Source: Clostridia bacterium (GTDB lineage: Bacteria > Bacillota > Clostridia > UMGS1810). Taken from it: a stretch of 64,000 nt of DNA. Every line of letters starts with the position of its first letter. Position 1 is the stretch's first letter. The stretch spans positions 124,001 through 188,000 of the forward strand of contig JAFVUE010000004.1 in assembly GCA_017502845.1 (NCBI GenBank). Direction: 5' to 3'. The position numbers and the translations under genes are program-made. This document shows, piece by piece, positions 1-64,000 of the stretch. Under the pieces are notes generated by a model, which did no database searches, had not been told where the DNA came from, and worked only from the letters and a program-made list of their open reading frames with translations.

Positions 1-231
1 CCGTTCTTTTGATTTTGACTCTGATATAAGACGTGTTACTGCAAGTGGTATCCCTGATATTGCAACGGTTACGGCAAAAGCGAATACGGACACGATAAGG
101 TGAAACACACCCATGTTTGATGCACCGAGGCGGGAGGACACATACACGGAGAACGCCATAGATGTTGACCGTGTTATAAGCATTGAAACGGATAAGGATG
201 CCACACCTGTGAGGAATTCTTTTTTCTTCAT
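1..231 (-). CDS. SpoVB/MurJ-type flippase, N-terminal part (partial)
   Basis: The first 77 codons of a minus-strand gene that runs off the left edge. The product starts MKKKEFLTGVASL and contains GASNMGVFHL and SGIPLAVTRLISE. These match the opening of the polysaccharide-biosynthesis/SpoVB family (MOP superfamily), multi-pass membrane proteins that flip lipid-linked sugars or, in SpoVB, act in spore cortex synthesis. Two hydrophobic segments are visible, at about residues 10-30 and 45-65. The start is the ATG at 231, preceded by a strong AAGGAAGG ribosome-binding site. It is divergent from rsmD. The family call is good; which member it is cannot be told from 77 residues. Confidence 0.7.
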   Translation of the reverse strand, partial: MKKKEFLTGVASLSVSMLITRSTSMAFSVYVSSRLGASNMGVFHLIVSVFAFAVTVAISGIPLAVTRLISESKSKER

Positions 232-333
232 TATATACCTTCCTTTGTATGAGTATATGATGAATGTGCACAATAAAGAATAATCCCCTTGTATACAGTT
301 ATGTTACAAATAGTCGAATAAATGAATTTTTCC

Positions 334-362
334 TTGACAAAGCGTACATACAAATATATAAT
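334..362 (+). promoter_or_regulatory. Promoter of the rsmD operon
   Basis: TTGACA at 334-339, a 17-base spacer and TATAAT at 357-362: a perfect sigma-A consensus. It points to rsmD, whose start codon is 35 bases downstream. Confidence 0.8.
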
Positions 363-396
363 TAAACTAGTATTAACATAGGGGTGGTATCGTCAA

Positions 397-948
397 TTGA
401 GAATCATATCCGGCAAGGCAAGAGGAACTAACCTCTTTGCACCTGAAGGTTTGGACACCCGACCTACTCTTGACAGAGTCAGGGAAGCCATATTCAGTAT
501 GATATTCACCCGCATTTTCGATGCACGTGTGCTTGACCTTTTTGCAGGGAGCGGAGCCATGGGGCTTGAATCCCTTTCCCGGGGTGCTGCGGGGGTTGAT
601 TTTGTTGATATTTCGCCGAAAGCATGTGATTGCGTTAAGAAAAATCTTGACAAGACACATTTGTCCGGTGGCCGTGTAACCAATTGTGATTTTAAGACAT
701 TTCTTGAAAGTTGCAACGGCGTGTACGATATCATATTCCTTGATCCTCCCTATGAGGCAGGGTATTATGACACAGCCCTTGATATTATAAAGGAGAAAGG
801 TCTCCTTGCAGATGACGGCATTATAGTTGCCGAGTGCGGCGATCCCAATGGGTTCGACAGCCGCGGCTTTGAGATAGACCGTCAGAAGAAATACGGCAAA
901 GCATCTGTGTATTTACTGATACACTCCTACGGAGGCGACAGTTTATGA
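397..948 (+). CDS. rsmD: 16S rRNA (guanine-966-N2)-methyltransferase RsmD
   Basis: This 183-residue SAM-dependent methyltransferase modifies G966 of 16S rRNA on the small ribosomal subunit. The SAM-binding motif [10 protein letters not shown] is at residues 47-56 and the catalytic DPPY, typical of N-methylation of amino-purines, is at 116-119. The length is normal for the family. The start is TTG at 397, with GGGGTGG about 10 bases upstream; no better ATG precedes the conserved [11 protein letters not shown]-terminus. The stop overlaps the start of coaD by 4 bases, and the rsmD-coaD pair is common in Firmicutes. Confidence 0.93.
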
Positions 949-1445
949 AAAATATCGCTGTATATCCCGGTTCCTTTGATCCCGTTACCAACGGGCACCT
1001 TGATATTATCAAGAGAGCGAGTCGGATTTTTGAGAAAGTGTACGTTGCAGTTTTGGTAAACAGTGCAAAGTCGCCTATGTTTACTGCAGAAGAACGCGCA
1101 GATATGCTTACCCGTTCTGTTAAAGCAATGGGGCTCAAGAATGTTGAGGTTCATATCTTCAGCGGTCTTTTGGTAGACTTTATCTCCGAGAAGGGTGCAA
1201 ATGTTATTATAAAAGGTCTTCGTGCCGTGTCCGATTTTGAATATGAATTCCAGATGGCGCTTATGAACCACAAACTTCTCCGCGAAGTTGAGACACTCTT
1301 TATGATGACAAGCAATAAGTATTCATACTTAAGTTCCAGTATCGTTAAAGAGGTTGCACGTTACGGCGGTAACTTAAACGGTCTGGTACCTGACGATCTT
1401 ATTGACGAGATTACTGAACGAGCTATGCAGAAGCATTCAAAATAA
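945..1445 (+). CDS. coaD: Pantetheine-phosphate adenylyltransferase
   Basis: This 166-residue enzyme makes dephospho-CoA from 4'-phosphopantetheine and ATP, the fourth step of coenzyme A synthesis in the cytoplasm. The nucleotidyl-transferase signature [10 protein letters not shown] is at residues 9-18, and TNGH corresponds to the HxGH motif. [11 protein letters not shown] and the late [10 protein letters not shown] motif are also present. The length is standard. The ATG overlaps the rsmD stop (ATGA), so the two are probably translationally coupled. Confidence 0.96.
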
Positions 1446-1482
1446 AATAATAATTTTCAGATATTGAAAGGACGTGAAAAAC

Positions 1483-1902
1483 ATGGATAGAGGTACAGAT
1501 ATTCTCGAACTCTTAAGCGAACTTGAGGACCTTATTGACGGTAGCTTTGAGTTTCCCATCATCCATAAAGCATTTGTAAGTAAAGATGAGGTTATGGAGA
1601 TTATCAAGGATATAAGCTTACATATCCCCGAAGAAATTCGTGTTGCTAAAACTGTTGCAGAGGATAGAAAGAGAATTCTCGACGATGCACAGGCAAAGGC
1701 AGATATGATCATTAAGGGCGCAGAGGAGAAGATAGTTTCTCTTATCGACGAGCACGAGATCACAAAACGCGCTAATGCAAAAGTAAACGAGATTATCGCT
1801 GCTGCACAGGCAAACAGCCGTGAGATTCGTCTCGGCACATTGCAGTTTGCTGACGAAGTTCTCAAGAAAGCAGAACTTGGTCTTCGTGATGTGAATGCAT
1901 AG
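1483..1902 (+). CDS. Conserved coiled-coil protein next to coaD, interrupted by an in-frame TAG
   Basis: A 139-residue charged, mostly helical protein of a clostridial family, sometimes labelled ATPase, that follows coaD. It resembles family members through DILELLSELEDLI, the central HEITKRANAKVNEII and the ADEVLKKAE segment. Function is unknown; I see no catalytic motif. ATG 1483 is preferred over GTG 1474 because GAAAGGAC lies at proper distance only from the ATG. The TAG at 1900-1902 is odd. The same frame continues for 24 sense codons to a TGA at 1975-1977, encoding a segment with TLRNSRAELQNG. That resembles the usual C-terminus of the family, which I recall ending in something like LNTLRNNRKEL. 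The gene may therefore be nonsense-mutated or read through; the extended frame overlaps the proB start by 14 bases. Confidence 0.75.
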   Translation: MDRGTDILELLSELEDLIDGSFEFPIIHKAFVSKDEVMEIIKDISLHIPEEIRVAKTVAEDRKRILDDAQAKADMIIKGAEEKIVSLIDEHEITKRANAKVNEIIAAAQANSREIRLGTLQFADEVLKKAELGLRDVNA

Positions 1903-1963
1903 TCAAGTGCAAGTTTAACAAAACTTACAGATACATTGCGTAACAGCAGAGCGGAGCTTCAGA

Positions 1964-2752
1964 ATGGTAAACGCTGATAAAGTTAAAAGAGTTGTTATAA
2001 AAGTTGGTACGTCCACCCTCACTCACGAGGGTGGTCGGCTTAATATACGCCGATTTGAAAAACTGGTGAAAGTCATCTCCGATATCCGCAACAGCGGTAT
2101 AGAGGTGGTACTCGTTTCATCAGGTGCTATCGGTGTTGGTATGGGTAAGGCGGGAGTTTCCAAACGTCCCGAATCCACCAGAGAGAAACAGGCACTTGCG
2201 GCAATCGGCCAGTGCGAACTGATGAATTTCTACGGTTCGCTCTTTGAAGACTACAGCCATACTGTTGCGCAGATTCTCTTAACGAGGGATGTTACGGATA
2301 TTCCTCTTCGCCGTGAGAATGCTATAAACACATTTGAGACTCTCTTTTCGCTTAACGTCATCCCAATTGTAAACGAGAATGACACAATCTCCACAGAGCA
2401 GATTGAATTTGGCGATAACGATACACTTTCTGCCATAGTTGCAGAACTTGTAAATGCGGATCTTCTTGTGCTTCTGTCTGATATAGACGGTCTTTACGAT
2501 AAAGATCCTCATAAGTTTGACGACGCCGAGATTGTCCCCGAAGTTGAGAGTATCACAGACGAGATAAGAGCACTGGCAGGTGGAACAGGCACATCCCGCG
2601 GAACAGGCGGTATGGTAACGAAAATTCACGCTGCAGAGATTGCAACAATCGCGGGTGTTGATATGATTATCGCAAACGGTGCCGAGCCCGATGTGCTCTA
2701 TGATATATTTGACGGTAAGAAAGTCGGAACATTATTTAAGAAGAAGAACTGA
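1964..2752 (+). CDS. proB: Glutamate 5-kinase
   Basis: This 262-residue amino-acid kinase phosphorylates glutamate to glutamyl-5-phosphate, the first step of proline synthesis. N-terminal KVGTSTLTHEGG, the LVSSGAIGVGM loop, FGDNDTLSAIVA and the C-terminal GGTGTSRGTGGMVTKI nucleotide-binding segment are visible. It lacks the C-terminal PUA domain of the E. coli enzyme and ends just after the kinase domain, a recognised short form. The start is ATG 1964 with GGAG 8 bases upstream. No proA follows; trmR starts 3 bases after the stop. Confidence 0.95.
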   Translation: MVNADKVKRVVIKVGTSTLTHEGGRLNIRRFEKLVKVISDIRNSGIEVVLVSSGAIGVGMGKAGVSKRPESTREKQALAAIGQCELMNFYGSLFEDYSHTVAQILLTRDVTDIPLRRENAINTFETLFSLNVIPIVNENDTISTEQIEFGDNDTLSAIVAELVNADLLVLLSDIDGLYDKDPHKFDDAEIVPEVESITDEIRALAGGTGTSRGTGGMVTKIHAAEIATIAGVDMIIANGAEPDVLYDIFDGKKVGTLFKKKN

Positions 2753-2755
2753 ATT

Positions 2756-3346
2756 ATGACAGATAACCTTTTGAAAGAAATGCGTGAATACGCGGCAAAA
2801 GAATATGTCCCCATAATCCGCCCCGAAACGGAGCGGATTTTGTGTTCAATGATAGAGAAGATACGCCCCAAACGAATGCTCGAACTTGGTGCGGCTATCG
2901 GCTATTCCTCAATATCATTTTCACGGTACATTGCAGATGACGGTGTTATAATAACAGTAGAGAGGGACGAAGACAGAGCCGAAATGGCGAGACGGAATAT
3001 TGCAACCCTCGGACTTGAGGGAAAGATCCGCCTTATAGAGGATGATGCCCTTACACTTCTGCGTTCAATGGACAGGGAAGTGGATATAATATTTTTAGAT
3101 GCAGATAAATCCCACTATATTGATTATTATGAAGATTGCCTCCGATTGCTGAAGAAAGGTGGCATCATAATCGCTGATAATGTGCTCTTTGCAGGACTTG
3201 TTGAGAAGGACGGCGAAGCAGAGAGAAAGCACAGAACTATTGTCAATAACCTCCGCCTTTTCCTTAAAACTGTAGAGGAAGATGACAGAGTAGAGTCGGA
3301 ACTCCTTAAGGTGGAAGACGGTGTGATGATTATAAGGAAACTGTAA
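2756..3346 (+). CDS. trmR: tRNA 5-hydroxyuridine methyltransferase (O-methyltransferase family 3)
   Basis: A 196-residue SAM-dependent O-methyltransferase. Motif I, MLELGAAIGYSS, is at residues 41-52, and FLDADKSHYIDYY holds the metal/substrate region of the YrrM/TrmR group. In B. subtilis, TrmR converts 5-hydroxyuridine at tRNA position 34 to 5-methoxyuridine. The next gene is a U32-family protein of the kind that makes the hydroxyl group, which favours this role over catechol or caffeoyl-CoA methyltransferase. It begins 3 bases after the proB stop. Confidence 0.82.
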   Translation: MTDNLLKEMREYAAKEYVPIIRPETERILCSMIEKIRPKRMLELGAAIGYSSISFSRYIADDGVIITVERDEDRAEMARRNIATLGLEGKIRLIEDDALTLLRSMDREVDIIFLDADKSHYIDYYEDCLRLLKKGGIIIADNVLFAGLVEKDGEAERKHRTIVNNLRLFLKTVEEDDRVESELLKVEDGVMIIRKL

Positions 3347-3354
3347 ATGCGATT

Positions 3355-3380
3355 GTAGGGAATGGATTAATCCATTCCGC
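3355..3380. repeat. GTAGGG-type short palindromic repeat (copy A)
   Basis: GTAGGG is followed by the perfect 20-bp palindrome GGAATGGATTAATCCATTCC at 3359-3378 and GC. It lies between trmR and trhP, so it would form a hairpin in the shared transcript. Six further copies with the same GTAGGG...CCGC layout but different stem sequences occur at 46116 and 54654-54960. Confidence 0.75.
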
Positions 3381-3413
3381 TATATATCGTCCCCCTAAAA
3401 AGAGGTAAACAAA

Positions 3414-4631
3414 ATGAAAAAGCCCGAATTACTTGCTCCTGCAGGGAGTTTCAATACATTAAAATACGCTTTTGTCTATGGTGCTGATGCGGTGTATATC
3501 GGTGGCGAGGAATTTTCGCTACGTACTGCATCGAAGAATTTTGACCGCAAGGAACTTGAAGAAGCAGTTCGATACACTCATGGTCTGGGAAAGAAGATTT
3601 ATGTGGCGGTAAATATATTCTGCCACAACGGAGATATTGCGGAACTTTCCGAGTACGCGAAATACCTTGAACTTATAAAAGTGGATGGCGTTATCATCTC
3701 CGATATTGGTGCTCTTTCTGTTGTGAGTGAAGTTGCGCCAAATCTCCCGATTCATATCAGCACACAGGCGAATACAACCAACGCCGCTGCTGTTAAGGCA
3801 TGGCAGAAGTTGGGTGCTGTCCGCGTAGTACCTGCCAGGGAACTTTCGCTGGAGGAGATTAAGCAGATAAAATCGGAAACAGATTGCGAGATAGAGTCAT
3901 TCATACACGGTGCTATGTGCATCTCATATTCAGGCAGATGCCTTATGAGTAATTATTTCACAGGCAGAGGTGCTAATCAGGGTGCCTGTGCACATCCCTG
4001 TCGTTGGGAATATTCTATTAAAGAAAAAACCCGTCCCGACGAGGAAATGCCTGTAGTGGAAACAGAACGTGGAACTTTTATATTCAATTCCAAAGATCTT
4101 TGTATGATAGAATATATCCCCGAACTAATTGAAGCAGGAGTTGACAGTTTCAAGATAGAGGGCAGAGTGAAGAACGAACTCTACGTTGCAACTGTTGTCA
4201 GCGCATACCGTCAGGCGATTGATGCTTATATGGCTGATAAAGACGGCTACACCTTGCCCGATAATATCCTCGATGAACTCAAAAAAGTAAGCCACAGGGG
4301 CTACACCACGGGATTTTATTTTGGCAAACCCGGTGCAGATGCACATAATTTTGAAAGCAGCGAATATATACGCGAATACGGTATTGTGGGCGTTGTGAAA
4401 GAGTACGATGCCGAAACGGGAATTGCAAAGATCGAGCAGAGAAACAGATTCTTTGCAGGAGATGAACTTGAGATATTAGTTCCAAATGGCGGATATTTCA
4501 CACAGGTTGCATCTGATATGAAAAACGAAAAAGGCGATAGCATAGACGTTGCTCCAAATGCACAGATGACTGTATATATGAAAACAGAAAAACCCGTAGC
4601 GGAATTTTCAATCCTCCGCAAAAAAGTATAA
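3414..4631 (+). CDS. trhP: U32-family tRNA hydroxylation protein TrhP
   Basis: A 405-residue member of the U32 'peptidase' family. It starts ELLAPAGSFNTLKYAFVYGADAVYIGG and carries the Cys-rich core GAMCISYSGRC ... CAHPC, likely iron-sulfur ligands. In B. subtilis and E. coli, TrhP proteins use prephenate-dependent chemistry to hydroxylate U34 of tRNA; TrmR then methylates the product. Sitting directly behind trmR supports that role. A collagenase-like protease activity, the older name, is less likely. The start is ATG 3414 with AAAGAGG upstream. A strong terminator follows. Confidence 0.85.
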   Translation: MKKPELLAPAGSFNTLKYAFVYGADAVYIGGEEFSLRTASKNFDRKELEEAVRYTHGLGKKIYVAVNIFCHNGDIAELSEYAKYLELIKVDGVIISDIGALSVVSEVAPNLPIHISTQANTTNAAAVKAWQKLGAVRVVPARELSLEEIKQIKSETDCEIESFIHGAMCISYSGRCLMSNYFTGRGANQGACAHPCRWEYSIKEKTRPDEEMPVVETERGTFIFNSKDLCMIEYIPELIEAGVDSFKIEGRVKNELYVATVVSAYRQAIDAYMADKDGYTLPDNILDELKKVSHRGYTTGFYFGKPGADAHNFESSEYIREYGIVGVVKEYDAETGIAKIEQRNRFFAGDELEILVPNGGYFTQVASDMKNEKGDSIDVAPNAQMTVYMKTEKPVAEFSILRKKV

Positions 4632-4635
4632 AAAT

Positions 4636-4670
4636 AAAACGGTAAGGAATTATTCCTTACCGTTTTTTAT
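4636..4670. terminator. Rho-independent terminator, probably bidirectional
   Basis: AAAACGGTAAGGAA, a three-base loop and TTCCTTACCGTTTT, followed by T residues. It ends the rsmD-trhP operon. The A-rich flank would let it also serve the minus-strand lipoprotein gene ending at 4739. Confidence 0.9.
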
Positions 4671-4738
4671 TGTGAATGCAACAAGGTTCCGGGACACTCG
4701 ATCACAATCTTTGATTGCACTATCGGAGTATGTCCATA

Positions 4739-5209
4739 CTATCTATTCATTTCCGCTTCGTAATACACTTCCAGACCGTGGAGATAGTTTTCCGTTTCGG
4801 CGGCGGAAAGATTCTGCACAACCCCGTTATGTATAATCTGTGCACCTTTTACAGATAACTTTCCTTTCAACTCCATAAAGAATCTTATTGTTATCTCATC
4901 ACCATTTATTGTATATGGCATGTTTACGTTTGCAACATATGTATAGGGTTTTGCGCCTTTGGAAATATCACCGGTATCAATGAAACCGTCAGGGGAACTG
5001 ACTACAGTCCATCCGTCTTCAACACTTACTGAAGTGTATGCATAAAGAGAGTTGTACTTGTCTAAATACATTGGCTCTAAACCCGATGTGAGCAGAATAG
5101 TAAAAGATGTTTTATCATATCCGTCCCATTTTGCGGTCGTTGTATTGGCGCATCCTGTGAATGAAAGCATAAGGAATACAATTAAAGCAATGCTTATGAT
5201 TCGCTTCAT
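4739..5209 (-). CDS. Predicted lipoprotein, function unknown
   Basis: A 156-residue secreted lipoprotein. It has a KR start, the hydrophobic stretch IISIALIVFLMLSF and the lipobox FTGC with Cys 20, so it should be lipidated and anchored outside the membrane. The mature part has no motif I recognise; it looks like a beta-rich folded domain. ATG 5209 is preceded by AAAGGGG; a longer upstream open frame exists but has no better start. The stop is TAG. A roughly 175-base 5' leader precedes it. Confidence 0.7.
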   Translation of the reverse strand: MKRIISIALIVFLMLSFTGCANTTTAKWDGYDKTSFTILLTSGLEPMYLDKYNSLYAYTSVSVEDGWTVVSSPDGFIDTGDISKGAKPYTYVANVNMPYTINGDEITIRFFMELKGKLSVKGAQIIHNGVVQNLSAAETENYLHGLEVYYEAEMNR

Positions 5210-5413
5210 ATTAAAAAACCCCTTTGTATTAAAAAAGTACGCTCCACGGGAACGCACCGAAAAGCATTTCCTGGAACCGTCAAGTACTCTCATTTCATCC
5301 ACGCGGCCGAAACAGACGGAAACGCCTTTTACCAAAGGCAGTTTCAGTATACGTGTTAAAAAATGTTCGAGTGCCTGACAAGTATATTTTACCACTAAAT
5401 AAAAGTTTTGCAA
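5210..5413 (-). promoter_or_regulatory. Promoter and long 5' leader of the lipoprotein gene
   Basis: On the minus strand, TTGCAA (5408-5413), a 16-base spacer and TAAAAT (5386-5391) form a plausible promoter. The following leader of about 170 bases contains a GCCTTT-ggta-AAAGGC hairpin and further GC-rich pairing. I could not match it to a riboswitch class. Confidence 0.45.
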
Positions 5414-5456
5414 GAGGTTTTGACATTTTGTTTTATACCCCCGATGGTTTCGGCAC

Positions 5457-5485
5457 TTGATTATCGTCGGGATATATGTTAAAAT
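5457..5485 (+). promoter_or_regulatory. Promoter of the DUF1015 gene
   Basis: TTGATT at 5457-5462, a 17-base spacer and TAAAAT at 5480-5485. It is 46 bases ahead of the ATG at 5532. Confidence 0.7.
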
Positions 5486-5531
5486 ATATAGTATAGGTAA
5501 AATGGGCAATTTTTTGAAAAGGAGATATATT

Positions 5532-6785
5532 ATGAGCAAAGTTTTTTCAAGAGCGAAGATTATGCTGCCAAAGGCGGATGTTGATATGAGCAAATGGAGT
5601 GTTGTTGCCTGTGATCAGTACACATCCGAACCCGAGTACTGGAAGGATGTTGCTGATTTGGTTGGGGATGCCCCCTCTATGCTTAATATGGTACTTCCTG
5701 AGGTTTATCTTGAGTCCGACGACGTTGCCGACAGAATAAACGGCATCTGTGCCAATATGCAGAGATACCTTGCAAATGACGTTATGGAAGAAAGCGAACC
5801 AACTTACATATATGTTGAACGCACTCAGGCAGACGGTATGGTTCGCAAAGGTATTGTGGGTAAGGTTGACCTTGAGCATTATGATTATTCCGTTGGTTCA
5901 ACTTCTGCAGTACGTGCCACCGAGGGGACTATACTTTCCCGTATCCCTCCCCGTGTCCGCGTAAGAGAAAATGCGCCGTTGGAATCTCCACATATTATGA
6001 TTCTCATCGACGATGAAACACGTTCAATAATCGAACCCCTTGCAAATGAATGTGCAAACTTCAAAAAGGCGTATGACTTCACTCTTATGAAGAATTCAGG
6101 TTCACTTAAAGGTTATTTCATCCCCGATGATGTTTGCGACAGAATAGACGGTCTTTTGGAAGAACTTTGCGATGTAGATAAATTCAATGCAAAATACGGT
6201 GTGAATGAAAAGAGTGCTCTTGCATTTGCTATGGGGGACGGCAATCATTCTCTGGCTACTGCAAAAGCGTGTTGGGAAAAGTTAAAAGCAGAGGGTGCGG
6301 ATGTTAACACTCATCCTGCACGATATGCACTTGCAGAGATTGTAAATCTCCACGACGAAGCAATGGTGTTTGAGCCGATTCACAGAGTTGTGTTCGGTAT
6401 TGATACAGATGATTTCACAGCGTTCCTTAAATCCAATGGTATAACCGAGGGGGATGAAGGACAGGTATTTACATATATTGTAGGCGGTAAAGAAATTTCT
6501 ATGACAGTTGGCAACCCCACCGCAAATATTACTGTCGGCAGTGTGCAGAACTTAATCGACGAATATCTAAAATCCCACGAGGGAACAGTTGACTATATTC
6601 ACGGCGACGACGTTGTACGTCAGTTTGCCGCAAAGGACGGCAATATCGGAATCCTCTTTGATATTATGGATAAATCCGAATTTTTCAAGACAGTTATTAT
6701 CGACGGAGCACTCCCTAGAAAGACATTCTCCATGGGTCATGCTCACGACAAGAGATTCTACACAGAGTGCAGAAAGATAAGATAA
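5532..6785 (+). CDS. DUF1015 family protein
   Basis: A 417-residue cytoplasmic protein of the DUF1015 family. Recognisable features are the N-terminal KVFSRAKIMLPKADVDMSKWSVVACDQYTSEPEYW, RVRVRENAPLESPHIMILIDD and the central MGDGNHSLATAKACWE. The family occurs in many bacteria and is sometimes linked to serine kinases (SerK-like/SbnI), but no reaction can be assigned from this sequence. ATG 5532 is chosen because AAAAGGAGAT precedes it at ideal spacing; the frame is open further upstream without a ribosome-binding site. Confidence 0.85.
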   Translation: MSKVFSRAKIMLPKADVDMSKWSVVACDQYTSEPEYWKDVADLVGDAPSMLNMVLPEVYLESDDVADRINGICANMQRYLANDVMEESEPTYIYVERTQADGMVRKGIVGKVDLEHYDYSVGSTSAVRATEGTILSRIPPRVRVRENAPLESPHIMILIDDETRSIIEPLANECANFKKAYDFTLMKNSGSLKGYFIPDDVCDRIDGLLEELCDVDKFNAKYGVNEKSALAFAMGDGNHSLATAKACWEKLKAEGADVNTHPARYALAEIVNLHDEAMVFEPIHRVVFGIDTDDFTAFLKSNGITEGDEGQVFTYIVGGKEISMTVGNPTANITVGSVQNLIDEYLKSHEGTVDYIHGDDVVRQFAAKDGNIGILFDIMDKSEFFKTVIIDGALPRKTFSMGHAHDKRFYTECRKIR

Positions 6786-6822
6786 TAAGTTTTTATCTTA
6801 CACAAAAATCGAGGTGAACCCC

Positions 6823-9741
6823 GTGTACAAATTAGGCATAGATATCGGCTCCACAACCCTTAAAATTGTGGTTATGGACGGCGATGACAATATTATATAT
6901 AAAAGTTATGAGAGACATCTTTCAAAGGTGCGCGAACTTTGCCTTAAGAAGATAAATCAGATAAAAGACATCCTCGCAGATAAAGAGGTAAAGGTTGCAA
7001 TCACGGGTTCTGCAGGGCTTGGTGTGGCACAACTCAGCGGTATTGACTTCGTTCAGGAAGTTTTTGCAACCACAGGTGCAGTGGGCAGATATTACCCGAT
7101 GACAGACGTTGTTATAGAACTCGGCGGCGAAGATGCCAAGATAGTTTTCTTAAAAGGTACTGTTGAGGAGAGGATGAACAGCACATGTGCAGGAGGCACG
7201 GGGGCGTTCATTGACCAGATGGCGTCGCTTCTTAACGTAACCGCTGACGAACTTGATGAACTTGGACTTAAGCACAATGCCATATATCCCATTGCATCCC
7301 GTTGCGGTGTGTTTGCCAAGACAGATATTCAGCCCCTTATCAATCAAGGCGCACAGAAAGAAAACATCGCTGCAAGTGTATTTCAGGCGGTGGTTGACCA
7401 GACAATCGCAGGTCTTGCACAGGGAACACCCATCCGTGGGAATGTTCTTTTCCTCGGTGGTCCTCTGGCATTCCTTAAATGCTTAAGACAGAGGTTTATG
7501 GCAACTCTGGGTCTTGACGAGGAACACGCGCATTTTCCTGATATTGCGGAATATTTTGTTGCATTGGGCGCAGCGGTATATGCCGATACCTGCGACAAAG
7601 TGTATGATTATGATGAAATACTTGCTCTCCTCTCAAAGGAGAACACAGAGAATAAGATAAATTCCCTCCCACCTCTTTTTGCAAACAGAGAGGAATACGA
7701 CCATTTTATGGCGCGACACAGTATGAACGATGTGCCCGGCGAGGATATATCTCTCTACCGTGGCGATGCATACCTTGGTATTGATGCAGGAAGCACCACT
7801 ACAAAACTTTGCCTTATAAGTGAGGAGAAGAAGATACTCTACAGTTTCTACCGTTCAAATCTCGGCTCTCCCATTGACATTATCAAGGCAGAACTTAAAA
7901 AGATATACGAACTTTGCGGTAACCGAATCAGAATTGTTTCATCTGCAGTTACAGGTTACGGCGAGGAACTTCTCAAAAATGCATTCGGCATCGACCACGG
8001 CATTGTTGAAACAGTTGCCCACTACACAGCGGCAAAGCATTTTAATCCCAATGCCGATTTTATCATAGACATCGGCGGTCAGGACATCAAGTGTTTTCAG
8101 ATAAGAGACGGCGCAGTAAGCAGCGTTATGCTCAATGAAGCGTGTTCTTCAGGTTGCGGTTCCTTTATAGAAACGTTTGCAAAATCTCTCGGCTACAATG
8201 CGGCTGATTTTGCGGAGATAGCAAACTTTGCACCAAATCCCGTTGATCTCGGTACACGTTGTACGGTGTTTATGAATTCGTCCGTAAAACAGGCGCAAAA
8301 GAATGGTGCAACCGTTGGCGATATTTCCGCAGGTCTTGCGGTTAGTGTAGTAAAGAATGCTATTTACAAGGTTATCCGTGCCAAGAACGCCGACGAACTT
8401 GGGGACAACATCGTTGTTCAGGGCGGAACTTTCTTAAACAATGCGGTGCTCCGCAGTTTTGAACGTCTTATCGGTAAAGAGGTTATCCGCCCCGGCATAG
8501 CGGGACTTATGGGCGCTTACGGTGCGGCACTTTATGCACGTAGTTCAAAAGGGGATACAACCCTTATCACTGCAGAGGAAATTTCAAACTTCACTCACAC
8601 ATCGAAAGCGACACGTTGCGGTTTGTGTAATAACCGTTGTTCCCTTACAATAAACGAATTTTCAGGCGGAAGAAAATTTATATCGGGTAATCGTTGCGAA
8701 AGACCTCTTGGCGGAGGAAAGGCAAAGGATTTGCCCAACCTTTATAAATTCAAATCCGACAAACTCCTCTCCTACAAAGGTGTAGAGGGTAAACGCGGTA
8801 AGATCGGTATTCCCCTGGTTCTCAATATGTATGAGAATCTTCCTTTCTGGCACGAATTTTTCACAAAACTCGGTTTCGAGGTTGTAATATCGGGTGCGTC
8901 GGGCAGAGATGTGTATGCCAAAGGTCAGCACACTATCCCCTCGGATACTGTCTGCTATCCTGCAAAACTTACCCACGGCCATATACTTACTCTTGTTGAA
9001 TCGGGTGTGAAGCATATATTTTACCCCTGTATGTCATATAATTTCGATGAGGGAATATCGGACAAGTGTTTTAACTGTCCTGTTGTGGCATATTATCCGG
9101 AAACAATCAAGGGCAATATGGATTTGGAAGATACAACTCTTATCTACCCGTATATTTACCTTAACGACAAGAAACTTTTCATAAAGAAAATATATAAAAT
9201 TCTCCGTGAATATTTCCCCGATATCACGAAGAAAGAAATCTGCTACGGTGCAGAGTGCGCCTATGCAAAGTACGCTGAATATAAAGAAGAAATTTTCGCT
9301 GAGGGCGACAGAGCAATTGCCTTTGCAAAGGAAACAGGAGCAAAGACCATAGTCCTTGCAGGAAGGCCCTACCATACAGACGGCGAGATTAACCATGGTA
9401 TTGACCGACTTGCATCATCTCTTGGATTCGTTGTTATATCCGAGGATGCTATCCGCCCGATCGACAGGCCTGACCTTGCTGTACTCAATCAATGGACGTA
9501 CCACGCCAGAATGTACAATGCTGCAAGATTCATTGCGGATATGGACAATGCAGAACTCATCCAGCTTGTTTCATTCGGTTGCGGTATTGATGCTGTAACG
9601 GGAGATGAGGTCCGCGATATTCTTCGTGGCAAAGGCAAACTGTATACACAGATCAAGATAGACGAGATAAACAATCTCGGTGCAGTTAAGATAAGAATCC
9701 GCAGTTTAGAGGCGGCGATGAATGACAAAATGAGGAGGTGA
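6823..9741 (+). CDS. Acyl-CoA dehydratase activase, two ASKHA domains plus DUF2229
   Basis: A 972-residue activator-type protein. Two BadF/BcrA/HgdC-type ATPase domains follow one another: the first begins LGIDIGSTTLK and the second, near residue 320, YLGIDAGSTTTK. Each keeps the paired cysteines that hold a shared [4Fe-4S] cluster in HgdC (STCAGGTG and SRCGVF; ACSSGCGS and GTRCTVF). A DUF2229 domain follows (WHEFFTKLGFEVVISG, VCYPAKLTHGH). HgdC-like proteins use ATP to drive an electron into 2-hydroxyacyl-CoA dehydratases. GTG 6823 is preferred to GTG 6814, since GAGGTG overlaps the latter. The companion dehydratase-like domain is a separate gene 4 bases downstream. Confidence 0.88.
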   Translation: MYKLGIDIGSTTLKIVVMDGDDNIIYKSYERHLSKVRELCLKKINQIKDILADKEVKVAITGSAGLGVAQLSGIDFVQEVFATTGAVGRYYPMTDVVIELGGEDAKIVFLKGTVEERMNSTCAGGTGAFIDQMASLLNVTADELDELGLKHNAIYPIASRCGVFAKTDIQPLINQGAQKENIAASVFQAVVDQTIAGLAQGTPIRGNVLFLGGPLAFLKCLRQRFMATLGLDEEHAHFPDIAEYFVALGAAVYADTCDKVYDYDEILALLSKENTENKINSLPPLFANREEYDHFMARHSMNDVPGEDISLYRGDAYLGIDAGSTTTKLCLISEEKKILYSFYRSNLGSPIDIIKAELKKIYELCGNRIRIVSSAVTGYGEELLKNAFGIDHGIVETVAHYTAAKHFNPNADFIIDIGGQDIKCFQIRDGAVSSVMLNEACSSGCGSFIETFAKSLGYNAADFAEIANFAPNPVDLGTRCTVFMNSSVKQAQKNGATVGDISAGLAVSVVKNAIYKVIRAKNADELGDNIVVQGGTFLNNAVLRSFERLIGKEVIRPGIAGLMGAYGAALYARSSKGDTTLITAEEISNFTHTSKATRCGLCNNRCSLTINEFSGGRKFISGNRCERPLGGGKAKDLPNLYKFKSDKLLSYKGVEGKRGKIGIPLVLNMYENLPFWHEFFTKLGFEVVISGASGRDVYAKGQHTIPSDTVCYPAKLTHGHILTLVESGVKHIFYPCMSYNFDEGISDKCFNCPVVAYYPETIKGNMDLEDTTLIYPYIYLNDKKLFIKKIYKILREYFPDITKKEICYGAECAYAKYAEYKEEIFAEGDRAIAFAKETGAKTIVLAGRPYHTDGEINHGIDRLASSLGFVVISEDAIRPIDRPDLAVLNQWTYHARMYNAARFIADMDNAELIQLVSFGCGIDAVTGDEVRDILRGKGKLYTQIKIDEINNLGAVKIRIRSLEAAMNDKMRR

Positions 9742-9745
9742 TGAA

Positions 9746-11029
9746 ATGTCGGAGAGCAGATTTCCCGAGTTCACATTGGAAATGCGCAAGACTCATAAAA
9801 TACTGGCACCTACCATGTTGCCTATTCATTTTGATATTATTGCGCCTATTTTCCGTTCATACGGTTATGATATAGAGGTTCTTGAGAATTACGACAGCGA
9901 CGTTATAAACGAAGGTCTCAGGAACGTGCACAACGACATTTGTTATCCCGCCATGCTTGTTATCGGTCAGATGATAGACGCCCTCAAAAGCGGAAAGTAC
10001 GACACAGACCACACCGCACTTATGATAACACAGACGGGCGGTGGTTGCAGAGCATCAAACTACATATTCCTTTTAAGAAAAGCACTTGAGAACTGCGGTT
10101 TGGGACACGTCCCTGTAATATCACTGAATATGACTGCATTCGATAAGAAAAGCGGCTTTGCTTTTACCGTACCTATGCTGATAAAACTAGTATTTGCTCT
10201 GACTTATGGTGATATGCTGATGTGCCTTTACAATCAGTGCTTACCCTATGAGCAAAACAAAGGCGACAGCAAAAAAATTCTGGATCGTTGGATAGAGAAA
10301 CTCGTCGGTCAGATGGACGGTAAGGGTTTTGTGAGAGTAAAGAAGAATTATAAGGCAATCCTCAGGGATTTCGCTGCAATCCCCCGAACAGATGTGAAGA
10401 AACCGAGAGTAGGTATCGTTGGCGAGATATATATGAAATATTCTCCCCTGGGTAATAACCGCCTTGAGGAATTTCTCGTAAACGAGGGTGCAGAGCCCGT
10501 TGTTTCGGGAGTTGCGGATTTCATGCTTTATTGCTTTGAGAATATTTCCGTAGATTACAAACTCTACGGAAATAACCGTTTTGCGCGTTTTCCCGCGAAG
10601 ATACTTTCTTCATATATGATAATGAGACAGAAGCAAATGATTAAAGCCATCGGGAAACACGGTGTGTTCAATGCCCCCACATCCTTTGTAGAGCTTAAAA
10701 ATATGTCAGAGGGATATATTGGAAAAGGAACGAAGATGGGTGAGGGTTGGCTCCTTACCGCGGAGATGCTGGAACTCATCCACAGCGGAGTTAATAACAT
10801 CGTATGCACACAGCCATTTGGATGTTTACCCAATCATATTATTGCCAAAGGTATGATGAAAAAGATTAAGGAGCACCATCCCGATGCGAATATTGTGGCT
10901 ATTGATTATGATCCCAGTGCCACAAAAATAAATCAGGAAAACCGCCTTAAACTTATGCTCGCCAATGCTGACGGTGGCAGAAAAGTTTTCAACAAAACCA
11001 ATTCAAATAAAGAAAAAATATCTGTCTGA
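9746..11029 (+). CDS. 2-hydroxyacyl-CoA dehydratase-like (HGD-D) protein
   Basis: A 427-residue protein with the dehydratase-D-like fold found at the C-terminus of very long fused activases in many Clostridia. It contains NDICYPAMLVIGQMIDAL, ITQTGGGCRASNYIFLLRKAL and CTQPFGCLPNHIIAKGMMK; the conserved Cys residues probably bind iron-sulfur clusters. It starts ATG 9746, 4 bases after the activase stop, with AGGAGGTGAT across the junction, so the pair is co-translated. The true substrate of this group is unknown; it may not be a fermentation dehydratase at all. Confidence 0.85.
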   Translation: MSESRFPEFTLEMRKTHKILAPTMLPIHFDIIAPIFRSYGYDIEVLENYDSDVINEGLRNVHNDICYPAMLVIGQMIDALKSGKYDTDHTALMITQTGGGCRASNYIFLLRKALENCGLGHVPVISLNMTAFDKKSGFAFTVPMLIKLVFALTYGDMLMCLYNQCLPYEQNKGDSKKILDRWIEKLVGQMDGKGFVRVKKNYKAILRDFAAIPRTDVKKPRVGIVGEIYMKYSPLGNNRLEEFLVNEGAEPVVSGVADFMLYCFENISVDYKLYGNNRFARFPAKILSSYMIMRQKQMIKAIGKHGVFNAPTSFVELKNMSEGYIGKGTKMGEGWLLTAEMLELIHSGVNNIVCTQPFGCLPNHIIAKGMMKKIKEHHPDANIVAIDYDPSATKINQENRLKLMLANADGGRKVFNKTNSNKEKISV

Positions 11030-11048
11030 AAAAATATTTGAGAAATAC

Positions 11049-11073
11049 GGAACTTTTTTTGTTTTCGTTCGTC
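11049..11073 (+). promoter_or_regulatory. ECF-sigma-type promoter
   Basis: GGAAC followed by a T-rich spacer (11049-11053) and CGTC (11070-11073) 16 bases later, continuing TTATAGG. This is the layout of Firmicutes extracytoplasmic-function sigma promoters, and no sigma-A -10 box is seen here. It is 73 bases before the ATG at 11146. Confidence 0.55.
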
Positions 11074-11145
11074 TTATAGGTGTAAAGCGAAAAGCAAAAA
11101 CAAAAAAATAGCCAAAATGGCGGAAAGATAAGAGGTTACATATTT

Positions 11146-12213
11146 ATGAAAAAAAGAATTTTCGCAGCATTTATTGCACTTGCAATGTTTGCAACATCAG
11201 CAATCACATCATTTGCTGAGTACGACCCCAACAAAGTGGTTAACGACAACGAGATGTCCACAAGAATGGCAGTTGCTCCCGAGTATTCAATCACAATAAA
11301 CGGTGCAGACGTAGAAGCACCCACACCCTTTGAAAAAGACGGCAATGTTATGATTCCTCTTCGTGCACTCACAGAAGCACTTGGTTTCACAGTTGAGTGG
11401 CAGGGCGAAACAGGCACAATCATTTTGAGCCGCGGCCCTGTTTACATCACAATGAGCGCATTTGAAGATGGTTACACATTCTCCAAAACTGCTCCCGCAA
11501 TGCTTGGCACAGCACCTATCCTTATTGATGGTGTTACATACGTTCCCGTAACATTCGTTGATCAGATTCTTGGCGGCGGTTACAGATTTGACGAAAATAT
11601 GGTTATCGCAATCTATGACGCAGAGTACAAAAACGTTGCTCTCATCGAAGAAATCAACGCTGAAGAAAAACAGATCACAGTAAACGATATCATCATGGGC
11701 GAAGTTGTTCTCAATATTGCTGACGAAACATACATCACAGATGAAGAGGGCACAGCGGTAGCATTTGATGACCTCGAAGTTGGTATGACACTCAAGATCA
11801 CATACAGCGAGATGATGACAAGAAGTCTTCCTCCCCAGAACACACCCGAGGTTATCGTTGTTAAAGCAGGTTCTCCCGCTATGACACTCCCCTCCGATGA
11901 AATCGTTGAAACTGTAAACGTTGCAGTAGTTGGTGAAGTAAATGTTGAAGAGAATATGGTGCTCGTAAACGACACAGTTCTCGGCGAAGTTAAACTCGTG
12001 TTCGCTGAAGATGCTTCTATCACAGGTATTGACGGCGCTGCTATCAAAGTAGCAGACCTTAAAGAGGGTATGACATTAGAAGTTGTATACGGCGAGGCAA
12101 TGACAATGAGTTTGCCCCCTATCAATAACCCCGTATCAGTAAAGGTTGTATCCGAAACTCCTGCAGTTGAGATTACACCCGTAGAACCCGAAGTTCCTGC
12201 TTTTACTGAATAA
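11146..12213 (+). CDS. Secreted stalk-domain (copper amine oxidase N-like) protein
   Basis: A 355-residue exported protein. The signal peptide ends near ITSFA (about residue 24). Next is a 'copper amine oxidase N-terminal' stalk domain (VMIPLRALTEALGFTVEW ... VPVTFVDQIL, about residues 45-145), a wall-exposed fold that carries no catalysis. Two similar repeats of about 85 residues follow. Each has a VNDxxxGEVxL core, then VGMTLKITY or EGMTLEVVY, then SLPPxNxP. The function is probably envelope-associated. Its promoter looks ECF-type, which would fit an envelope stress response. Confidence 0.75.
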   Translation: MKKRIFAAFIALAMFATSAITSFAEYDPNKVVNDNEMSTRMAVAPEYSITINGADVEAPTPFEKDGNVMIPLRALTEALGFTVEWQGETGTIILSRGPVYITMSAFEDGYTFSKTAPAMLGTAPILIDGVTYVPVTFVDQILGGGYRFDENMVIAIYDAEYKNVALIEEINAEEKQITVNDIIMGEVVLNIADETYITDEEGTAVAFDDLEVGMTLKITYSEMMTRSLPPQNTPEVIVVKAGSPAMTLPSDEIVETVNVAVVGEVNVEENMVLVNDTVLGEVKLVFAEDASITGIDGAAIKVADLKEGMTLEVVYGEAMTMSLPPINNPVSVKVVSETPAVEITPVEPEVPAFTE

Positions 12214-12229
12214 TCTATAAAACCAAATT

Positions 12230-12262
12230 AAAAGTCCGTAGCAGTTGCTACGGATTTTTGTT
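12230..12262 (+). terminator. Rho-independent terminator
   Basis: TCCGTAGCA-GT-TGCTACGGA stem followed by TTTTTGTTTT, directly behind the stalk-domain gene. Confidence 0.9.
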
Positions 12263-12345
12263 TTGCGTGTTTAACAAAAGTATTGAATTTTCATCATCGC
12301 GGTGCTATAATGAATTTGTTGAAATTTTCTGAAAGGATGATATTT

Positions 12346-12786
12346 ATGAAAACATTTGCAAAACGTTTGTTGTGCGCACTTCTTGCAGGGGTTATGGTGT
12401 TCGGTCTTATGGCGTGTTCAAAAGACGACAAGAGCTCATCATCTGTGCCCAACGACCCTGATCTTGAAAGATTAGTAAGAGAAGAAGGGGATGACTTCGT
12501 GGAGGGTTTTGAATCCGGATTCGAGGGTAGTTCAGGTGGTCTTGATTGCGAGTGTTCAATTAGAGTTGAGGGGACTTCTTTGATCGTTGACTGTCTTATT
12601 TTAGATGTAGATAATGTTCCTGCTGAAACAAAAGAAGATATGCAGAAATCATACGATTCAAGCAAAGATTCTATGAAAGCGACATTCGAACCTTTTAAGG
12701 AGGAAGCACCTAATCTCACATTGGTTGTTCTGAACATTTGTGAGGAAGATGGAGATTTATTGGCAAGTGTTAATTTGTACTACTAA
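12346..12786 (+). CDS. Predicted lipoprotein, DUF4854-like
   Basis: A 146-residue lipoprotein. The signal sequence MKTFAKRLLCALLAGVMVFGL leads to the lipobox LMAC (Cys 24) and an S-rich tether. The mature domain (CECSIRVEGTSLIVDCLILD ... SKDSMKATFEPFKEEAPNLTLVV) resembles the small DUF4854 lipoproteins of gut Clostridia; function unknown. ATG 12346 has AAAGGATGA just upstream; the longer frame from 12283 lacks a site. It is the last plus-strand gene before convergent lspA. Confidence 0.7.
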   Translation: MKTFAKRLLCALLAGVMVFGLMACSKDDKSSSSVPNDPDLERLVREEGDDFVEGFESGFEGSSGGLDCECSIRVEGTSLIVDCLILDVDNVPAETKEDMQKSYDSSKDSMKATFEPFKEEAPNLTLVVLNICEEDGDLLASVNLYY

Positions 12787-12871
12787 TACAGGTTGTATAA
12801 AGCAAATTACTTAGGCGGTGCTCCATAGGGAGAAACAGGTTTTGAAAAGCAATTAACGGCAAATAGTTTAT

Positions 12872-12909
12872 AAAAAAATCCCGAAATACGGTAGTATTAC
12901 GGGATTTTT
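12872..12909. terminator. Bidirectional terminator between convergent genes
   Basis: AAAAATCCCGAAATAC / GTATTACGGGATTTTT hairpin with A and T tracts on both sides. It serves the lipoprotein on plus and lspA on minus. The 98 bases from here to lspA hold nothing else I recognise. Confidence 0.85.
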
Positions 12910-13006
12910 CTTATTCCTGTTTATGGATTGTCTGTTCCGGTTTTTTAGTGATGTTATTTGCAAAAATATAAAGTTTTGAGAAAACTATCTTTATGGAGTG
13001 CTGTCT

Positions 13007-13489
13007 TTAGTGATTTGCTTTTTTAATGTTCTTTTTATCTTTGCTGTCGGGCATCATGAGGATGTACAGACAGAGCAGCGCAGTTCCTGTAACAACGCAG
13101 CAATCGGCTACGTTAAATATAGGAAAATCCATAAAATCTGTCTTTATCATATCCACAACAAAGCCACGGAAGATTCGGTCAGCAAGGTTGCTCAATGCAC
13201 CTGCATATATAAGCGAGGCAGACCAACGGAAAAGTTTTGATTGCGGCTTTGCCTTCACAATATACACAGTGGCACCAATAAGAATTGCTACCGTCATAAT
13301 GATAAGAAGAATCGGATTATCTTCCAGCATACTCCAACTTGCACCTGTGTTCTGATGATAGGTCAGGGAGAGAACCTTGTTTATAATAACAGGCCCCTGA
13401 CTATACAGAGGAATATTTGCCACGGTGAGCCATTTCGTTATCTGGTCAATGGCGATAAGAAGTGCCGCAACTATAAAATATATAATCAT
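13007..13489 (-). CDS. lspA: Lipoprotein signal peptidase (signal peptidase II)
   Basis: A 160-residue membrane aspartyl protease that cuts the signal peptide of diacylated prolipoproteins. Four hydrophobic segments are seen. The catalytic aspartates lie in [14 protein letters not shown] and [12 protein letters not shown], with the N-terminal IDQITKWL motif. The ATG overlaps the gltX stop (ATGA). Its substrates would include the two lipoproteins in this window. Confidence 0.95.
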
Positions 13490-14937
13490 GACAACTGCTC
13501 AATACCTTTCTTAACTCTTGCAATTGTCTCGTCTTTACCGAGGATTGCCGCAAGATCAACTCCGCCGCCGGGAGTAAAGGGAAGACCGCTTACTGCAACA
13601 CGGAGAGGCCAGAGGATGATACCGTTCTTAACCTCCATCTTCTCAATAAGAGCAAAGAGTGCAGAATGGATGTTCTCCATTGTCCAGTCCTCAACACCCT
13701 CGAGTACAGGAAGAATTGCCTTAAGAGATTCGAGAGAATTCTCGGGGTTTGTTTTCATCTTCTTGTGTGTGTAGAGTTCATTGTCGTACTCGGGGAGTTC
13801 GTCAATAAATGTAAGCTGATCAGCGATATCTGTGAATTTCTCGATTCTTGCGTGGAGGAGTGCGCAGATTGCATTCATATCAATATCTGTGCGCTTAACT
13901 GCCTCTTTGATATAAGGCATTGCCTCTTTGGCAAAATCTTCTTCGCTCATCTTGCGGATATATTCGCCGTTCATCCATGAAAGTTTCTTTTCGTCAAAGA
14001 TAGCAGGAGATTTACTGATACCGCTTACAGAGAAATGCTCAATAAGCTCGTCCATTGTGAATATTTCCTGTTCGCCGCCGGGACTCCAGCCGAGAAGTGC
14101 GACATAGTTCACGATTGCCTCTTTGAGGTAACCCTTGTTGATGAAATCTTCATAGGAAGCATCGCCATCACGTTTGCTCAGCTTCTTACCTGAATCTTTC
14201 ATAACAGGAGATACGTGAATATATTTTGGAATATCCCAACCGAATGACTCGTATATAAGGTTGTATTTAGGTGTACTTGAGAGGTACTCGTTACCACGGA
14301 TAACGTGGGTAATATTCATCAGGTGGTCGTCAATAACGTTTGCAAAGTTGTATGTGGGCAGACCGTCTGATTTTAAGAGTACGTTTTCATCGAGGATAGC
14401 ATTGTCAACTGTGATATCGCCAAAAATCTCATCGTGGAATGTAGTCTTGCCGTGGGGATCAATCTTCTGACGGATAACGTAGGGGATACCTGCATCAATC
14501 TTTTCCTGTATTTCTTCTTTGGAAAGGCCTTTGCAGTAACCGTCATATTTGGGAGTGATACCCTTTGCTGTCTGTGCTTCTTTGAGTTTGTCAAGACGCT
14601 CCTTGTCGCAGAAGCAGTAGTATGCACCGCCGAGTTCAACGAGTTTTTCGGCATATTCTTTGTAAAGACCTCTGCGTTCGCTCTGGATGTACGGACCGTA
14701 ATCGCCACCTACATCGGGACCTTCGTCGTGGATGAGACCTGTGTCTTTCATTGTTTTGTATATAACGTCAACTGCTCCATCAACATATCTCTCCTGGTCA
14801 GTATCCTCGATACGGAGAATAAAATCTCCGCCATCGTGTTTTGTGAGCAGGTATGCATAAAGGGCTGTCCTGAGGTTACCTATATGCATATAACCTGTGG
14901 GGCTGGGAGCAAATCTTGTTCTGATCTTTCCGCTCAT
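13486..14937 (-). CDS. gltX: Glutamyl-tRNA synthetase
   Basis: A 483-residue class I aminoacyl-tRNA synthetase that charges tRNA-Glu (possibly also tRNA-Gln, if the organism uses the amidotransferase route; not visible here). The HIGH-type motif [13 protein letters not shown] is near the N-terminus and the KMSKS-type KLSKRDGD is mid-protein. It lies in a proS-gltX-lspA run: the ATG is 1 base from the proS stop, and its GGAGG ribosome-binding site is inside the last proS codons. Confidence 0.96.
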
Positions 14938-14938
14938 A

Positions 14939-16645
14939 TTATTTACCTCCGTTTACTGCAGACACAACCTTTGCGATTGCATCATTAACTGAAAGTTCTT
15001 CCATATCGCCTGTGGCACGTACTTTGTATTCAACAATTCCGTCAGCGGCTTTCTTACCTACTGTGATTCTCAAGGGGTAACCTACAAGGTCAGCATCCTT
15101 GAACTTAACACCTGCACGTTCATCACGGTTGTCGAGAACTGCCTCAACACCTTTTGCAATGAGTTCGTCGTAAATCTTCTCTGCAAGTTCTGCCTGTGCG
15201 GCATCATTGGAGTTTACGGGAACAACTGCCACATGATAAGGTGCAACGCTCATAGGCCAGATGATACCGTTCTCGTCGGAGTGCTGCTCGATGATTGCGG
15301 CAAGACATCTTGAAACGCCGATACCGTAGCAACCCATAATAAGTGTCTGGTCCTTGCCGTTTTCGTTAAGTACTGTGCAATCCATTGCTTCGGAATATTT
15401 TGTGCCGAGTTTGAATATATGACCAACCTCGATACCACGGCAGGTTTTAATCTCGGGTTTGCCGCATACGGGGCAAATGTCGCCCTCTGTGATATTTCTG
15501 AAATCGCCGATGAAATCGGGAGTGAAATCTCTTTCGATATTTACATTCTCAAAGTGGTAGTCGCCCTCGTTTGCGCCGACAACCATATTCTTCATACCTG
15601 CAATCTCAAAGTCAGCGATAACTTCAACTTTTTCTTTAAGACCGATAGGACCTGCAAAACCAACGGGAGCACCTGTGATGCGAACAACATCGTCAGCGGA
15701 TGCAAGTTCGAGTTCAAGAGCACCTAAGTGGTTTTTGAGCTTTGTTTCGTTTACTTCTCTGTCGCCACGGAGCATAACTGCAACACATTTGTCGTCTGCA
15801 CGGTAGATAAGTGTCTTTGCAAAGTGCTTTGCATCAGTATTGAGCGATTCTGTAAGTTCATCAATAGTTCTGCTGTTGGGTGTGTGGATTTTGTTCATGG
15901 GGAGCATTTCCGCACCGTCAACCTCTCCTGCGACACACTGTGCCTTTTCTTCGTTTGCACAGTAACCGCAAGAGCAGTATGCGATTGTGTCCTCGCCGAT
16001 TTCGGACTTAACCATAAACTCCTGTGAACCGCTTCCGCCCATAGCACCTGAGTCTGCATCAACTGCAAGATAGTCAAGGTCCATAGCATCGAATATAGCG
16101 CAATATGCATCGTACATGTTCTTGTATGAAGCATCAAGACCTGCCTGATCCTTGTCGAAAGAATAAGCATCTTTCATAATAAACTCACGGCTGCGGATAA
16201 CGCCGAATCTTGGGCGTCTTTCGTCGCGGTACTTTGTCTGTATCTGATAAAGTGTAACGGGCAACTGTTTGTAGGAGTGGATAGTATTCTTAACAGTATC
16301 TGTAAAAATCTCTTCGTGTGTAGGACCTAAACAGAAATCTCTTTCGCCTCTGTCCTTAAGACGGAACATATCCTCGCCGAATACTTCCCATCTGCCTGAC
16401 TCTTCGTAGTATTCTTTGGGGAGGAGTGCACTCATAAGAAGTTCCTGTGCGCCGTGGTCGTCCATACCTTTGCGGACAATGTTCTCAACCTTTTTGAGAG
16501 CACGGAGACCGAGGGGCAGATATGAGTAAACACCAGATGCGAGTTTTCTCATAAGACCTGCTCTAAGCATCAGTTGATGGCTAGTGATTTCCGCTTCCGC
16601 AGGTACATCACGGAGAGTAGGGATTAAGTACTTTGATAATTTCAT
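14939..16645 (-). CDS. proS: Prolyl-tRNA synthetase, bacterial type
   Basis: A 568-residue class II synthetase. Motif 2 region [28 protein letters not shown] and motif 3 region [18 protein letters not shown] are present. The long INS editing domain between them (about residues 220-400, removing Ala-tRNA-Pro) marks the bacterial form. The C-terminal anticodon domain follows. First gene of the proS-gltX-lspA operon, with GAAAGG 9 bases before the ATG. Confidence 0.96.
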
Positions 16646-16682
16646 TATATATGCAACCTTTCTGTATTATTTTCCACTCTAT

Positions 16683-16711
16683 AGTATATATTATTTTTGT
16701 GATTTGCGCAA
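16683..16711 (-). promoter_or_regulatory. Promoter of proS-gltX-lspA
   Basis: On the minus strand, TTGCGC (16706-16711), a 17-base spacer and TATACT (16683-16688). The short leader leaves no room for a T-box. Confidence 0.6.
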
Positions 16712-16734
16712 TAGTTATTTATACAAATTTGATA

Positions 16735-16763
16735 TTGTATTTTAGCGCAAAATATATTAAAAT
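16735..16763 (+). promoter_or_regulatory. Promoter of the M18 aminopeptidase gene
   Basis: TTGTAT (16735-16740), a 17-base spacer and TAAAAT (16758-16763). It is divergent from the proS promoter, with the -35 elements 23 bases apart. Confidence 0.6.
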
Positions 16764-16822
16764 ATATAAGATACAATATTTTAATATATAGGACACGATG
16801 TTTTTTGAAAGGAAGTACTGTT

Positions 16823-18175
16823 ATGACCTGTGCATGGAAAAATATTAAAGATAAAAATCTCGCCCTCACATTCTCTGACGGGTATATAGATTTCTTGAAT
16901 AAATGCAAGACAGAGCGCACCTGCATTGAGTTTGTAAAATCATCTGCAGAGGCAAATGGATTTAAGGATATAGATGCGATTTCATCCCTCAAAGCAGGGG
17001 ATAAGGTGTATAAGGTTAACCGTGGCAAAAATATTATCCTTGCCCGTATCGGCAAAGAGGATATTGTAAACGGAACCAATATTATTGCATCCCATATCGA
17101 CAGCCCACGCCTTGACCTTAAGCAGCACCCCCTTTATGAGGATAGCGGACTTGCCCTTTTCAAGACTCATTATTACGGTGGCCTTAAAAAATATCAGTGG
17201 ACTGCAATTCCTCTTTCGCTTATTGGTGTTGTGATAGATGCAGAGGGAAACACCATAAACGTTAATCTTGGCGAAGACGAGGGCGATCCCGTTCTTACAA
17301 TAACAGATCTTCTTCCGCATCTTGCATCTGATCAGATGAGCAAGAAAATGACAGAGGCATTCACAGGCGAGGACCTTAATGTTCTCGTTGGTTCTATGCC
17401 ACACGATGATGAGGAGAAGACGGTCAAAGATGCAATCCTCGACACCATAAAAGAAAAGTACGGATTTGACGAAGATGATTTCATAAGCGCAGAACTTGAG
17501 ATAGTTCCCTCTTTCAAAGCAGTTTCCGTAGGTCTTGACAGTTCTATGGTAGGAAGTTACGGTCAGGATGACAGAGTTTGTGCTTACACTTCACTTATGG
17601 GTATCATCGACTGTGCAGATACAAACCGCACCGCAATCTGCTACCTTGCAGATAAAGAGGAAATCGGTTCTGTCGGCAACACAGGTATGATGTCAAGATT
17701 CTTCGAGAATTTTGTGGCAGAGATTATCGAAAAGTCAAAGGGAGAGTATAACGATATGTACCTCCGCAGAGCACTTTCCGCATCAATGTGTATTTCTGCA
17801 GATGTAGCCGTTGCGCTCGACCCAAACTATAAGAGTGTTTCCGAAGAGAAGAACAGCGCATTTATCGGTGGCGGACTTACAATGTGCAAATACACGGGCG
17901 CAAGAGGCAAATATTCCACATCTGACGCCAATGCAGAGTTTGTTGGCAAGATCCGCAGAATGTTCGATGATGCGGGTATTGCGTGGCAGACAGCCGAACT
18001 CGGTAAAGTGGATCAGGGCGGCGGTGGAACAGTTGCGCAGTTTATTGCAAATCTTGATGTTGATACAATAGATGTGGGTGTTGCGCTTCTTTCGATGCAC
18101 GCACCTTTTGAGATTGCATCCAAGGCAGATGTTTATACTGCTTATCTCGGATATAAGGCGTTTTATGAAGCATAA
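16823..18175 (+). CDS. M18-family zinc aminopeptidase
   Basis: A 450-residue cytosolic metallo-aminopeptidase (aspartyl aminopeptidase family, type APE/M18). Metal-binding and catalytic regions are visible: IIASHIDSPRLDLKQHP (first His and Asp), DKEEIGSVGNTG (Glu pair), and the late LLSMHAPFEIASKAD (His). It trims N-terminal acidic or neutral residues from peptides. The ATG at 16823 has GAAAGGAAG upstream. It is monocistronic, between proS and lon. Confidence 0.9.
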   Translation: MTCAWKNIKDKNLALTFSDGYIDFLNKCKTERTCIEFVKSSAEANGFKDIDAISSLKAGDKVYKVNRGKNIILARIGKEDIVNGTNIIASHIDSPRLDLKQHPLYEDSGLALFKTHYYGGLKKYQWTAIPLSLIGVVIDAEGNTINVNLGEDEGDPVLTITDLLPHLASDQMSKKMTEAFTGEDLNVLVGSMPHDDEEKTVKDAILDTIKEKYGFDEDDFISAELEIVPSFKAVSVGLDSSMVGSYGQDDRVCAYTSLMGIIDCADTNRTAICYLADKEEIGSVGNTGMMSRFFENFVAEIIEKSKGEYNDMYLRRALSASMCISADVAVALDPNYKSVSEEKNSAFIGGGLTMCKYTGARGKYSTSDANAEFVGKIRRMFDDAGIAWQTAELGKVDQGGGGTVAQFIANLDVDTIDVGVALLSMHAPFEIASKADVYTAYLGYKAFYEA

Positions 18176-18199
18176 TCCATTTATGGAATTTAAATTGCA

Positions 18200-18228
18200 T
18201 TGAAACCCATATAACACAGTAGTACAAT
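18200..18228 (+). promoter_or_regulatory. Promoter of lon-ysxC-pcrA
   Basis: TTGAAA (18200-18205), a 17-base spacer and TACAAT (18223-18228). No CIRCE or CtsR-type heptad repeat is seen, so heat-shock control by those factors is not evident. Confidence 0.7.
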
Positions 18229-18261
18229 TGCGGTAGAGATACTGCGAAAGGAGTTTTACCA

Positions 18262-20592
18262 TTGATTACGAAGCAACAGGTATTGCCGGTGCTCCCTTTA
18301 AGGGGACTTCCGGTGTACCCGTATATGATTATACATTTTGATGCAGGGAGAGATTTTACTATCCGTGCCATTGAAGAGGCGATGGAAACCGATGGCCTCA
18401 TTATGCTCATTTCCCAGAAGGATTTTGAAGTGGCAGAGCCATACGAAAATGACCTTTATGAGGTGGGTACCATTGCGAAAATCCGTCAGGTATTAAAGCA
18501 CACAAAAGACGACTTCCGTATTGCGGTAGAGGGTATCAGCCGTGCGGAAGTAAATACTTATGTGCAGACAAGACCGTACTTTATGGCGGATGTAACGGAG
18601 ATAATGGATACACCCCTCGGCGAAGATGATAAGATTATCGCCGATGTGTATATGAACCGCATCAAACAGATGTGCAAAAGCGGAGCATTCACTCCCAAGG
18701 AGACAGATTCTGCCGAGGCACTCAAAGTCCTTGATTCTATTTCCGACCATTCCTATTTCAGCGATGTGGTTGCCGCAAATGTGTATAGCACACTTGAAAA
18801 GAAACAGGCGGTTTTAGCGGAATTTGATGTGATCAAACGTCTTCAGCTTCTTACTGACCTTATCGGCGATGAGATTCAGATGATGAAGCTTGAATCAAAG
18901 ATTGATATGAAGGTGCATAAGAATATCGACAAGCACCAGAAAGAATATTTTCTCCGTGAGCAACTGAAAGTCATCCGTGGCGAACTTGGGGACGAGGACG
19001 GCGTGGAGAAAGATATTGACGAATACCGCAGAAAACTTATTGAGAAGAAAGCCCCCGAGCAGGTCATCGAAAAATGCGAGAAAGAAATGGAACGCCTTGA
19101 GAAGATGCAACCGGGCAGTCCCGAGGCAGGAGTTGTCCGTACATATCTTGACTGGGTAACCGATATCCCGTGGGGAATAAAGACAGAAGAAAATTATGAT
19201 ATTTCAGGCGCAGAGGTTGTGCTTGAAAATGACCATTACGGTCTTAAGAAAGTAAAAGAGAGAATACTTGAGTTCCTTTCCGTCCGCAAACTTACAGGCG
19301 GTGCGAGAACGCCCATTATTTGCCTCGTAGGACCTCCCGGTGTGGGCAAAACATCTGTTGCCAAGTCAATCGCAAAGGCAACGGGCAGAAACTATGTTCG
19401 CATATCTTTGGGCGGTGTCCGTGATGAGGCGGAAATCCGCGGCCATAGAAAGACATATATAGGCGCTATGCCGGGCAGAATAATTACCGCCCTCAAAAAG
19501 GCAGGGAGTTCAAACCCGCTTATCCTTTTGGATGAGATAGATAAACTCTCCGCTGATTATAAAGGTGATCCGTCTTCGGCACTTTTAGAGGTGCTTGACA
19601 GCGAACAGAATTTCGCATTCCGCGACCATTTCATCGAACTTGATGTGGACCTTTCGGATGTAATGTTTGTAACTACGGCAAACTCCGTAGAAGATATTGA
19701 CAGACCTCTCCTTGACAGAATGGAGATTATAGATATTTCGGGTTATACAGAGTACGATAAGGTAAGTATTGCCCGTGAGCATCTTATCCCAAAACTTTTA
19801 CAGCAGCACGGACTTAAGAAAAGCAATCTCCGTATCAGTAAAGAGGCAATTGCAGATATTATCAATTGCTACACCCGTGAAGCAGGTGTCCGCAATCTTG
19901 AACGCAAACTTGCACAGGTTATGCGAAAAGCCGCATCACTTATCGTGAAAGACGGTGTGAAGTCCGTTTCGGTTGGTAAGAAAAATCTTGAAGATTTCCT
20001 TGGCAAGAAGATTTTCAAGGAAGATGAGAAATCAAAGGTAAATCAGGTTGGCGTGGTAAACGGTCTTGCCTGGACACAGTACGGCGGCGACACACTCTGT
20101 GTTGAGGTCAACTGTATGAAAGGAACAGGTAAGATAGAACTTACAGGTTCGCTGGGCGATGTTATGAAAGAGTCAGCCGTTGCGGCTATAAGTTTCATCC
20201 GTTCAAGAACAGACGAACTCTCCGTAAACCCCGATTTTTATAAAACAACTGATATACATATCCACGTTCCCGAGGGCGCAACTCCCAAGGACGGTCCTTC
20301 TGCAGGTATCACAATGGCAACTGCCGTTATATCTGCACTTACAGGAATCGGCGTTCGCCGTGATGTTGCCATGACAGGCGAGATAACACTTCGTGGCAGA
20401 GTGCTCCCTATAGGCGGTCTCCGTGAAAAATCACTTGCCGCATACAGGGCAGGTGCTACAACAGTTATTATCCCGTCAGCAAATGTTGCCGACCTTGATG
20501 ATATCCCCTCCGAGGTAAGGGAAAAGATAGAATTCATCCCCGTTCAGCATATGGACGAGGTGCTTAAAATCGCTTTTGAGAAAGGCGTGTAA
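18262..20592 (+). CDS. lon: ATP-dependent protease Lon
   Basis: A 776-residue AAA+ serine protease that degrades misfolded and regulatory proteins in the cytoplasm. It has an N-terminal LAN substrate domain (about 1-200), Walker [10 protein letters not shown] (near 356), Walker [12 protein letters not shown], and a C-terminal protease domain with the Ser-Lys dyad. The Ser is in KDGPSAGIT (near 680) and the Lys in [12 protein letters not shown] (near 726). The start is TTG 18262 with AAAGGAG upstream, just before the conserved [14 protein letters not shown]. The lon-ysxC order is as in Bacillus. Confidence 0.96.
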
Positions 20593-20595
20593 TCT

Positions 20596-21189
20596 ATGAA
20601 TATACACAATGTGAATTTCCTTATATCTGCCGTTAATCCCAAGCAGTACCCTGATGCAAACGTGCCGGAACTTGCTTTTGCAGGAAGGTCAAATGTAGGC
20701 AAATCATCACTTATCAATAAACTTCTAAACCGCAAAAACCTTGCCCGTGTCAGTCAGAAACCGGGTAAGACCGCCACAATTAATTTCTATGATATTGACG
20801 GTACAATCAATTTTGTAGATTTGCCTGGTTACGGCTTTGCGAGAGTTTCCAAGGAAGAGAAAAAGAGATGGGGTAATATTATCGAAACTTACCTCAATTC
20901 CCGTGAAAATCTCACTCAGGTTATTTTACTTGTGGACAGCCGTCATACGCCAACAGAGGATGACCGCACAATGATGGGCTTTATCCGTGCAGTGTGCGAC
21001 CGTGCAGTTGTTATCGCCACAAAGTGCGATAAACTCAAAAAAAGCGAACTTGAACCACGTATGTATGATATAATTAAAACTCTCCGCTTAGAGGGAGACG
21101 ACATTATAATTCCATTCTCTACCGTAAACGGAATGGGTGTAGAGGAATTCTGGAGTTATGTTGAGGAAGTAACAGACGAGGAAGAATAA
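20596..21189 (+). CDS. ysxC: Ribosome biogenesis GTP-binding protein YsxC/EngB
   Basis: A 197-residue GTPase needed for assembly of the large ribosomal subunit. G1 is GRSNVGKS (residues 30-37), G3 DLPGYG, and G4 TKCDK; the family's late FSTVNGMGVEEFW is present. It starts 3 bases after the lon stop and ends 3 bases before pcrA, a tight operon. Confidence 0.95.
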   Translation: MNIHNVNFLISAVNPKQYPDANVPELAFAGRSNVGKSSLINKLLNRKNLARVSQKPGKTATINFYDIDGTINFVDLPGYGFARVSKEEKKRWGNIIETYLNSRENLTQVILLVDSRHTPTEDDRTMMGFIRAVCDRAVVIATKCDKLKKSELEPRMYDIIKTLRLEGDDIIIPFSTVNGMGVEEFWSYVEEVTDEEE

Positions 21190-21192
21190 ACT

Positions 21193-23430
21193 ATGAGCAA
21201 CTTACTTAATGGACTTAACGATATGCAGAGATTGGCGGTTACCACTACCGAGGGCCCTGTGCTTGTAATAGCAGGTGCAGGCAGCGGCAAGACAACCGTT
21301 ATTACCCGCAGAATCGGTTACATAATAGAGCAGGGGTTAGCACAACCCTGGCAGATACTTGCCATCACATTTACAAATAAAGCGGCAGCAGAGATGCTTG
21401 AACGTGTAGGGAAACTTATCCCCGAATCAGCAGAGGATATATGGGTTAAGACATTCCACTCCACTTGCCTGAGAATCTTGCGCCGTCATATAGATAAAAT
21501 CGGTTACAGTTCAAATTTCAATATTTACGACACAACCGACCAGAAGAAACTTGTTAAAGAGTGCATTGTATCCTGTGGTTTCAGTACCGACAATTACCCC
21601 GAAAAAGCGGTTATGAGCGCTATAAGCAACGCCAAGAACCGTTCACTCTCCGCAGAGGAATTTGAGGCGGAGAACGGCAAGGATTTCCGTGGTGCAAATT
21701 ACGCCAAGATGTATGCAATGTACGAAAAGCGTCTTAAAGAAAATAACGCCCTCGACTTTGACGATCTTCTTCTCAAAACTGTTGAACTCTTTGAGAAACA
21801 TCCCGATGTGCTTGAATACTATCAGAGAAAATTCAAATACATAATGGTTGATGAGTATCAGGATACAAACCACGTTCAGTATAAACTTGTTGCAATGCTC
21901 GCAAAGGACAGCGGCAACATCTGTGTTGTGGGCGACGACGACCAGAGTATATATAAATTCCGTGGTGCTGATATCAGCAATATTTTAGATTTCGAATCGC
22001 AATTCAAGAATGCAGTTAATATAAAACTTGAGCAGAATTACCGTTCCACACAGAATATTTTAACTGCCGCAAACGAAGTTATCAGCAACAATATCGGCAG
22101 AAAAGGAAAGGAACTCTGGACAGACAGCGGCGAGGGCGAGAAGATAACCGTCAAATCCGCTTCCAATCAGATAGAGGAAGCAATGTATATCGGCGGAGAG
22201 ATAGAAAAACTCGTTAAAAGCGGTCAGTATTCCTACAGCGATTGCGCCGTTCTCTACCGTACCAATGCGCAGACACGTTCTTTTGAAGAGAACTTTACCT
22301 GCCCCTACAGAATCCTTTCGGGACTTCGCTTCTATGACCGAAAAGAAATCAAGGATATCCTTTCGTACATAAGGGTTATATTTAACCCCTCCGACGATGT
22401 GAATCTCGCCCGTATCATAAACACTCCAAAACGTGGTATAGGCGACACCACAGTTGATAAGATTGCCGCAATGGCACAGAGTGTTGGAAAAAGTATGTAT
22501 GATATTTTATCCGATGCCAACTACCTTGAACCCCTTGGCAGAGCACGTGTGAAATTAGAGGAATTTGTGTCCGTCATAAATTTTCTTCGTGAAATGGTTG
22601 ATAAAGCACCCCTTACAGAACTCTTTGATGCCATATACGATAAGACAGGTTATCTCGCTTCTCTTGAGGCGGAGAAAACCGTTGAAGCAATGGGCAGAAT
22701 CGAAAACCTTGAAGAGTTCAAGTCCAAGGCGGCAGAGTATGAAGCCAATGTAGAGAATCCCACCTTTGAGGGATTCCTTGATAATATTTCTCTCGTTTCC
22801 GATGTGGATAATTATGACGAGGAGCAGAATGCAGTTGTTATGATGACACTCCACAGTGCAAAAGGCCTTGAGTTTCCCGTTGTGTTTATCTGCGGTATGG
22901 AGACAGGACTTTTCCCGGGTGCAATGGCAGAGATGTACGATGAGGAAATGGAGGAGGAAAGACGCCTTTGCTATGTGGGTATAACAAGAGCAAAGAAGAA
23001 ACTCTATTTGACTTATGCACAGCAGAGAATGCTCTACGGCAAGACCGAGAGTCGTCTGCCAAGTAAGTTCTTAAATGAAATCCCCACAAACCTTATCTAC
23101 CGTGAACCCGATAAGAATACAAAGGTGTACCGTTTTGGCGGAGAATCTGCAATGCCGAGATCGTCAAAGACCAATACCCTTGGCACAAGAGAAAATCTTG
23201 ACAGCGTTCTTTCCACATTCGGTATAGGCACTGCATCTCAAAAGATTTCTTCGGCATCATCTTCCCCATGCCAATGGAAGAAAGGGGACAGAGTACGCCA
23301 TGTGAAATTCGGCGAGGGTATGATAACCGATGTTACGGATACAGGATCTGATGCAGAACTTGAGATTTCATTTGACAGAGTAGGAACAAGGAGACTCCTT
23401 TCTTCCTTTGCAAAATTACAGAAAATTTAG
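21193..23430 (+). CDS. pcrA: ATP-dependent DNA helicase PcrA/UvrD
   Basis: A 745-residue superfamily 1A 3'-5' DNA helicase for repair and rolling-circle replication. Motifs seen: AGAGSGKT (27-34), AITFTNKAAAEM (Ia), VDEYQDTN (II), GDDDQSIYKFRGAD (III), LEQNYRST (IV), TLHSAKGLEFPVVFICG (V) and LCYVGITRAKKKLYL (VI). The C-terminal Tudor-like tail (WKKGDRVRHVKFGEGMI) that contacts RNA polymerase is intact. It ends with TAG, rare in this window. Confidence 0.95.
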   Translation: MSNLLNGLNDMQRLAVTTTEGPVLVIAGAGSGKTTVITRRIGYIIEQGLAQPWQILAITFTNKAAAEMLERVGKLIPESAEDIWVKTFHSTCLRILRRHIDKIGYSSNFNIYDTTDQKKLVKECIVSCGFSTDNYPEKAVMSAISNAKNRSLSAEEFEAENGKDFRGANYAKMYAMYEKRLKENNALDFDDLLLKTVELFEKHPDVLEYYQRKFKYIMVDEYQDTNHVQYKLVAMLAKDSGNICVVGDDDQSIYKFRGADISNILDFESQFKNAVNIKLEQNYRSTQNILTAANEVISNNIGRKGKELWTDSGEGEKITVKSASNQIEEAMYIGGEIEKLVKSGQYSYSDCAVLYRTNAQTRSFEENFTCPYRILSGLRFYDRKEIKDILSYIRVIFNPSDDVNLARIINTPKRGIGDTTVDKIAAMAQSVGKSMYDILSDANYLEPLGRARVKLEEFVSVINFLREMVDKAPLTELFDAIYDKTGYLASLEAEKTVEAMGRIENLEEFKSKAAEYEANVENPTFEGFLDNISLVSDVDNYDEEQNAVVMMTLHSAKGLEFPVVFICGMETGLFPGAMAEMYDEEMEEERRLCYVGITRAKKKLYLTYAQQRMLYGKTESRLPSKFLNEIPTNLIYREPDKNTKVYRFGGESAMPRSSKTNTLGTRENLDSVLSTFGIGTASQKISSASSSPCQWKKGDRVRHVKFGEGMITDVTDTGSDAELEISFDRVGTRRLLSSFAKLQKI

Positions 23431-23454
23431 AGTTGAAAAATATAGGGTGTTATT

Positions 23455-23754
23455 ATGAGCAAGAAATACCGTGATGAAAATACAGATATGCTTATGAAAG
23501 CAGTTATGAGTGCTGACAATATCGAAGAATGTTACGACTTTTTCCGTGATTTGTGTACAGATTCGGAGATCAAGGCAATGTCCGAACGCTTTCAGGTTGC
23601 CCGTATGCTCCGTGAAAGCCGTGTGTACAGCGATATTGTCCGTGAGGCACAGGTTGGAACTGCGACCATAAGCAGAGTAAATAATAACCTGATAAACGGT
23701 ACGGGCGGTTACGACAGAGCCATCGGCCGTACAGGAGGTGAGTCCCGTGAGTAA
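23455..23754 (+). CDS. yerC: YerC/YecD-family TrpR-like DNA-binding protein
   Basis: A 99-residue helix-turn-helix protein of the Trp-repressor superfamily. It shows ALE-like CTDSEIKAMSERFQVARML followed by the recognition helix region YSDIVREAQVGTATISRVNN. In Firmicutes this family is found beside pcrA, as here; its ligand and targets are not established. GGGTGTTATT precedes the ATG. The last 8 bases overlap the next gene. Confidence 0.87.
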   Translation: MSKKYRDENTDMLMKAVMSADNIEECYDFFRDLCTDSEIKAMSERFQVARMLRESRVYSDIVREAQVGTATISRVNNNLINGTGGYDRAIGRTGGESRE

Positions 23755-24481
23755 TTATGAAGAGTTTTCTCTTGTATATGACAAACTCACAGAGGACGTT
23801 GACTATAAGTCAAGAGCAGATTACATAGAAGAGATTTTTTTACGTTACAGTAAAACAAAACCCAATCTTATCGCAGACCTTGCCTGTGGGACAGGCAGCA
23901 TGTGCGTGGAACTTGACAGTCGCGGTTATGATATGATAGGCATCGACTCGTCATCCGATATGCTTGATGTGGCACTTAAGAAAAGCGAGGGCAGGAAAAT
24001 CCTTTATCTCAATCAGGATATATGCGATTTTGAACTCTATGGCACAGTTGATGTGGTGCTTTGTCTTTTAGACAGTATCAATCATCTCACCGAAGACGGA
24101 GATATGGATTCACTCTTTTCATTGTTTAAGAACTATCTTAACCCCGAGGGACTTTTTATCTTTGATGTAAATACAAAATACAAATTCGAAGAAATACTGT
24201 CCGACAATATTTATACATACGAAACAGACGATGTGTTCTACGCATGGGAAAATTCCTATGAGGACGGCATATGCGATATGTATGTGAATTTCTTTGTAAA
24301 AGACGACGACACTTACCGCCGTATAATTCAGGAGCACAGCGAGAGATATTACAGCCACGAAGATATTGAAAATTTTGCATCAAAGTACGGCTTTGCGGTT
24401 CTCGGTGTGTTCGGCGAACTTACATTTGATTCTCCCGAAGAGGATTGCCAGAGAGAATTCTGGGTACTTAAAAAAATATGA
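23747..24481 (+). CDS. Class I SAM-dependent methyltransferase
   Basis: A 244-residue methyltransferase. Motif I is LIADLACGTGSMCVELDSRGYDMIGIDSS, with the acidic post-I residue in IGIDSS, and QDICDFELYG and VVLCLLDSINHL follow. It resembles the YerC-linked/BT_3209-type small-molecule methyltransferases, but no substrate can be read from the sequence. GTG 23747 is chosen because AGGAGG ends 8 bases before it; GTG 23738 overlaps that site. Confidence 0.82.
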   Translation: MSNYEEFSLVYDKLTEDVDYKSRADYIEEIFLRYSKTKPNLIADLACGTGSMCVELDSRGYDMIGIDSSSDMLDVALKKSEGRKILYLNQDICDFELYGTVDVVLCLLDSINHLTEDGDMDSLFSLFKNYLNPEGLFIFDVNTKYKFEEILSDNIYTYETDDVFYAWENSYEDGICDMYVNFFVKDDDTYRRIIQEHSERYYSHEDIENFASKYGFAVLGVFGELTFDSPEEDCQREFWVLKKI

Positions 24482-24491
24482 GGTGATAATT

Positions 24492-25214
24492 ATGCAGTAT
24501 ATGGAAAATGTACTTTACGGAAAGAAAGCCGTATTTGACGGCGACAGTATCTGCCACGGATATACCGTAGGGAAGGACCATCCCACATTCTGCTGGGGAT
24601 GGGCAGGAAGAATAGGAACGAAGAATAATATGGAGTGGTACAATTACGGTGTTACGAGTGCTACCATAAACACCTCCGTTCAGTGGAGTGAGCCGAAGCA
24701 GATTATCGAGCATTTTGAGAGAATATGTGCAGAGCATCCCGACCTTGACTATCTTATTATGGAGGGCGGCTCAAACGATGCGGATCTTCTTGGTATTGAG
24801 CGTCTTGGCGAGATTTCCAAAACTTCTGTTATGTATACTGATTTTGATCCGTCTGCTGATTTCACACAGGCAATGGAGTACCTTATCTCCAAAGCGGTAA
24901 TCACATTTCCCGATAAGAAAATCGGATTCATCATCCCTCACAAGATGACAGTAAATATTGACAACCCCGATGTTGCATCACAGATAGACCATAAAGGTCA
25001 TATCCGCCGTATATTCTTTGACCGTTGTGCTGAAGTGTGCGAAAAATACGGCGTTCCCTGCCTTGACCTGTGGAAAACCTGTCATCTCCACCCCGTAGTG
25101 GATTACCTTTCACATGGTAACAAATATGATATGTACCACGACGGACAGCATTTGTCTGCGAAAGGATATGATTACATATCCCCAATAATAGAAGCGTGGA
25201 TGAGGACACTTTGA
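24492..25214 (+). CDS. SGNH/GDSL-type hydrolase
   Basis: A 240-residue cytoplasmic (no signal peptide) esterase/lipase-like enzyme. Block I is FDGDSICHG (Ser nucleophile), block III GGSNDAD, and block V YHDGQHLSAKGYDYIS with the catalytic Asp and His. Substrate unknown; deacetylation of a sugar or peptidoglycan intermediate is possible. ATG 24492 has GAGGTGAT upstream; the longer frame from 24366 runs inside the previous gene. Its last codons lie in the terminal inverted repeat of the element at 25208. Confidence 0.82.
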   Translation: MQYMENVLYGKKAVFDGDSICHGYTVGKDHPTFCWGWAGRIGTKNNMEWYNYGVTSATINTSVQWSEPKQIIEHFERICAEHPDLDYLIMEGGSNDADLLGIERLGEISKTSVMYTDFDPSADFTQAMEYLISKAVITFPDKKIGFIIPHKMTVNIDNPDVASQIDHKGHIRRIFFDRCAEVCEKYGVPCLDLWKTCHLHPVVDYLSHGNKYDMYHDGQHLSAKGYDYISPIIEAWMRTL

Positions 25215-25439
25215 TATTTTCGTTGCATCTCACGTACCTTTTCTCCCTGATGTACACCCAAGTACACGGCGGTCGAAAAGCCACGCAATCTGCTTAGAAA
25301 ATATCAAAGTGAATATACATTTTCGTTGCATCTCACGTACCTTTTCTCCTTGATGTACACCCAAGTACACGGCGGTCGAAAAGCCACGCAATCTGCTTAG
25401 AGAATATCAAAGTGAATATACATTTTCGTTGCATCTCAC
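25208..25439. repeat. 103-bp tandem repeat with terminal inverted repeats
   Basis: Two full 103-bp units (25217-25319 and 25320-25422), differing at two positions by eye, plus 17 bases of a third. The first unit is bounded by the 14-base inverted pair ACTTTGATATTTTC (25208-25221) and GAAAATATCAAAGT (25297-25310). Each unit also holds TGTAC-acccaa-GTACA. The left end overlaps the stop codon of the SGNH gene. I find no open frame of note. This fills the intergenic gap before the EamA gene. Confidence 0.85.
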
Positions 25440-25475
25440 AAACCACTACAAAATCAAACTAACAAGAGGACATTT

Positions 25476-26354
25476 ATGAAAAAAACACCATTAAAATCAA
25501 CAGTTATGCTTATCTTAACTGCGGCAATATGGGGATTTGCCTTTGTGGCGCAGAGTGTTGCGGCAGACACACTCGGTGCATTCACATTCAACGGTGTGCG
25601 CTTTATTTTAGGTGCCGTATCCCTGATTCCGATAATATGCATATTTGAAAGAAAAGATAATTCCTCCGCAGTATTTAAGCGGACTGTTATAACAGGAATC
25701 ATCACAGGTACTATTCTTTGCACCGCATCGGGACTTCAGCAACTTGGAATAGTTATAACAGGCAATGCAAGTAAAACTGCATTTATCACGAGTTTGTATT
25801 CTATATTTGTTCCCATATTCCTGATATTTATGGGAAAGAAAACATCCCTCACAATGTGGATAGGCGTTATCTGTGCCCTTGTGGGACTTTATCTTATCAA
25901 CGTCGCAGATATAAGCGGATTCAGTCTCGGAGATATAATAGTGCTTATCGGTGCAGTTGTCTGGGCGTGGCACGTTATTGCAATCGACAAATTTGTCGGC
26001 GGAGTAAAACCCATTCAGTACTCTGCGGTGCAGTTTTTAACCTGCGGTATAGAAAGTTTGATAATCGCATTTATGTTTGAAGATGTAGCGATGGCACCAA
26101 TTATCGGTGCGGCTCTTCCCATACTTTACGGCGGTATAATGTCGGCAGGCGTGGCGTATACATTTCAGGTTCTCGGGCAACGTGATGCGGATCCCACATA
26201 CGCCGCAATAATCTTTGCCACGGAGCCAATCTTTGCCGCAATAGGCGAGGCGCTTATCCTCGGAAAATTATTAACCCCCATAGCATATATGGGTTGCGGA
26301 ATAATTTTTGCAAGTGTAATCATCTCACAGTTCGGCGGAAAGAAACAGCAGTAA
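25476..26354 (+). CDS. EamA-family (DMT) transporter
   Basis: A 292-residue polytopic membrane protein with two EamA repeats, about ten hydrophobic helices in all. TAAIWGFAFVAQSVAAD opens the first half and GDIIVLIGAVVWAWHVIAIDKFV the second; PIFAAIGEALILGKLLTPIAYMGCGIIF closes it. Such proteins export amino acids or other metabolites; the substrate is not predictable. CAAGAGGA lies before ATG 25476. Followed by a strong terminator. Confidence 0.9.
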   Translation: MKKTPLKSTVMLILTAAIWGFAFVAQSVAADTLGAFTFNGVRFILGAVSLIPIICIFERKDNSSAVFKRTVITGIITGTILCTASGLQQLGIVITGNASKTAFITSLYSIFVPIFLIFMGKKTSLTMWIGVICALVGLYLINVADISGFSLGDIIVLIGAVVWAWHVIAIDKFVGGVKPIQYSAVQFLTCGIESLIIAFMFEDVAMAPIIGAALPILYGGIMSAGVAYTFQVLGQRDADPTYAAIIFATEPIFAAIGEALILGKLLTPIAYMGCGIIFASVIISQFGGKKQQ

Positions 26355-26365
26355 ATATAAAATTA

Positions 26366-26402
26366 AAAGACTTACAAGTTTGAAACTTGTAAGTCTTTTT
26401 TG
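26366..26402. terminator. Bidirectional terminator at the left edge of the prophage region
   Basis: AAAAGACTTACAAGTTT / AAACTTGTAAGTCTTTT, a perfect 17-bp stem with a one-base centre, followed by TTTTT. It serves the EamA gene and, in reverse, the endolysin gene that ends at 26409. Confidence 0.9.
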
Positions 26403-26408
26403 ATGCAA

Positions 26409-27146
26409 TTATTTACCAAGTACGCTCAAAGCATTTGAAACCATTGCGGCGGCTTCGCCTCTTGTGATTGGCTCATCGGGGCGGAAAGTCCCGTCCTCAT
26501 AACCGTTCACAATTCCGTATGCTTCAAGTTTGTCAATATGGATTTTTGCCCAATGCTCGTCTGTGTCGGTAAATCTCGATTCTTCTGTTCTTGCTCCGAA
26601 TGCCGATGCAATTGCAAGTGCAAAATCTTCTGGCTGTTCATTGAGTTTTGCTGCATCGTCGTTGTTTGAGATAAATCCCGTTTCAATAAGTATGGCGGGG
26701 CAGTTGGTATTGTGGAGAACATATAGGCGTATGCCAAGGTATTCCGTATCCACACGAACACCTCTGTTCATAGTGCCCATTCGATTTACTATTGCATCCT
26801 GCACAGCATTTGCATAACTCTCTGCCACACCGCCTCTTGCAGATATAAGCACTTCCGTTCCGTTTGCGATTGCCACACCGCTGTTGCAATGGATACTTAT
26901 AAAGAAATCGCAACGGTTGTTGTTGGCAATGCGTACTCTTTCGCGGAGAGAAGATGAAGCATCTGTGCCAAGATTGTCTGTAAGATTGTTTCTTGTCATC
27001 ACAACCTGATGCCCGTTTGCGATAAGCGCTTCGCGGAGTTTGTCGGCAATGGCAAATGTTATATCCTGCTCTTTAAGTCCTCCCACACCGACGGCACCTG
27101 TGTCGCCACCTGAATAGTTGTGTCCTGCATCAACGCAGATTTTCAT
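26409..27146 (-). CDS. Phage endolysin: amidase_3 with C-terminal SLH domain
   Basis: A 245-residue N-acetylmuramoyl-L-alanine amidase that would cut the peptide-sugar bond of peptidoglycan for lysis. The zinc-amidase core (residues 1-185) has CVDAGHNYSGG (His), GGLKEQDITF (Glu), FFISIHCNSG (His) and AILIETGFISN (catalytic Glu). A single SLH domain follows (DEHWAKIHIDKLEAYGIVNGYEDGTFRPDEPITRGEAA). No signal peptide, so it needs the holin to reach the wall. Last gene of the particle operon; its ATG overlaps the previous stop. Confidence 0.9.
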   Translation of the reverse strand: MKICVDAGHNYSGGDTGAVGVGGLKEQDITFAIADKLREALIANGHQVVMTRNNLTDNLGTDASSSLRERVRIANNNRCDFFISIHCNSGVAIANGTEVLISARGGVAESYANAVQDAIVNRMGTMNRGVRVDTEYLGIRLYVLHNTNCPAILIETGFISNNDDAAKLNEQPEDFALAIASAFGARTEESRFTDTDEHWAKIHIDKLEAYGIVNGYEDGTFRPDEPITRGEAAAMVSNALSVLGK

Positions 27147-27418
27147 ATATTATCTACCTCCTCAATTGCTATGGCATAGATTCCTCTCGGATTCGATTTG
27201 AAATCATAATTAGCCCCCGCAGTAATAAATGATGAAGTATAATTTGTTATCACACTTGTTTCAGTTCCGTTATCGTCATATATCTGTTCGTCAAGAGAAC
27301 TTTCGTGGAGAAGGTACCCGTCTTTCGGATATATGCGGTAGGAGACAGTCTCGTCGTTTTCGTTGACTCTTGCCTCGAAACGGGTATTTGTGATTTTTGT
27401 GCGAACTTTTTTGTACAT
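27143..27418 (-). CDS. Small phage protein between fibre and endolysin genes
   Basis: A 91-residue soluble protein (MYKKVRTKITNTRFEARV...) with alternating polar and aromatic residues that suggest beta structure; no family recognised. ATG 27418 has GGGGGGAT upstream; a longer frame from 27451 has no site. Position between fibre and lysin suggests a tail-tip accessory or lysis accessory role. Overlaps the endolysin start by 4 bases. Confidence 0.6.
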   Translation of the reverse strand: MYKKVRTKITNTRFEARVNENDETVSYRIYPKDGYLLHESSLDEQIYDDNGTETSVITNYTSSFITAGANYDFKSNPRGIYAIAIEEVDNI

Positions 27419-27429
27419 CGTATCCCCCC

Positions 27430-28158
27430 TTATGCTACTGTGAGATTCCACTTTTTGTCGTCGATATATTCAATCCATGTATTGCCGTTGGGAGAGGTTG
27501 AGCCAAGACTTTCAAGAGTGGAAACTGTTTTAGAATGCAATGTGAGTGTTCGTGTATATTCATCTGCTGTTCCCGTAAAATCAAAAAGTGCAGTAATAAT
27601 ACTTATAATGCTGTCTTTGGTTAGTAACGAGCTGTGTGCAACAGTAAAATTATTACCTATCACACCTTCTATTGTGAGGTTTCTCAACCTGGTGCAACTA
27701 TTAAAAGGGCTTGTATATCCACCTTCTTTTTTGCATCTCATTGCGGCCACTGTATGCAGATTGTAGCACCATCCAAATGTTTGATAATATCCACCTGGCG
27801 GCATTCCCACATCTTCTATTTCTTCAAGAGCGGAACAACGTCTGAATGTGCAATAATTGTTGCTTGTGTTTTCTGCTCCGTTGTTGGCTGTAACATTCGA
27901 CAAATCCAGATAACGGCTTTCGACTTTTTTTAGTTTGGGTGAGTCTTCAAACATACAGATACTGCGACTTGTTGGGACAATTTGGTAAGTCGGGTTAAAT
28001 TCCTCGCATCCCCAATACTTAAAACCGTACTCATAGAACTTTCGATTACCATAATTGGTAATCTTATCCCACATATTGCTCTCGCCCTCGGAACATCCTG
28101 CGTCAAATACTTTCTTCTCGTTCTCGGCAATGGCGGTAAGTTTTTCTGCTATACTCAT
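27430..28158 (-). CDS. Leucine-rich-repeat-like tail fibre/receptor-binding protein
   Basis: A 242-residue protein. The N-terminus MSIAEKLTAIAENEKKVFDAG is a helical attachment segment common in clostridial prophage fibres. The rest has irregular BspA-like repeats (CTFRRCSALEEIEDVGMPPGG, FGWCYNLHTVAAM, FNSCTRLRNLTIEG) that form a solenoid for surface binding. It overlaps the upstream gene by 4 bases. Likely receptor recognition; host target unknown. Confidence 0.7.
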   Translation of the reverse strand: MSIAEKLTAIAENEKKVFDAGCSEGESNMWDKITNYGNRKFYEYGFKYWGCEEFNPTYQIVPTSRSICMFEDSPKLKKVESRYLDLSNVTANNGAENTSNNYCTFRRCSALEEIEDVGMPPGGYYQTFGWCYNLHTVAAMRCKKEGGYTSPFNSCTRLRNLTIEGVIGNNFTVAHSSLLTKDSIISIITALFDFTGTADEYTRTLTLHSKTVSTLESLGSTSPNGNTWIEYIDDKKWNLTVA

Positions 28159-28655
28159 AATTCTTCACCGCCAATCAAGGTGTTTTGCAGGTCAAGAATT
28201 GCATCAAGTGCCGAATCTATGTCCCCTGTTTCTGCTTTTATTGCATCTGTTGCCGCCTTTGTGGCTTCTTCTGCGGCACGGGCGAAGTAAATCTCCCATG
28301 CATCCTTTTCGGGAATGGTGGGGGTTGTACCTTCTCTGTAAGCACCTTCTTTTATAACAATATGCGAAAAGTCCGTACTTATGCGAAAAACCTCGTCCCC
28401 CTCGCTTGTGCCGTACACACCAACGGAAATGGCTGCGGGGGATAGAAGCAATTCAGCAGGAACGGTGCACATATCATCTTCCACCAATATGGTGTACACT
28501 TTGTCTCCATCCGTAAATACGGCAAATTTCAAAAGTCCGTTCCATTCCGGAGAGAAATCGAAACTGCATTTGTAGTAATTCACACTTCCCGATACAGCTG
28601 ATGATGAACCTTTAAGTGCGATTCGGTCTTTGTCAACATTAAAACTGTATGTCAT
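28155..28655 (-). CDS. Baseplate/upper fibre protein
   Basis: A 166-residue protein with a beta-rich N-terminal domain (about 1-115) that ends in HIVIKEGAYREGTTPTIPEKDAWEIYFARA. A helical coiled segment follows (AAEEATKAATDAIKAETGDIDSALDAILDLQNTLIG). This architecture recurs in clostridial prophages just before receptor-binding proteins, similar in placement to BppU adaptors. The helical tail probably trimerises. It starts inside the holin 3' end, a 17-base overlap. Confidence 0.6.
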   Translation of the reverse strand: MTYSFNVDKDRIALKGSSSAVSGSVNYYKCSFDFSPEWNGLLKFAVFTDGDKVYTILVEDDMCTVPAELLLSPAAISVGVYGTSEGDEVFRISTDFSHIVIKEGAYREGTTPTIPEKDAWEIYFARAAEEATKAATDAIKAETGDIDSALDAILDLQNTLIGGEEL

Positions 28656-29055
28656 CTTCCCGTTCCTCCTTTTCTTTGAATTTCTTTAATATATAGATTA
28701 ACTTCTCAGGCATGGGAACACCTAAATCTGCGGCGTTTTCCACAATGCTGATGCCCTCGTTTGCAATGTAAAAGCCGATTACAGCCGAGCGAATTTCATA
28801 AATATCCAATATTTTTCCGAGCATATGGGCACACGCCACAATGCAGAGAATTGCCGCCTTGCGGAGTATGCCGTTGAAACCGACGCTGCTGCAGAGTTCT
28901 TTGCGGTATATGGCGGCGGATACGCCTGTTATGTAGTCGATAACTATCATTATGAGGAGTACGCTGAGCAGAGCATCAATTCCGCCGAAAATATACGAAA
29001 GTCCGCCGAAAATCCCTGCGGATGCAATTTTAATCCATGTGATGATGTCGTTCAT
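28639..29055 (-). CDS. Phage holin, TcdE/holin_4 type
   Basis: A 138-residue membrane protein with about four hydrophobic stretches: WIKIASAGIFGGLSYIFGG, ALLSVLLIMIVIDYITGV, AAILCIVACAHMLGKIL and AVIGFYIANEGISIVENA. The tail KFKEKEEREDDI is charged. DYITGVSAAIYRKELCSSVGFNG is the holin_4 signature. It should form membrane lesions that release the endolysin. ATG 29055 is preferred over GTG 29061 by spacing from AGAAGG. Unusually, two tail-tip genes lie between it and the endolysin. Confidence 0.85.
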   Translation of the reverse strand: MNDIITWIKIASAGIFGGLSYIFGGIDALLSVLLIMIVIDYITGVSAAIYRKELCSSVGFNGILRKAAILCIVACAHMLGKILDIYEIRSAVIGFYIANEGISIVENAADLGVPMPEKLIYILKKFKEKEEREDDIQF

Positions 29056-29073
29056 TTTCACACCTTCTTTCTC

Positions 29074-31122
29074 TTAATAATCAATATCTAATGTAACGGC
29101 TATGTCGTATACTGCTTCCAGACTGTAACAGGCGTTTGGAGCATTTCCTGAGGGGCGGACGTATCCACCTGCACCGAAGTACAGCATTGCCGCCCCGTCG
29201 TAAGTAAGGGTTTTTTTGCTGTTTTTGAGGTTGACAGTAGTACCTGAAGCACTTATTTCTATAATCTGCGGAACGGTGTAAACTCCGATATCCTGCGACA
29301 CAAATTGGTTTTCCAGTATAACCGCACCTGTGTCGCTCATCTCGTCTGTTATACGGGTAGGGGTTACGGATGCACGAACCATCTGATTGATAAGGTCGTA
29401 TTTTTCTGTGTCGGTAAGATTATCATCTTCAAGGATTTTGTTGTAAACCCTTGCAATCTCCTGCCATGCCGCACCTTCGAGTTCAATAACGCCGTAAGTC
29501 GTGGTGTTTGTGGTTTTTTTGCACTTTACTGTGCCTTTGGCAAACTGATAGGTAGATGGTATCAGGTGCCCGTGCCAGTAACGTTTCTGTCCGCCGTGAT
29601 TGAATTCCGTGTAATCGTAAGGATTCCCGTTTTTGTCCCTTTTGTATATGTAGCGAAATCCCTCTTCAGCGCTCATGGTCGCTTCAAATCCGTCAGGAGT
29701 GGTTATGGTGAAACTGTTTCCCGTAAGTGAAGCATTTCCGTCTTCGGAACGGATAGTTATCTTATCCGTGTCGATGTATCCTGCGTTCAGCCATGGGGCA
29801 TTTATGGTGTCTGCCATAAACACATCCGCCGTGCCGATAGTGCGCCAGTCCCAGTCGCCGTCGGGCTTTTTTGAATTGGCTACGGCAAAGACACCGTCTG
29901 TTATAACCATTGCCTTGGTTGGATTGTCAACGTTGTCAACCCAGATGTCCCCGAATTGATGAACGGTAAGACGCTTCGCCATTGCATCATCGACTACACT
30001 TTGTGTTTTCTCACGGACGTTGTCGATGTACTGGCTCATAATATTGCCTGTGCTGTCGGTGATTTTTTCAAGATTTGATATCCCCGAAAGTATCTTGTCT
30101 GCAATACTTGTCCCTGCGTTTCTGTGATTTGAAAGGACGATACTGCTTCTGTACGGTTCTGCAGGGTAGTATGTCATCTCCTCAACCCGAGTGAGAATGT
30201 CAATTCCCAGTTCTTTGTCCGTAACCCTTACAGTATCGCCGATTCTCACATTCTCAAGGTCGGGAGTTTCAACGGTGTAGCTGACTTTCGGTTTGTCAAT
30301 TCCGTCTTTTGTGTCAGTACTCCAGCGTTTCTGTGCTTCGGCAAGAAGTTCTTCGGGATCGGTAATATGGGACATGTTTTCATACCCACACTTTATGTAG
30401 CCGTATGCTCCTGCGATGGGACTGTCAATATACGGCACACCGTCATTTACGGATGAAATATCCATATCATCTTGACCTAATGGATAAAGACGTGTTATAA
30501 CGCCTGTGTCATCCATTTCCTTGCGGACGGATTTAATATTTTTTCCATACATTATCCGTTTTCCGTTGTACTGGTCGTCCCCTTTGCGAAGATGAACGGT
30601 GTAATTGTCCCTGTCAAGTTGTCCCCCCACTTTTTCTATAAGTTGAGTAACAATTGCAGCAGGGTTTGACTTTGTGGCAAATATATCTGTAGGGGCAGTT
30701 ATTTCCACTTCTCCCACAGTAAATGGCGTATCGGCAAAAATTTCCTCCATAACCCACCTTGGGGTAACACCTATCCACCCGTCAATCTCTGCTTCACCGC
30801 TTTTTGTGAATGTGTGATGAATGTATTTGCAATCACAGGCATCGTACCAAACGTGGTTGCAGGATATACACACAACGCCTTTGCCCTCACTGTCCCTCTG
30901 GGGGGATATACCACGGATGCGGAACAGTTGCCCGTCAATCTTGATGAAATCATCGTATTCCGCTATGGTAAGAACACTATCGTTCGACGGGAGAAGAAAT
31001 TTTGCGGTGTATTCTCCGTTTATAACCTGATGGACGGAGAGTTCCAAAGCGTCTTTGATAATGGCATCGCCAAGATTAGAAAAATCCGTAGTATCTTTTT
31101 TGTAAAGTATAGGATAGTTCAT
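29074..31122 (-). CDS. Tail-associated (Tal-like) tip protein / prophage endopeptidase tail
   Basis: A 682-residue tail-tip protein. The first 370 residues follow the gp27/Tal-like hub fold of 'prophage endopeptidase tail' proteins: INGEYTAKFLLPSNDSV, GQLFRIRGISPQRDSEGKG, NVRIGDTVRVTDKELGI. The middle has SNLEKITDSTGNIMSQYIDNVREKTQ, a coiled linker. The C-terminal part has beta-rich fibre segments (DIWVDNVDNPTKAMVITDGVFAVA, NAPWLNAGYIDTDKI). No catalytic peptidase motif could be located with confidence. It starts 12 bases after the Dit gene. Confidence 0.8.
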   Translation of the reverse strand: MNYPILYKKDTTDFSNLGDAIIKDALELSVHQVINGEYTAKFLLPSNDSVLTIAEYDDFIKIDGQLFRIRGISPQRDSEGKGVVCISCNHVWYDACDCKYIHHTFTKSGEAEIDGWIGVTPRWVMEEIFADTPFTVGEVEITAPTDIFATKSNPAAIVTQLIEKVGGQLDRDNYTVHLRKGDDQYNGKRIMYGKNIKSVRKEMDDTGVITRLYPLGQDDMDISSVNDGVPYIDSPIAGAYGYIKCGYENMSHITDPEELLAEAQKRWSTDTKDGIDKPKVSYTVETPDLENVRIGDTVRVTDKELGIDILTRVEEMTYYPAEPYRSSIVLSNHRNAGTSIADKILSGISNLEKITDSTGNIMSQYIDNVREKTQSVVDDAMAKRLTVHQFGDIWVDNVDNPTKAMVITDGVFAVANSKKPDGDWDWRTIGTADVFMADTINAPWLNAGYIDTDKITIRSEDGNASLTGNSFTITTPDGFEATMSAEEGFRYIYKRDKNGNPYDYTEFNHGGQKRYWHGHLIPSTYQFAKGTVKCKKTTNTTTYGVIELEGAAWQEIARVYNKILEDDNLTDTEKYDLINQMVRASVTPTRITDEMSDTGAVILENQFVSQDIGVYTVPQIIEISASGTTVNLKNSKKTLTYDGAAMLYFGAGGYVRPSGNAPNACYSLEAVYDIAVTLDIDY

Positions 31123-31134
31123 ACAATCGCCTCC

Positions 31135-31893
31135 TTACAAAAACCGCTCGGAATACATTATCGTAATATCTCCCGAACCGCCTTCGCCGTAATCCACGGA
31201 TATACTATTGATTCCTGGTACAAGTTCAAAGAAATCGCCTTCGCACTTGTGAAGAATTGAAATCCCGTTCATTGTAGCAGTCATATTCTCCGTGTCGATA
31301 ATCGCTCTTGAGTTGTCAAAGGGGGTGTTTATCGAAAAGGTTTTGCCTGTCTGATTATGGGTTATTTTGATGCTGTCTGTTGCATTACCGTCAATCCATA
31401 TGACAAAGGGAGTGTAGTATCCGAGGTTAGTCGTTCCTACACCGTCTGTACCCGAACAGGCAAGTTGTTCAACGCCATAGCGGAATGGCTCACACTTGAA
31501 AACGAGGGGGAAAGTTCCCGAACAATCTGTAATATCCTGAACATTAAAAAGGTTTGCAACGTGCGCCATATAATAGACGTTTGGCTCACTGTCAAAGGTA
31601 AGCCGTTTGTTTTCGCTTGTGGTAAGCCAATTTGCAAGGTTGGATATTTTCTCGATATAACGCTCTCTGGTTTTGTCATAACCTGCAAAATGACATTCAA
31701 GTTCTATAATACGCGGTTTGAAACACATCCTCCCTTTAAGGTTGTCGGTAGTAAAGTTTAATTCTCCGTCTGCTCCGGGAATGTCTTCGTAGACGGTTTT
31801 CGGTTCGGCAAATAGTGGGCGAGTGATTGAATCAACGTATATGCCCATATTATCCAGCGAGTGTCTGCCGTCAAAAACAAAATTGTCTGACAT
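31135..31893 (-). CDS. Distal tail protein Dit
   Basis: A 252-residue siphophage tail-tip hub component. The N-terminal half (FDGRHSLDNMGIYVDSITRPLF, YEDIPGADGELNFT, LECHFAGYDKTRERYIEKI) is the ring-forming Dit/TIGR01633-like domain; the C-terminal half is a galectin-like beta domain. It lies in the standard order tape measure-Dit-Tal, which supports a long, flexible, non-contractile tail. Confidence 0.82.
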   Translation of the reverse strand: MSDNFVFDGRHSLDNMGIYVDSITRPLFAEPKTVYEDIPGADGELNFTTDNLKGRMCFKPRIIELECHFAGYDKTRERYIEKISNLANWLTTSENKRLTFDSEPNVYYMAHVANLFNVQDITDCSGTFPLVFKCEPFRYGVEQLACSGTDGVGTTNLGYYTPFVIWIDGNATDSIKITHNQTGKTFSINTPFDNSRAIIDTENMTATMNGISILHKCEGDFFELVPGINSISVDYGEGGSGDITIMYSERFL

Positions 31894-31896
31894 AAA

Positions 31897-33447
31897 TTAT
31901 AACTTACCTCCTTTCGCAATAAGATTGCTTAATGTGTCAAAGAATGAAGAAGTTGCGGCACTTCCCGTAATCTTCTTGTCGCCGTAGTCGTTGTAGGTAA
32001 TGTTTGTGTTTCCGCCACGTGTGGACGAACCAAATCTTGAAAAATCAAGAGAATTAACTGATGCCACATCCTCGAATATCTTTTTCTTAATTGCTTCCAC
32101 GCCATCGGCAAAGAGTCGGAAGTTTGTAAGTATTCCCTCTGAAAGCCCTTTTGTCGCATCGGTCATAAGACCTGTGAGCATCTCGTTGTATCTTCCCATC
32201 TCTTCCCCTGAACGGTCGGAAAACGTGGTCTGTTCGTTCAATACCTTTTCGAATGTTCTGTTTACATGGCGAATCATACGGTATCCTGTTTCCTCATCGT
32301 AATAAAGACCAAGACTTACTGCAGACATCATGGCGTTGCGGTCGATTGCGCTTTTGTCTTCCTCTGCATCAGCCAGTATCTTTCCTTTTGAAGATTCAAA
32401 ATCTTCTTTTAATGCAAGTCGCTTTTTCTCGTCATTGATTCTTTCAATGCTTTCACGGATTTCGGCAAGACGTTCTTTACCCTCGCGGGTTTGTGCAGAT
32501 TCGTATATCTTCTCCTGCGCCATAAGATAAGAAAGCTCTTCTTCGCGGCCGGAGGAATCCATCGCAGAAAGTGATGCTTCATATTTTGTGCGAAGTGCAT
32601 CAATCTCTGCGTTGGCGTTTTCATCAATCGCTCTCTTCTCTTTTTCGGCATTGCGCAGAATTTCCCTGTGTTGTGCAACGCGCTCGTTGAATATTCTCTC
32701 ATCAAGCTCCTGCAATCCGTCAACATACTGCCTGTGTGAGATCATTCCCTTTGAGTAATATTCACCTGTGTATTTCCTCATACGATAGAGTCCTGAAATA
32801 TAGTCTTCCGCCGATATGCGGTTCATCTCTCTTTCGTGCTCAAGCCAACGGTTTGAGTTTGCTATTCTGTCTTCGTACATGGCGGTGCCATATCCTTTAA
32901 GGCGTTCCATATACTCTTCATAGGAAATAACACCTGCCAGAACCGCTTCGCTCAATCGTTGATCTACACGGGCAAAAGCATCCTCCGGAGTGTCCCCAAA
33001 GTCATTCCAGTTGGAATAATAGTTCCTGTCTGACATATATTCGACGCTGCCGTCCATACTGATGTTGACTTTTTCTCTTGCAACTTCTTTCATGAGTTCC
33101 AGATGCTGAAAAAGTATCTGTTCACTTTTTTTCATATACTCCTGGGATAAGAGGAGTTTTTCCTGCTGAGTCATATATGCCACGTTAAGCACATCTTTGG
33201 AATACTGTCTGTATCTGTCGGATTGCTCCTTTAACAGATTGGCATACTCTTCTTGATTTATCCTTCCTCTTTCAAGTTCGTTCTTGTAAAAGTATGTCAT
33301 CGTCTGCTCTCTGTCGCGGATTTCCTTTTCATATTGTTCCACGCGCTTTTTCCGTGCACTTTCTTCTCTCCGTGCAACTTTTTCCAGGTGTTCTCTGTAT
33401 TTGTAGAGTATGTCGCCATTTACGTTTTTTAATGGAGGATTTGCCAT
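31897..33447 (-). CDS. Probable tail tape-measure protein (short, no membrane segment)
   Basis: A 516-residue, almost wholly alpha-helical, highly charged protein between the chaperone genes and Dit, where the tape measure belongs. Residues 1-400 are coiled coil with repeated motifs of the form NxEEYxxxL/ISYEEYMERLKG/ISAEDYISGLYRM/ISHRQYVDGLQEL. The C-terminus (SSFFDTLSNLIAKGG) is amphipathic. Unlike most tape measures, I see no long hydrophobic stretch. It is on the short side for the family. ATG 33447 is chosen, with AGGTGG just upstream; GTG 33456 is possible. Confidence 0.7.
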   Translation of the reverse strand: MANPPLKNVNGDILYKYREHLEKVARREESARKKRVEQYEKEIRDREQTMTYFYKNELERGRINQEEYANLLKEQSDRYRQYSKDVLNVAYMTQQEKLLLSQEYMKKSEQILFQHLELMKEVAREKVNISMDGSVEYMSDRNYYSNWNDFGDTPEDAFARVDQRLSEAVLAGVISYEEYMERLKGYGTAMYEDRIANSNRWLEHEREMNRISAEDYISGLYRMRKYTGEYYSKGMISHRQYVDGLQELDERIFNERVAQHREILRNAEKEKRAIDENANAEIDALRTKYEASLSAMDSSGREEELSYLMAQEKIYESAQTREGKERLAEIRESIERINDEKKRLALKEDFESSKGKILADAEEDKSAIDRNAMMSAVSLGLYYDEETGYRMIRHVNRTFEKVLNEQTTFSDRSGEEMGRYNEMLTGLMTDATKGLSEGILTNFRLFADGVEAIKKKIFEDVASVNSLDFSRFGSSTRGGNTNITYNDYGDKKITGSAATSSFFDTLSNLIAKGGKL

Positions 33448-33449
33448 AT

Positions 33450-33698
33450 TTACCACCTACCTTTCTTTAATAATTCTGCAGTTTCACGGTTACTCGCCCT
33501 GACAATTGGCTTTTCTCCGGACATGAGTTTTGTTATCACAAAGGATGCCGCTTCGTCTATACAGAATGCGGTGTAACCGTCATCAATCCTCATGATTTGG
33601 CTCACTTGGCTGTTGTTTGCCTTCGCCACCGATACTATCCTTATGAAGTTCTCTGATGACACGAAAGTATTCGAGCCCGTCGGCTCCTCCTTTGGCAT
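33450..33698 (-). CDS. Second tail-assembly chaperone frame (T-like), start uncertain
   Basis: Up to 82 residues in the +1 frame relative to the preceding gene, overlapping its last 116 bases. The likely functional part is the C-terminal IDDGYTAFCIDEAASFVITKLMSG onward. No ribosome-binding site precedes the ATG at 33698. An internal ATG near 33591 overlaps the stop of the upstream gene (ATGAGGATTGA) and would allow coupled reinitiation. In siphophages this position holds the T part of the G/GT chaperone pair, made by frameshifting. Confidence 0.5.
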   Translation of the reverse strand: MPKEEPTGSNTFVSSENFIRIVSVAKANNSQVSQIMRIDDGYTAFCIDEAASFVITKLMSGEKPIVRASNRETAELLKKGRW

Positions 33699-33984
33699 AA
33701 TGATAGATTTCCATAAGTTGAGTATCAGTCAGCTGGTCTTTGACTTCCTCGTAAGATGGATTTATAAGCGACGCCTCTGCGATTGTGTGAAGAATTTCGC
33801 CGATTTCCTTTATGGATACAGGTTCGCTCTTCGGAGCAAATTCAAACAGCTTTGCAGCAGCGGAAAGTAAGGGGTTGGGAATCTTTCCAAGCATCGCAAG
33901 AGTCAGGATGCTTGGGCGTTTCAGTATAACGCTCATAGAATCTCTTCCGTCATACGAAGAGATGTTTACGCATATTTCGTTCAT
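33583..33984 (-). CDS. Tail-assembly chaperone, G-like
   Basis: A 133-residue protein placed between the tail-tube gene and the tape measure, the standard place of chaperone G, which coats the tape measure during tail assembly. It has a short basic N-terminus (SVILKRPSILTLAMLGKIPNPLL) resembling Firmicutes phage G proteins, a helical middle, and a polar, disordered end (GGEGKQQPSEPNHED). The call rests on position and general resemblance rather than a sharp motif. A hairpin terminator lies just upstream. Confidence 0.6.
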   Translation of the reverse strand: MNEICVNISSYDGRDSMSVILKRPSILTLAMLGKIPNPLLSAAAKLFEFAPKSEPVSIKEIGEILHTIAEASLINPSYEEVKDQLTDTQLMEIYHYAKGGADGLEYFRVIRELHKDSIGGEGKQQPSEPNHED

Positions 33985-34008
33985 AGTGAAATCTTCCTTT
34001 CAGAGATT

Positions 34009-34037
34009 AAAAACAGCGGCGGCATCCGCCGCCGCTG
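34009..34037 (-). terminator. Attenuating terminator after the major tail gene
   Basis: On the minus strand, a 10-bp GC stem (CAGCGGCGGC / GCCGCCGCTG, 4-base loop, 34014-34037) is followed by TTTTT. It sits between the tail-tube gene and the chaperone genes, inside the operon. Confidence 0.85.
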
Positions 34038-34054
34038 TCTGCTTGGTTTGATGG

Positions 34055-34612
34055 TTAATCAATATTTTTAAGGACTTCCACAGAAACACTGCTTTCGCCT
34101 GTTTTGGCTCTGGAGTGCAATGTGAGTTCAGGAATGAAGAATTCTCCGTCTTTGATGGAGTATTCTACTGGTTTGCCCTTTGCGTGTCTGAATGTGAACT
34201 TGATGTATTCAAGTGTTTCACCGTCGCAATCAAGTTCCTCTGTGTAGAGTGCCACAGTCAGATTTTTGCGTTCTGTAACCTTGCCCACAACAGGAGCGGC
34301 GTAGGATACGAAGTTTCCATCCTCGTCATTTGTTACTTCGCCGCCGTCAACCAACGCGAGAAGTTCGGGGCAGAATGTGTTGTTCACAAGTTTGATCTCG
34401 TAGCCGAGAAGAATGTCTTCGTAACGGAGAGAAGCAAGGATAGTGTTTTTCACACGGTGGATTTTCTCCGTACCCTCACTTGCATAGGGTTTGATAGATG
34501 CCTCAGACGATGTGGTAAACACATATACATCCCCGGTGTCTTCTTCTGTGATTTCAGCGCGAACGATGTTGGCAAGAACGCGTTCATCAAGTTTTTTTAC
34601 TGTTTCGGACAT
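34055..34612 (-). CDS. Major tail (tube) protein
   Basis: A 185-residue beta-rich protein (LANIVRAEITEEDTGDVYVFTTSSEASIKPY ... GKVTERKNLTVALYTEELDCDGETLEYIKFTF ... IPELTLHSRAKTGESSVSVEVL). It resembles the phi13/TP901-type tube family found at this position. It should polymerise into the tail tube around the tape measure. The following terminator hairpin fits a protein made in excess over its downstream neighbours. Confidence 0.72.
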   Translation of the reverse strand: MSETVKKLDERVLANIVRAEITEEDTGDVYVFTTSSEASIKPYASEGTEKIHRVKNTILASLRYEDILLGYEIKLVNNTFCPELLALVDGGEVTNDEDGNFVSYAAPVVGKVTERKNLTVALYTEELDCDGETLEYIKFTFRHAKGKPVEYSIKDGEFFIPELTLHSRAKTGESSVSVEVLKNID

Positions 34613-34632
34613 ATAAAATAAATCCTCCTTTT

Positions 34633-34977
34633 TTAATTTTTACAGCCCATTGGCTTTATAACACGGTAATTAAGCACACGGGAATACCCGCCTGTGTTTT
34701 CGTTTGCGGTTGTGCCGCCGTTACCGTCAAATCTGAATGATGTCCCTTTAAGGGCTGCTTTTACTTTGCCTGACGTTTCATCAAGCAAAGCAAATCGCTC
34801 CAGCGGAACAACTACAGTAACCGTGTAGTGGGAGTGGATGCATCGCCCTGTAAGTCCGGGTGTGCTTTCTTCTTCATCGACTACGGCATATGGGTGTGTG
34901 CATTTACCGGTTTTCTTGGCAGGCAGATATGTATCTATCCCTGCATCTTTAAGATGAGAAAACAGTTTTTTAATCAT
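34633..34977 (-). CDS. Tail terminator/completion-like protein
   Basis: A 114-residue protein (MIKKLFSHLKDAGIDTYLPAKKTGKC ... HYTVTVVVPLERFALLDETSGKVKAALKG) of the size, order and alpha/beta pattern expected for a tail-completion protein that caps the tube before joining the head. Function is inferred from position; no unique motif seen. Confidence 0.55.
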   Translation of the reverse strand: MIKKLFSHLKDAGIDTYLPAKKTGKCTHPYAVVDEEESTPGLTGRCIHSHYTVTVVVPLERFALLDETSGKVKAALKGTSFRFDGNGGTTANENTGGYSRVLNYRVIKPMGCKN

Positions 34978-34986
34978 ATTTGCCTC

Positions 34987-35352
34987 CTATTCTTTGGGTA
35001 TAATGGAGAGAAGATAATAATACCCTTTCATATCTTCTACAAAGCTTACGGAATATTTTTTGTTTTCGATGGTAACCGTGTCCCCGATTTTTATATCAAG
35101 TGGTTTGTCGTAGGGCAGTATCGCCATTGGAACACGTCTGCGATGAGTTACGGCTTCATCGGTTGTGCGAAGTCCTGTGTAGGGGTTGTATCTGTGAAGA
35201 AGTTGTGATATATACAAACGGTGGTTCGCATATCCCTTTTCTTCTGTTATATCGCCGAACTCGTCTGTTTCAGCTCTTGAAAACAAGGCGTCTACCGTAA
35301 AGCAATGGTTTTCGAGAATGCGCTTTATACGGATTTTTGATAATCTTTTCAA
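34987..35352 (-). CDS. Head closure/minor structural protein
   Basis: A 121-residue protein with a predicted beta barrel (ILPYDKPLDIKIGDTVTIENKKYSVSFVEDMKGYYYLLSIIPKE), typical of head-closure or head-tail joining proteins such as SPP1 gp16. Position between the gp6-like connector and tail terminator supports this. TTG 35352 overlaps the previous TGA (TTGA); AAAGGGG lies about 11 bases upstream. Confidence 0.6.
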   Translation of the reverse strand: MKRLSKIRIKRILENHCFTVDALFSRAETDEFGDITEEKGYANHRLYISQLLHRYNPYTGLRTTDEAVTHRRRVPMAILPYDKPLDIKIGDTVTIENKKYSVSFVEDMKGYYYLLSIIPKE

Positions 35353-35606
35353 GAAGCATCGCCCCTTTTCATCTGCCCTGTACGGTTTTTACGGTAAAGG
35401 GCGGCAAGGGAGAGCCAGTACTTTCTCGATGATTCCAATGTCATATCCGAAAGTATAAGTTTGTCGCTCTCTGCCTTTATGATAAGTGCTTTGTACGATG
35501 CCTCGTTAATATCGAAGTTGCAATCTGCGTATATGCGTTCAAGTTCTTCCTCTGTGAAAAAAGGGTAATCCGTCTCCCTGATGTTGGCTTTTAATATTTT
35601 AAGCAT
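35349..35606 (-). CDS. Head-tail connector (gp6/gp15-like)
   Basis: An 85-residue helical protein (YPFFTEEELERIYADCNFDINEASYKALIIKAESDKLILSDMTLESSRKYWLSLAALYRKNR) matching the small 'phage gp6-like head-tail connector' type that forms a ring below the portal. It directly follows the capsid gene in transcription order. Confidence 0.68.
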   Translation of the reverse strand: MLKILKANIRETDYPFFTEEELERIYADCNFDINEASYKALIIKAESDKLILSDMTLESSRKYWLSLAALYRKNRTGQMKRGDAS

Positions 35607-35628
35607 TAGGTATCACCCCGCAATCTTA

Positions 35629-36666
35629 TCAGCCGCGGCTGATGATTCTTGCGATGGGGATTGCCTTGTGGTCGATAGCAGCTGTACCCTCTGCATTTTT
35701 AACGAGTTCCCAGTTTGCCGCAGATTCAAGTTCTGCATCTGTGGGGGAGAGAGTTGCCATATCGGATTTTGTGAAGTTGATGCCGTAGGGGGCAAAAATC
35801 TTTCTCTGTCTGGAATAGAGTGTGGTTCTGCCGCCGTTTTTGGCTTCGTCCCTGTCCATAGCGTAGGGAACAGAAGCACCTACATCCACATAATCAAATG
35901 CACCGTCGCCTAAGATGTATGTAGTGTATGTAATGTTGTCGCCGTCGACCACTACAGGCATAGTATCGTCGATAAACACAGTTCTGCCGCACCATGTACC
36001 GAGAGTGAGATCTCTCTGGATACCGTTTTCATCTGTGTATTTGAGACGGTCGATAAGGTTGAGGTTTTCAAGGTTTGTGGCAACTGCAGAATGCATGAAA
36101 ACAAGTGAGAACTTGTCTTTGTTGTCGCCACAGGCCTTCTGGATTGCTGTGTTGAGGGTTGTAGCCGCAACCTTTGCTCCATCACCTGCTTCAGCAGAAA
36201 TGTCGAGTGTATGACCGTTTACGAATTCCTCGTTTGCGTCGCCTGTCATAGCAAATACACCTTTGAGGATTGCAAGGATAGTTTTCTGGTCAGTTTCGTC
36301 CCAGTACTGTGCCACCTGAACAGCCACGTTGTCCATAAAATCTGTACCTGCAACGTCAGCAGAGAAGTCGTTCTCAACCCATGCCTTTGCGCGTCCCACA
36401 ACAACCATACTCTGTGAGAATGTGCTTGTTTCGTTTGCTGTGATGTCTGTAGAACCGTCGTAGTTCAATGCATCGCCACCAATAGTAGCAAACATAGGCA
36501 CTGTACCGTAAAAGCCGCCGCTCTGCTCGGAGAACATATCCTTAAGTTCGGGACGGAGACGGAGAGCGCCTGAGTGCACGAGTTCGTTTCTTTTGAGGTT
36601 TGGTATCTGGTTTACATATTTACCGAAAACCTCGCCGTTAAATGTTTTTGAATTAAAATTAGACAT
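35629..36666 (-). CDS. Major capsid protein
   Basis: A 345-residue HK97-fold-type coat protein. Features: N-terminal SKTFNGEVFGKYVNQIPNLKRNELVHSGAL, the E-loop-like region with NYDGSTDITANETSTFSQSMVVVGRAKAWVENDFS, and DKFSLVFMHSAVATNLENLNLIDRLKY in the P-domain. No protease precedes it, and no N-terminal delta domain is evident, so maturation cleavage is not expected. A separate scaffold gene lies just upstream, as in SPP1-like and phi29-like systems. Confidence 0.85.
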   Translation of the reverse strand: MSNFNSKTFNGEVFGKYVNQIPNLKRNELVHSGALRLRPELKDMFSEQSGGFYGTVPMFATIGGDALNYDGSTDITANETSTFSQSMVVVGRAKAWVENDFSADVAGTDFMDNVAVQVAQYWDETDQKTILAILKGVFAMTGDANEEFVNGHTLDISAEAGDGAKVAATTLNTAIQKACGDNKDKFSLVFMHSAVATNLENLNLIDRLKYTDENGIQRDLTLGTWCGRTVFIDDTMPVVVDGDNITYTTYILGDGAFDYVDVGASVPYAMDRDEAKNGGRTTLYSRQRKIFAPYGINFTKSDMATLSPTDAELESAANWELVKNAEGTAAIDHKAIPIARIISRG

Positions 36667-36702
36667 TTATATTTTCCTCCTGTCAATTCAGCCGTTTTTC
36701 GG

Positions 36703-37245
36703 CTATCTGTTTGCCTCCAGTTGCATCATCTGTGAGTAGGTAAGAGTACCTTGAGGAGAAGATTCGTTTCTTGGAAAATTTCCCTTGGTACCGCCGGGAG
36801 TGGGGCCGTCGAAGAGGTACGGATCACTCTTTTTAAGTAAATCTAACTGCTGCGCAACAGATACCATAGTGTTTTCCCCGTCGGGATTAATAAGTGCCCG
36901 TACTGCTTTTTCGTTCTTTCCGCCTGATTTGCGGATAAGTCCCGAAATCTCATTCTCCAACTTTACCTGCTCAAGTTCGCCGTTAAGTATTGAGATATGT
37001 TCATCATACTTCTTTTTAAGTTCGGTCATATCAGTTTCAAATCTGTCTGCATCTGCGGCACGGGATTTGAGCTCTTCCGCTTCCGACTGCAGAGTCGATA
37101 TTGTTTCTCTGGCACTGTTAAGCTCATCACGCTTTGTGTTGTAGTCTGCTTTTGCTACGAATTTTTTGCCGAGTTCATTCTTAAACTGTGATATAACCTC
37201 TTCCGTAACGGCATCGCCGAAGGTCTGTTTCAAAAATTCAATCAT
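36703..37245 (-). CDS. Capsid scaffold protein (GP20/gp11-like)
   Basis: A 180-residue protein with a long central coiled coil (about residues 35-100: LNSARETISTLQSEAEELKSRAADADRFE...) and a short C-terminal helix (LTYSQMMQLEANR) that probably contacts the coat protein. This is the layout of the 'phage minor structural protein GP20' scaffold family. It guides procapsid assembly and then leaves. Confidence 0.82.
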   Translation of the reverse strand: MIEFLKQTFGDAVTEEVISQFKNELGKKFVAKADYNTKRDELNSARETISTLQSEAEELKSRAADADRFETDMTELKKKYDEHISILNGELEQVKLENEISGLIRKSGGKNEKAVRALINPDGENTMVSVAQQLDLLKKSDPYLFDGPTPGGTKGNFPRNESSPQGTLTYSQMMQLEANR

Positions 37246-37334
37246 AATATCCTCCCTTTGGTGTCATTTGCATAAAGACACCTTATACACTGTCCTTGAT
37301 GTGGCAGCCAGTCCTGCCTTTTGTGCAAATCCAT
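37242..37334 (-). CDS. Possible tiny ORF between portal and scaffold
   Basis: A 30-residue frame (MDLHKRQDWLPHQGQCIRCL...) fills most of the 139-base gap and overlaps the scaffold start as ATGA, suggesting coupling. It has a CxxC. No good ribosome-binding site precedes the ATG. Weakly supported. Confidence 0.28.
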   Translation of the reverse strand: MDLHKRQDWLPHQGQCIRCLYANDTKGRIL

Positions 37335-37384
37335 TTGTTGTTCGCCGATGTAGGCGATATTTTTATTAAAAGGGGTTATCCCGT

Positions 37385-38752
37385 TTAATCTATCATATTT
37401 TCTTCAGCAATGGCTTCAATCTCTGCCTTGCCGTCTGTGGATATGTTCCACTTTTCAATGTAGTTTCTGCGGCTTCTCACTTTTGCATTTACTTCATTAA
37501 GGTCAGTAATGCGTTCCGCTTCCTCGTCCTCCATAATGGGATAGAGATGCTCAATTTTTATGGTGTAGTCCGCTTCGGGCAATCTGGCATAGCCGTATAC
37601 TGAATTGATTTTCAGTATGGCTTCAACGAGCCATTTGATGGCACTGTCCCAGGCGCACCATCTCTCTTCACATTTGCAGATGAGTTCCCAGTAAAGTGCT
37701 TTCATTGCCTTTCCGCTTTGTACGATACCCGAAAGTTGCTCTGTTGTGATATAGGGCACTTCCATAATGTCGTACATATCGGATTTTACACGGTTGATGC
37801 TGTTCTCGTATGCTTCGGAATATGAGAAGTTGCTTTCCAGTTTCTCAATAGCCGCATCTCCGTCTGCCGCCTGATCTGTCTGCAGGTCGATTACGGCATT
37901 GGGTGCAATCCTCATATTGTCAAGACAGTCCCCACTGGCGTTCTTCGCGATGGTTACGGGGAACATATGAAACATAAGAGTATCAGCATCGTCGCTTTTA
38001 AGACGGTTGTATCTGTCCTGATTGGAGATAAGTTCTGCTACGTCGCTTTCGCCTTTGAGATCGCCTGTTAAGGGATCGTTCACGATAATATATGCAGGGA
38101 TAAAATCAAGCCCTGTATCGTTGAAATCGTGAATAATCTCTTTGATTTTTCCGTTGCCGTCGTAGATTGCTTCGGTTATGTAGCATCTGCCGCCTTCGAG
38201 TTCAAATTTCTGTTTCCAGAATCTCTGGTCTTTCTTCTCTTTCTCGTCGTTGAGACCGTAGAAAAATACTATTTTCTTCATCCTGTCGGATTCGTCGAAT
38301 TCTGTGTCATAGATAAATTCAAACGATGGACGGAACATTATCTCAACGCCGTCTGCACCGCACCAGAGTTTTAATGCAACACGTCTGCCGATAAAGCAGT
38401 CTCTTCCTGCCATAGTAAGTTTCTTTGCAAATTCGTTGTCTGAAAGAACTTTCCTTATATAATCCTGAATAATTGCCGCCGCATCGGGAGATGTGGCAGA
38501 TTCTATGCGGATTTCAGGAGTACGCGAAAACATAAAACGTGCTTCTTTCTTGATAATCTTCTTGATGAAGTTAGTTACCATTCTGGTGGGGGTGTAGTCG
38601 AGATTGCCATTTCCTGACCACACCTGCCCCGAACCATCATAATAACTGTAGAGTCCAAGTATTTCGGAGATGTCTGCCAGTACATTTTGTGCGAAGATTC
38701 CGTTTATCTCATCCATAATGGTTTTCTGGATCGGGTATGATAAATTGTTCAA
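37385..38752 (-). CDS. Phage portal protein, SPP1 gp6-like
   Basis: A 455-residue portal that forms the dodecameric DNA gate. It shows FIPAYIIVNDPLTGDLKGESDVAELISNQDRYNRLKSDDADTL and a C-terminal acidic, helical part (YPIMEDEEAERITDLNEVNAKVRSRRNYIEKW) typical of the SPP1_Gp6 family. TTG 38752 is chosen because AAAGGAAGTG lies 7 bases upstream; the ATG at 38797 lies inside a dispersed repeat and has no site. No MuF-type minor head gene follows it. Confidence 0.85.
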   Translation of the reverse strand: MNNLSYPIQKTIMDEINGIFAQNVLADISEILGLYSYYDGSGQVWSGNGNLDYTPTRMVTNFIKKIIKKEARFMFSRTPEIRIESATSPDAAAIIQDYIRKVLSDNEFAKKLTMAGRDCFIGRRVALKLWCGADGVEIMFRPSFEFIYDTEFDESDRMKKIVFFYGLNDEKEKKDQRFWKQKFELEGGRCYITEAIYDGNGKIKEIIHDFNDTGLDFIPAYIIVNDPLTGDLKGESDVAELISNQDRYNRLKSDDADTLMFHMFPVTIAKNASGDCLDNMRIAPNAVIDLQTDQAADGDAAIEKLESNFSYSEAYENSINRVKSDMYDIMEVPYITTEQLSGIVQSGKAMKALYWELICKCEERWCAWDSAIKWLVEAILKINSVYGYARLPEADYTIKIEHLYPIMEDEEAERITDLNEVNAKVRSRRNYIEKWNISTDGKAEIEAIAEENMID

Positions 38753-38772
38753 ATTAACACTTCCTTTTTTCT

Positions 38773-38806
38773 TCAGATGCGTGTCGGATACTAACACATC
38801 TGCTTA
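38773..38806. repeat. Solo copy of the TAAGCAGATG repeat inside the prophage
   Basis: GTCGGATACTAACACATCTG plus CTTA (38783-38806) matches 20 of 24 positions of the right terminal repeat of the element at 54975-55251. An inverted half (CAGATGCGTG) precedes it, so it can form a hairpin. It lies between the large terminase and portal genes. Confidence 0.7.
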
Positions 38807-40048
38807 CCTTGATTTATTTTCTCTTATTGGCTTTGAAGCCACGGTGGAGCAGAAATACCTTACAGCGTCCATAGCGTGGTCGTTTTCTTTTAAGGGTTTG
38901 TCCTCGCCACGGTCAACTGCGGAGGTGTCCCATACATACATAGAGAATTCCGCCACGGTGTTTTCCAATGATTTGTGAAAGAAAATCTCTTTCTTCGACA
39001 GCATCGTACCTACAAGGCGTATGCCGTCAACCACGTCATTCCGTGCTTTCTTCACTCTGTAACCACGGGACTTTATTTCTGCGATAAAAGATGCGGCGGA
39101 TGGGTCCACAATAACCGCCACGGGATTGATATCCCCGAGGAATTCGGCAAGGTCGTTAGCATACAGGGCATCTGTTTTCTGCACACCGCTTTCCCTGCCG
39201 CAATAGTAGTATTCCTTTATGGCATACCACTTGCCTTGATGTAATCCCCATAGCAGATATGCACAGGGGTTCTGTGTACCGTAGTCGATGGATACGAAAT
39301 ACTTTTCATAAATATCCCCCACATCGTCAAAGATGTTGTCGGGACCGAACATATCGTAAATCACACCGTCTGCGGCAACCCATTGCCCAAGGATAAATCT
39401 GTTATAGAAAACTCCTGTGTACATTCTCCGGTAGCGGTTCTTCACTTCGTCGGAAAGCGAAAGGTTGTCATCCATAGTGAAGTGAAGGTACACAAGATTT
39501 TTTCCGGCATCAATCCAGTTTTTCTTAAACCAGTGGCTGGGACCTTCGGGGTTGCAGTTGAACCAGAATTTGGAGCCGGAAACAGAGCATCTTGCCGCCG
39601 CCTGATTAACAAAACTTTCCGCAAGGAGCGCCGCCTCATCAAAGAGTACACCACCCAAGGTCATTCCCTGAATCTTCTCACGGCTCAGTTCGTCGCCTCC
39701 TCCAAACATATAAAAGCAGTTTGAAGAAGATGATGAGGTTATTTCCATAAATCCCTCTGTCATCTTTTCCCGGATGACAAAGCCACGACTGCGCAGTATG
39801 GGGAGAAGCGGGTATATAACATTTCGTTTAAGTGAATTAACGGTCTTGCCGCAAAGTGCAAAATTAACACCGCTGAAACGATGCATTGCCCACAGCACAA
39901 AAGATAAGGACATACACAATGTTTTTCCGCTTCGGACGGCACCGTCTGCTATAATTCCGTCTGCATCTTTGCAAGGAGAGGTGTCAGCCCACCAGCTTAA
40001 TACCTTTTCCTGTTTGTTTGAAAACTTCGTAAATTCAATCTGTATCAC
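38804..40048 (-). CDS. Terminase large subunit, PBSX/T4-like
   Basis: A 414-residue packaging motor. The ATPase part has DGAVRSGKTLCMSLSF (Walker A) and LGGVLFDEAALL (Walker B with catalytic Glu). The RNase H-like nuclease part has YFVSIDYGTQNPCAYLLWG, AVIVDPSAASFIAEIK and ENDHAMDAVRYF, the three acidic sites. All key residues look intact, so the motor should be functional. GTG 40048 overlaps the small-terminase gene by 14 bases; GGAAGG lies close upstream. Confidence 0.9.
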   Translation of the reverse strand: MIQIEFTKFSNKQEKVLSWWADTSPCKDADGIIADGAVRSGKTLCMSLSFVLWAMHRFSGVNFALCGKTVNSLKRNVIYPLLPILRSRGFVIREKMTEGFMEITSSSSSNCFYMFGGGDELSREKIQGMTLGGVLFDEAALLAESFVNQAAARCSVSGSKFWFNCNPEGPSHWFKKNWIDAGKNLVYLHFTMDDNLSLSDEVKNRYRRMYTGVFYNRFILGQWVAADGVIYDMFGPDNIFDDVGDIYEKYFVSIDYGTQNPCAYLLWGLHQGKWYAIKEYYYCGRESGVQKTDALYANDLAEFLGDINPVAVIVDPSAASFIAEIKSRGYRVKKARNDVVDGIRLVGTMLSKKEIFFHKSLENTVAEFSMYVWDTSAVDRGEDKPLKENDHAMDAVRYFCSTVASKPIRENKSR

Positions 40049-40373
40049 CGCCTTCCCATATCTTACCTGCTTTTCCCTGAAGAACGGCTATGAGATTGTC
40101 AAAATCGCTCTCCGTCTCATCGCTATTTTGCCGCATTATGTATTTGCCCAGCAGTTCGATGGCTTTGAGCTTGTCGTAAAATTTAATCTCCACACCGTCT
40201 TTTACGTTTTTAACCTGGGATATGGCAGGGAAGAAACTTTCGTATTTTGCAAGTTGCTTTATAAAGTCGGCGTATTCTTCGCCGTCAAGGTTGCGGCTTA
40301 CTTCGCTGAAATCGGCAAAGGCAATCTTTTTGAGTTCGCAGATGATTTGTTCTATGACATCGTCGTTACTCAA
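40035..40373 (-). CDS. Terminase small subunit, C-terminal-type domain
   Basis: A 112-residue protein. It matches the C-terminal part of PBSX XtmA-type small terminases: KKIAFADFSEVSR, then VKNVKDGVEIKFYDKLKAIELLGKYI, whose usual form is VKxGxDGVxIKLYDKxKALExLxxY. The usual N-terminal helix-turn-helix is missing here and appears to be on the preceding gene. The start is TTG 40373, with GGAGG 8 bases upstream inside that gene. Confidence 0.72.
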   Translation of the reverse strand: MSNDDVIEQIICELKKIAFADFSEVSRNLDGEEYADFIKQLAKYESFFPAISQVKNVKDGVEIKFYDKLKAIELLGKYIMRQNSDETESDFDNLIAVLQGKAGKIWEGGDTD

Positions 40374-40629
40374 TTGCCATACCTCCGCCTACGTCGGCTA
40401 TGGCAGAAGCAAATCCCATAAGTGCTCTCCGAGCATTTGTTATATCAAAATACTCTATGTGCCGACGCACCTTGTCGTAGTAACCATCTGCCTTGCACTC
40501 TGCAATAATATCCAATACCTGCCCCAAGCTACGTTTCATAAGTTTTGCAGTTTCTATGGGAGATTCGCCGCGGATATCCCACATACATACAATCCATTTA
40601 GTGTTTGGTGTCAATTCTCTGTCCTTCAT
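40366..40629 (-). CDS. Small helical protein, possibly the DNA-binding half of the small terminase
   Basis: An 87-residue helical protein (MKDRELTPNTKWIVCMWDIRGESPIETAKLMKRSLGQVLDIIAECK). The SPIETAKLMKRSLGQV stretch could be a helix-turn-helix. First gene of the leftward operon. ATG 40629 follows GGAGG at 6 bases; longer frames have no site. It overlaps the next gene by 8 bases. The terminase link is inference from position and from the missing N-terminus of its neighbour. Confidence 0.55.
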   Translation of the reverse strand: MKDRELTPNTKWIVCMWDIRGESPIETAKLMKRSLGQVLDIIAECKADGYYDKVRRHIEYFDITNARRALMGFASAIADVGGGMAIE

Positions 40630-40731
40630 ACTGTCCTCCAAATCCATGCATCGTCCGTGAAAAAAGTGCGGAATCACTAACAACACGGTTTTCTGTTTTT
40701 CAAAGTAAAAAGAAACCGGATAAAGAAAAAC

Positions 40732-40777
40732 TTACGAAAAACGAAAGTAGAAAAACCAAAACTTACGTATTTCGTAA
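40732..40777. promoter_or_regulatory. Operator-like repeats for the S24 repressor
   Basis: TTACG-TATTT-CGTAA (40763-40777) is a perfect inverted repeat; TTACG-AAAAA-CGAAA (40732-40746) is a near copy. Two more TTACG/CGTAA half or partial sites are at 40818-40825 and 40861-40866. They cover both divergent promoters. Confidence 0.6.
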
Positions 40778-40781
40778 TTGC

Positions 40782-40811
40782 ATATTAGCATATTGAAAAT
40801 TCAAAAGTCAA
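40782..40811 (-). promoter_or_regulatory. Leftward promoter of the particle operon
   Basis: On the minus strand, TTGACT (40806-40811), an 18-base spacer and TAATAT (40782-40787). The operator-like repeat at 40763 lies just downstream and another at 40818 just upstream. Confidence 0.6.
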
Positions 40812-40852
40812 TACTTTTTACGTAATTTTTTTGAAAAATGAAAATTTTTTCT

Positions 40853-40881
40853 TGCATTTCCCGTAATTGTGTGTTAGAGTA
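40853..40881 (+). promoter_or_regulatory. Rightward promoter of the repressor gene
   Basis: TTGCAT near 40853, a 17-base spacer containing the half operator CCGTAA, and TAGAGT; TATAGT overlaps further on. Self-repression is likely from the half site in the spacer. Confidence 0.45.
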
Positions 40882-40917
40882 TAGTTGACAAGGTGTAATT
40901 TTTTAAGAGGTGATAGC

Positions 40918-41541
40918 GTGTCAAATATAAAGAAACGCCGTAAAGAACTGGGTCTAACTCTGGCAGAACTTGCTGCGAGGGTGGGACTTCGTGATGCTAC
41001 AATTCAGCGTTATGAAAGCGGCGAGATACCGAATATAAAGAAAGATACTATAATGAAACTTGCAAAGGAACTCAAGTGTACCCCCGGTTATCTTATGGGT
41101 TGGACGGACCTTGAGACGGTTACTTCCTCTGCAGATGCGTTTATGAAGATTCCCGTTCTCGGACTTATCCCTGCAGGTGTGCCTATTGAGGCGGTGGAGG
41201 ATGTTCTCGGTTATGAGGAGATTCCATCGTCATATTGCGCAGGTGGAGAGAAGTATTTTGCACTTAAACTCAACGGAAACAGTATGTATCCCGAATATCA
41301 CAGCGGCGATATTGTAATACTGAAACAACAGGAAACCTGTAACAGTAATGAGGATTGCGCCGTAATGATAAACGGCGGGGATGCCACATTTAAGAGGGTT
41401 GTCCGTCAGAAAAACGGTATAATGTTAAAGCCACTCAATCCCAATTACGACACCCTTTTCTATACTAACGAAGAGATTGAGCAACTGCCTGTCCGCATAA
41501 TCGGAGTGTTCAAAGAATTGCGCAGAAGAAGCACCAATTAA
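40918..41541 (+). CDS. S24/LexA-like phage repressor (Xre-type HTH plus peptidase S24)
   Basis: A 207-residue repressor. The N-terminal helix-turn-helix (KKRRKELGLTLAELAARVGLRDATIQRYESGEI) binds DNA. The C-terminal S24 domain has ALKLNGNSMYPEYHSGDIVI (catalytic Ser in GNSM) and CAVMINGGDATFKRVV (catalytic Lys), with a hinge near PVLGLIPAGVPIEA. RecA-stimulated self-cleavage would lift repression on DNA damage, as for CI and LexA. GTG 40918 follows AAGAGGTGAT. It is divergent from the particle genes, with operators between them. Confidence 0.9.
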   Translation: MSNIKKRRKELGLTLAELAARVGLRDATIQRYESGEIPNIKKDTIMKLAKELKCTPGYLMGWTDLETVTSSADAFMKIPVLGLIPAGVPIEAVEDVLGYEEIPSSYCAGGEKYFALKLNGNSMYPEYHSGDIVILKQQETCNSNEDCAVMINGGDATFKRVVRQKNGIMLKPLNPNYDTLFYTNEEIEQLPVRIIGVFKELRRRSTN

Positions 41542-41576
41542 TTACAATTTTTTCCAATACAAAACAGCATAAAAAT

Positions 41577-41636
41577 ACCTCCCGAGGGAATAATGGAATT
41601 GTAAGATTTACGATATTCCATAAATCCGCGGGAGGT
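41577..41636 (+). promoter_or_regulatory. Hairpin covering the sigG ribosome-binding site; also a terminator for the repressor
   Basis: ACCTCCCG (41577-41584) pairs with CGGGAGGT (41629-41636). Inside are ATGGAAT / ATTCCAT and GTAA / TTAC. The 3' arm contains the sigG Shine-Dalgarno GGGAGG, and TTTTTT follows at once. It can act as a terminator or as a mask on read-through sigG mRNA. Confidence 0.7.
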
Positions 41637-41642
41637 TTTTTC

Positions 41643-42413
41643 ATGATTAACAAAGTAGAAATCTGCGGCGTAAATACTGCCAAACTCCCTGTGCTTACTC
41701 ACGAGGAGAAAGATGCCCTTTTCAAGAGGATAAAGTCGGGGGACAGAAGTGCCAGGGAAGAATTTATAAACGGTAATCTTCGTCTTGTACTGTCTGTGAT
41801 ACAGCGTTTTTCGGGACGTGGGGAGAATATGGACGACCTTTTTCAGGTGGGGTGCATCGGGCTTATGAAGTCTATTGATAATTTCGATCCGTCCTATAAT
41901 GTAAAGTTTTCCACCTATGCAGTTCCAATGATAATCGGCGAGGTTCGGCGTTATCTCCGTGATAATAACTCCATCCGAGTCAGCCGTTCACTTCGGGATA
42001 TTGCCTATAAGGCACTGAAAGTCCGTGAAGAACTTATGAATAAGAATGAAAAAGATCCCACGGTAGAGGAAATCGCCAAAGCCCTTGAACTTCCGAAAGA
42101 GGATGTGGTTCAGGCACTTGATGCCATTCAGGATCCCATGTCGCTGTATGAGCCAATCTATAACGATGGTGGAGATGCGATATTTGTAATTGATCAGGTA
42201 AGCGATGAAAAGAGTGTTGACGAAAACTGGCTTGAAAAGATTTCTCTTAAAGAGGCAATGAAACGACTTGGGGAGAGGGAAAAGCACATACTGACTCTGC
42301 GGTTCTTCAAAGGACGGACACAGATGGAAGTGGCGCAGGAGATAGGTATCTCACAGGCACAGGTTTCCAGACTGGAAAAGACGGCATTAAAACATGTAAA
42401 AAAATATATTTGA
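41643..42413 (+). CDS. sigG: Sporulation sigma factor SigG
   Basis: A 256-residue sigma-70 family factor for late forespore transcription. The diagnostic N-terminus NKVEICGVNTAKLPVL is kept. Region 2 follows (NLRLVLSVIQRFSGRGENMDDLFQVGCIGLMKSIDNFD, VKFSTYAVPMIIGEVRRYLRDNN), then region 3 and region 4 (GISQAQVSRLEKTALKHVKKYI). SigF is excluded by the N-terminal signature. GGGAGG is 7 bases before the ATG, within a hairpin arm. A weak GCATA-N17-AATAATG element at 41567 may be a sigma-F/G promoter. Confidence 0.94.
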   Translation: MINKVEICGVNTAKLPVLTHEEKDALFKRIKSGDRSAREEFINGNLRLVLSVIQRFSGRGENMDDLFQVGCIGLMKSIDNFDPSYNVKFSTYAVPMIIGEVRRYLRDNNSIRVSRSLRDIAYKALKVREELMNKNEKDPTVEEIAKALELPKEDVVQALDAIQDPMSLYEPIYNDGGDAIFVIDQVSDEKSVDENWLEKISLKEAMKRLGEREKHILTLRFFKGRTQMEVAQEIGISQAQVSRLEKTALKHVKKYI

Positions 42414-42428
42414 AAGGCGGAAATGTAA

Positions 42429-43010
42429 ATGGATTTTGCAAAAAGTGAAACAAAAATCAATCTTATGAGAGCATTCGCAGGAGAAAGTCAGGCGAGAAAC
42501 CGTTATAATATGGGCGCTGAACAGGCGATGAAAGAGGAACTGATTATAGTGAAAGACCTCTTTGACTATATTGCTTGTCAGGAACAGGCACACGCAAAGG
42601 TTTTTTATGATCATCTGAAAGAAGTGAATGATACAAATTTTGATATAAGCGCATCTTACCCTGTGAATGTGTATTCATCAACCAAAGACAATCTCAAAGC
42701 GGCTGTTCATAATGAACTTGAAGAACATAATAATATCTATAAAGAATTCGGTAAGATTGCTTATGACGAGGGATTCCCTGTGATTGCATCTTCATTTGAA
42801 CTTATCGGTAAGATTGAGAAGAACCATGCTGATAAATTCAATGCGTATCTGCAGAGGTTAGAGAATAACACACTCTTCGAAAGAAGCGAACAGACTGCAT
42901 GGTTCTGTACAAATTGCGGTCATGTTCATTATGGCCCCATGGCGCCGAAAAACTGTCCTGTGTGCCACCACGCAAAAGGATTCTTTTTAAGTCCCGACCT
43001 GAATAATTGA
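42429..43010 (+). CDS. rbr: Rubrerythrin
   Basis: A 193-residue non-haem iron peroxidase that removes hydrogen peroxide in anaerobes. The ferritin-like diiron domain has FAGESQARNRY, ACQEQAHAKVF and a second ligand set (VHNELEEHNNIY, IGKIEKNHADKF). The C-terminal rubredoxin domain has CTNCGHVHYG and CPVCHHAKGFF. GAAAGGCGG precedes the ATG; 15 bases after sigG. Co-transcription with sigG would be unusual, though rubrerythrins do occur in spores. Confidence 0.95.
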   Translation: MDFAKSETKINLMRAFAGESQARNRYNMGAEQAMKEELIIVKDLFDYIACQEQAHAKVFYDHLKEVNDTNFDISASYPVNVYSSTKDNLKAAVHNELEEHNNIYKEFGKIAYDEGFPVIASSFELIGKIEKNHADKFNAYLQRLENNTLFERSEQTAWFCTNCGHVHYGPMAPKNCPVCHHAKGFFLSPDLNN

Positions 43011-43048
43011 AAATAAAAAAACATATCTATCATATAGAGGTGATAGAT

Positions 43049-43279
43049 ATGTTCCGTGCATCAGATTTTAAGTATAAGGAAGTAATAAATATAGCAGACG
43101 GTCAGTGTCTTGGTTTTGTTTTTGATATGGAACTTGACGAGGAAACAGGTAAAATAGAATCCCTCGTAGTTCCCGGCAGAGAAAAAGTGAAATTTTTTCA
43201 TAAAGTTGACGGAATCGTCATCCCCTGGACGTGTATAAAAAAGTTTGGCGAGGACACAATACTAGTAGATTTGCCCTGA
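43049..43279 (+). CDS. ylmC: YlmC/YmxH-family PRC-barrel protein
   Basis: A 76-residue PRC-barrel protein (FKYKEVINIADGQCLGFVFDMELDEETGKIESLVVPG) of the YlmC/YmxH sporulation-linked family. It is usually found just downstream of sigG in Firmicutes, which matches here apart from the inserted rubrerythrin. Role unknown. ATG 43049 has GAGGTGATAG upstream; the frame from 43007 lies over the rubrerythrin end. Confidence 0.85.
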   Translation: MFRASDFKYKEVINIADGQCLGFVFDMELDEETGKIESLVVPGREKVKFFHKVDGIVIPWTCIKKFGEDTILVDLP

Positions 43280-43312
43280 AATATAATTATGCAAAACAAG
43301 GGGAGAAACATT

Positions 43313-43480
43313 ATGAGCAAAGGATTCACTACAGGTCTTATGATCGGCGCTGTTATGGGAGCGACATTCGGTATGCTTGTTGATCCCATAAACGACAAAT
43401 GCCATAAGCGTATGAACAAAACAAAAGAAAATATGTTCAAAGCCATTGGCGGAATGCTTGACGAACTTATGGGAAGATAA
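43313..43480 (+). CDS. Small glycine-rich membrane protein, YtxH-like
   Basis: A 55-residue protein with one hydrophobic, glycine-rich segment (GLMIGAVMGATFGMLV) and a basic, helical tail (CHKRMNKTKENMFKAIGG), like short YtxH or ATP-synthase-I-type membrane anchors. GGGGAGAAAC precedes the ATG. Function unknown; last gene before a terminator. Confidence 0.65.
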   Translation: MSKGFTTGLMIGAVMGATFGMLVDPINDKCHKRMNKTKENMFKAIGGMLDELMGR

Positions 43481-43487
43481 AAAACAA

Positions 43488-43516
43488 AAAGAGTAGGTGA
43501 TAATCACCTACTCTTT
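43488..43516. terminator. Bidirectional terminator
   Basis: AAAGAGTAGGTGA-TAA-TCACCTACTCTTT stem with flanking A and T tracts. It lies between the sigG group and the convergent ferredoxin gene. Confidence 0.9.
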
Positions 43517-43537
43517 TGCAATCTGATAAAAATTCAA

Positions 43538-43708
43538 TTACTGTGCGTTGGGAGCACCTACAGGGCAAACACCTGCACAAGCACCACATTCGATGCACTC
43601 GTTTTCATCGATCTGGTATTTTCCGTCAGCTTCAGAAATGCAAGATACGGGGCATTCGCCTTCGCATGCACCACAGCTGATGCAATCATCATTGATAAAA
43701 TATGCCAT
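43538..43708 (-). CDS. 2[4Fe-4S] ferredoxin
   Basis: A 56-residue bacterial ferredoxin, a soluble low-potential electron carrier. Two motifs of the form CxxCxxCxxxCP are present: CISCGACEGECP near the N-terminus and CIECGACAGVCP near the C-terminus, giving all eight cluster cysteines plus one extra. AAGGAGGTG is well placed before ATG 43708. In this window it could serve the dehydratase activase or rubrerythrin; that pairing is inference only. Confidence 0.95.
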   Translation of the reverse strand: MAYFINDDCISCGACEGECPVSCISEADGKYQIDENECIECGACAGVCPVGAPNAQ

Positions 43709-43787
43709 TGGTAACACCTCCTTATGACAAGTACATTATAGTGCATAATAAAATAAAAATCAAGAGTAATTTTCAAAAAATGATTTT

Positions 43788-44654
43788 TTACTCTAATTTT
43801 TCCAGTTCTTCCACATTTTCTATCTCTGTTTGTTTCTTGTTGCCTTTTTTAAGAACGGTAATATCCTCTGCGTTGTAGTGGGATACGGTTTTAACTCCGT
43901 TTTTGTCGAAAGTAACTGTTACATCCTTGCGGAGAACATCCACCGCAGTAACAACGCCGTCTCCGTCGGGGGTGCGGACAACACTCCAGACATTTGGAAC
44001 GACTTTGCCAAGTTCCTCATACACCTCGTATTCGTTTTTGAGGCAGCACATAAGGCGACCGCAAGTACCGGAAATTTTTCCGGGGTTCAAACTCATTCCC
44101 TGTTCCTTTGCCATTTTAACAGAAACGGGGTGGAAATCGGGCAGGTGTGTGTGGCAGCAGAAAGGTCTGCCGCATATACCGAGTCCGCCAATCATTTTTG
44201 CAACGTCGCGAACACCTATCTGGCGAAGTTCTATTCTTGTGCGTAAAAGCCCTGCAAGGTCGCGGACAAGTTCTCTGAAGTCAACTCTGCCGTCGGCTGT
44301 GAAATAAAAGAGAATCTTGCTTCTGTCAAACATATATTCGGTGCAAACGAGTTTCATGTCAAGTTTGTGTTGTGCTATCTGGTCAGCGCAAACTTTGAAT
44401 GCTTCTTTCTCGTCAGCATTGTTCTTTTCAATCTGGGCGAGGTCTGCTTCAGTTGCTTTGCGGAGAATGGGTTTGAGTTCCGCAACCAACTGGTCCTCAC
44501 TTATCTGTTTTTTGTCCATCACCACAGTGCCGTACTCAACGCCACGGGCGGTTTCAACTATAACAGTATCGCCCTTGACGGTTTCTTCAGCGCAAGGGCT
44601 GAAGTAATAAGTTTTCGGCTTGGTGGCAAATCTGACACCTACTACATCTATCAT
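43788..44654 (-). CDS. ricT: PSP1-domain regulator RicT (YaaT)
   Basis: A 288-residue cytoplasmic protein. The PSP1 C-terminal core is clear (DVAKMIGGLGICGRPFCCHTHLPDFHPVSVKMAKEQGMSLNPGKISGTCGRLMCCL); its CxxxxCC...C pattern binds [4Fe-4S] clusters in the B. subtilis RicAFT complex. There RicT promotes RNase Y-dependent mRNA maturation and Spo0A phosphorylation. The darA-holB-ricT order is as in Bacillus. It starts 33 bases after the holB stop, across a short dispersed repeat. Confidence 0.9.
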   Translation of the reverse strand: MIDVVGVRFATKPKTYYFSPCAEETVKGDTVIVETARGVEYGTVVMDKKQISEDQLVAELKPILRKATEADLAQIEKNNADEKEAFKVCADQIAQHKLDMKLVCTEYMFDRSKILFYFTADGRVDFRELVRDLAGLLRTRIELRQIGVRDVAKMIGGLGICGRPFCCHTHLPDFHPVSVKMAKEQGMSLNPGKISGTCGRLMCCLKNEYEVYEELGKVVPNVWSVVRTPDGDGVVTAVDVLRKDVTVTFDKNGVKTVSHYNAEDITVLKKGNKKQTEIENVEELEKLE

Positions 44655-44670
44655 TTGTTTCCTCCTGGGT

Positions 44671-44703
44671 TTAAGCAGGTGCGGGTACTAACACATCTGC
44701 TTA
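44671..44703. repeat. Solo copy of the TAAGCAGATG repeat between holB and ricT
   Basis: TTAAGCAGGTG, a 10-base loop region, then CACATCTGCTTA: an imperfect hairpin. Its right half matches the terminal repeat of the 54975-55251 element and the copy at 38783. It supplies the TAG stop and last residues (QMC) of holB. Confidence 0.7.
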
Positions 44704-45668
44704 TTGTTTCCATTTTTCATGGCGTTTCGTGCGCGTATAAACATGGACTGAACGGCAAGGTTGAAATTACCGTATTTGCCCATACCCCGTTCTGCTTCAA
44801 GCACAGATTCGATTGCTCTCATGCAAGTGGCGGGTGTTAATACTGCCGAAACGGCATTTATCGTGTTTGCCTTGTCGGCATTTATAATAAACGGTGTAAG
44901 TCCGTTTTTCTTGCACATAACATCACGCAGTACATATAGCGTTATAGTAAAAAGGTCTTCTTTTCTTTCTTTGTTTGCTTCAAAGAAATCAACTGCATCG
45001 TAGAGTGCTTCGTCGCCATCTGTAAAGACCTTTGCCACAACATCAACTGCGTTGTTTCGAAATTCCTTAAATTCCTCATCGGCGCATATGCGGATGAGGG
45101 TTCCGGGATTGCCTTTGCAATAAGTCAGTTCAAATCCCCCACAATCGGGCACTATCTTTGAAAGTACCTCTTTTGGTAAGGGGGAGAGTTTTAATATCTG
45201 CGACCTTGATGTAATAGTCCGCAGAAGTTGTGCTTTCTGTTTGCAGAGTAATAAAAACAGTACTCCTTTAGGCGGTTCTTCGATAACTTTCAGCAGAGCA
45301 TTCTGCGCCTGAACTGTTAAAAGATCGGCATCGTGGATTATAAAAACATGTCTGCCGCCATGAACACTGCGGTATGCCACGGTTGAAATAAAATCCCGCA
45401 CGGCGTCTACGCCTATGGATGCTTTTCCATCGGCTGATAAAACAGTTATGTCGGGATTAACTTCGGCAATGGTCTGTTTGCATTGTTTGCACTCGCCACA
45501 GGCAGTACCCTCAGCACAGACAGCCATTGCAGCAAAATAACCGGCAAGGGTTTTTTTACCAATGCCGGTATCGCCCTCTATAATATAAGCGTGGCCGAGA
45601 GAATCCTCACGGATTGCCTTTTTGAAAAAACCGACCAGCTTATCCTGCCCTAAAGGTGGTGTAATCAA
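44688..45668 (-). CDS. holB: DNA polymerase III delta' subunit
   Basis: A 326-residue clamp-loader subunit. Features: GDTGIGKKTLAGYFAA (P-loop-like), zinc site CGECKQCKQ, HDADLLTVQAQNALLKVIEEPP (Walker B/SRC region) and the LRTITSRSQIL sensor motif. The start is TTG 45668, overlapping the darA stop (TTGA). The C-terminal residues QMC and the TAG stop are supplied by the dispersed repeat, so the native C-terminus may have been altered. Confidence 0.9.
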   Translation of the reverse strand: MITPPLGQDKLVGFFKKAIREDSLGHAYIIEGDTGIGKKTLAGYFAAMAVCAEGTACGECKQCKQTIAEVNPDITVLSADGKASIGVDAVRDFISTVAYRSVHGGRHVFIIHDADLLTVQAQNALLKVIEEPPKGVLFLLLCKQKAQLLRTITSRSQILKLSPLPKEVLSKIVPDCGGFELTYCKGNPGTLIRICADEEFKEFRNNAVDVVAKVFTDGDEALYDAVDFFEANKERKEDLFTITLYVLRDVMCKKNGLTPFIINADKANTINAVSAVLTPATCMRAIESVLEAERGMGKYGNFNLAVQSMFIRARNAMKNGNNKQMC

Positions 45669-45991
45669 ACTTTTTCAAACCTTTCCACATCCATAACGAA
45701 TATGGTTGCGCCACCCACTTCAATCTCGATGGGGTAAGGAGTATAAGCTCCTGTAGCACCGATAGGCATGGGAGAAGTAGCAATCTGCTTTCTTCTGTGG
45801 CTTTTTTCGGAAATAATCTTAATAGCGTCGTCCACCTTGTCTTCGTCAGTACCGATAATCATAGTAACGTTACCGGCTCTTAAGAAACCACCGGTGGTAG
45901 CGAGTTTTGTAACTGAGAATCCACCTCTGTTGAGTTCGCTTAAAACTTTGTTAGCATCTTCGTCATTAACGATAGCGAGGATTAACTTCAT
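45665..45991 (-). CDS. darA: Cyclic-di-AMP receptor protein DarA/PstA (YaaQ)
   Basis: A 108-residue PII-like signalling protein. It shows MKLILAIVNDEDANKVLSEL, GFSVTKLATTGGFLRAGNVTMIIG and a C-terminal EIEVGGATIFVMDVERFEKV. Members bind c-di-AMP; their downstream target is not settled. ATG 45991 has AAGGAGATGATTTT upstream; an open frame to 46042 lacks a site. First gene of the darA-holB-ricT operon. Confidence 0.92.
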   Translation of the reverse strand: MKLILAIVNDEDANKVLSELNRGGFSVTKLATTGGFLRAGNVTMIIGTDEDKVDDAIKIISEKSHRRKQIATSPMPIGATGAYTPYPIEIEVGGATIFVMDVERFEKV

Positions 45992-46060
45992 AAAAATCAT
46001 CTCCTTTTTATTAATTATATAACATACACTCAAAAAAATCAAGAAAAATTATATGGGCGA

Positions 46061-46089
46061 TTGATAAAGACGTTGCTTTATGATATAAT
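46061..46089 (+). promoter_or_regulatory. Promoter of the M14 peptidase operon
   Basis: TTGATA (46061-46066), a 17-base spacer and TATAAT (46084-46089). The GTAGGG palindrome at 46116 falls within the leader. Confidence 0.75.
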
Positions 46090-46115
46090 GATGTTGGCGG
46101 ATTTTCACAAATATC

Positions 46116-46143
46116 GTAGGGGCGATTCACGAATCGCCCGTTA
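46116..46143. repeat. GTAGGG-type short palindromic repeat (copy B)
   Basis: GTAGG followed by GGGCGATTC-ac-GAATCGCCC (46120-46139) and G. It lies in the 5' leader of the M14 peptidase mRNA. Confidence 0.75.
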
Positions 46144-46208
46144 TTCCCCAAACCAAGGTAAACTCCACAACTCTTTCTACATATAATAACATGTAGGAGG
46201 TGTTTTCA

Positions 46209-47093
46209 TTGGATTATAATAATTTTGATTATGAAAAACTGACACAGGTGTTCACAGGTCTTGACGAGCGTTATGCCAATGTGTTTTCCTTTGGCAAGAG
46301 TGTGCAGGGCAGAGAACTCTGGTGTGCGGGAATCGGTGGCGGAGAGAAAAAAGTTTTCTTAAACGGTGCCCATCATTCTCTTGAATGGATAACCGCATCG
46401 CTTTTAGCCAACTGGTGCGCTGATTACGTTGATGCAATCAAATCGGGAGGAGACATCGGCGGTGTGAATGCACGTCGGCTTTACAGTAAATGTACATATT
46501 ATATAGCACCCATGATAAACCCCGACGGCGTGGAGCTTGTTGTGAACGGATTGAACCCCAACAATCCTGCCTTTGAATCGGTTACTGAACTTCTTGACGG
46601 ACAGGACGTTGACAAGGTGTGGCAGGCGAATATCAACGGCGTTGACTTAAATCACAATTACGACGCTCTCTTTTATGAATATGTTGAGATTGCACGCAGG
46701 GCAGGTTACGGCAAACCCGGCCCAAGGCGTTATCCCGGTGTTGCACCCTTTGACCAACCGGAAACGGAAGCCGTCAGAAAACTTGTCCTTGAGGAAGAAT
46801 TCCCATTTTCTATTGCATTTCATTCACAGGGGGAAGTAATATACTGGTCTTTTGAAGATAAGGGCTTTGTTGATATTGGCAGAGAACTTGCAGATGCCTC
46901 GGGTTATTCTCTCGATACTGCAACGGGAATAAGTTCCTATTCGGGCTTCAAAGACTGGTATCTTGATAAATTCAATCTACCCTCGTTTACGGTAGAGGTT
47001 GGTATGGGAACGAATCCTCTCCCATTTGAACAGTTTGAAAGTATAAAGGAAGCGTGTTATCCTATGATAGCCCGTTGTGCCGAACTGGTATAA
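46209..47093 (+). CDS. M14-family zinc carboxypeptidase
   Basis: A 294-residue metallopeptidase without signal peptide. Zinc ligands: NGAHHSLEWI (HxxE) and the later FHSQGEVIYW (His); substrate and catalytic motifs MINPDGVELV, GVDLNHNYD and FTVEVGMG with the general-base Glu. It resembles gamma-D-glutamyl-meso-diaminopimelate peptidases, which trim peptidoglycan peptides, but lacks LysM domains, so it probably acts on recycled muropeptides in the cytoplasm. TTG 46209 is chosen, 9 bases after AGGAGG; GTG 46200 overlaps that site. Confidence 0.85.
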   Translation: MDYNNFDYEKLTQVFTGLDERYANVFSFGKSVQGRELWCAGIGGGEKKVFLNGAHHSLEWITASLLANWCADYVDAIKSGGDIGGVNARRLYSKCTYYIAPMINPDGVELVVNGLNPNNPAFESVTELLDGQDVDKVWQANINGVDLNHNYDALFYEYVEIARRAGYGKPGPRRYPGVAPFDQPETEAVRKLVLEEEFPFSIAFHSQGEVIYWSFEDKGFVDIGRELADASGYSLDTATGISSYSGFKDWYLDKFNLPSFTVEVGMGTNPLPFEQFESIKEACYPMIARCAELV

Positions 47094-47108
47094 TATAAGG
47101 AGATACAA

Positions 47109-48080
47109 ATGAAGAAAAAAATCATAGCGGCTGTAGTTTGTGCGGCTGTTGTAATCTGCGGTGTTGCCCTTGTGAACAAAAAGGAATATTCCCGCACGGA
47201 ATATATGCTAAACACCGTTATCACAATCACTGCAAATGACAAAGATGCGGTTGCAGAATGTTTTAACGAAATCCGCCGTATAGAAAATCTTTTGAGTGCG
47301 TATCTTCCGAACAGCGAAGTGTCGGCGATAAATTCTGCCCCTTACGGCACTCCTGTAAAGGTAAGCGAGGAAACCTTTGCTCTTATCAAAAAGGCAGAGG
47401 AATACCGAGTGCTGACAGACGGTGCATTTGATATAACAATAAAACCCGTTGCCGACTTGTGGGATGTTTCGGGAGAGGGATATGTTCCGACGGATGATGA
47501 ACTAAACGAAAAACTTTCTCTCGTTGCACCAATCATATTGGATGAAGAAAACCTTACCGTAACATTGCCTATAGATGGAATGGCAATTGACCTTGGGGGT
47601 ATTGCCAAGGGCTATGCAGGGGACAGAATCCGTGAAATACTTGCATCCCACGGAGTAAAATCCGCCATTGCCGACCTTGGGGGGAATATTGTAACTGTTG
47701 GAAAAAACCGCAACAAACCGTGGAAGATAGGGATTCAGGATCCCTCTGCTCCGAGAGGAACGGTTTGCGCTTATATAGATATTGAAGATAAATTCGTAGT
47801 TACATCAGGTGGCTACGAAAGGTATTTTGAAAAAGACGGACAAACTTACCACCATATATTCGATCCTACAACGGGACGGAATCCTGAAAATAATGTTTTA
47901 AGTGTAACCGTTGTTTCCGATGACTGCACTCTTGCTGATGCACTTTCAACTGCGTGTTTTGTTGCAGGTAAGGATAAAGCACTTGAACTTGCGGAAAAAT
48001 GCGGTGTTGAGATTGTTGTCTGTACAACTGACGGAATATTTTCTACCAATAATATAAATATACATACGGAGGAGAAATAA
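47109..48080 (+). CDS. apbE: FAD:protein FMN transferase ApbE
   Basis: A 323-residue membrane-anchored flavin transferase that attaches FMN covalently to threonine of exported redox proteins. An N-terminal hydrophobic anchor (IIAAVVCAAVVICGVALV) is followed by the ApbE core: MLNTVITITA, RIENLLSAYLPNSEVSAIN, AIDLGGIAKGYAGDRI, ADLGGNIVTVG, and HHIFDPTTG with metal-binding DDCTLADALSTACFV. The lipobox is poor, so I call it an uncleaved anchor. No flavinylated partner is visible in the window. Confidence 0.93.
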   Translation: MKKKIIAAVVCAAVVICGVALVNKKEYSRTEYMLNTVITITANDKDAVAECFNEIRRIENLLSAYLPNSEVSAINSAPYGTPVKVSEETFALIKKAEEYRVLTDGAFDITIKPVADLWDVSGEGYVPTDDELNEKLSLVAPIILDEENLTVTLPIDGMAIDLGGIAKGYAGDRIREILASHGVKSAIADLGGNIVTVGKNRNKPWKIGIQDPSAPRGTVCAYIDIEDKFVVTSGGYERYFEKDGQTYHHIFDPTTGRNPENNVLSVTVVSDDCTLADALSTACFVAGKDKALELAEKCGVEIVVCTTDGIFSTNNINIHTEEK

Positions 48081-49193
48081 ATGATACTTATAAAAAATGC
48101 CAATGTCTATACAATGGATAAGCAGGGACTTATCGAAAATGGCTATGTTCTTATTGACGGAGATAAGATTTCCTCCGTGGGCAGTATGAAAGACGTTCCC
48201 AATGTGGAGGCAGAGGTTATTGATGCTGACGGAAAGAGCGTAACACCCGGTTTCATTGATGCTCATTGCCATCTTGGTATGTGGGAAGATTCTCTTGCAT
48301 TTGAGGGGGATGACGGAAACGAAAGCACTTCAGCGGTTACGCCGTATCTTCGTGCTATTGACGGAATGAATGTCTCCGATGTAACCTTTGCCGAATCCCT
48401 TGCCGTAGGTGTAACAACTGCCTGTATCGGTCCCGGTAGTGCAAACCCTGTTGCGGGAGTGTTCTCTACACTTCATACATACGGCAATATTGCAGACGAA
48501 ATGCTGATTACCCCCGTTGCGGCTATGAAATTCTCCCTCGGCGAAAATCCAAAACTCGTTCACGGTAAAAAAGGCAAAGAACCTGTAACCCGTATGGGTA
48601 TTGCGGCAATGATAAGGGAAGCCCTTTATAACGCAAAGACAAATAAAAAAGATTTCCGTAATGCCAACCTTAAAGAAGTGCTTGATGCAAAACTTCTTTC
48701 AAAGTTCCACGCACACCGTGCCGATGATATATGCACCCCTGTCCGCATCGGAAAGGAATTTAATCTTAACTATAGTATAGAACACGCAACCGATGCTCTT
48801 GCTGTTGCAGATTATCTTAAGGAAAACGATGTTCCGTTAAATATCGGTCCGCTTTTCACAGACCGTAGTAAACCGGAAATGAAGAGTTTGTCCTTTGACA
48901 CTCCTGCAAAACTTCTGGAAAAGGGTTTAAGGGTTGCCCTTATTTCCGATCATCCTGCATCAAACGGCAATCTGCTTCCACTTACTGCATCGTATCTTAT
49001 GCGTAGCGGCATAAGTGAATATACGGCACTTGAAACCATAACAATCAACGCCGCTGAAAATATAATTATAGATGACCTTTACGGTTCCATTACCCCCGGA
49101 AAGAAAGCAGATATTCTTCTTATCAATGGCACACCACTTGCCCTTATGAGTAAGCTGGAGCAAATATTTGTAAACGGAAGGAAAATAATGTAA
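48081..49193 (+). CDS. Metal-dependent amidohydrolase (imidazolonepropionase-like)
   Basis: A 370-residue TIM-barrel amidohydrolase. Metal ligands: DAHCHLGMWED (HxH), KFHAHRADDI (His), NYSIEHATDA (His) and ISDHPASNG (Asp). A C-terminal beta-sandwich ends SITPGKKADILLINGTPL. Such enzymes hydrolyse cyclic amides or peptides, as prolidase-like and imidazolonepropionase-like forms do; substrate unknown. It starts directly at the apbE stop with GGAGGAGAAA upstream. Confidence 0.87.
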   Translation: MILIKNANVYTMDKQGLIENGYVLIDGDKISSVGSMKDVPNVEAEVIDADGKSVTPGFIDAHCHLGMWEDSLAFEGDDGNESTSAVTPYLRAIDGMNVSDVTFAESLAVGVTTACIGPGSANPVAGVFSTLHTYGNIADEMLITPVAAMKFSLGENPKLVHGKKGKEPVTRMGIAAMIREALYNAKTNKKDFRNANLKEVLDAKLLSKFHAHRADDICTPVRIGKEFNLNYSIEHATDALAVADYLKENDVPLNIGPLFTDRSKPEMKSLSFDTPAKLLEKGLRVALISDHPASNGNLLPLTASYLMRSGISEYTALETITINAAENIIIDDLYGSITPGKKADILLINGTPLALMSKLEQIFVNGRKIM

Positions 49194-49215
49194 ATAAAAA
49201 GCAAAATAAATCCAT

Positions 49216-49257
49216 GAATATATCCGTCTTTGTACCTTGACGGATATATTTTTTTAC
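49216..49257 (+). terminator. Rho-independent terminator
   Basis: ATATATCCGTC / GACGGATATAT stem followed by TTTTTTT; it ends the M14-apbE-amidohydrolase run. Confidence 0.85.
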
Positions 49258-49366
49258 ATTTCGAAAAGTTGAACAATATCTTATTGTGCAATTGCCCAAA
49301 ATATTTATTTATTTTTGTAAGAACTTACAAAATGCTTGAAATACAGAAAAAAACCAAAAACAACTC

Positions 49367-49395
49367 TTGAATTTTTTTGTATTTGCCTTTATAAT
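49367..49395 (+). promoter_or_regulatory. Promoter of the first surface-protein gene
   Basis: TTGAAT (49367-49372), a 17-base spacer and TATAAT (49390-49395). A roughly 75-base leader follows. Confidence 0.7.
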
Positions 49396-49474
49396 TTATA
49401 GTGTGTATTGTTATATTACAAATTTTTCTTTGCTCACAGTAGTAAAGATACATTTTTGAGAGGAGATGTAAGAA

Positions 49475-51151
49475 ATGAAACTCAGAAAGATTTTGACAAG
49501 CGCATTCGTTCTTCTCGTTTGCGTGGCAATGCTTTCTACCAATGTTCTCGCTGCCAGCGTATCTATCGCTACAGGCGTTGACGAGGACGGCAAACTGAAA
49601 GTTACACTTTCCGGCGATGCAACCGGTCAGGTTACTTTCCTGGCTACAGATGCTTCTGTTGCTCTTGCAAGTGTTGACGGTGCTGATATTCAGTACATCG
49701 ACCAGATTGACAAGGCATCAAGCGATCGCATCATCACATTCGCACAGCGTACAGGTGGCGAAAACCTTGTTAACATTTACGCAGGTGGCGAAAACGTTAC
49801 AACATACGCTTCAGTAGCAAACGTATACATTGTGGCTGATGCAGAGGTTGTAGACGCTGATTATGTATATGAATGTGCAGCAATTGCTGAAGAATTTGAG
49901 TCTGCAGACCTTACAGCATTCTTTACAGCAAACGATCTCGTTGTTGACTATCGTGCAGTTGGTTCACTCGCATCTGCTGATGCTGAGCAGATCACATTCT
50001 CAGCTGCAAATGCTGACGATTTCGATTTTGAAATAGGCGAACCCACAGGTTCAGTTTATCCCGTAGCAGTTACATACAAGGGTTCCGCTGCAGGTTCTGT
50101 AGAAGTTACAGCAGTAACTCCTTCCCCCGTAGTATCTATCGCTGCTGAAATCCCCGAGTATGATGCAGTTGTATGGGTAGAAGAAGGCACTGACGCTGAC
50201 GGCGAAGTTGCTGCTGTTGAAGCTGCTGCAAAAGACGTTGCAATCGTTGTTACAGCTACACGTGAAGATACAACAACATTCGTTGTTGATAATGACAACC
50301 TCACATACGACGTTAACGAAGTAGAGGGAGACCTCGTAGTAACTGTTTCATACGCAGGTTTTGAAGCTCCCCAGACACTTACTTTTGAAGTAAGAGAGAG
50401 AGCTATCGAAAGCGCTGAAGTTACAGTTAACACAGGCGTTAATATGAAAGTTCCCAGCATTGCTGATGTAGATGCAGGTGTTGTTGAGGAATACCTCGCA
50501 GAAAACCTCAAAGCAAGTGAATTCGCAGCTAAATATATCTGGAATGATGACGCTGAAACAGCAATCGCATTGAGCGCTCTCACATTCACAGCTACAGCAG
50601 GCGAAGACAACACATGGAACGTAGCAGTTGCAGAAGAAAAAGGTCTCCTCAACGCTACAATCGTTGTTACACTTGAAGAAGTTTCACTCACAACAATCAC
50701 CGGTTCTGTAACAGTTCAGGATAAGACAGCTCAGGTTGCTGATGACTTTGAAGATGCTATTCCTGTAGGCGCAGTTGTTACTGCAATGCCTTATAGTGAT
50801 GAAACAATGGGTAACGTTACTAACACATATGACAACTTCAGTGCTTATGCAACAGTTGTAGATGCTGACGGTAACTTCACTCTCGAAGTTGACCCTGGTC
50901 ACTATATGGTAATCATCACACACACCAAATACATCAACTACTACGGCGATATCTTCCTTTCCAGAACAGTTATGGATGATGAGGCAGTATATGATGTAAC
51001 ACTTGATCAGGTGGGCGACAACTACGATATCGGAACAGCAGAACTCAGATATGCATTCTTCGGTGACCTTAATGCCGACGGTACACTCAACGGCTTCGAT
51101 AGTGGTTACTATACACAGAACTTCGGTTTGACAGTTCCCGCACTTGACTAA
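49475..51151 (+). CDS. Secreted surface protein with regulatory-like domain and half dockerin
   Basis: A 558-residue exported protein, signal peptide ending near NVLA (about residue 26). Most of it is acidic, Ala/Val/Thr-rich beta-sandwich sequence with no clear family. Residues about 410-510 look like a carboxypeptidase-regulatory (CnaB-like) domain (GSVTVQDKTAQV ... VVDADGNFTLEVDPGHYMVIITHTKYINYYGDI). The end, AFFGDLNADGTLNGFDSGYYTQNFG, is one calcium-binding F-hand of a type I dockerin; a full dockerin has two. Ends 11 residues later, so binding to a cohesin is uncertain. AGGAGATG precedes the ATG. Confidence 0.75.
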   Translation: MKLRKILTSAFVLLVCVAMLSTNVLAASVSIATGVDEDGKLKVTLSGDATGQVTFLATDASVALASVDGADIQYIDQIDKASSDRIITFAQRTGGENLVNIYAGGENVTTYASVANVYIVADAEVVDADYVYECAAIAEEFESADLTAFFTANDLVVDYRAVGSLASADAEQITFSAANADDFDFEIGEPTGSVYPVAVTYKGSAAGSVEVTAVTPSPVVSIAAEIPEYDAVVWVEEGTDADGEVAAVEAAAKDVAIVVTATREDTTTFVVDNDNLTYDVNEVEGDLVVTVSYAGFEAPQTLTFEVRERAIESAEVTVNTGVNMKVPSIADVDAGVVEEYLAENLKASEFAAKYIWNDDAETAIALSALTFTATAGEDNTWNVAVAEEKGLLNATIVVTLEEVSLTTITGSVTVQDKTAQVADDFEDAIPVGAVVTAMPYSDETMGNVTNTYDNFSAYATVVDADGNFTLEVDPGHYMVIITHTKYINYYGDIFLSRTVMDDEAVYDVTLDQVGDNYDIGTAELRYAFFGDLNADGTLNGFDSGYYTQNFGLTVPALD

Positions 51152-51174
51152 TATTTATCCGATTGACTCAATCG

Positions 51175-51201
51175 CTACCCTGCTGATTTACAGCAGGGTA
51201 G
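51175..51201. other. Hairpin between the two surface-protein genes
   Basis: CTACCCTGCTG-ATTTA-CAGCAGGGTAG, a perfect 11-bp stem in the 98-base gap. No T tract follows, so it is more likely an mRNA-stabilising or processing structure than a strong terminator. Confidence 0.65.
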
Positions 51202-51249
51202 TGTTGACAATAGCAACAAGAAAAAATACTAAAAGGAGGATGATTTACG

Positions 51250-54200
51250 ATGAAATCATTAAGAAAAGTAATGAGCATTGTGCTTACAATCGCTATGATG
51301 TTCACATTGCTTATCCCCGCTACATTCGTATCTGCTGAAGTTGCTCCTGCATTGACAATGTCAGTTGTGGATGCTTCCGGCAATCCTGTAGAAATACTCA
51401 GTCCCAATGATAATTATAATGAATATTTCCTCAGAATTTCTGTTTCCGGCTTGGAACAGATTATGAAAATGAGTGTTGAAGTTAATGCAGAAGGTGCAAC
51501 TTTCGACACAACAAAAGCTAACATCAAAAAGAGATACAGCGAAACTGCTGCTCTCAAGAGTGGAGATAACGAGATTCTCACAATGACAGATCTTGACATC
51601 ACATATACAGGTAATACAACTGTGTTCCTGCCTTTGCTTGATAACACAAGTTTTGCTGATGCTAACCCCCCTGTTGCTGTAACAGATTTCGTACTTGTTG
51701 ATGTTCCTTTCAAAGTAACTGCTGATATTGATGAGGATGTGGTATTCACATTCTCAACTGGTCCTGCTGCTACATATATTCAGATGGCATCACAGGCAAC
51801 AACAAAATGGACAATCGGCAATACACAGGGCAGAGCTCTCACAGTTACAGAATACACAAAAACTGTAGAAGAGGTTCCCTGCTTGATCGTAGATGCTGCT
51901 CTTTCTGAAGCACTCGATACAATTCCCCAGACAATCCCCGGTGATGGTTATGAATTCACAGGTTTTGAGGGTAGAGTTGTTAACGCTTCTCTTACACAGG
52001 ACGGTGTCCCTGTTGATGGTGTAGAATATGATATCTATACTAACGGGGATGAGATACCTCCTGTTGAATTAGGTGGCTACGCTGTTGCTGATATCTCCGG
52101 TGTCAACCCTGAAATAACAGGTACATACGATATCCCCGTTACTATCTATGATAACACAAAGGCAAACGAAGTGCCCTTCACATTCACTGTACAGGTTACT
52201 GTAACAGATGCTATTCCTACAGATGAAATCACAGCAAATGAAGATATGAGCGTATCTGTTCCTTACGGTACAGACTTTGCTGGCGTTAAGGAAGCAGTTG
52301 CTGAAAGACAGGATCTCTTCAAAGTTCTTTACACAGACGGTAATGCTGTTGCAGTAAGCGATATCGTTGTAAGTGTAGATGATATTGATGCTACTGATTT
52401 CGTTGGTACAACACTCGGCGAGCAGACAGTAATCGTTGAAGCCGTTGCAGGTAAGACAATCGAAAACGGTACAATCAAAGTTATCGTTCTCCCCACAACA
52501 ATCACAGAAATCGCACTTTCTGACGGTGCTTGGGTAGAACCTGTTGCACTCCCCGCTGACGAAGCTGCATTCCCCGGTTTTGAAGATGGCGCAGTTATCG
52601 AAGCAACACTCGCAGCAGGTGCACCTGTTGAATATGAAATCTCAACAGAAGCAGGTGATGCTGAAAATATCGCTTATGTAGATGTAACAAACTACAACGG
52701 TAACGTTCCCGGCACATACAACCTCCCTGTAACAATCAAGGCAACTGCAATCGGTGGCGAAGATTACACATACACAGGTTCAGTTGAAGTAACAGTTGGC
52801 GAAGCTGTAACTACAAACTTCGCAGTAATCGGTGATGACTATGTAGGCATCACATTCACAGATGATGAAGAAACAGCACTCGCTGATGCAACTGCTGCAG
52901 TAGAAGCTGCAATCGCAGATGGCATTATCGGTTCTGTTTATACAGACGGCACAATAGCTGCTGCTGACGGAGCTCTTGAAGCTACTGTTGACGGTGCAGT
53001 TTACAGTGCAGAAGATAATACAGTAACAGTAACAATCGCTCTCAACGCTCCTTTCGAATTCGTTGACGGCGCAAACACAATCGTTGTTCGTATGGGCGAT
53101 GCTCCTGCAATCAACGCTAACTCTGCTAAATTCGTATTGGCAGAAACAGGCGAAGATGTAACTCCTTCTATCGCAGCTGCTATTGACTTGTATGCAGGCG
53201 ATGCTCCTACCGAAATGGATTGGTCTCTCTACAATGTAGTTGTAACATATCCTAACCCCAACCCCGAAGTAGACGGTAACCTCGAAGCAACATATGCTTT
53301 CGAAGAAGGCACAAAATACTTCACAGTTGAGGGCTGGACAGATTTCGAAGAGTGCCTCGAAGTTGGCGAACAGGACGTAACAGTTAAGATTTACGATACT
53401 TCTAAAGATTGTGAAGAAGACGGCCTTGCTTACACAGGTACACTCACAGCTGAAATCACACCTGCTGTTACAACAGGTATGGTAATGCTCAAAGAAGATT
53501 CTGTAGTGTCTGTTAAGTATGGTCTCTCAGAAGAAGAAGCACTTGAAAAAGTTTATAATAAAGCAGGTCTCTTCGTAGAACTCTTCAAAGACGGTAGCAC
53601 AAAAGCAGCTGATGTTAAGATCGCTGCTGCTACAATCACAGATTACGACGGCGAAACAAAAGGCGAATATGATGCAACTGTAACAGAAATCGATACAGAT
53701 GCTCTCGAATTTATAGGCGAAGCTGCTTTCACAGTAAAAGTTAAAGCAAAAGCTTCCGGCAGCTCACCCGCAGGTGTTGTACTTAACAAACCTCAGGTAA
53801 TCGATCCTGTAGATCCTGTTGATCCTGTAGATCCCGTAGATCCTGTTGATCCTGTAGATCCCGTAGATCCTGTAGATCCCGTAGATCCTGTTGATCCTGT
53901 AGATCCTGTAGATCCTGTTGATCCTGTAGATCCCGTAGATCCTGTAGATCCCGTAGATCCTGTAGATCCCGTAGATCCTGTAGATCCCGTAGAACCCGGC
54001 GCTGCTCCTGACGTACCTGCTGATCACTGGGCAAACGACACAATCGCTGCTCTTATCGAAAAAGGTATCGTATCCGGCGACGCTGCTGGTAATGTAAGAC
54101 CTAACGACCTCATTAACCGTGAAGAAGCTGCAAAACTTATGGTTGAAGCACTTGACATGGCACTCGAGGGTTCTGTAGATGAATTTGCTGACGCTGCTGA

Positions 54201-54561
54201 TATCAGCGAATGGGCAAAATCTTACGTTGCTGCTGCAGTAAATGCAGGCGTATTCAAGGGTAACACCGATGGCACAATCGCTGCTAAAGGCGCTGTTACA
54301 AGAGAACAGTTTGCTGCAATCGTAATCCGTGCATTCGGTTTCGGTCAGGGCGATGGCGAACTTGAATTCGCAGACGCTGCTGAACTCGGCTGGTCCAAGG
54401 GTTATGTTGCAAAAGCAGTTGAACTTGGTATTGTAACCGGCTACGGCGATAATACATTCAAAGCAGGTAACACAATCACAAGAGCAGAAGCATTCACAAT
54501 GCTCACAAGAGCACTTAAGCTCAAAGAAGCACTTGATGCAGTTGCTCCCGTTGCTGAATAA
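51250..54561 (+). CDS. SLH-domain surface (S-layer-like) protein
   Basis: An 1103-residue exported protein. The signal peptide ends near TFVSA (about residue 29). The body (30-850) is a string of acidic beta domains with recurring motifs such as [12 protein letters not shown] / [12 protein letters not shown] and VxVxYGxxxxxxKE/EALEKV, which look like bacterial Ig-like repeats. A linker of 21 Asp-Pro-Val units spans about 852-914. Three SLH domains follow ([57 protein letters not shown]), which anchor to pyruvylated wall polymer. Codon choice is strongly biased and uniform, as in highly expressed genes; it may be the S-layer protein. Confidence 0.85.
53803..53991 (+). repeat. 21 tandem 9-bp units encoding Asp-Pro-Val
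   Basis: GATCCTGTA/GATCCCGTA/GATCCTGTT units, 189 bases, exactly in frame in the SLH protein. The units alternate synonymous forms in blocks, a sign of past duplications. Confidence 0.95.
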
Positions 54562-54591
54562 TTATCTCTTTGGATAAATTCTAAAACAAAT

Positions 54592-54626
54592 AACGGCAGA
54601 CACTATAATGGTGTCTGCCGTTTTTA
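54592..54626 (+). terminator. Rho-independent terminator
   Basis: AACGGCAGACAC / GTGTCTGCCGTT stem followed by TTTTT, 30 bases after the SLH protein stop. Confidence 0.9.
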
Positions 54627-54653
54627 TATACGCTCTACCTAAGTTCAACCATT

Positions 54654-54960
54654 GTAGGGACAGGCGTTCTCGAATGTCCGCTTTCTATAATGCACTCATA
54701 CTCACGGCTGCGCATATATTTCCTTTCCACTTTGTAGGGTTCGGCGGTTACCGACGAACCGCTTATTTATATTCGCACTACCTTAACGGCTACGAAATAC
54801 CTTTCCCTTTTCGTTGTAGGGACAGGCGTCCTTGACTGTCCGTCTATGTTCGCACAACCTTATCTGCGAGGAAAACCCTTTGCGGTGTGTCCGGAAACCG
54901 CCACACCCTACGATGCTTACTATTTATGTTCAACCGTAGGGCAGGGTCTTGCTCCTGCCG
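54654..54960. repeat. Cluster of five GTAGGG palindromic repeats (copies C-G)
   Basis: Copies at 54654-54681, 54734-54762, 54816-54843, 54882-54911 (inverted) and 54936-54960. Each starts GTAGGG, runs through a compensating stem (for example GGTTCG / CGAACC; GGACAG / CTGTCC; GGCAGG / CCTGCC) and ends near CCGC/CCGT. Stem sequences differ between copies, yet pairing is kept. No gene is present in this part of the gap. Confidence 0.75.
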
Positions 54961-54974
54961 TTTTATGTACACTC

Positions 54975-55251
54975 TAAGCAGATGCGTTAGTATCCGAACT
55001 CGCCTAAATCAAGTAAAATCGGCGTTTTCCTTTGTTGTCGGTCTTGAAATACGGCCAGTATTCCTGCGACCTTCCGCCTCGAAAAACATCCAATTTTATC
55101 ATGATTTAGGTCAAAGATTTTCGGCATTAGATTTTTGCGTCGATGCGAGGCAAAAACGGAGCTAATGCTGACGCATTTGCGAGTATTTTAACAAAGCAGA
55201 GGCGTAAAAACCTATGCCCAAAACGGGTTTGGATATTAACGCATCTGCTTA
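54975..55251. mobile_element. MITE-like element, 277 bp, 24-bp terminal inverted repeats
   Basis: The left end (54975-54998), beginning TAAGCAGATGCGTTAG, and the reverse complement of the right end (55228-55251) agree at 22 of 24 bases. TA at each tip may be the target duplication. No transposase frame inside. Solo end-like copies are at 38773 and 44671. Confidence 0.65.
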
Positions 55252-55271
55252 TATGATAAGGAGAAATAGTA

Positions 55272-55457
55272 ATGGCAAAATCAAAATTAGTGAAAGCGAA
55301 TGAAAAGATTGCCGAAACGGTGGTTGGCGGCTATAAAAAGATAGAGAATGCCGTTGTAGGCACATATACAAAGATAGAAGATAAATTTGTAGATGCCTAT
55401 CTTACAAAAGATGGCGAAACGGTAGAAGAAGCCAAGAAAAGATTGAAGAATCAGTAA
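55272..55457 (+). CDS. Small conserved clostridial protein
   Basis: A 61-residue charged, helical protein with an internal near-repeat (VVGGYKKIENA / VVGTYTKIEDK) and a C-terminal TKDGETVEEAKKRLK. I recall very similar short proteins in many Clostridia, without known function. AAGGAG lies before the ATG. It begins 20 bases after the MITE-like element. Confidence 0.75.
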   Translation: MAKSKLVKANEKIAETVVGGYKKIENAVVGTYTKIEDKFVDAYLTKDGETVEEAKKRLKNQ

Positions 55458-55511
55458 AACAATCCTATGCTCAAATGTGAAGTGCCCTTAAGGACACTTT
55501 CCAATAACAGG

Positions 55512-55555
55512 AAAACCTCTCAAGTGTTTGTATAAACGCCTTTGAGAGGTTTTTG
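55512..55555 (+). terminator. Rho-independent terminator
   Basis: AAAACCTCTCAA / TTGAGAGGTTTT with a shorter inner stem, followed by T residues; it ends the small gene at 55272. Confidence 0.85.
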
Positions 55556-55562
55556 TTATATA

Positions 55563-55759
55563 TTTGCTTCCGCAAACGTGATATATTTATCCTGCGATAT
55601 ATGCGATATAATTTCTTGCAGAAATTGTGATATGATAAAAATTCTAAAATCACGCCCCGAAGGGGTATATCGTGCGTGGAACGCATATCGCACCGTAAGG
55701 TATATCGAAAATTCCGAAAGGAATTTATATCGCTGCCGAGTGTACTTTAGAACACTCGG
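55563..55759. repeat. Array of seven small hairpins, four spaced by TATATCG
   Basis: Hairpins in order: TTTGC/GCAAA (55563-55576), AATTTC/GAAATT (55610-55626), CCCC/GGGG (55655-55665), TGCGT/ACGCA (55673-55685), ACC/GGT (55692-55701), AAATTCC-gaaa-GGAATTT (55709-55726) and CCGAGTGT/ACACTCGG (55736-55759). TATATCG or ATATCG follows the third to sixth. An outer inverted pair CCCCGAAG / CTTCGGGG (to 55774) can close the set like a cloverleaf. No gene lies in this 326-base gap. Confidence 0.6.
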
Positions 55760-55783
55760 CTAATGCTTCGGGGATTTTATGTT

Positions 55784-56060
55784 TTATTTCTCAAATGGAA
55801 TATTAAAGTGTTCGTATGCAAGTTTTGAAACTACTCTGCCTTTTGGAGTTCTGTTTATGAATCCCAATTGGAGAAGGTATGGTTCGTATACATCCTCAAT
55901 TGTTGTGGCATCCTCGCCGATAGTTGCGGCGAGTGTATCAAGACCGACGGGGCCGCCTCTGAAATTCCGCCGTTTAAGGCGAGTTCGGATTATGTTGCTT
56001 CGGCTAACCTGTGCGAAATCTCTCACACGGCGGAGGAGAAGGTTAGCAATTCTCGGTGTT
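55784..56060 (-). pseudogene. ruvB': Diverged, truncated and internally deleted copy of the ruvB 3' end
   Basis: About 90 codons matching the C-terminus of RuvB. The last 57 residues ([20 protein letters not shown] through NIPFEK) are identical to the intact RuvB. By eye the DNA differs at roughly 22 of 171 bases, nearly all synonymous. Upstream, homology begins abruptly at GGAACACCGAGAATTGC. About 30 codons between AQV and the NxIRT segment are lost or scrambled. The two copies diverge again exactly at the stop codon. It has no start, ATPase domains or promoter. Confidence 0.85.
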
Positions 56061-56144
56061 CCACCCTTCGGGTACGCCACGAATCGCCCGTCTTGTCTGA
56101 TCTAATGCAATCCCTTGCCATAACAAACATCTCTTGCTGCAATG

Positions 56145-56177
56145 AAAACACCCCCCGAGGCGACACACCTCGGGGGG
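56145..56177 (-). terminator. Terminator of the GH95 gene
   Basis: CCCCCCGAGG-7-base loop-CCTCGGGGGG (56151-56177); on the minus strand TGTTTTC follows. Confidence 0.85.
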
Positions 56178-56183
56178 TTAACT

Positions 56184-58421
56184 TTATCTTTCTTTCGCAT
56201 AAACTAATTTTCCGTCTGCCCACTTGATGTCGTAAATCTTGTTGCCCTTGACTCTCACGCCTTTGAGAGAACCGTTTTTCCATTTGTCGGGCAATGCGGG
56301 GAGAAATTCCAATTCATCGTCTTGCGACTTGACTATCATTTCAATAATTCCGCTGACCAATGCAAAATTTCCGTCTATCTGGAACGGCGGATGTGCATCA
56401 AACAGATTTGGATATGTTCCCGATTGACCGAGAACAGCATTCTCATCAACCGCGTTTAATTGCATCTCCAGCAAATCCAATGCTCTGTTACCGTTTTTGA
56501 GTCGCGCATAGAAATTAATCTTCCATCCGAGACTCCATCCCGTACCCTGATCGCCACGGACTTTCAATGTTTTGACACACGCCTCGGCAAGGTCGGGTGT
56601 CTTGTCGGGAGTGATGAGATTTGCAGGATGCAAACCGTAAAGATGGGAAATATGTCTGTGGTCGGGTTCCGGCTCTTCAAATTCCTCGTTCCACTCCATC
56701 AATCTGCCGTCAGAACCGATTGAAAACGGCTTCATCGAAGAAATAGCATCATCAATTTCTGCACCGAATTCCTTGTCGTCTGCACCGAGAATATCCATTG
56801 CCTTCCTGCAATTTAAGAAAAGCTCGTATGCAATGGTGTCGGTCATTGTGGCGTATTTCGCAACAGAAGCTTCTTTCTTCTCACCGTCTTCCACACAGTA
56901 AAATGTGTTTTCGGGAGAGGTGGTAGCACACACAGATTTGAAACCGTCGCCACGGTCGCATAATAAATCAAGATAGCACATAGCGGCTTTTTTCATAATC
57001 GGGTATGCCGTGCTCTTAAGAAAATCTCTGTCAAGAGTGTATTCGTAATATTCAAACAAATGTCTGCAAAGCCAGCCTGCTGAACCATTCCAGAAACACC
57101 ACATTCCACGGGGCAGAACAGGAGCAGTATATCCCCAGGCATCCACATTGTGATGGGAGATAAATCCCCTTGCATTGTAAAGCCCTTTAGCGGTGACCTC
57201 GCCATTGATACTGATTTCTTTTATAAGCTCAATCAACGGCATATAACAAGAATCAAGACCACACATAAGAGTAGGCCAGTAGTTCATTTCCGTGTTGATG
57301 TTGGTTGTATAATCGCATCGCCACGGGGGAGTGATGGAATTGTTCCATATACCCTGCAGATTCATTGCCCGTGTACCCTCTCTCGAAGCAGCAATTGTAA
57401 GATATCTGCCGAAGTTGAAAAGGAGCACGGGGAGCGAAATGTCATCTTTGTCTTCTGCGAATTTCAGGAGTCGCTCGTCTGTTGGCATATCCTCTCTGCC
57501 ACTTACGCCGAGGTCAAGTTCGATAATCTCAAAAAATCTTTTGTAATCTGCGATATGGTCGTTTTTTATTGCATCATAACCTTTACTCTTTGCAGAATCA
57601 ATCACAATTTCAAGAGCGTTTTCGTACTCTCTGCCCTCAAGATACGGATGCTTGTCAAATCCGTTGTAGCTTGTTTTGATAGAAAAAACGATTGTAACCT
57701 CGTCAGCATTTTCCACGGAAAGAAAATCATCCGCAGCCAAAACCTTACCGTCTGTAATAACTGACGCACCACCGAGGAACTGAACGCCCCTCTTTTCGGG
57801 TTCGTCGAAATATTTTATTTCTTCCTCACGGGTGTAAAAATCAAATCTTTCCTCGGGGAGTTCGCCTTTTAAGTACAAAGTATCCCCTTTGGAATATGTG
57901 TGTGAACGAAGCTCTGACGAAAGGTGTATTGTAAGAGAAACTGCCTTTTTTCCGTCAGAGGTAATCTTCATCATAAGCACATCATCGGGGTAGGACACCA
58001 GGCATTCCCTTTTGTAACTGATTCCGCCACACCTGAAAGATGTTGTGTGAACGGCATTTTCCATATCAAGAACACGGGAATAATCCGTTACTTCATCTTC
58101 GGGGAGATTAAAATCAATGTCCATATCCCCGAACGCCATATATGATTCCACGCCACCGATAAGACAATGCTTTTCGATTATCTCCGTAGCTTCAGCATAT
58201 CTTCCTGCAAAAGTCAGTTCCCTCGCTTTGAGGAATTGCTCGTGCTTTCCCTCAAAATCTATTTTCCGTGGTCTGCCCGACCACATAGTGTCGTGGTTTA
58301 ACGAAATCTTCTCGCTTTTCACACCACCGAATACCATCGCACCGATTGAACCGTTTCCGAGGGGTTGAGCTTTAACCCAATGGTCGGCAGGAGAATTGTA
58401 GGAAGTTTTTGTGTTTGACAT
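56184..58421 (-). CDS. GH95-family alpha-L-fucosidase (glycosyl hydrolase)
   Basis: A 745-residue enzyme of family GH95, inverting hydrolases that act mostly on alpha-1,2-fucosides (some on L-galactosides). An N-terminal beta-sandwich domain (AQPLGNGSIGAMVFGGVKSEKISLNHDTMWSG) precedes the (alpha/alpha)6 barrel with LQGIWNNSITPPWRCDYTTNINTEMNYWP, CATTSPENTF, DGRLMEWNEEFEEPEPDHRHISHLYGLHP (acid region) and PPFQIDGNFALVSGIIEM. No signal peptide: it must work on imported oligosaccharide, but no sugar transporter is nearby. ATG 58421 has AAGGTGA upstream, 10 bases after the ruvB stop. The gene lies between intact ruvB and the ruvB fragment. Confidence 0.9.
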   Translation of the reverse strand: MSNTKTSYNSPADHWVKAQPLGNGSIGAMVFGGVKSEKISLNHDTMWSGRPRKIDFEGKHEQFLKARELTFAGRYAEATEIIEKHCLIGGVESYMAFGDMDIDFNLPEDEVTDYSRVLDMENAVHTTSFRCGGISYKRECLVSYPDDVLMMKITSDGKKAVSLTIHLSSELRSHTYSKGDTLYLKGELPEERFDFYTREEEIKYFDEPEKRGVQFLGGASVITDGKVLAADDFLSVENADEVTIVFSIKTSYNGFDKHPYLEGREYENALEIVIDSAKSKGYDAIKNDHIADYKRFFEIIELDLGVSGREDMPTDERLLKFAEDKDDISLPVLLFNFGRYLTIAASREGTRAMNLQGIWNNSITPPWRCDYTTNINTEMNYWPTLMCGLDSCYMPLIELIKEISINGEVTAKGLYNARGFISHHNVDAWGYTAPVLPRGMWCFWNGSAGWLCRHLFEYYEYTLDRDFLKSTAYPIMKKAAMCYLDLLCDRGDGFKSVCATTSPENTFYCVEDGEKKEASVAKYATMTDTIAYELFLNCRKAMDILGADDKEFGAEIDDAISSMKPFSIGSDGRLMEWNEEFEEPEPDHRHISHLYGLHPANLITPDKTPDLAEACVKTLKVRGDQGTGWSLGWKINFYARLKNGNRALDLLEMQLNAVDENAVLGQSGTYPNLFDAHPPFQIDGNFALVSGIIEMIVKSQDDELEFLPALPDKWKNGSLKGVRVKGNKIYDIKWADGKLVYAKER

Positions 58422-58431
58422 GGGGTTCACC

Positions 58432-59436
58432 TTATTTCTCAAATGGTATATTGAAATGCTCGTATGCAAGTTTGGAAACTACTCTGCCCTTGGGCGTTCT
58501 GTTTATAAAACCGAGCTGGAGAAGATATGGTTCGTATACATCTTCGATTGTGGTAGCATCTTCGCCAATAGTTGCGGCGAGTGTGTCAAGACCGACAGGG
58601 CCGCCGCCGAAATTGCGGATCATAGTGCGGATCATATTGCTGTCCGTAGCATCCAAGCCGATATTGTCGACTTCAATGCGAATAAGTGCCGCATCAGCAA
58701 CTTCTTTTGTGATAACGCCGTTGTACTTAACCTGTGCGAAATCCCTTACACGGCGGAGAAGTCGGTTTGCAATTCTCGGTGTTCCTCTTGAACGGGAAGC
58801 AATCTCAGCCGCACCGTCTTCTTCTATTTTAACACCTAAAATGTTTGCACTTCTCTTTACGATACTTGCGAGTTGTTCGGGGGTGTAGAGATCAAGTCGT
58901 GATATAACGCCGAATCTGTCCCTCAATGGGGATGTCATATTACCTGCTTTTGTTGTAGCACCGACTAAAGTGAATTTTGGCAAATCAAGACGGATACTCC
59001 TTGCACTCGGGCCTTTGCCGATGATAATATCAAGGGCAAAATCCTCCATAGCGGGGTAGAGCACTTCTTCAACACTGTGGCTCAAACGGTGTATCTCGTC
59101 AATAAAGAGTACATCGTGCTCAGAAAGATTCGTAAGGAGTGCAGCAAGGTCGCCTGGTTTTTCTATTGCAGGGCCGCTTGTGATACGCAAGTTCACGCCC
59201 ATCTCATTTGCAATGATGTTTGCAAGAGTCGTTTTTCCAAGTCCCGGAGGGCCGTAGAGCAATACGTGGTCAAGAGCATCATTTCTGCTCTTTGCCGCTT
59301 CAATGTATATTTTGAGGTTGTCCTTAACTTTGTCCTGACCTACATATTCGTCAAGCACTCTCGGGCGGAGACCGACTTCTGCATCGTGGTCTTCCATAAG
59401 GACTTCTCCTGTAACGATTCTTTCATCTAAATCCAT
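58432..59436 (-). CDS. ruvB: Holliday junction DNA helicase RuvB
   Basis: A 334-residue AAA+ motor that drives branch migration with RuvA. Walker [12 protein letters not shown], Walker [11 protein letters not shown], sensor [11 protein letters not shown], arginine finger region [14 protein letters not shown] and the C-terminal winged helix ([16 protein letters not shown] ... [16 protein letters not shown]) are all intact. It starts 15 bases after ruvA. Its last ~60 codons exist again, diverged, at 55784. Confidence 0.97.
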
Positions 59437-59451
59437 AGTGATTCTCCCTTA

Positions 59452-60054
59452 TCAGAACAGTTTTTTGAGAGCAATTTTGATTATATCTTCAACGTTATCA
59501 ATGTCTCCTGCAGATGATACGGCTTTCTGCGCTTCACTTGCAGAATAACCGAGCACCATAAGAGCGCTGATCGCTTCACTCTGTGCAGAATTGCCTATTG
59601 GCATAACGGGTGTGAATGCGTCTGTGTTGTCCGCAGAAACGATGCTTTCGTTCTTTATCTTGTCTTTGAGTTCAAGTGAAATCCTCTGTGCTGTTTTGGG
59701 GCCGATTCCCGATGCCTGTTTGATTGTAGCAATGTCTCCTGTAACAATGGCGAGTGCAAGTTTTGACGGTGGTGCAACGGAAAGAATTGATATAGCACCC
59801 TTTGCTCCAACGCCCGATACGGTTATAAGGAGTTCAAACATATTGAGTTCTTCTTTTGTGGAGAAACCGTATAAATCCATTATTCCTTCTTTTATGTATA
59901 GCGAAGTGTAGAGGGTGGCTTTTTCCCCGACTGAAATTGTGCTGTCCTGCAAAGTATTAAGCGATGTGAAAATCTTAAATCCCACACCGTTCACATCTGC
60001 TACAACAAAGTTTGTGCCTCTTTCAGCGATTCGTCCTGATATATAACTAAACAT
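59452..60054 (-). CDS. ruvA: Holliday junction protein RuvA
   Basis: A 200-residue tetrameric junction-binding protein. The N-terminal OB fold is [26 protein letters not shown]; two helix-hairpin-helix motifs follow ([18 protein letters not shown] and [23 protein letters not shown]). The C-terminal domain that regulates RuvB ([19 protein letters not shown]) is present. Overlaps ruvC by 8 bases. Confidence 0.97.
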
Positions 60055-60538
60055 TTAACAGTCCTCCGATTCTGTGAGAATGTGCATGGCAGATAGCAAG
60101 TGCAAGTCCGTCTGCCACGTCGTCGGGTTTAGGGATTGCTTTTAAGTTGAGGATGCTCTTTACCATCTGCTGAACCTGAATCTTCTCTGCCCTGCCGTAA
60201 CCCACAACTGCCTGTTTTACCTGCAACGGTGTGTATTCTGCAACGGTCAATCCTTTGTTTACTGCGGCAAGGAGTATAACTCCTCTTGCCTGACCTACCT
60301 GAATAGCCGTTTTTGCGTTGGTGTTGAAGAAAAGTTCTTCTATTGCGACACATTCGGGTTTGAAGAGGTCAATAAGCTTACAAAGGTCATCGTATATTGA
60401 TTTTAATCTGTCTTCCAGTTTGCCCCCTGCTTTTGTGGTAATTGCACGGTAGTCCACTACGGAAAACTTGTTTCCCGTGTAGTCAACGATACCGCAACCC
60501 ACTATTGCAAAGCCGGGATCTATTCCTAATATTCTCAT
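60047..60538 (-). CDS. ruvC: Crossover junction endodeoxyribonuclease RuvC
   Basis: A 163-residue Holliday junction resolvase of the RNase H fold. Acidic active-site residues are in [12 protein letters not shown] (Asp), [24 protein letters not shown] (Glu) and [17 protein letters not shown] (Asp pair). First gene of ruvC-ruvA-ruvB; GAGGTAT lies before the ATG. Confidence 0.96.
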
Positions 60539-60577
60539 ATATATACCTCATATATACTTCACTTAATATATACTTAT

Positions 60578-60605
60578 ATTTTACCATATCTGTCCGAAAA
60601 ATCAA
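60578..60605 (-). promoter_or_regulatory. Promoter of ruvCAB
   Basis: On the minus strand, TTGATT (60600-60605), a 16-base spacer and TAAAAT (60578-60583). I found no clear LexA box beside it. Confidence 0.5.
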
Positions 60606-60663
60606 TACGTGAAAAGAAAAATTGAATTAGCAAAACGCAATATGTAAAAATATGGAACAGGGT

Positions 60664-60693
60664 TTGACTTTAGATTATTGTATATGCTATTAT
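60664..60693 (+). promoter_or_regulatory. Promoter of the barnase-like toxin gene
   Basis: TTGACT (60664-60669), an 18-base spacer and TATTAT (60688-60693), 27 bases before the ATG. Confidence 0.6.
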
Positions 60694-60719
60694 GCGCCAT
60701 GCAAGGGAGATGAAATATT

Positions 60720-61226
60720 ATGAATAGCAAAAAATGGAAAACATGGAAAGCAATGATGGACGATAAAATATGCTTTACATGTAAAAAAATGAATGGTAAA
60801 ATATACGATATGAATGAGAAACCGAATCCCACTCCTCCGGTTCATCTTTTTTGTAGATGTATAATAACCAAATTAAAATCAAAAATGGCTGGAACTGCTA
60901 CGGCATTGGGAGTGAATGGTGCAGATTGGTATTTGAAAATGCATAATAAATTACCAGATTACTATATAAGTGTGGGTGATGCAAAAGATCAAGGATGGAT
61001 CCCGGAGGAAGGAAATCTTGCCATACAATGTCCAAATAAAATGATCTTTGGTGGTATGTATATGAACAGAGATGGTCATTTACCGTCTGCGCCCGGACGA
61101 ATATGGTATGAGGCAGATATTTGTTATGTAAATGGATATCGAGGAGTAGAAAGAATAGTTTTTTCTAATGATGGTATTATTTTTGTTACATATGATCATT
61201 ATCGTACATTTTACGAAATCGTATAG
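60720..61226 (+). CDS. Barnase-type ribonuclease toxin with truncated MuF domain
   Basis: A 168-residue protein of two parts. Residues 12-50 match the zinc-finger end of MuF/SPP1 gp7 minor head proteins: DDKICFTCKKMNGKIY ... PPVHLFCRC (C18, C21, H42, C45, C47). Residues 60-168 are a barnase-like guanyl-preferring RNase. The HNKLPDYYI segment holds K77; E131 lies in WYEADICY, R141 and R145 in GYRGVERI, and H160 in TYDHYRTF. These match barnase K27, E73, R83, R87 and H102, so it should be active. No signal peptide. Visibly AT-richer than its neighbours, suggesting transfer. AGGGAGAT precedes the ATG; stop TAG. Confidence 0.88.
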   Translation: MNSKKWKTWKAMMDDKICFTCKKMNGKIYDMNEKPNPTPPVHLFCRCIITKLKSKMAGTATALGVNGADWYLKMHNKLPDYYISVGDAKDQGWIPEEGNLAIQCPNKMIFGGMYMNRDGHLPSAPGRIWYEADICYVNGYRGVERIVFSNDGIIFVTYDHYRTFYEIV

Positions 61227-61234
61227 GAGGAAAC

Positions 61235-61552
61235 ATGAATAAAAAAAATTACAATACAAAAGCGTATAAGGGGATCAAAGAAAATCTTATCATATTAGAT
61301 TTTACAGGCATTAAAACTCCAGACGAGATACACAGTATGCTGAAAGAAAAGTTCGGGTTGCCTGATTATTACGGAAAAAACTGGGATGCACTGTGGGATT
61401 GTTTGCGTTATATGTGGAAGGAAGAAATCGCCGTAAAGATCTGCGGATTCTCTTCTCTTCCAAAAGAAGGGCAAGAATATTGTAAGCCCATGATTAAAGT
61501 TTTTGAAGACGCGCAAAGGGAAAATCCCAATTTTGTGTTTGAATTTTGTTAA
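61235..61552 (+). CDS. Barstar-family ribonuclease inhibitor
   Basis: A 105-residue immunity protein for the RNase encoded just upstream. The inhibitory helix motif LPDYYGKNWDALWDCL is nearly that of barstar (LPEYYGENLDALWDCL); D51 and D55 correspond to barstar D35 and D39, which plug the barnase active site. The N-terminal extension of about 15 residues is not in B. amyloliquefaciens barstar. AGGAGG overlaps the toxin stop, so the two are co-translated, and it shares the toxin's AT-rich composition. Confidence 0.92.
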   Translation: MNKKNYNTKAYKGIKENLIILDFTGIKTPDEIHSMLKEKFGLPDYYGKNWDALWDCLRYMWKEEIAVKICGFSSLPKEGQEYCKPMIKVFEDAQRENPNFVFEFC

Positions 61553-61591
61553 CACCACGTTAAAATAATGTTACAAACTACACCTTACCCA

Positions 61592-61646
61592 CGAAAAATG
61601 TCGCTTATTGTGATACAATTATAGCGTGATATCATCACATTTTTCG
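61592..61646 (+). promoter_or_regulatory. Inverted repeat around the promoter/leader of the amidase gene
   Basis: CGAAAAATGT (61592-61601) pairs perfectly with ACATTTTTCG (61637-61646). Inside are TACAAT (61614-61619), a likely -10, and GTGAT-atc-ATCAC. AGGAGGTG and the ATG follow at once. Confidence 0.5.
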
Positions 61647-61659
61647 CAGGAGGTGAAGT

Positions 61660-63180
61660 ATGAAAAGGTTTTTGTTGTTTGCGATACTCATAGTCAGCTT
61701 GTTCGCATGTGTAAATGTGTGTGCTGCTGATGATGAGATTGACATATATATGTTTGGAGAAAGAATCCTGTGCGATGTTCCACCTGTTATAGAGGACGGC
61801 AGAACACTTGTTCCCGTTCGTGCTATTTCCGAGAGCGGAATGGGTGCAAAGGTCAGCTGGAACGGTAAACTCAGGCAGGTTAAGGTAACAAAGGGCGATC
61901 TTGAAATACTTCTGACTATCGGAGAGAAGAAAGTTCTTGTGAATGGTAAGGCAACAGAGCTGGACGTCCCTGCAAAACTTATAAATGACAGAACTATGGT
62001 TCCTGTTCGTTTTATAAGTGAGACATTTGAATACAAGGTTGACTGGGATAATGATAAAAGACGGGTTATTATAGAGGAGAAAGATAAACCCGATGCTTAC
62101 ATAGAGGATATTTCGGTTAAGGAAACAGTCAGGGATAATCAGCTTGTGGTAAAACTTTCTGAATACGAGAAACCCGATATATTCACGCTTAAAGAACCTT
62201 ACCGTATAGTGCTTGATTTTAATAAAGTAAAGTTTGACGGCAATGACGGTAAGATTGATGTTAATTCGGGATATATAACTCAGGTTCGCTGGGCAGACCA
62301 CGATGGCTATTACAGAGTGGTTATAGAATGTCCAGGAGAGCAACCCTATAAATTTGTGAAAAACAGCAACAGAAAGTTTACAATCAATGTGGGAACGTCC
62401 AAGACTGCTGTTGATGTGGGCAATGATGGGGAAATCATTGAAGAACCCGATGACGGGAAAGAAACAGAAGAAAACACCACACCATCAAAACCTGCAGATA
62501 AAGATGATGACGAACCCACATATTCAAGACCTGACCGTGATAGTGCCAAGAAGAACCCAAGCGGCAAAGGTCCTCTTGTTGTTATAGATGCAGGACACGG
62601 AGGTAAGGACCCCGGTGCACTTGCAAGAGATGAAGATGGGGAAGTTATCTATCTTGACGATGAAGAGGAAGAAGTTTATATTCAGGAAAAGGATGTAAAC
62701 CTTGCCGTTGCCCTTAAAGTGTATAAATACTTAAAAGACGAGGGTGTCAATGTTATGATGATCCGTGATGTTGACGAATTTGTTGAACTCCGTGATATTG
62801 CGGATATTGCAAATGAATACGGTGCAGATCTCTTTGTCAGCATCCACAGTAATTCTGTTGACGGTGTTCCCACTGCAAACGGAACAGAAGTTCTTTATTT
62901 TGATACGGACGAGAAAACAGAATACGGCATTTCAAGTAAGGCACTTGCAAAGAATATCCTTGACGAAATGATAGATGCAACGGATATGTTTGACCGTGGA
63001 CTTCAGAATCGTCCCGGTCTTGCAGTTCTCAAATGGACTGAAATGCCTGCGGCACTTGTCGAACTTGGATTCCTTACAAATGCAGATGATCAGGAGAAAC
63101 TCATCAATAACAGATGGCAGGAGAAAGCCGCAAAGGGTATTGCAAAAGGTATTATGAATGCCCTTGAGGAAATGGAATAA
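61660..63180 (+). CDS. N-acetylmuramoyl-L-alanine amidase with stalk and AMIN domains
   Basis: A 506-residue exported wall hydrolase. Signal peptide MKRFLLFAILIVSLFACVNVCAA. A copper-amine-oxidase-like stalk domain follows (about 28-138: DGRTLVPVRAISES ... DRTMVPVRFISETFEYKVDW). Then an AMIN domain (about 145-240) that targets the wall, and an acidic, Pro-rich linker. The amidase_3 core (about 300-505) has DAGHGGKDPGA (His), YIQEKDVNLA (Glu), FVSIHSNSV (His) and ALVELGFLTN (catalytic Glu). A highly acidic insert, LDDEEEEVYIQ, precedes the second ligand. Probably cell separation or sporulation-related wall turnover. Confidence 0.92.
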   Translation: MKRFLLFAILIVSLFACVNVCAADDEIDIYMFGERILCDVPPVIEDGRTLVPVRAISESGMGAKVSWNGKLRQVKVTKGDLEILLTIGEKKVLVNGKATELDVPAKLINDRTMVPVRFISETFEYKVDWDNDKRRVIIEEKDKPDAYIEDISVKETVRDNQLVVKLSEYEKPDIFTLKEPYRIVLDFNKVKFDGNDGKIDVNSGYITQVRWADHDGYYRVVIECPGEQPYKFVKNSNRKFTINVGTSKTAVDVGNDGEIIEEPDDGKETEENTTPSKPADKDDDEPTYSRPDRDSAKKNPSGKGPLVVIDAGHGGKDPGALARDEDGEVIYLDDEEEEVYIQEKDVNLAVALKVYKYLKDEGVNVMMIRDVDEFVELRDIADIANEYGADLFVSIHSNSVDGVPTANGTEVLYFDTDEKTEYGISSKALAKNILDEMIDATDMFDRGLQNRPGLAVLKWTEMPAALVELGFLTNADDQEKLINNRWQEKAAKGIAKGIMNALEEME

Positions 63181-63183
63181 TAA

Positions 63184-63214
63184 AAAACGGACAGATATAT
63201 CTGTCCGTTTTTAT
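63184..63214 (+). terminator. Rho-independent terminator
   Basis: AAAACGGACAGATA / TATCTGTCCGTTTT palindrome with T residues, directly behind the amidase gene. Confidence 0.88.
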
Positions 63215-63224
63215 AATTTTTGTA

Positions 63225-63253
63225 TTTACATATTATTTTTCCTGTGATAAAAT
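63225..63253 (+). promoter_or_regulatory. Promoter of the 63299-pncB pair
   Basis: TTTACA (63225-63230), a 17-base spacer and TAAAAT (63248-63253). Confidence 0.5.
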
Positions 63254-63298
63254 GGATATAATAACTATTATATGCAATTAAAAAGGAGATAGATTAAA

Positions 63299-63574
63299 AT
63301 GGCTGCAAAGAAAGATGATTACAAGTACCTCACATATCAGGGACAACCCCTTATCTGCAGAGGTAATACAATGATTTACGGCAATATTGCCGATCCTTAT
63401 TATGTTCAGCTTACTGCACTGGATCAGGCAACAGTAGAAGGTGTAGAGGTTGCAGGTAATATCCAGATTGCGCTTATGCAGGGTATGAGAATTCTCAAAA
63501 CTGCAGAACGCGAAGGGATGTTCAACGCTATGGACATAGCAGAATTCTGGCTTAAGGATGCCCTGGAGGAATAA
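63299..63574 (+). CDS. Small conserved protein upstream of nicotinate phosphoribosyltransferase
   Basis: A 91-residue soluble protein (MAAKKDDYKYLTYQGQPLICRGNTMIYGNIADPYYVQLTALDQ...) with a helical C-terminus. No function is known to me; similar genes occur in Clostridia. AAAAGGAGAT precedes the ATG. It ends 2 bases before pncB, with pncB's GGAGG site inside its last codons, so the two are surely co-expressed. Confidence 0.75.
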   Translation: MAAKKDDYKYLTYQGQPLICRGNTMIYGNIADPYYVQLTALDQATVEGVEVAGNIQIALMQGMRILKTAEREGMFNAMDIAEFWLKDALEE

Positions 63575-63576
63575 TA

Positions 63577-64000
63577 ATGAACGCCAATAAAAACCTTACC
63601 ATGCTTATGGACTTCTATGAGATGACAATGGCAAACGGATATTTTAAGCATGGATTTAAGGATAACATCGTATGTTATGATATGTTTTTTCGCAAAGTTC
63701 CTGATGAGGGTGGCTTTGCTATTATGGGTGGACTCCGTCAGCTCATTGGCTACATCAAGGAACTGAAATTCGACGATAGTGATATAGAATACTTCCGCAG
63801 TAAAAATCTTTTTTGCGGAGAATTCCTTGAATATCTTCGTGATTTCGAATTTTCCTGTGATGTGTGGGCTGTGGAGGAGGGTGTGCCCATTTTTCCAAAT
63901 GAGCCGATTGTTAAGGTGGTAGGCCCTGCTATTCAGGCACAGTTTGTGGAGACAATGATTCTCCTGACTGTTAACCACCAGAGTCTTATTGCCACTAAAG
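63577..64000 (+). CDS. pncB: Nicotinate phosphoribosyltransferase, N-terminal part (partial)
   Basis: The first 141 codons of a gene cut by the right edge. MLMDFYEMTMANGYFKHGFKDNIVCYDMFFRKVPDEGGFAIMGGL is the characteristic N-terminus of clostridial PncB, which makes nicotinate mononucleotide from nicotinate and PRPP in NAD salvage. ETMILLTVNHQSLIATK near the edge is the usual next motif. ATG 63577 follows GGAGG. Confidence 0.9.
   Translation, partial: MNANKNLTMLMDFYEMTMANGYFKHGFKDNIVCYDMFFRKVPDEGGFAIMGGLRQLIGYIKELKFDDSDIEYFRSKNLFCGEFLEYLRDFEFSCDVWAVEEGVPIFPNEPIVKVVGPAIQAQFVETMILLTVNHQSLIATK

Follow-up and report, generated by a model that had tools for sequence, protein, structure and literature searches.

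Few gene transfer agents (GTAs) are known outside Alphaproteobacteria. RcGTA, the agent of Rhodobacter capsulatus, is controlled by regulators that the host encodes at other places in its genome. Its gp1, the small terminase (TerS) of a random-packaging terminase, has no N-terminal helix-turn-helix (HTH) (PMC6854486), and the TerS of FpGTA from Faecalibacterium is likewise reported to lack a DNA-binding domain (Borodovich et al. 2026, PMC12946183). The latter study of the gut reported that many Ruminococcaceae and Oscillospiraceae package short random DNA, with a locus named only for Faecalibacterium. Here, we describe a locus from another member of the Clostridia that is probably a GTA-like particle locus, vertically inherited, controlled by a repressor, derived from a domesticated siphovirus-type prophage and packing host DNA.

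The window, by which we mean the whole 64,000-nucleotide stretch analysed, had been read from its letters as carrying an intact-looking packaging, head, tail and lysis set with one repressor, and assignment of the gene families by Pfam and PHROG confirmed this phage-particle block at 26409-41541 (Table 1). The block starts with the amidase at 26409 and ends with the repressor at 41541. Its minus-strand, siphovirus-type operon (26409-40686) holds 20 genes and runs from the amidase/holin end to g106, in the order amidase, holin, tail, Dit, 519-aa protein, tube, connectors, capsid, scaffold, portal, large terminase (TerL), TerS and g106. By the usual rule, the 519-aa protein in the tape-measure position leads one to expect a tail of about 80 nm. 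The plus-strand HTH/S24 repressor is divergent from the operon, and sigG is the next gene after it. The base composition of the locus matches that of the flanking host genes (GC 0.444 vs 0.439; GC3 0.457 vs 0.431).

The sequence-only reading had also noted the lack of genes for integration, replication and recombination. In fact, Pfam and PHROG found none within 26409-41541, and neither tyrosine (PF00589) nor serine (PF00239) recombinases occur in the 820 kb, 72%-complete assembly of the source genome (G000). No direct repeat of at least 11 bp was found joining both locus edges, as att sites would, and there is no tRNA or Rfam match in the 64-kb window. A slippery site was sought in the overlap of the tail-chaperone-like phrog_6280/phrog_6541 pair, and none that is shared turned up. 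A head protease is absent as well, as had been claimed, but this should not be taken as a loss, since it is commonly lacking from phages whose scaffold is of the PF06810 type.

Table 1. Features of the particle locus, in window coordinates.
Feature	Position	Strand	Evidence
N-acetylmuramoyl-L-alanine amidase (Amidase_3) with C-terminal SLH domain, lysis	26409..27146	-	Pfam E 2e-43 / 1.3e-17; 73% identity over full length in G002
Small protein at the tail-fibre end of the operon	27143..27451	-	ORF only; no Pfam/PHROG family match
Putative receptor-binding protein / variable distal tail	27430..28158	-	Between species 29-34% identity, dN/dS 0.32-0.38 (core genes 0.05)
Baseplate/fibre-associated protein, phrog_19695 family	28155..28655	-	PHROG
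Holin (Phage_holin_4_1, PF05105)	28639..29061	-	Pfam 9e-38
Tail-associated protein (Prophage_tail / Tal)	29074..31122	-	Pfam 3e-37
Distal tail protein Dit	31135..31893	-	SPP1_Dit, phrog_33
Coiled-coil protein in tape-measure position, 519 aa	31897..33456	-	Between phrog_6541 protein and Dit; conserved in 5 loci; no convincing family match
phrog_6541, downstream overlapping frame of tail-chaperone-like pair	33450..33698	-	PHROG
phrog_6280, tail-chaperone-like protein	33583..33984	-	PHROG
Tail tube protein (phrog_6686)	34055..34612	-	E 4e-61
phrog_7585, in tail-terminator/connector position	34633..34977	-	PHROG
Protein in head closure position	34987..35352	-	Position; conserved in all loci
phrog_4020, in head-tail adaptor position	35349..35606	-	PHROG
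Major capsid protein (MCP, phrog_247)	35629..36666	-	E 9e-98; within genus 88-92%, dN/dS 0.05-0.08
Scaffold (PF06810)	36703..37245	-	Pfam
Portal protein, SPP1 Gp6 type	37385..38797	-	Pfam
Large terminase TerL	38804..40048	-	Walker and nuclease motifs intact
Small terminase TerS without N-terminal HTH	40035..40373	-	PF03592 (Terminase_2) match only from position 64
g106, small HTH protein, putative operon regulator	40366..40650 (ORF opens at 40686)	-	AlphaFold model
Divergent control region	40687..40884		Conserved in 4 loci
HTH_3 + Peptidase_S24 repressor	40885..41541	+	Ala-Gly cleavage site (IPAGVP), Ser (GNSM), Lys (TFKR); within genus 84-90%, dN/dS 0.05-0.06

The roughly 200 bp between the repressor and the operon contain a leftward promoter, TTGACT (40806-40811)-N18-TAATAT (40782-40787), and repeated putative operators of a TACG/CGTAA type at 40732-40743, 40763-40777 (TTACGTATTTCGTAA), 40815-40830 and 40860-40869. 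These surround the leftward promoter and are also present in the repressor's own promoter; operators and divergent promoters have been kept in four loci despite near-saturated synonymous sites. The repressor carries the residues of a self-cleaving S24 protein (Ala-Gly site, serine, lysine), so DNA damage is likely to induce the locus through repressor cleavage.

The locus adjoins sigG in all three genomes of the genus examined (G000, G001 and G002), with gene order kept, which bears out the expectation of a common position; these are all incomplete metagenome-assembled genomes, and the G001 contig shows only the sigG side. The G002 copy sits between eamA and sigG, so that the eamA flank is common to G000 and G002, while the G001 copy is on a 15 kb contig whose opposite end carries sigG and its neighbours. 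This shared order has two exceptions, the genes missing beyond the end of the G001 contig and a small protein at the fibre end that has diverged too far to be matched; no broken gene was seen in the compared loci of the genus clade. A 14.3 kb IMG/VR contig (UViG 3300031555_008474) provides a fourth intact copy (TerL 86%, portal 85%, MCP 91%), and shorter pieces of the element are also found in IMG/VR from other metagenomes. In the same family, a genome of another genus (G015) carries the element at a different site (repressor 58%, g106 45%, TerL 56%, MCP 68%, 519-aa protein 36%), and the remaining genera of the family are without it. The G015 locus lies near proS-gltX, a possible shared ancestral position.

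The dN/dS values of the element are those of genes under host-level purifying selection, including for terminase and capsid, the two genes for which this comparison had been proposed. Between G000 and G002, TerL has a dN/dS of 0.04, portal, MCP and repressor each have 0.05, and the tube has 0.06. The host genes lon (0.05), uvrD (0.06) and eamA (0.07) lie close to these values, and sigG is comparable (0.04 in the single pair with unsaturated dS). Over all comparisons, the ranges are 0.04-0.10 for TerL, portal, MCP, tube and repressor vs 0.03-0.07 for sigG, lon, engB, uvrD and eamA. The proportion of synonymous differences, averaged by hand, is about 0.68 both for the genes of the element and for those of the host. 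Because this is near saturation, the locus must be old in the genus; on the divergence of these sequences, a recent insertion from a common source is excluded, which leaves room for very old exchanges. The TerL tree places G000 and G002 together with G001 outside, matching host genes. G015 is the sister of the genus clade in a larger TerL tree (100/99, long branches), and its placement is open in a smaller one.

The terminase motifs had been described as intact, and TerL does have a Walker A motif (ADGAVRSGKT), a Walker B-like motif (GGVLFDEA) and the nuclease acids (IDYG, VDPSAA, DHAMD); the ATPase motifs recur in sister loci. TerS is 112 aa long in all four genus-clade loci (G000, G001, G002 and the UViG) and matches Terminase_2 only from position 64. 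The space upstream of its ORF, whose start is overlapped by g106, is too short for an HTH. In G015, TerS is longer, matches Terminase_2 from position 1 and has a plain HTH. The loss of the HTH is called from Pfam and alignment, and the AlphaFold model of TerS is poor (pLDDT 46). With no DNA-recognition domain in this TerS, unspecific packing of chromosomal DNA is the most likely activity of the motor, and we consider the HTH-less TerS the strongest pointer here to random host-DNA packaging. As for g106, its AlphaFold model (pLDDT 78) shows a three-helix HTH together with a long helix. Strong matches to g106 in 391 genomes of the class are confined to this element lineage. Weak matches in G149, G186, G210 and G231 turned out to be other HTH or sigma-like proteins, and fold searches returned generic HTH matches only, none below E 0.001.

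In principle, the predicted fold of g106 could allow it to restore sequence specificity to the packaging complex. This conserved protein, with its HTH and long helix and its gene next to terS, might replace the lost domain and direct packaging to one host locus, but we find such a cargo-specific particle scarcely credible. In G015, g106 occurs together with an HTH-bearing TerS, which means that g106 does not derive from the missing TerS half, and its origin as a detached TerS HTH was judged unlikely. Because it stands beside a full TerS in that genome, g106 is better seen as a regulator than as a specificity factor, and its fold and its position between the repressor and terS also suit a transcription regulator. 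It is very unlikely, too, that active phages have repeatedly inserted by sigG with an integrase that was missed or acts in trans. In G002, a tyrosine integrase does lie at the start of the locus contig, 15 kb away, with others elsewhere, and some integrases are also found in G001 and G015. Nevertheless, there is no recombinase in assembled G000, no att repeat and no replication module, the gene tree follows the hosts, and neither IMG/VR nor phage records contain, outside the element's own contigs, a phage TerL or MCP closer than about 57-62%. Since integrase, replication module and att sites were not found, we do not class the locus as a temperate prophage, and the lack of integrase and replication genes together with the presence of its own tail genes sets it apart from a capsid-forming phage satellite (cfPICI).

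The missing integrase, replication and recombination genes could also be those of an ordinary defective prophage in early decay. That reading is refuted on present evidence: all genes are open despite near-saturated synonymous sites, dN/dS is at host level and the operators are conserved. The sequence-only reading, too, had argued against simple decay. Its interpretation is largely supported, and the observations that would have spoken against it (att sites, a full-length close phage at other sites, nonsense mutations) were looked for and not found. A more serious contender, although still unlikely, is a PBSX-like killing particle with random host DNA in its heads, whose selected function would be the tail-mediated killing of relatives. 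PBSX itself packs 13.4 kb of random DNA and acts as a tailocin (PMC12946183), and S24 control, holin and amidase would suit a suicidal bacteriocin. In addition, the distal tail protein at 27430-28158 diverges fastest (Dit and fibre proteins diverge as well), while the head genes are nearly frozen. Yet fast receptor-binding evolution equally suits adsorption to changing recipients, and the strongest constraint falls on head and packaging genes, which a pure killer would not need. An F-type tailocin, consisting of tail genes only, is ruled out by the intact TerL, portal and MCP under that constraint.

We therefore favour a GTA-like locus in which a siphovirus-type prophage would have been domesticated in the genus ancestor, probably before the split from the G015 genus, and would have lost its integration and replication functions, its inheritance now being vertical beside sigG. 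Upon DNA damage, the S24 repressor would be cleaved and the divergent promoter released; the operon would then produce heads and tails, and holin and amidase would lyse the producer. The TerS/TerL motor would fill the heads, and without the TerS recognition domain it would pack chromosomal DNA non-specifically, as in GTAs, for presumed delivery to recipients. The locus shows the genomic features that one would look for in a GTA: tailed-phage genes for head, packaging, tail and lysis; a lack of its own functions for integration or replication, with recombinases also absent from the 72%-complete genome; structural genes intact under purifying selection; vertical inheritance at a fixed site, beside sigG in 3/3 genomes; and a TerS without a sequence-specific DNA-binding domain (PMC6854486). 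The position of g106 directly upstream of TerS and the HTH kept in the G015 TerS count against this explanation. ComEC, which acts on the recipient side in other GTA systems, is encoded in all four hosts, but it is widespread and so proves little. The best reading is that the particle packs chromosomal DNA, either for transfer or, like PBSX, while killing relatives; on this evidence the locus is a domesticated particle locus, passed on vertically and equipped with a small terminase of GTA type, which falls short of a proven gene transfer agent.

The capsid search also matched a genome of another Clostridia family (G183), with a locus encoding an amidase, a BppU-type fibre, a Gp37-like protein, Dit, a 386-aa tape-measure-like protein, connectors, capsid, scaffold, portal and TerL, and no integrase. 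The capsid gene is found in nine of the ten genomes of that genus (79-86%) and in no other genus of the family. Gene order is conserved, with G399 having lost most tail genes, and TerL, MCP and portal have dN/dS values of 0.04-0.08 in comparisons with unsaturated dS. A transporter-like gene (cluster 27) stands divergent beside TerL in G401, G403, G405, G406 and G407; G183 and G399 do not have it there. We saw no separate TerS in these loci, and an N-terminal TerL extension, which has no HTH match, may stand in for it.

A scan of genome contigs with TerL led to a further family. Among the best 80 matches, 72 loci were long enough to read, and 57 of these share TerL and capsid in one compact order of 6-10 kb across Oscillospirales, proportions that describe this TerL sample and are not frequencies. 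The order is TerS-TerL-portal-phrog_16951-decoration-MCP-connectors, followed in some by tail/baseplate genes including Baseplate_J. These loci lie between host genes, and in several species pairs the neighbours are the same at either end. L017 and Eubacterium coprostanoligenes ATCC 51222 (L022) have a 10.4 kb locus between a DnaI-like gene and an M28 peptidase; other such pairs, each with its own flanks, are L035/L052 (7.3 kb), L058/L074 (7.4 kb) and L016/L029 (6.6 kb). Many of their TerS begin at the conserved core (about 107 aa, no HTH) and others keep the HTH, a classification made from motifs and visual inspection. These states need 4 changes on a TerL tree of 69 rows vs 19 with shuffled labels, and well-supported branches force 4, which suggests that the TerS DNA-binding domain has been lost about four times, the window element being one loss. 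A literature search, whose scope did not include subscription papers and preprints, found no published description of the compact loci. We tentatively propose, as something that is quite possible, that GTA-like loci are routine and anciently inherited in gut Clostridia, having come from several unrelated phages and converged on random packaging via repeated loss of the TerS domain; the window locus would be one siphovirus-type case, and the compact Oscillospirales loci, including that of E. coprostanoligenes ATCC 51222, the main body. The window locus, its HTH-bearing sister and the compact family offer sequences for testing the random packaging seen in the gut. Matched TerS pairs with and without the DNA-binding domain make the change from specific motor to random packer directly testable, and relatives of the locus TerL mark many more such loci in gut Clostridia.

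Among known systems, PBSX of Bacillus subtilis is, like this locus, a domesticated, repressor-controlled particle locus of a Gram-positive host without autonomous replication, a likeness of organization. PBSX is myovirus-like and larger, and has another type of repressor. The nearest phage MCP (62%) is that of Clostridioides phage AR1075-1 (OQ703261), but this phage, 41 kb in size, has recombinases, shares only 25% identity in TerL and offers no match for most other genes of the element. RcGTA shares the vertically inherited head, packaging and tail cluster and the TerS without N-terminal HTH (PMC6854486), although it belongs to another phylum and the locus described here retains a phage-type S24 repressor. 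FpGTA, compared here by its published description, is similar in coming from gut Clostridia, in its genus-wide conservation, in its TerS without a DNA-binding domain, and in having TerL, portal, scaffold, MCP and lysis genes but no replication genes (Borodovich et al. 2026, PMC12946183). In contrast to FpGTA, which is podovirus-like and divided between two loci 125 kb apart, the locus described here is siphovirus-like and forms a single operon with its own S24 repressor.

The leader of sigG, which adjoins the particle locus, contains a hairpin (CCTCCCG...CGGGAGG) in which the ribosome-binding site of sigG forms the 3′ arm; a T run follows the hairpin, and a sigma-F/G-like promoter (GCATA-N15-GGAATAATG) also lies within the leader. 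This arrangement is kept in three genomes and would insulate sigG against read-through from the repressor gene. In the amidase of the operon there is an S-layer homology (SLH) domain of host type. In the sister locus of G015, from another genus of the family, an SLH protein of 433 aa is encoded between the repressor and g106, the small HTH protein gene, and the g106-terS interval holds peptide-coding units in repeats (IPQSALQTAPFTQGGLLRTVGDAGSYD).

Coordinates of the features discussed
Feature	Location
Window-locus amidase with SLH domain	26409-27146
sigG leader with hairpin and promoter	41541-41642
G015 peptide-coding repeats	L188:14586-15442
G002 integrase and HTH gene	L184:28-1634
Second genus-wide particle locus	L267:4130-18168; also G401, G403-G407 (L281-L289)
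Compact Oscillospirales locus (example)	L022:9691-19685

The viral contig L245 (UViG 3300031555_010461) carries a phage early region with single-strand-binding-like and other replication-type genes, the last of its genes, at the contig end, being g106-like; this suggests that complete phages of the ancestral type survive to this day. A tyrosine integrase and an HTH gene, found only in the congeneric G002 and 15 kb left of the element, look like a separate mobile element.

Another Clostridia family has a second siphovirus-type particle locus, conserved genus-wide, with no separate TerS and no repressor nearby (L267; L281-L289); the G399 copy has lost most tail genes. Oscillospirales hold a large family of integrase-less head/packaging loci of 6-10 kb, flanked by host genes (contigs L014-L092), many with an HTH-less TerS; Eubacterium coprostanoligenes ATCC 51222 is one holder.
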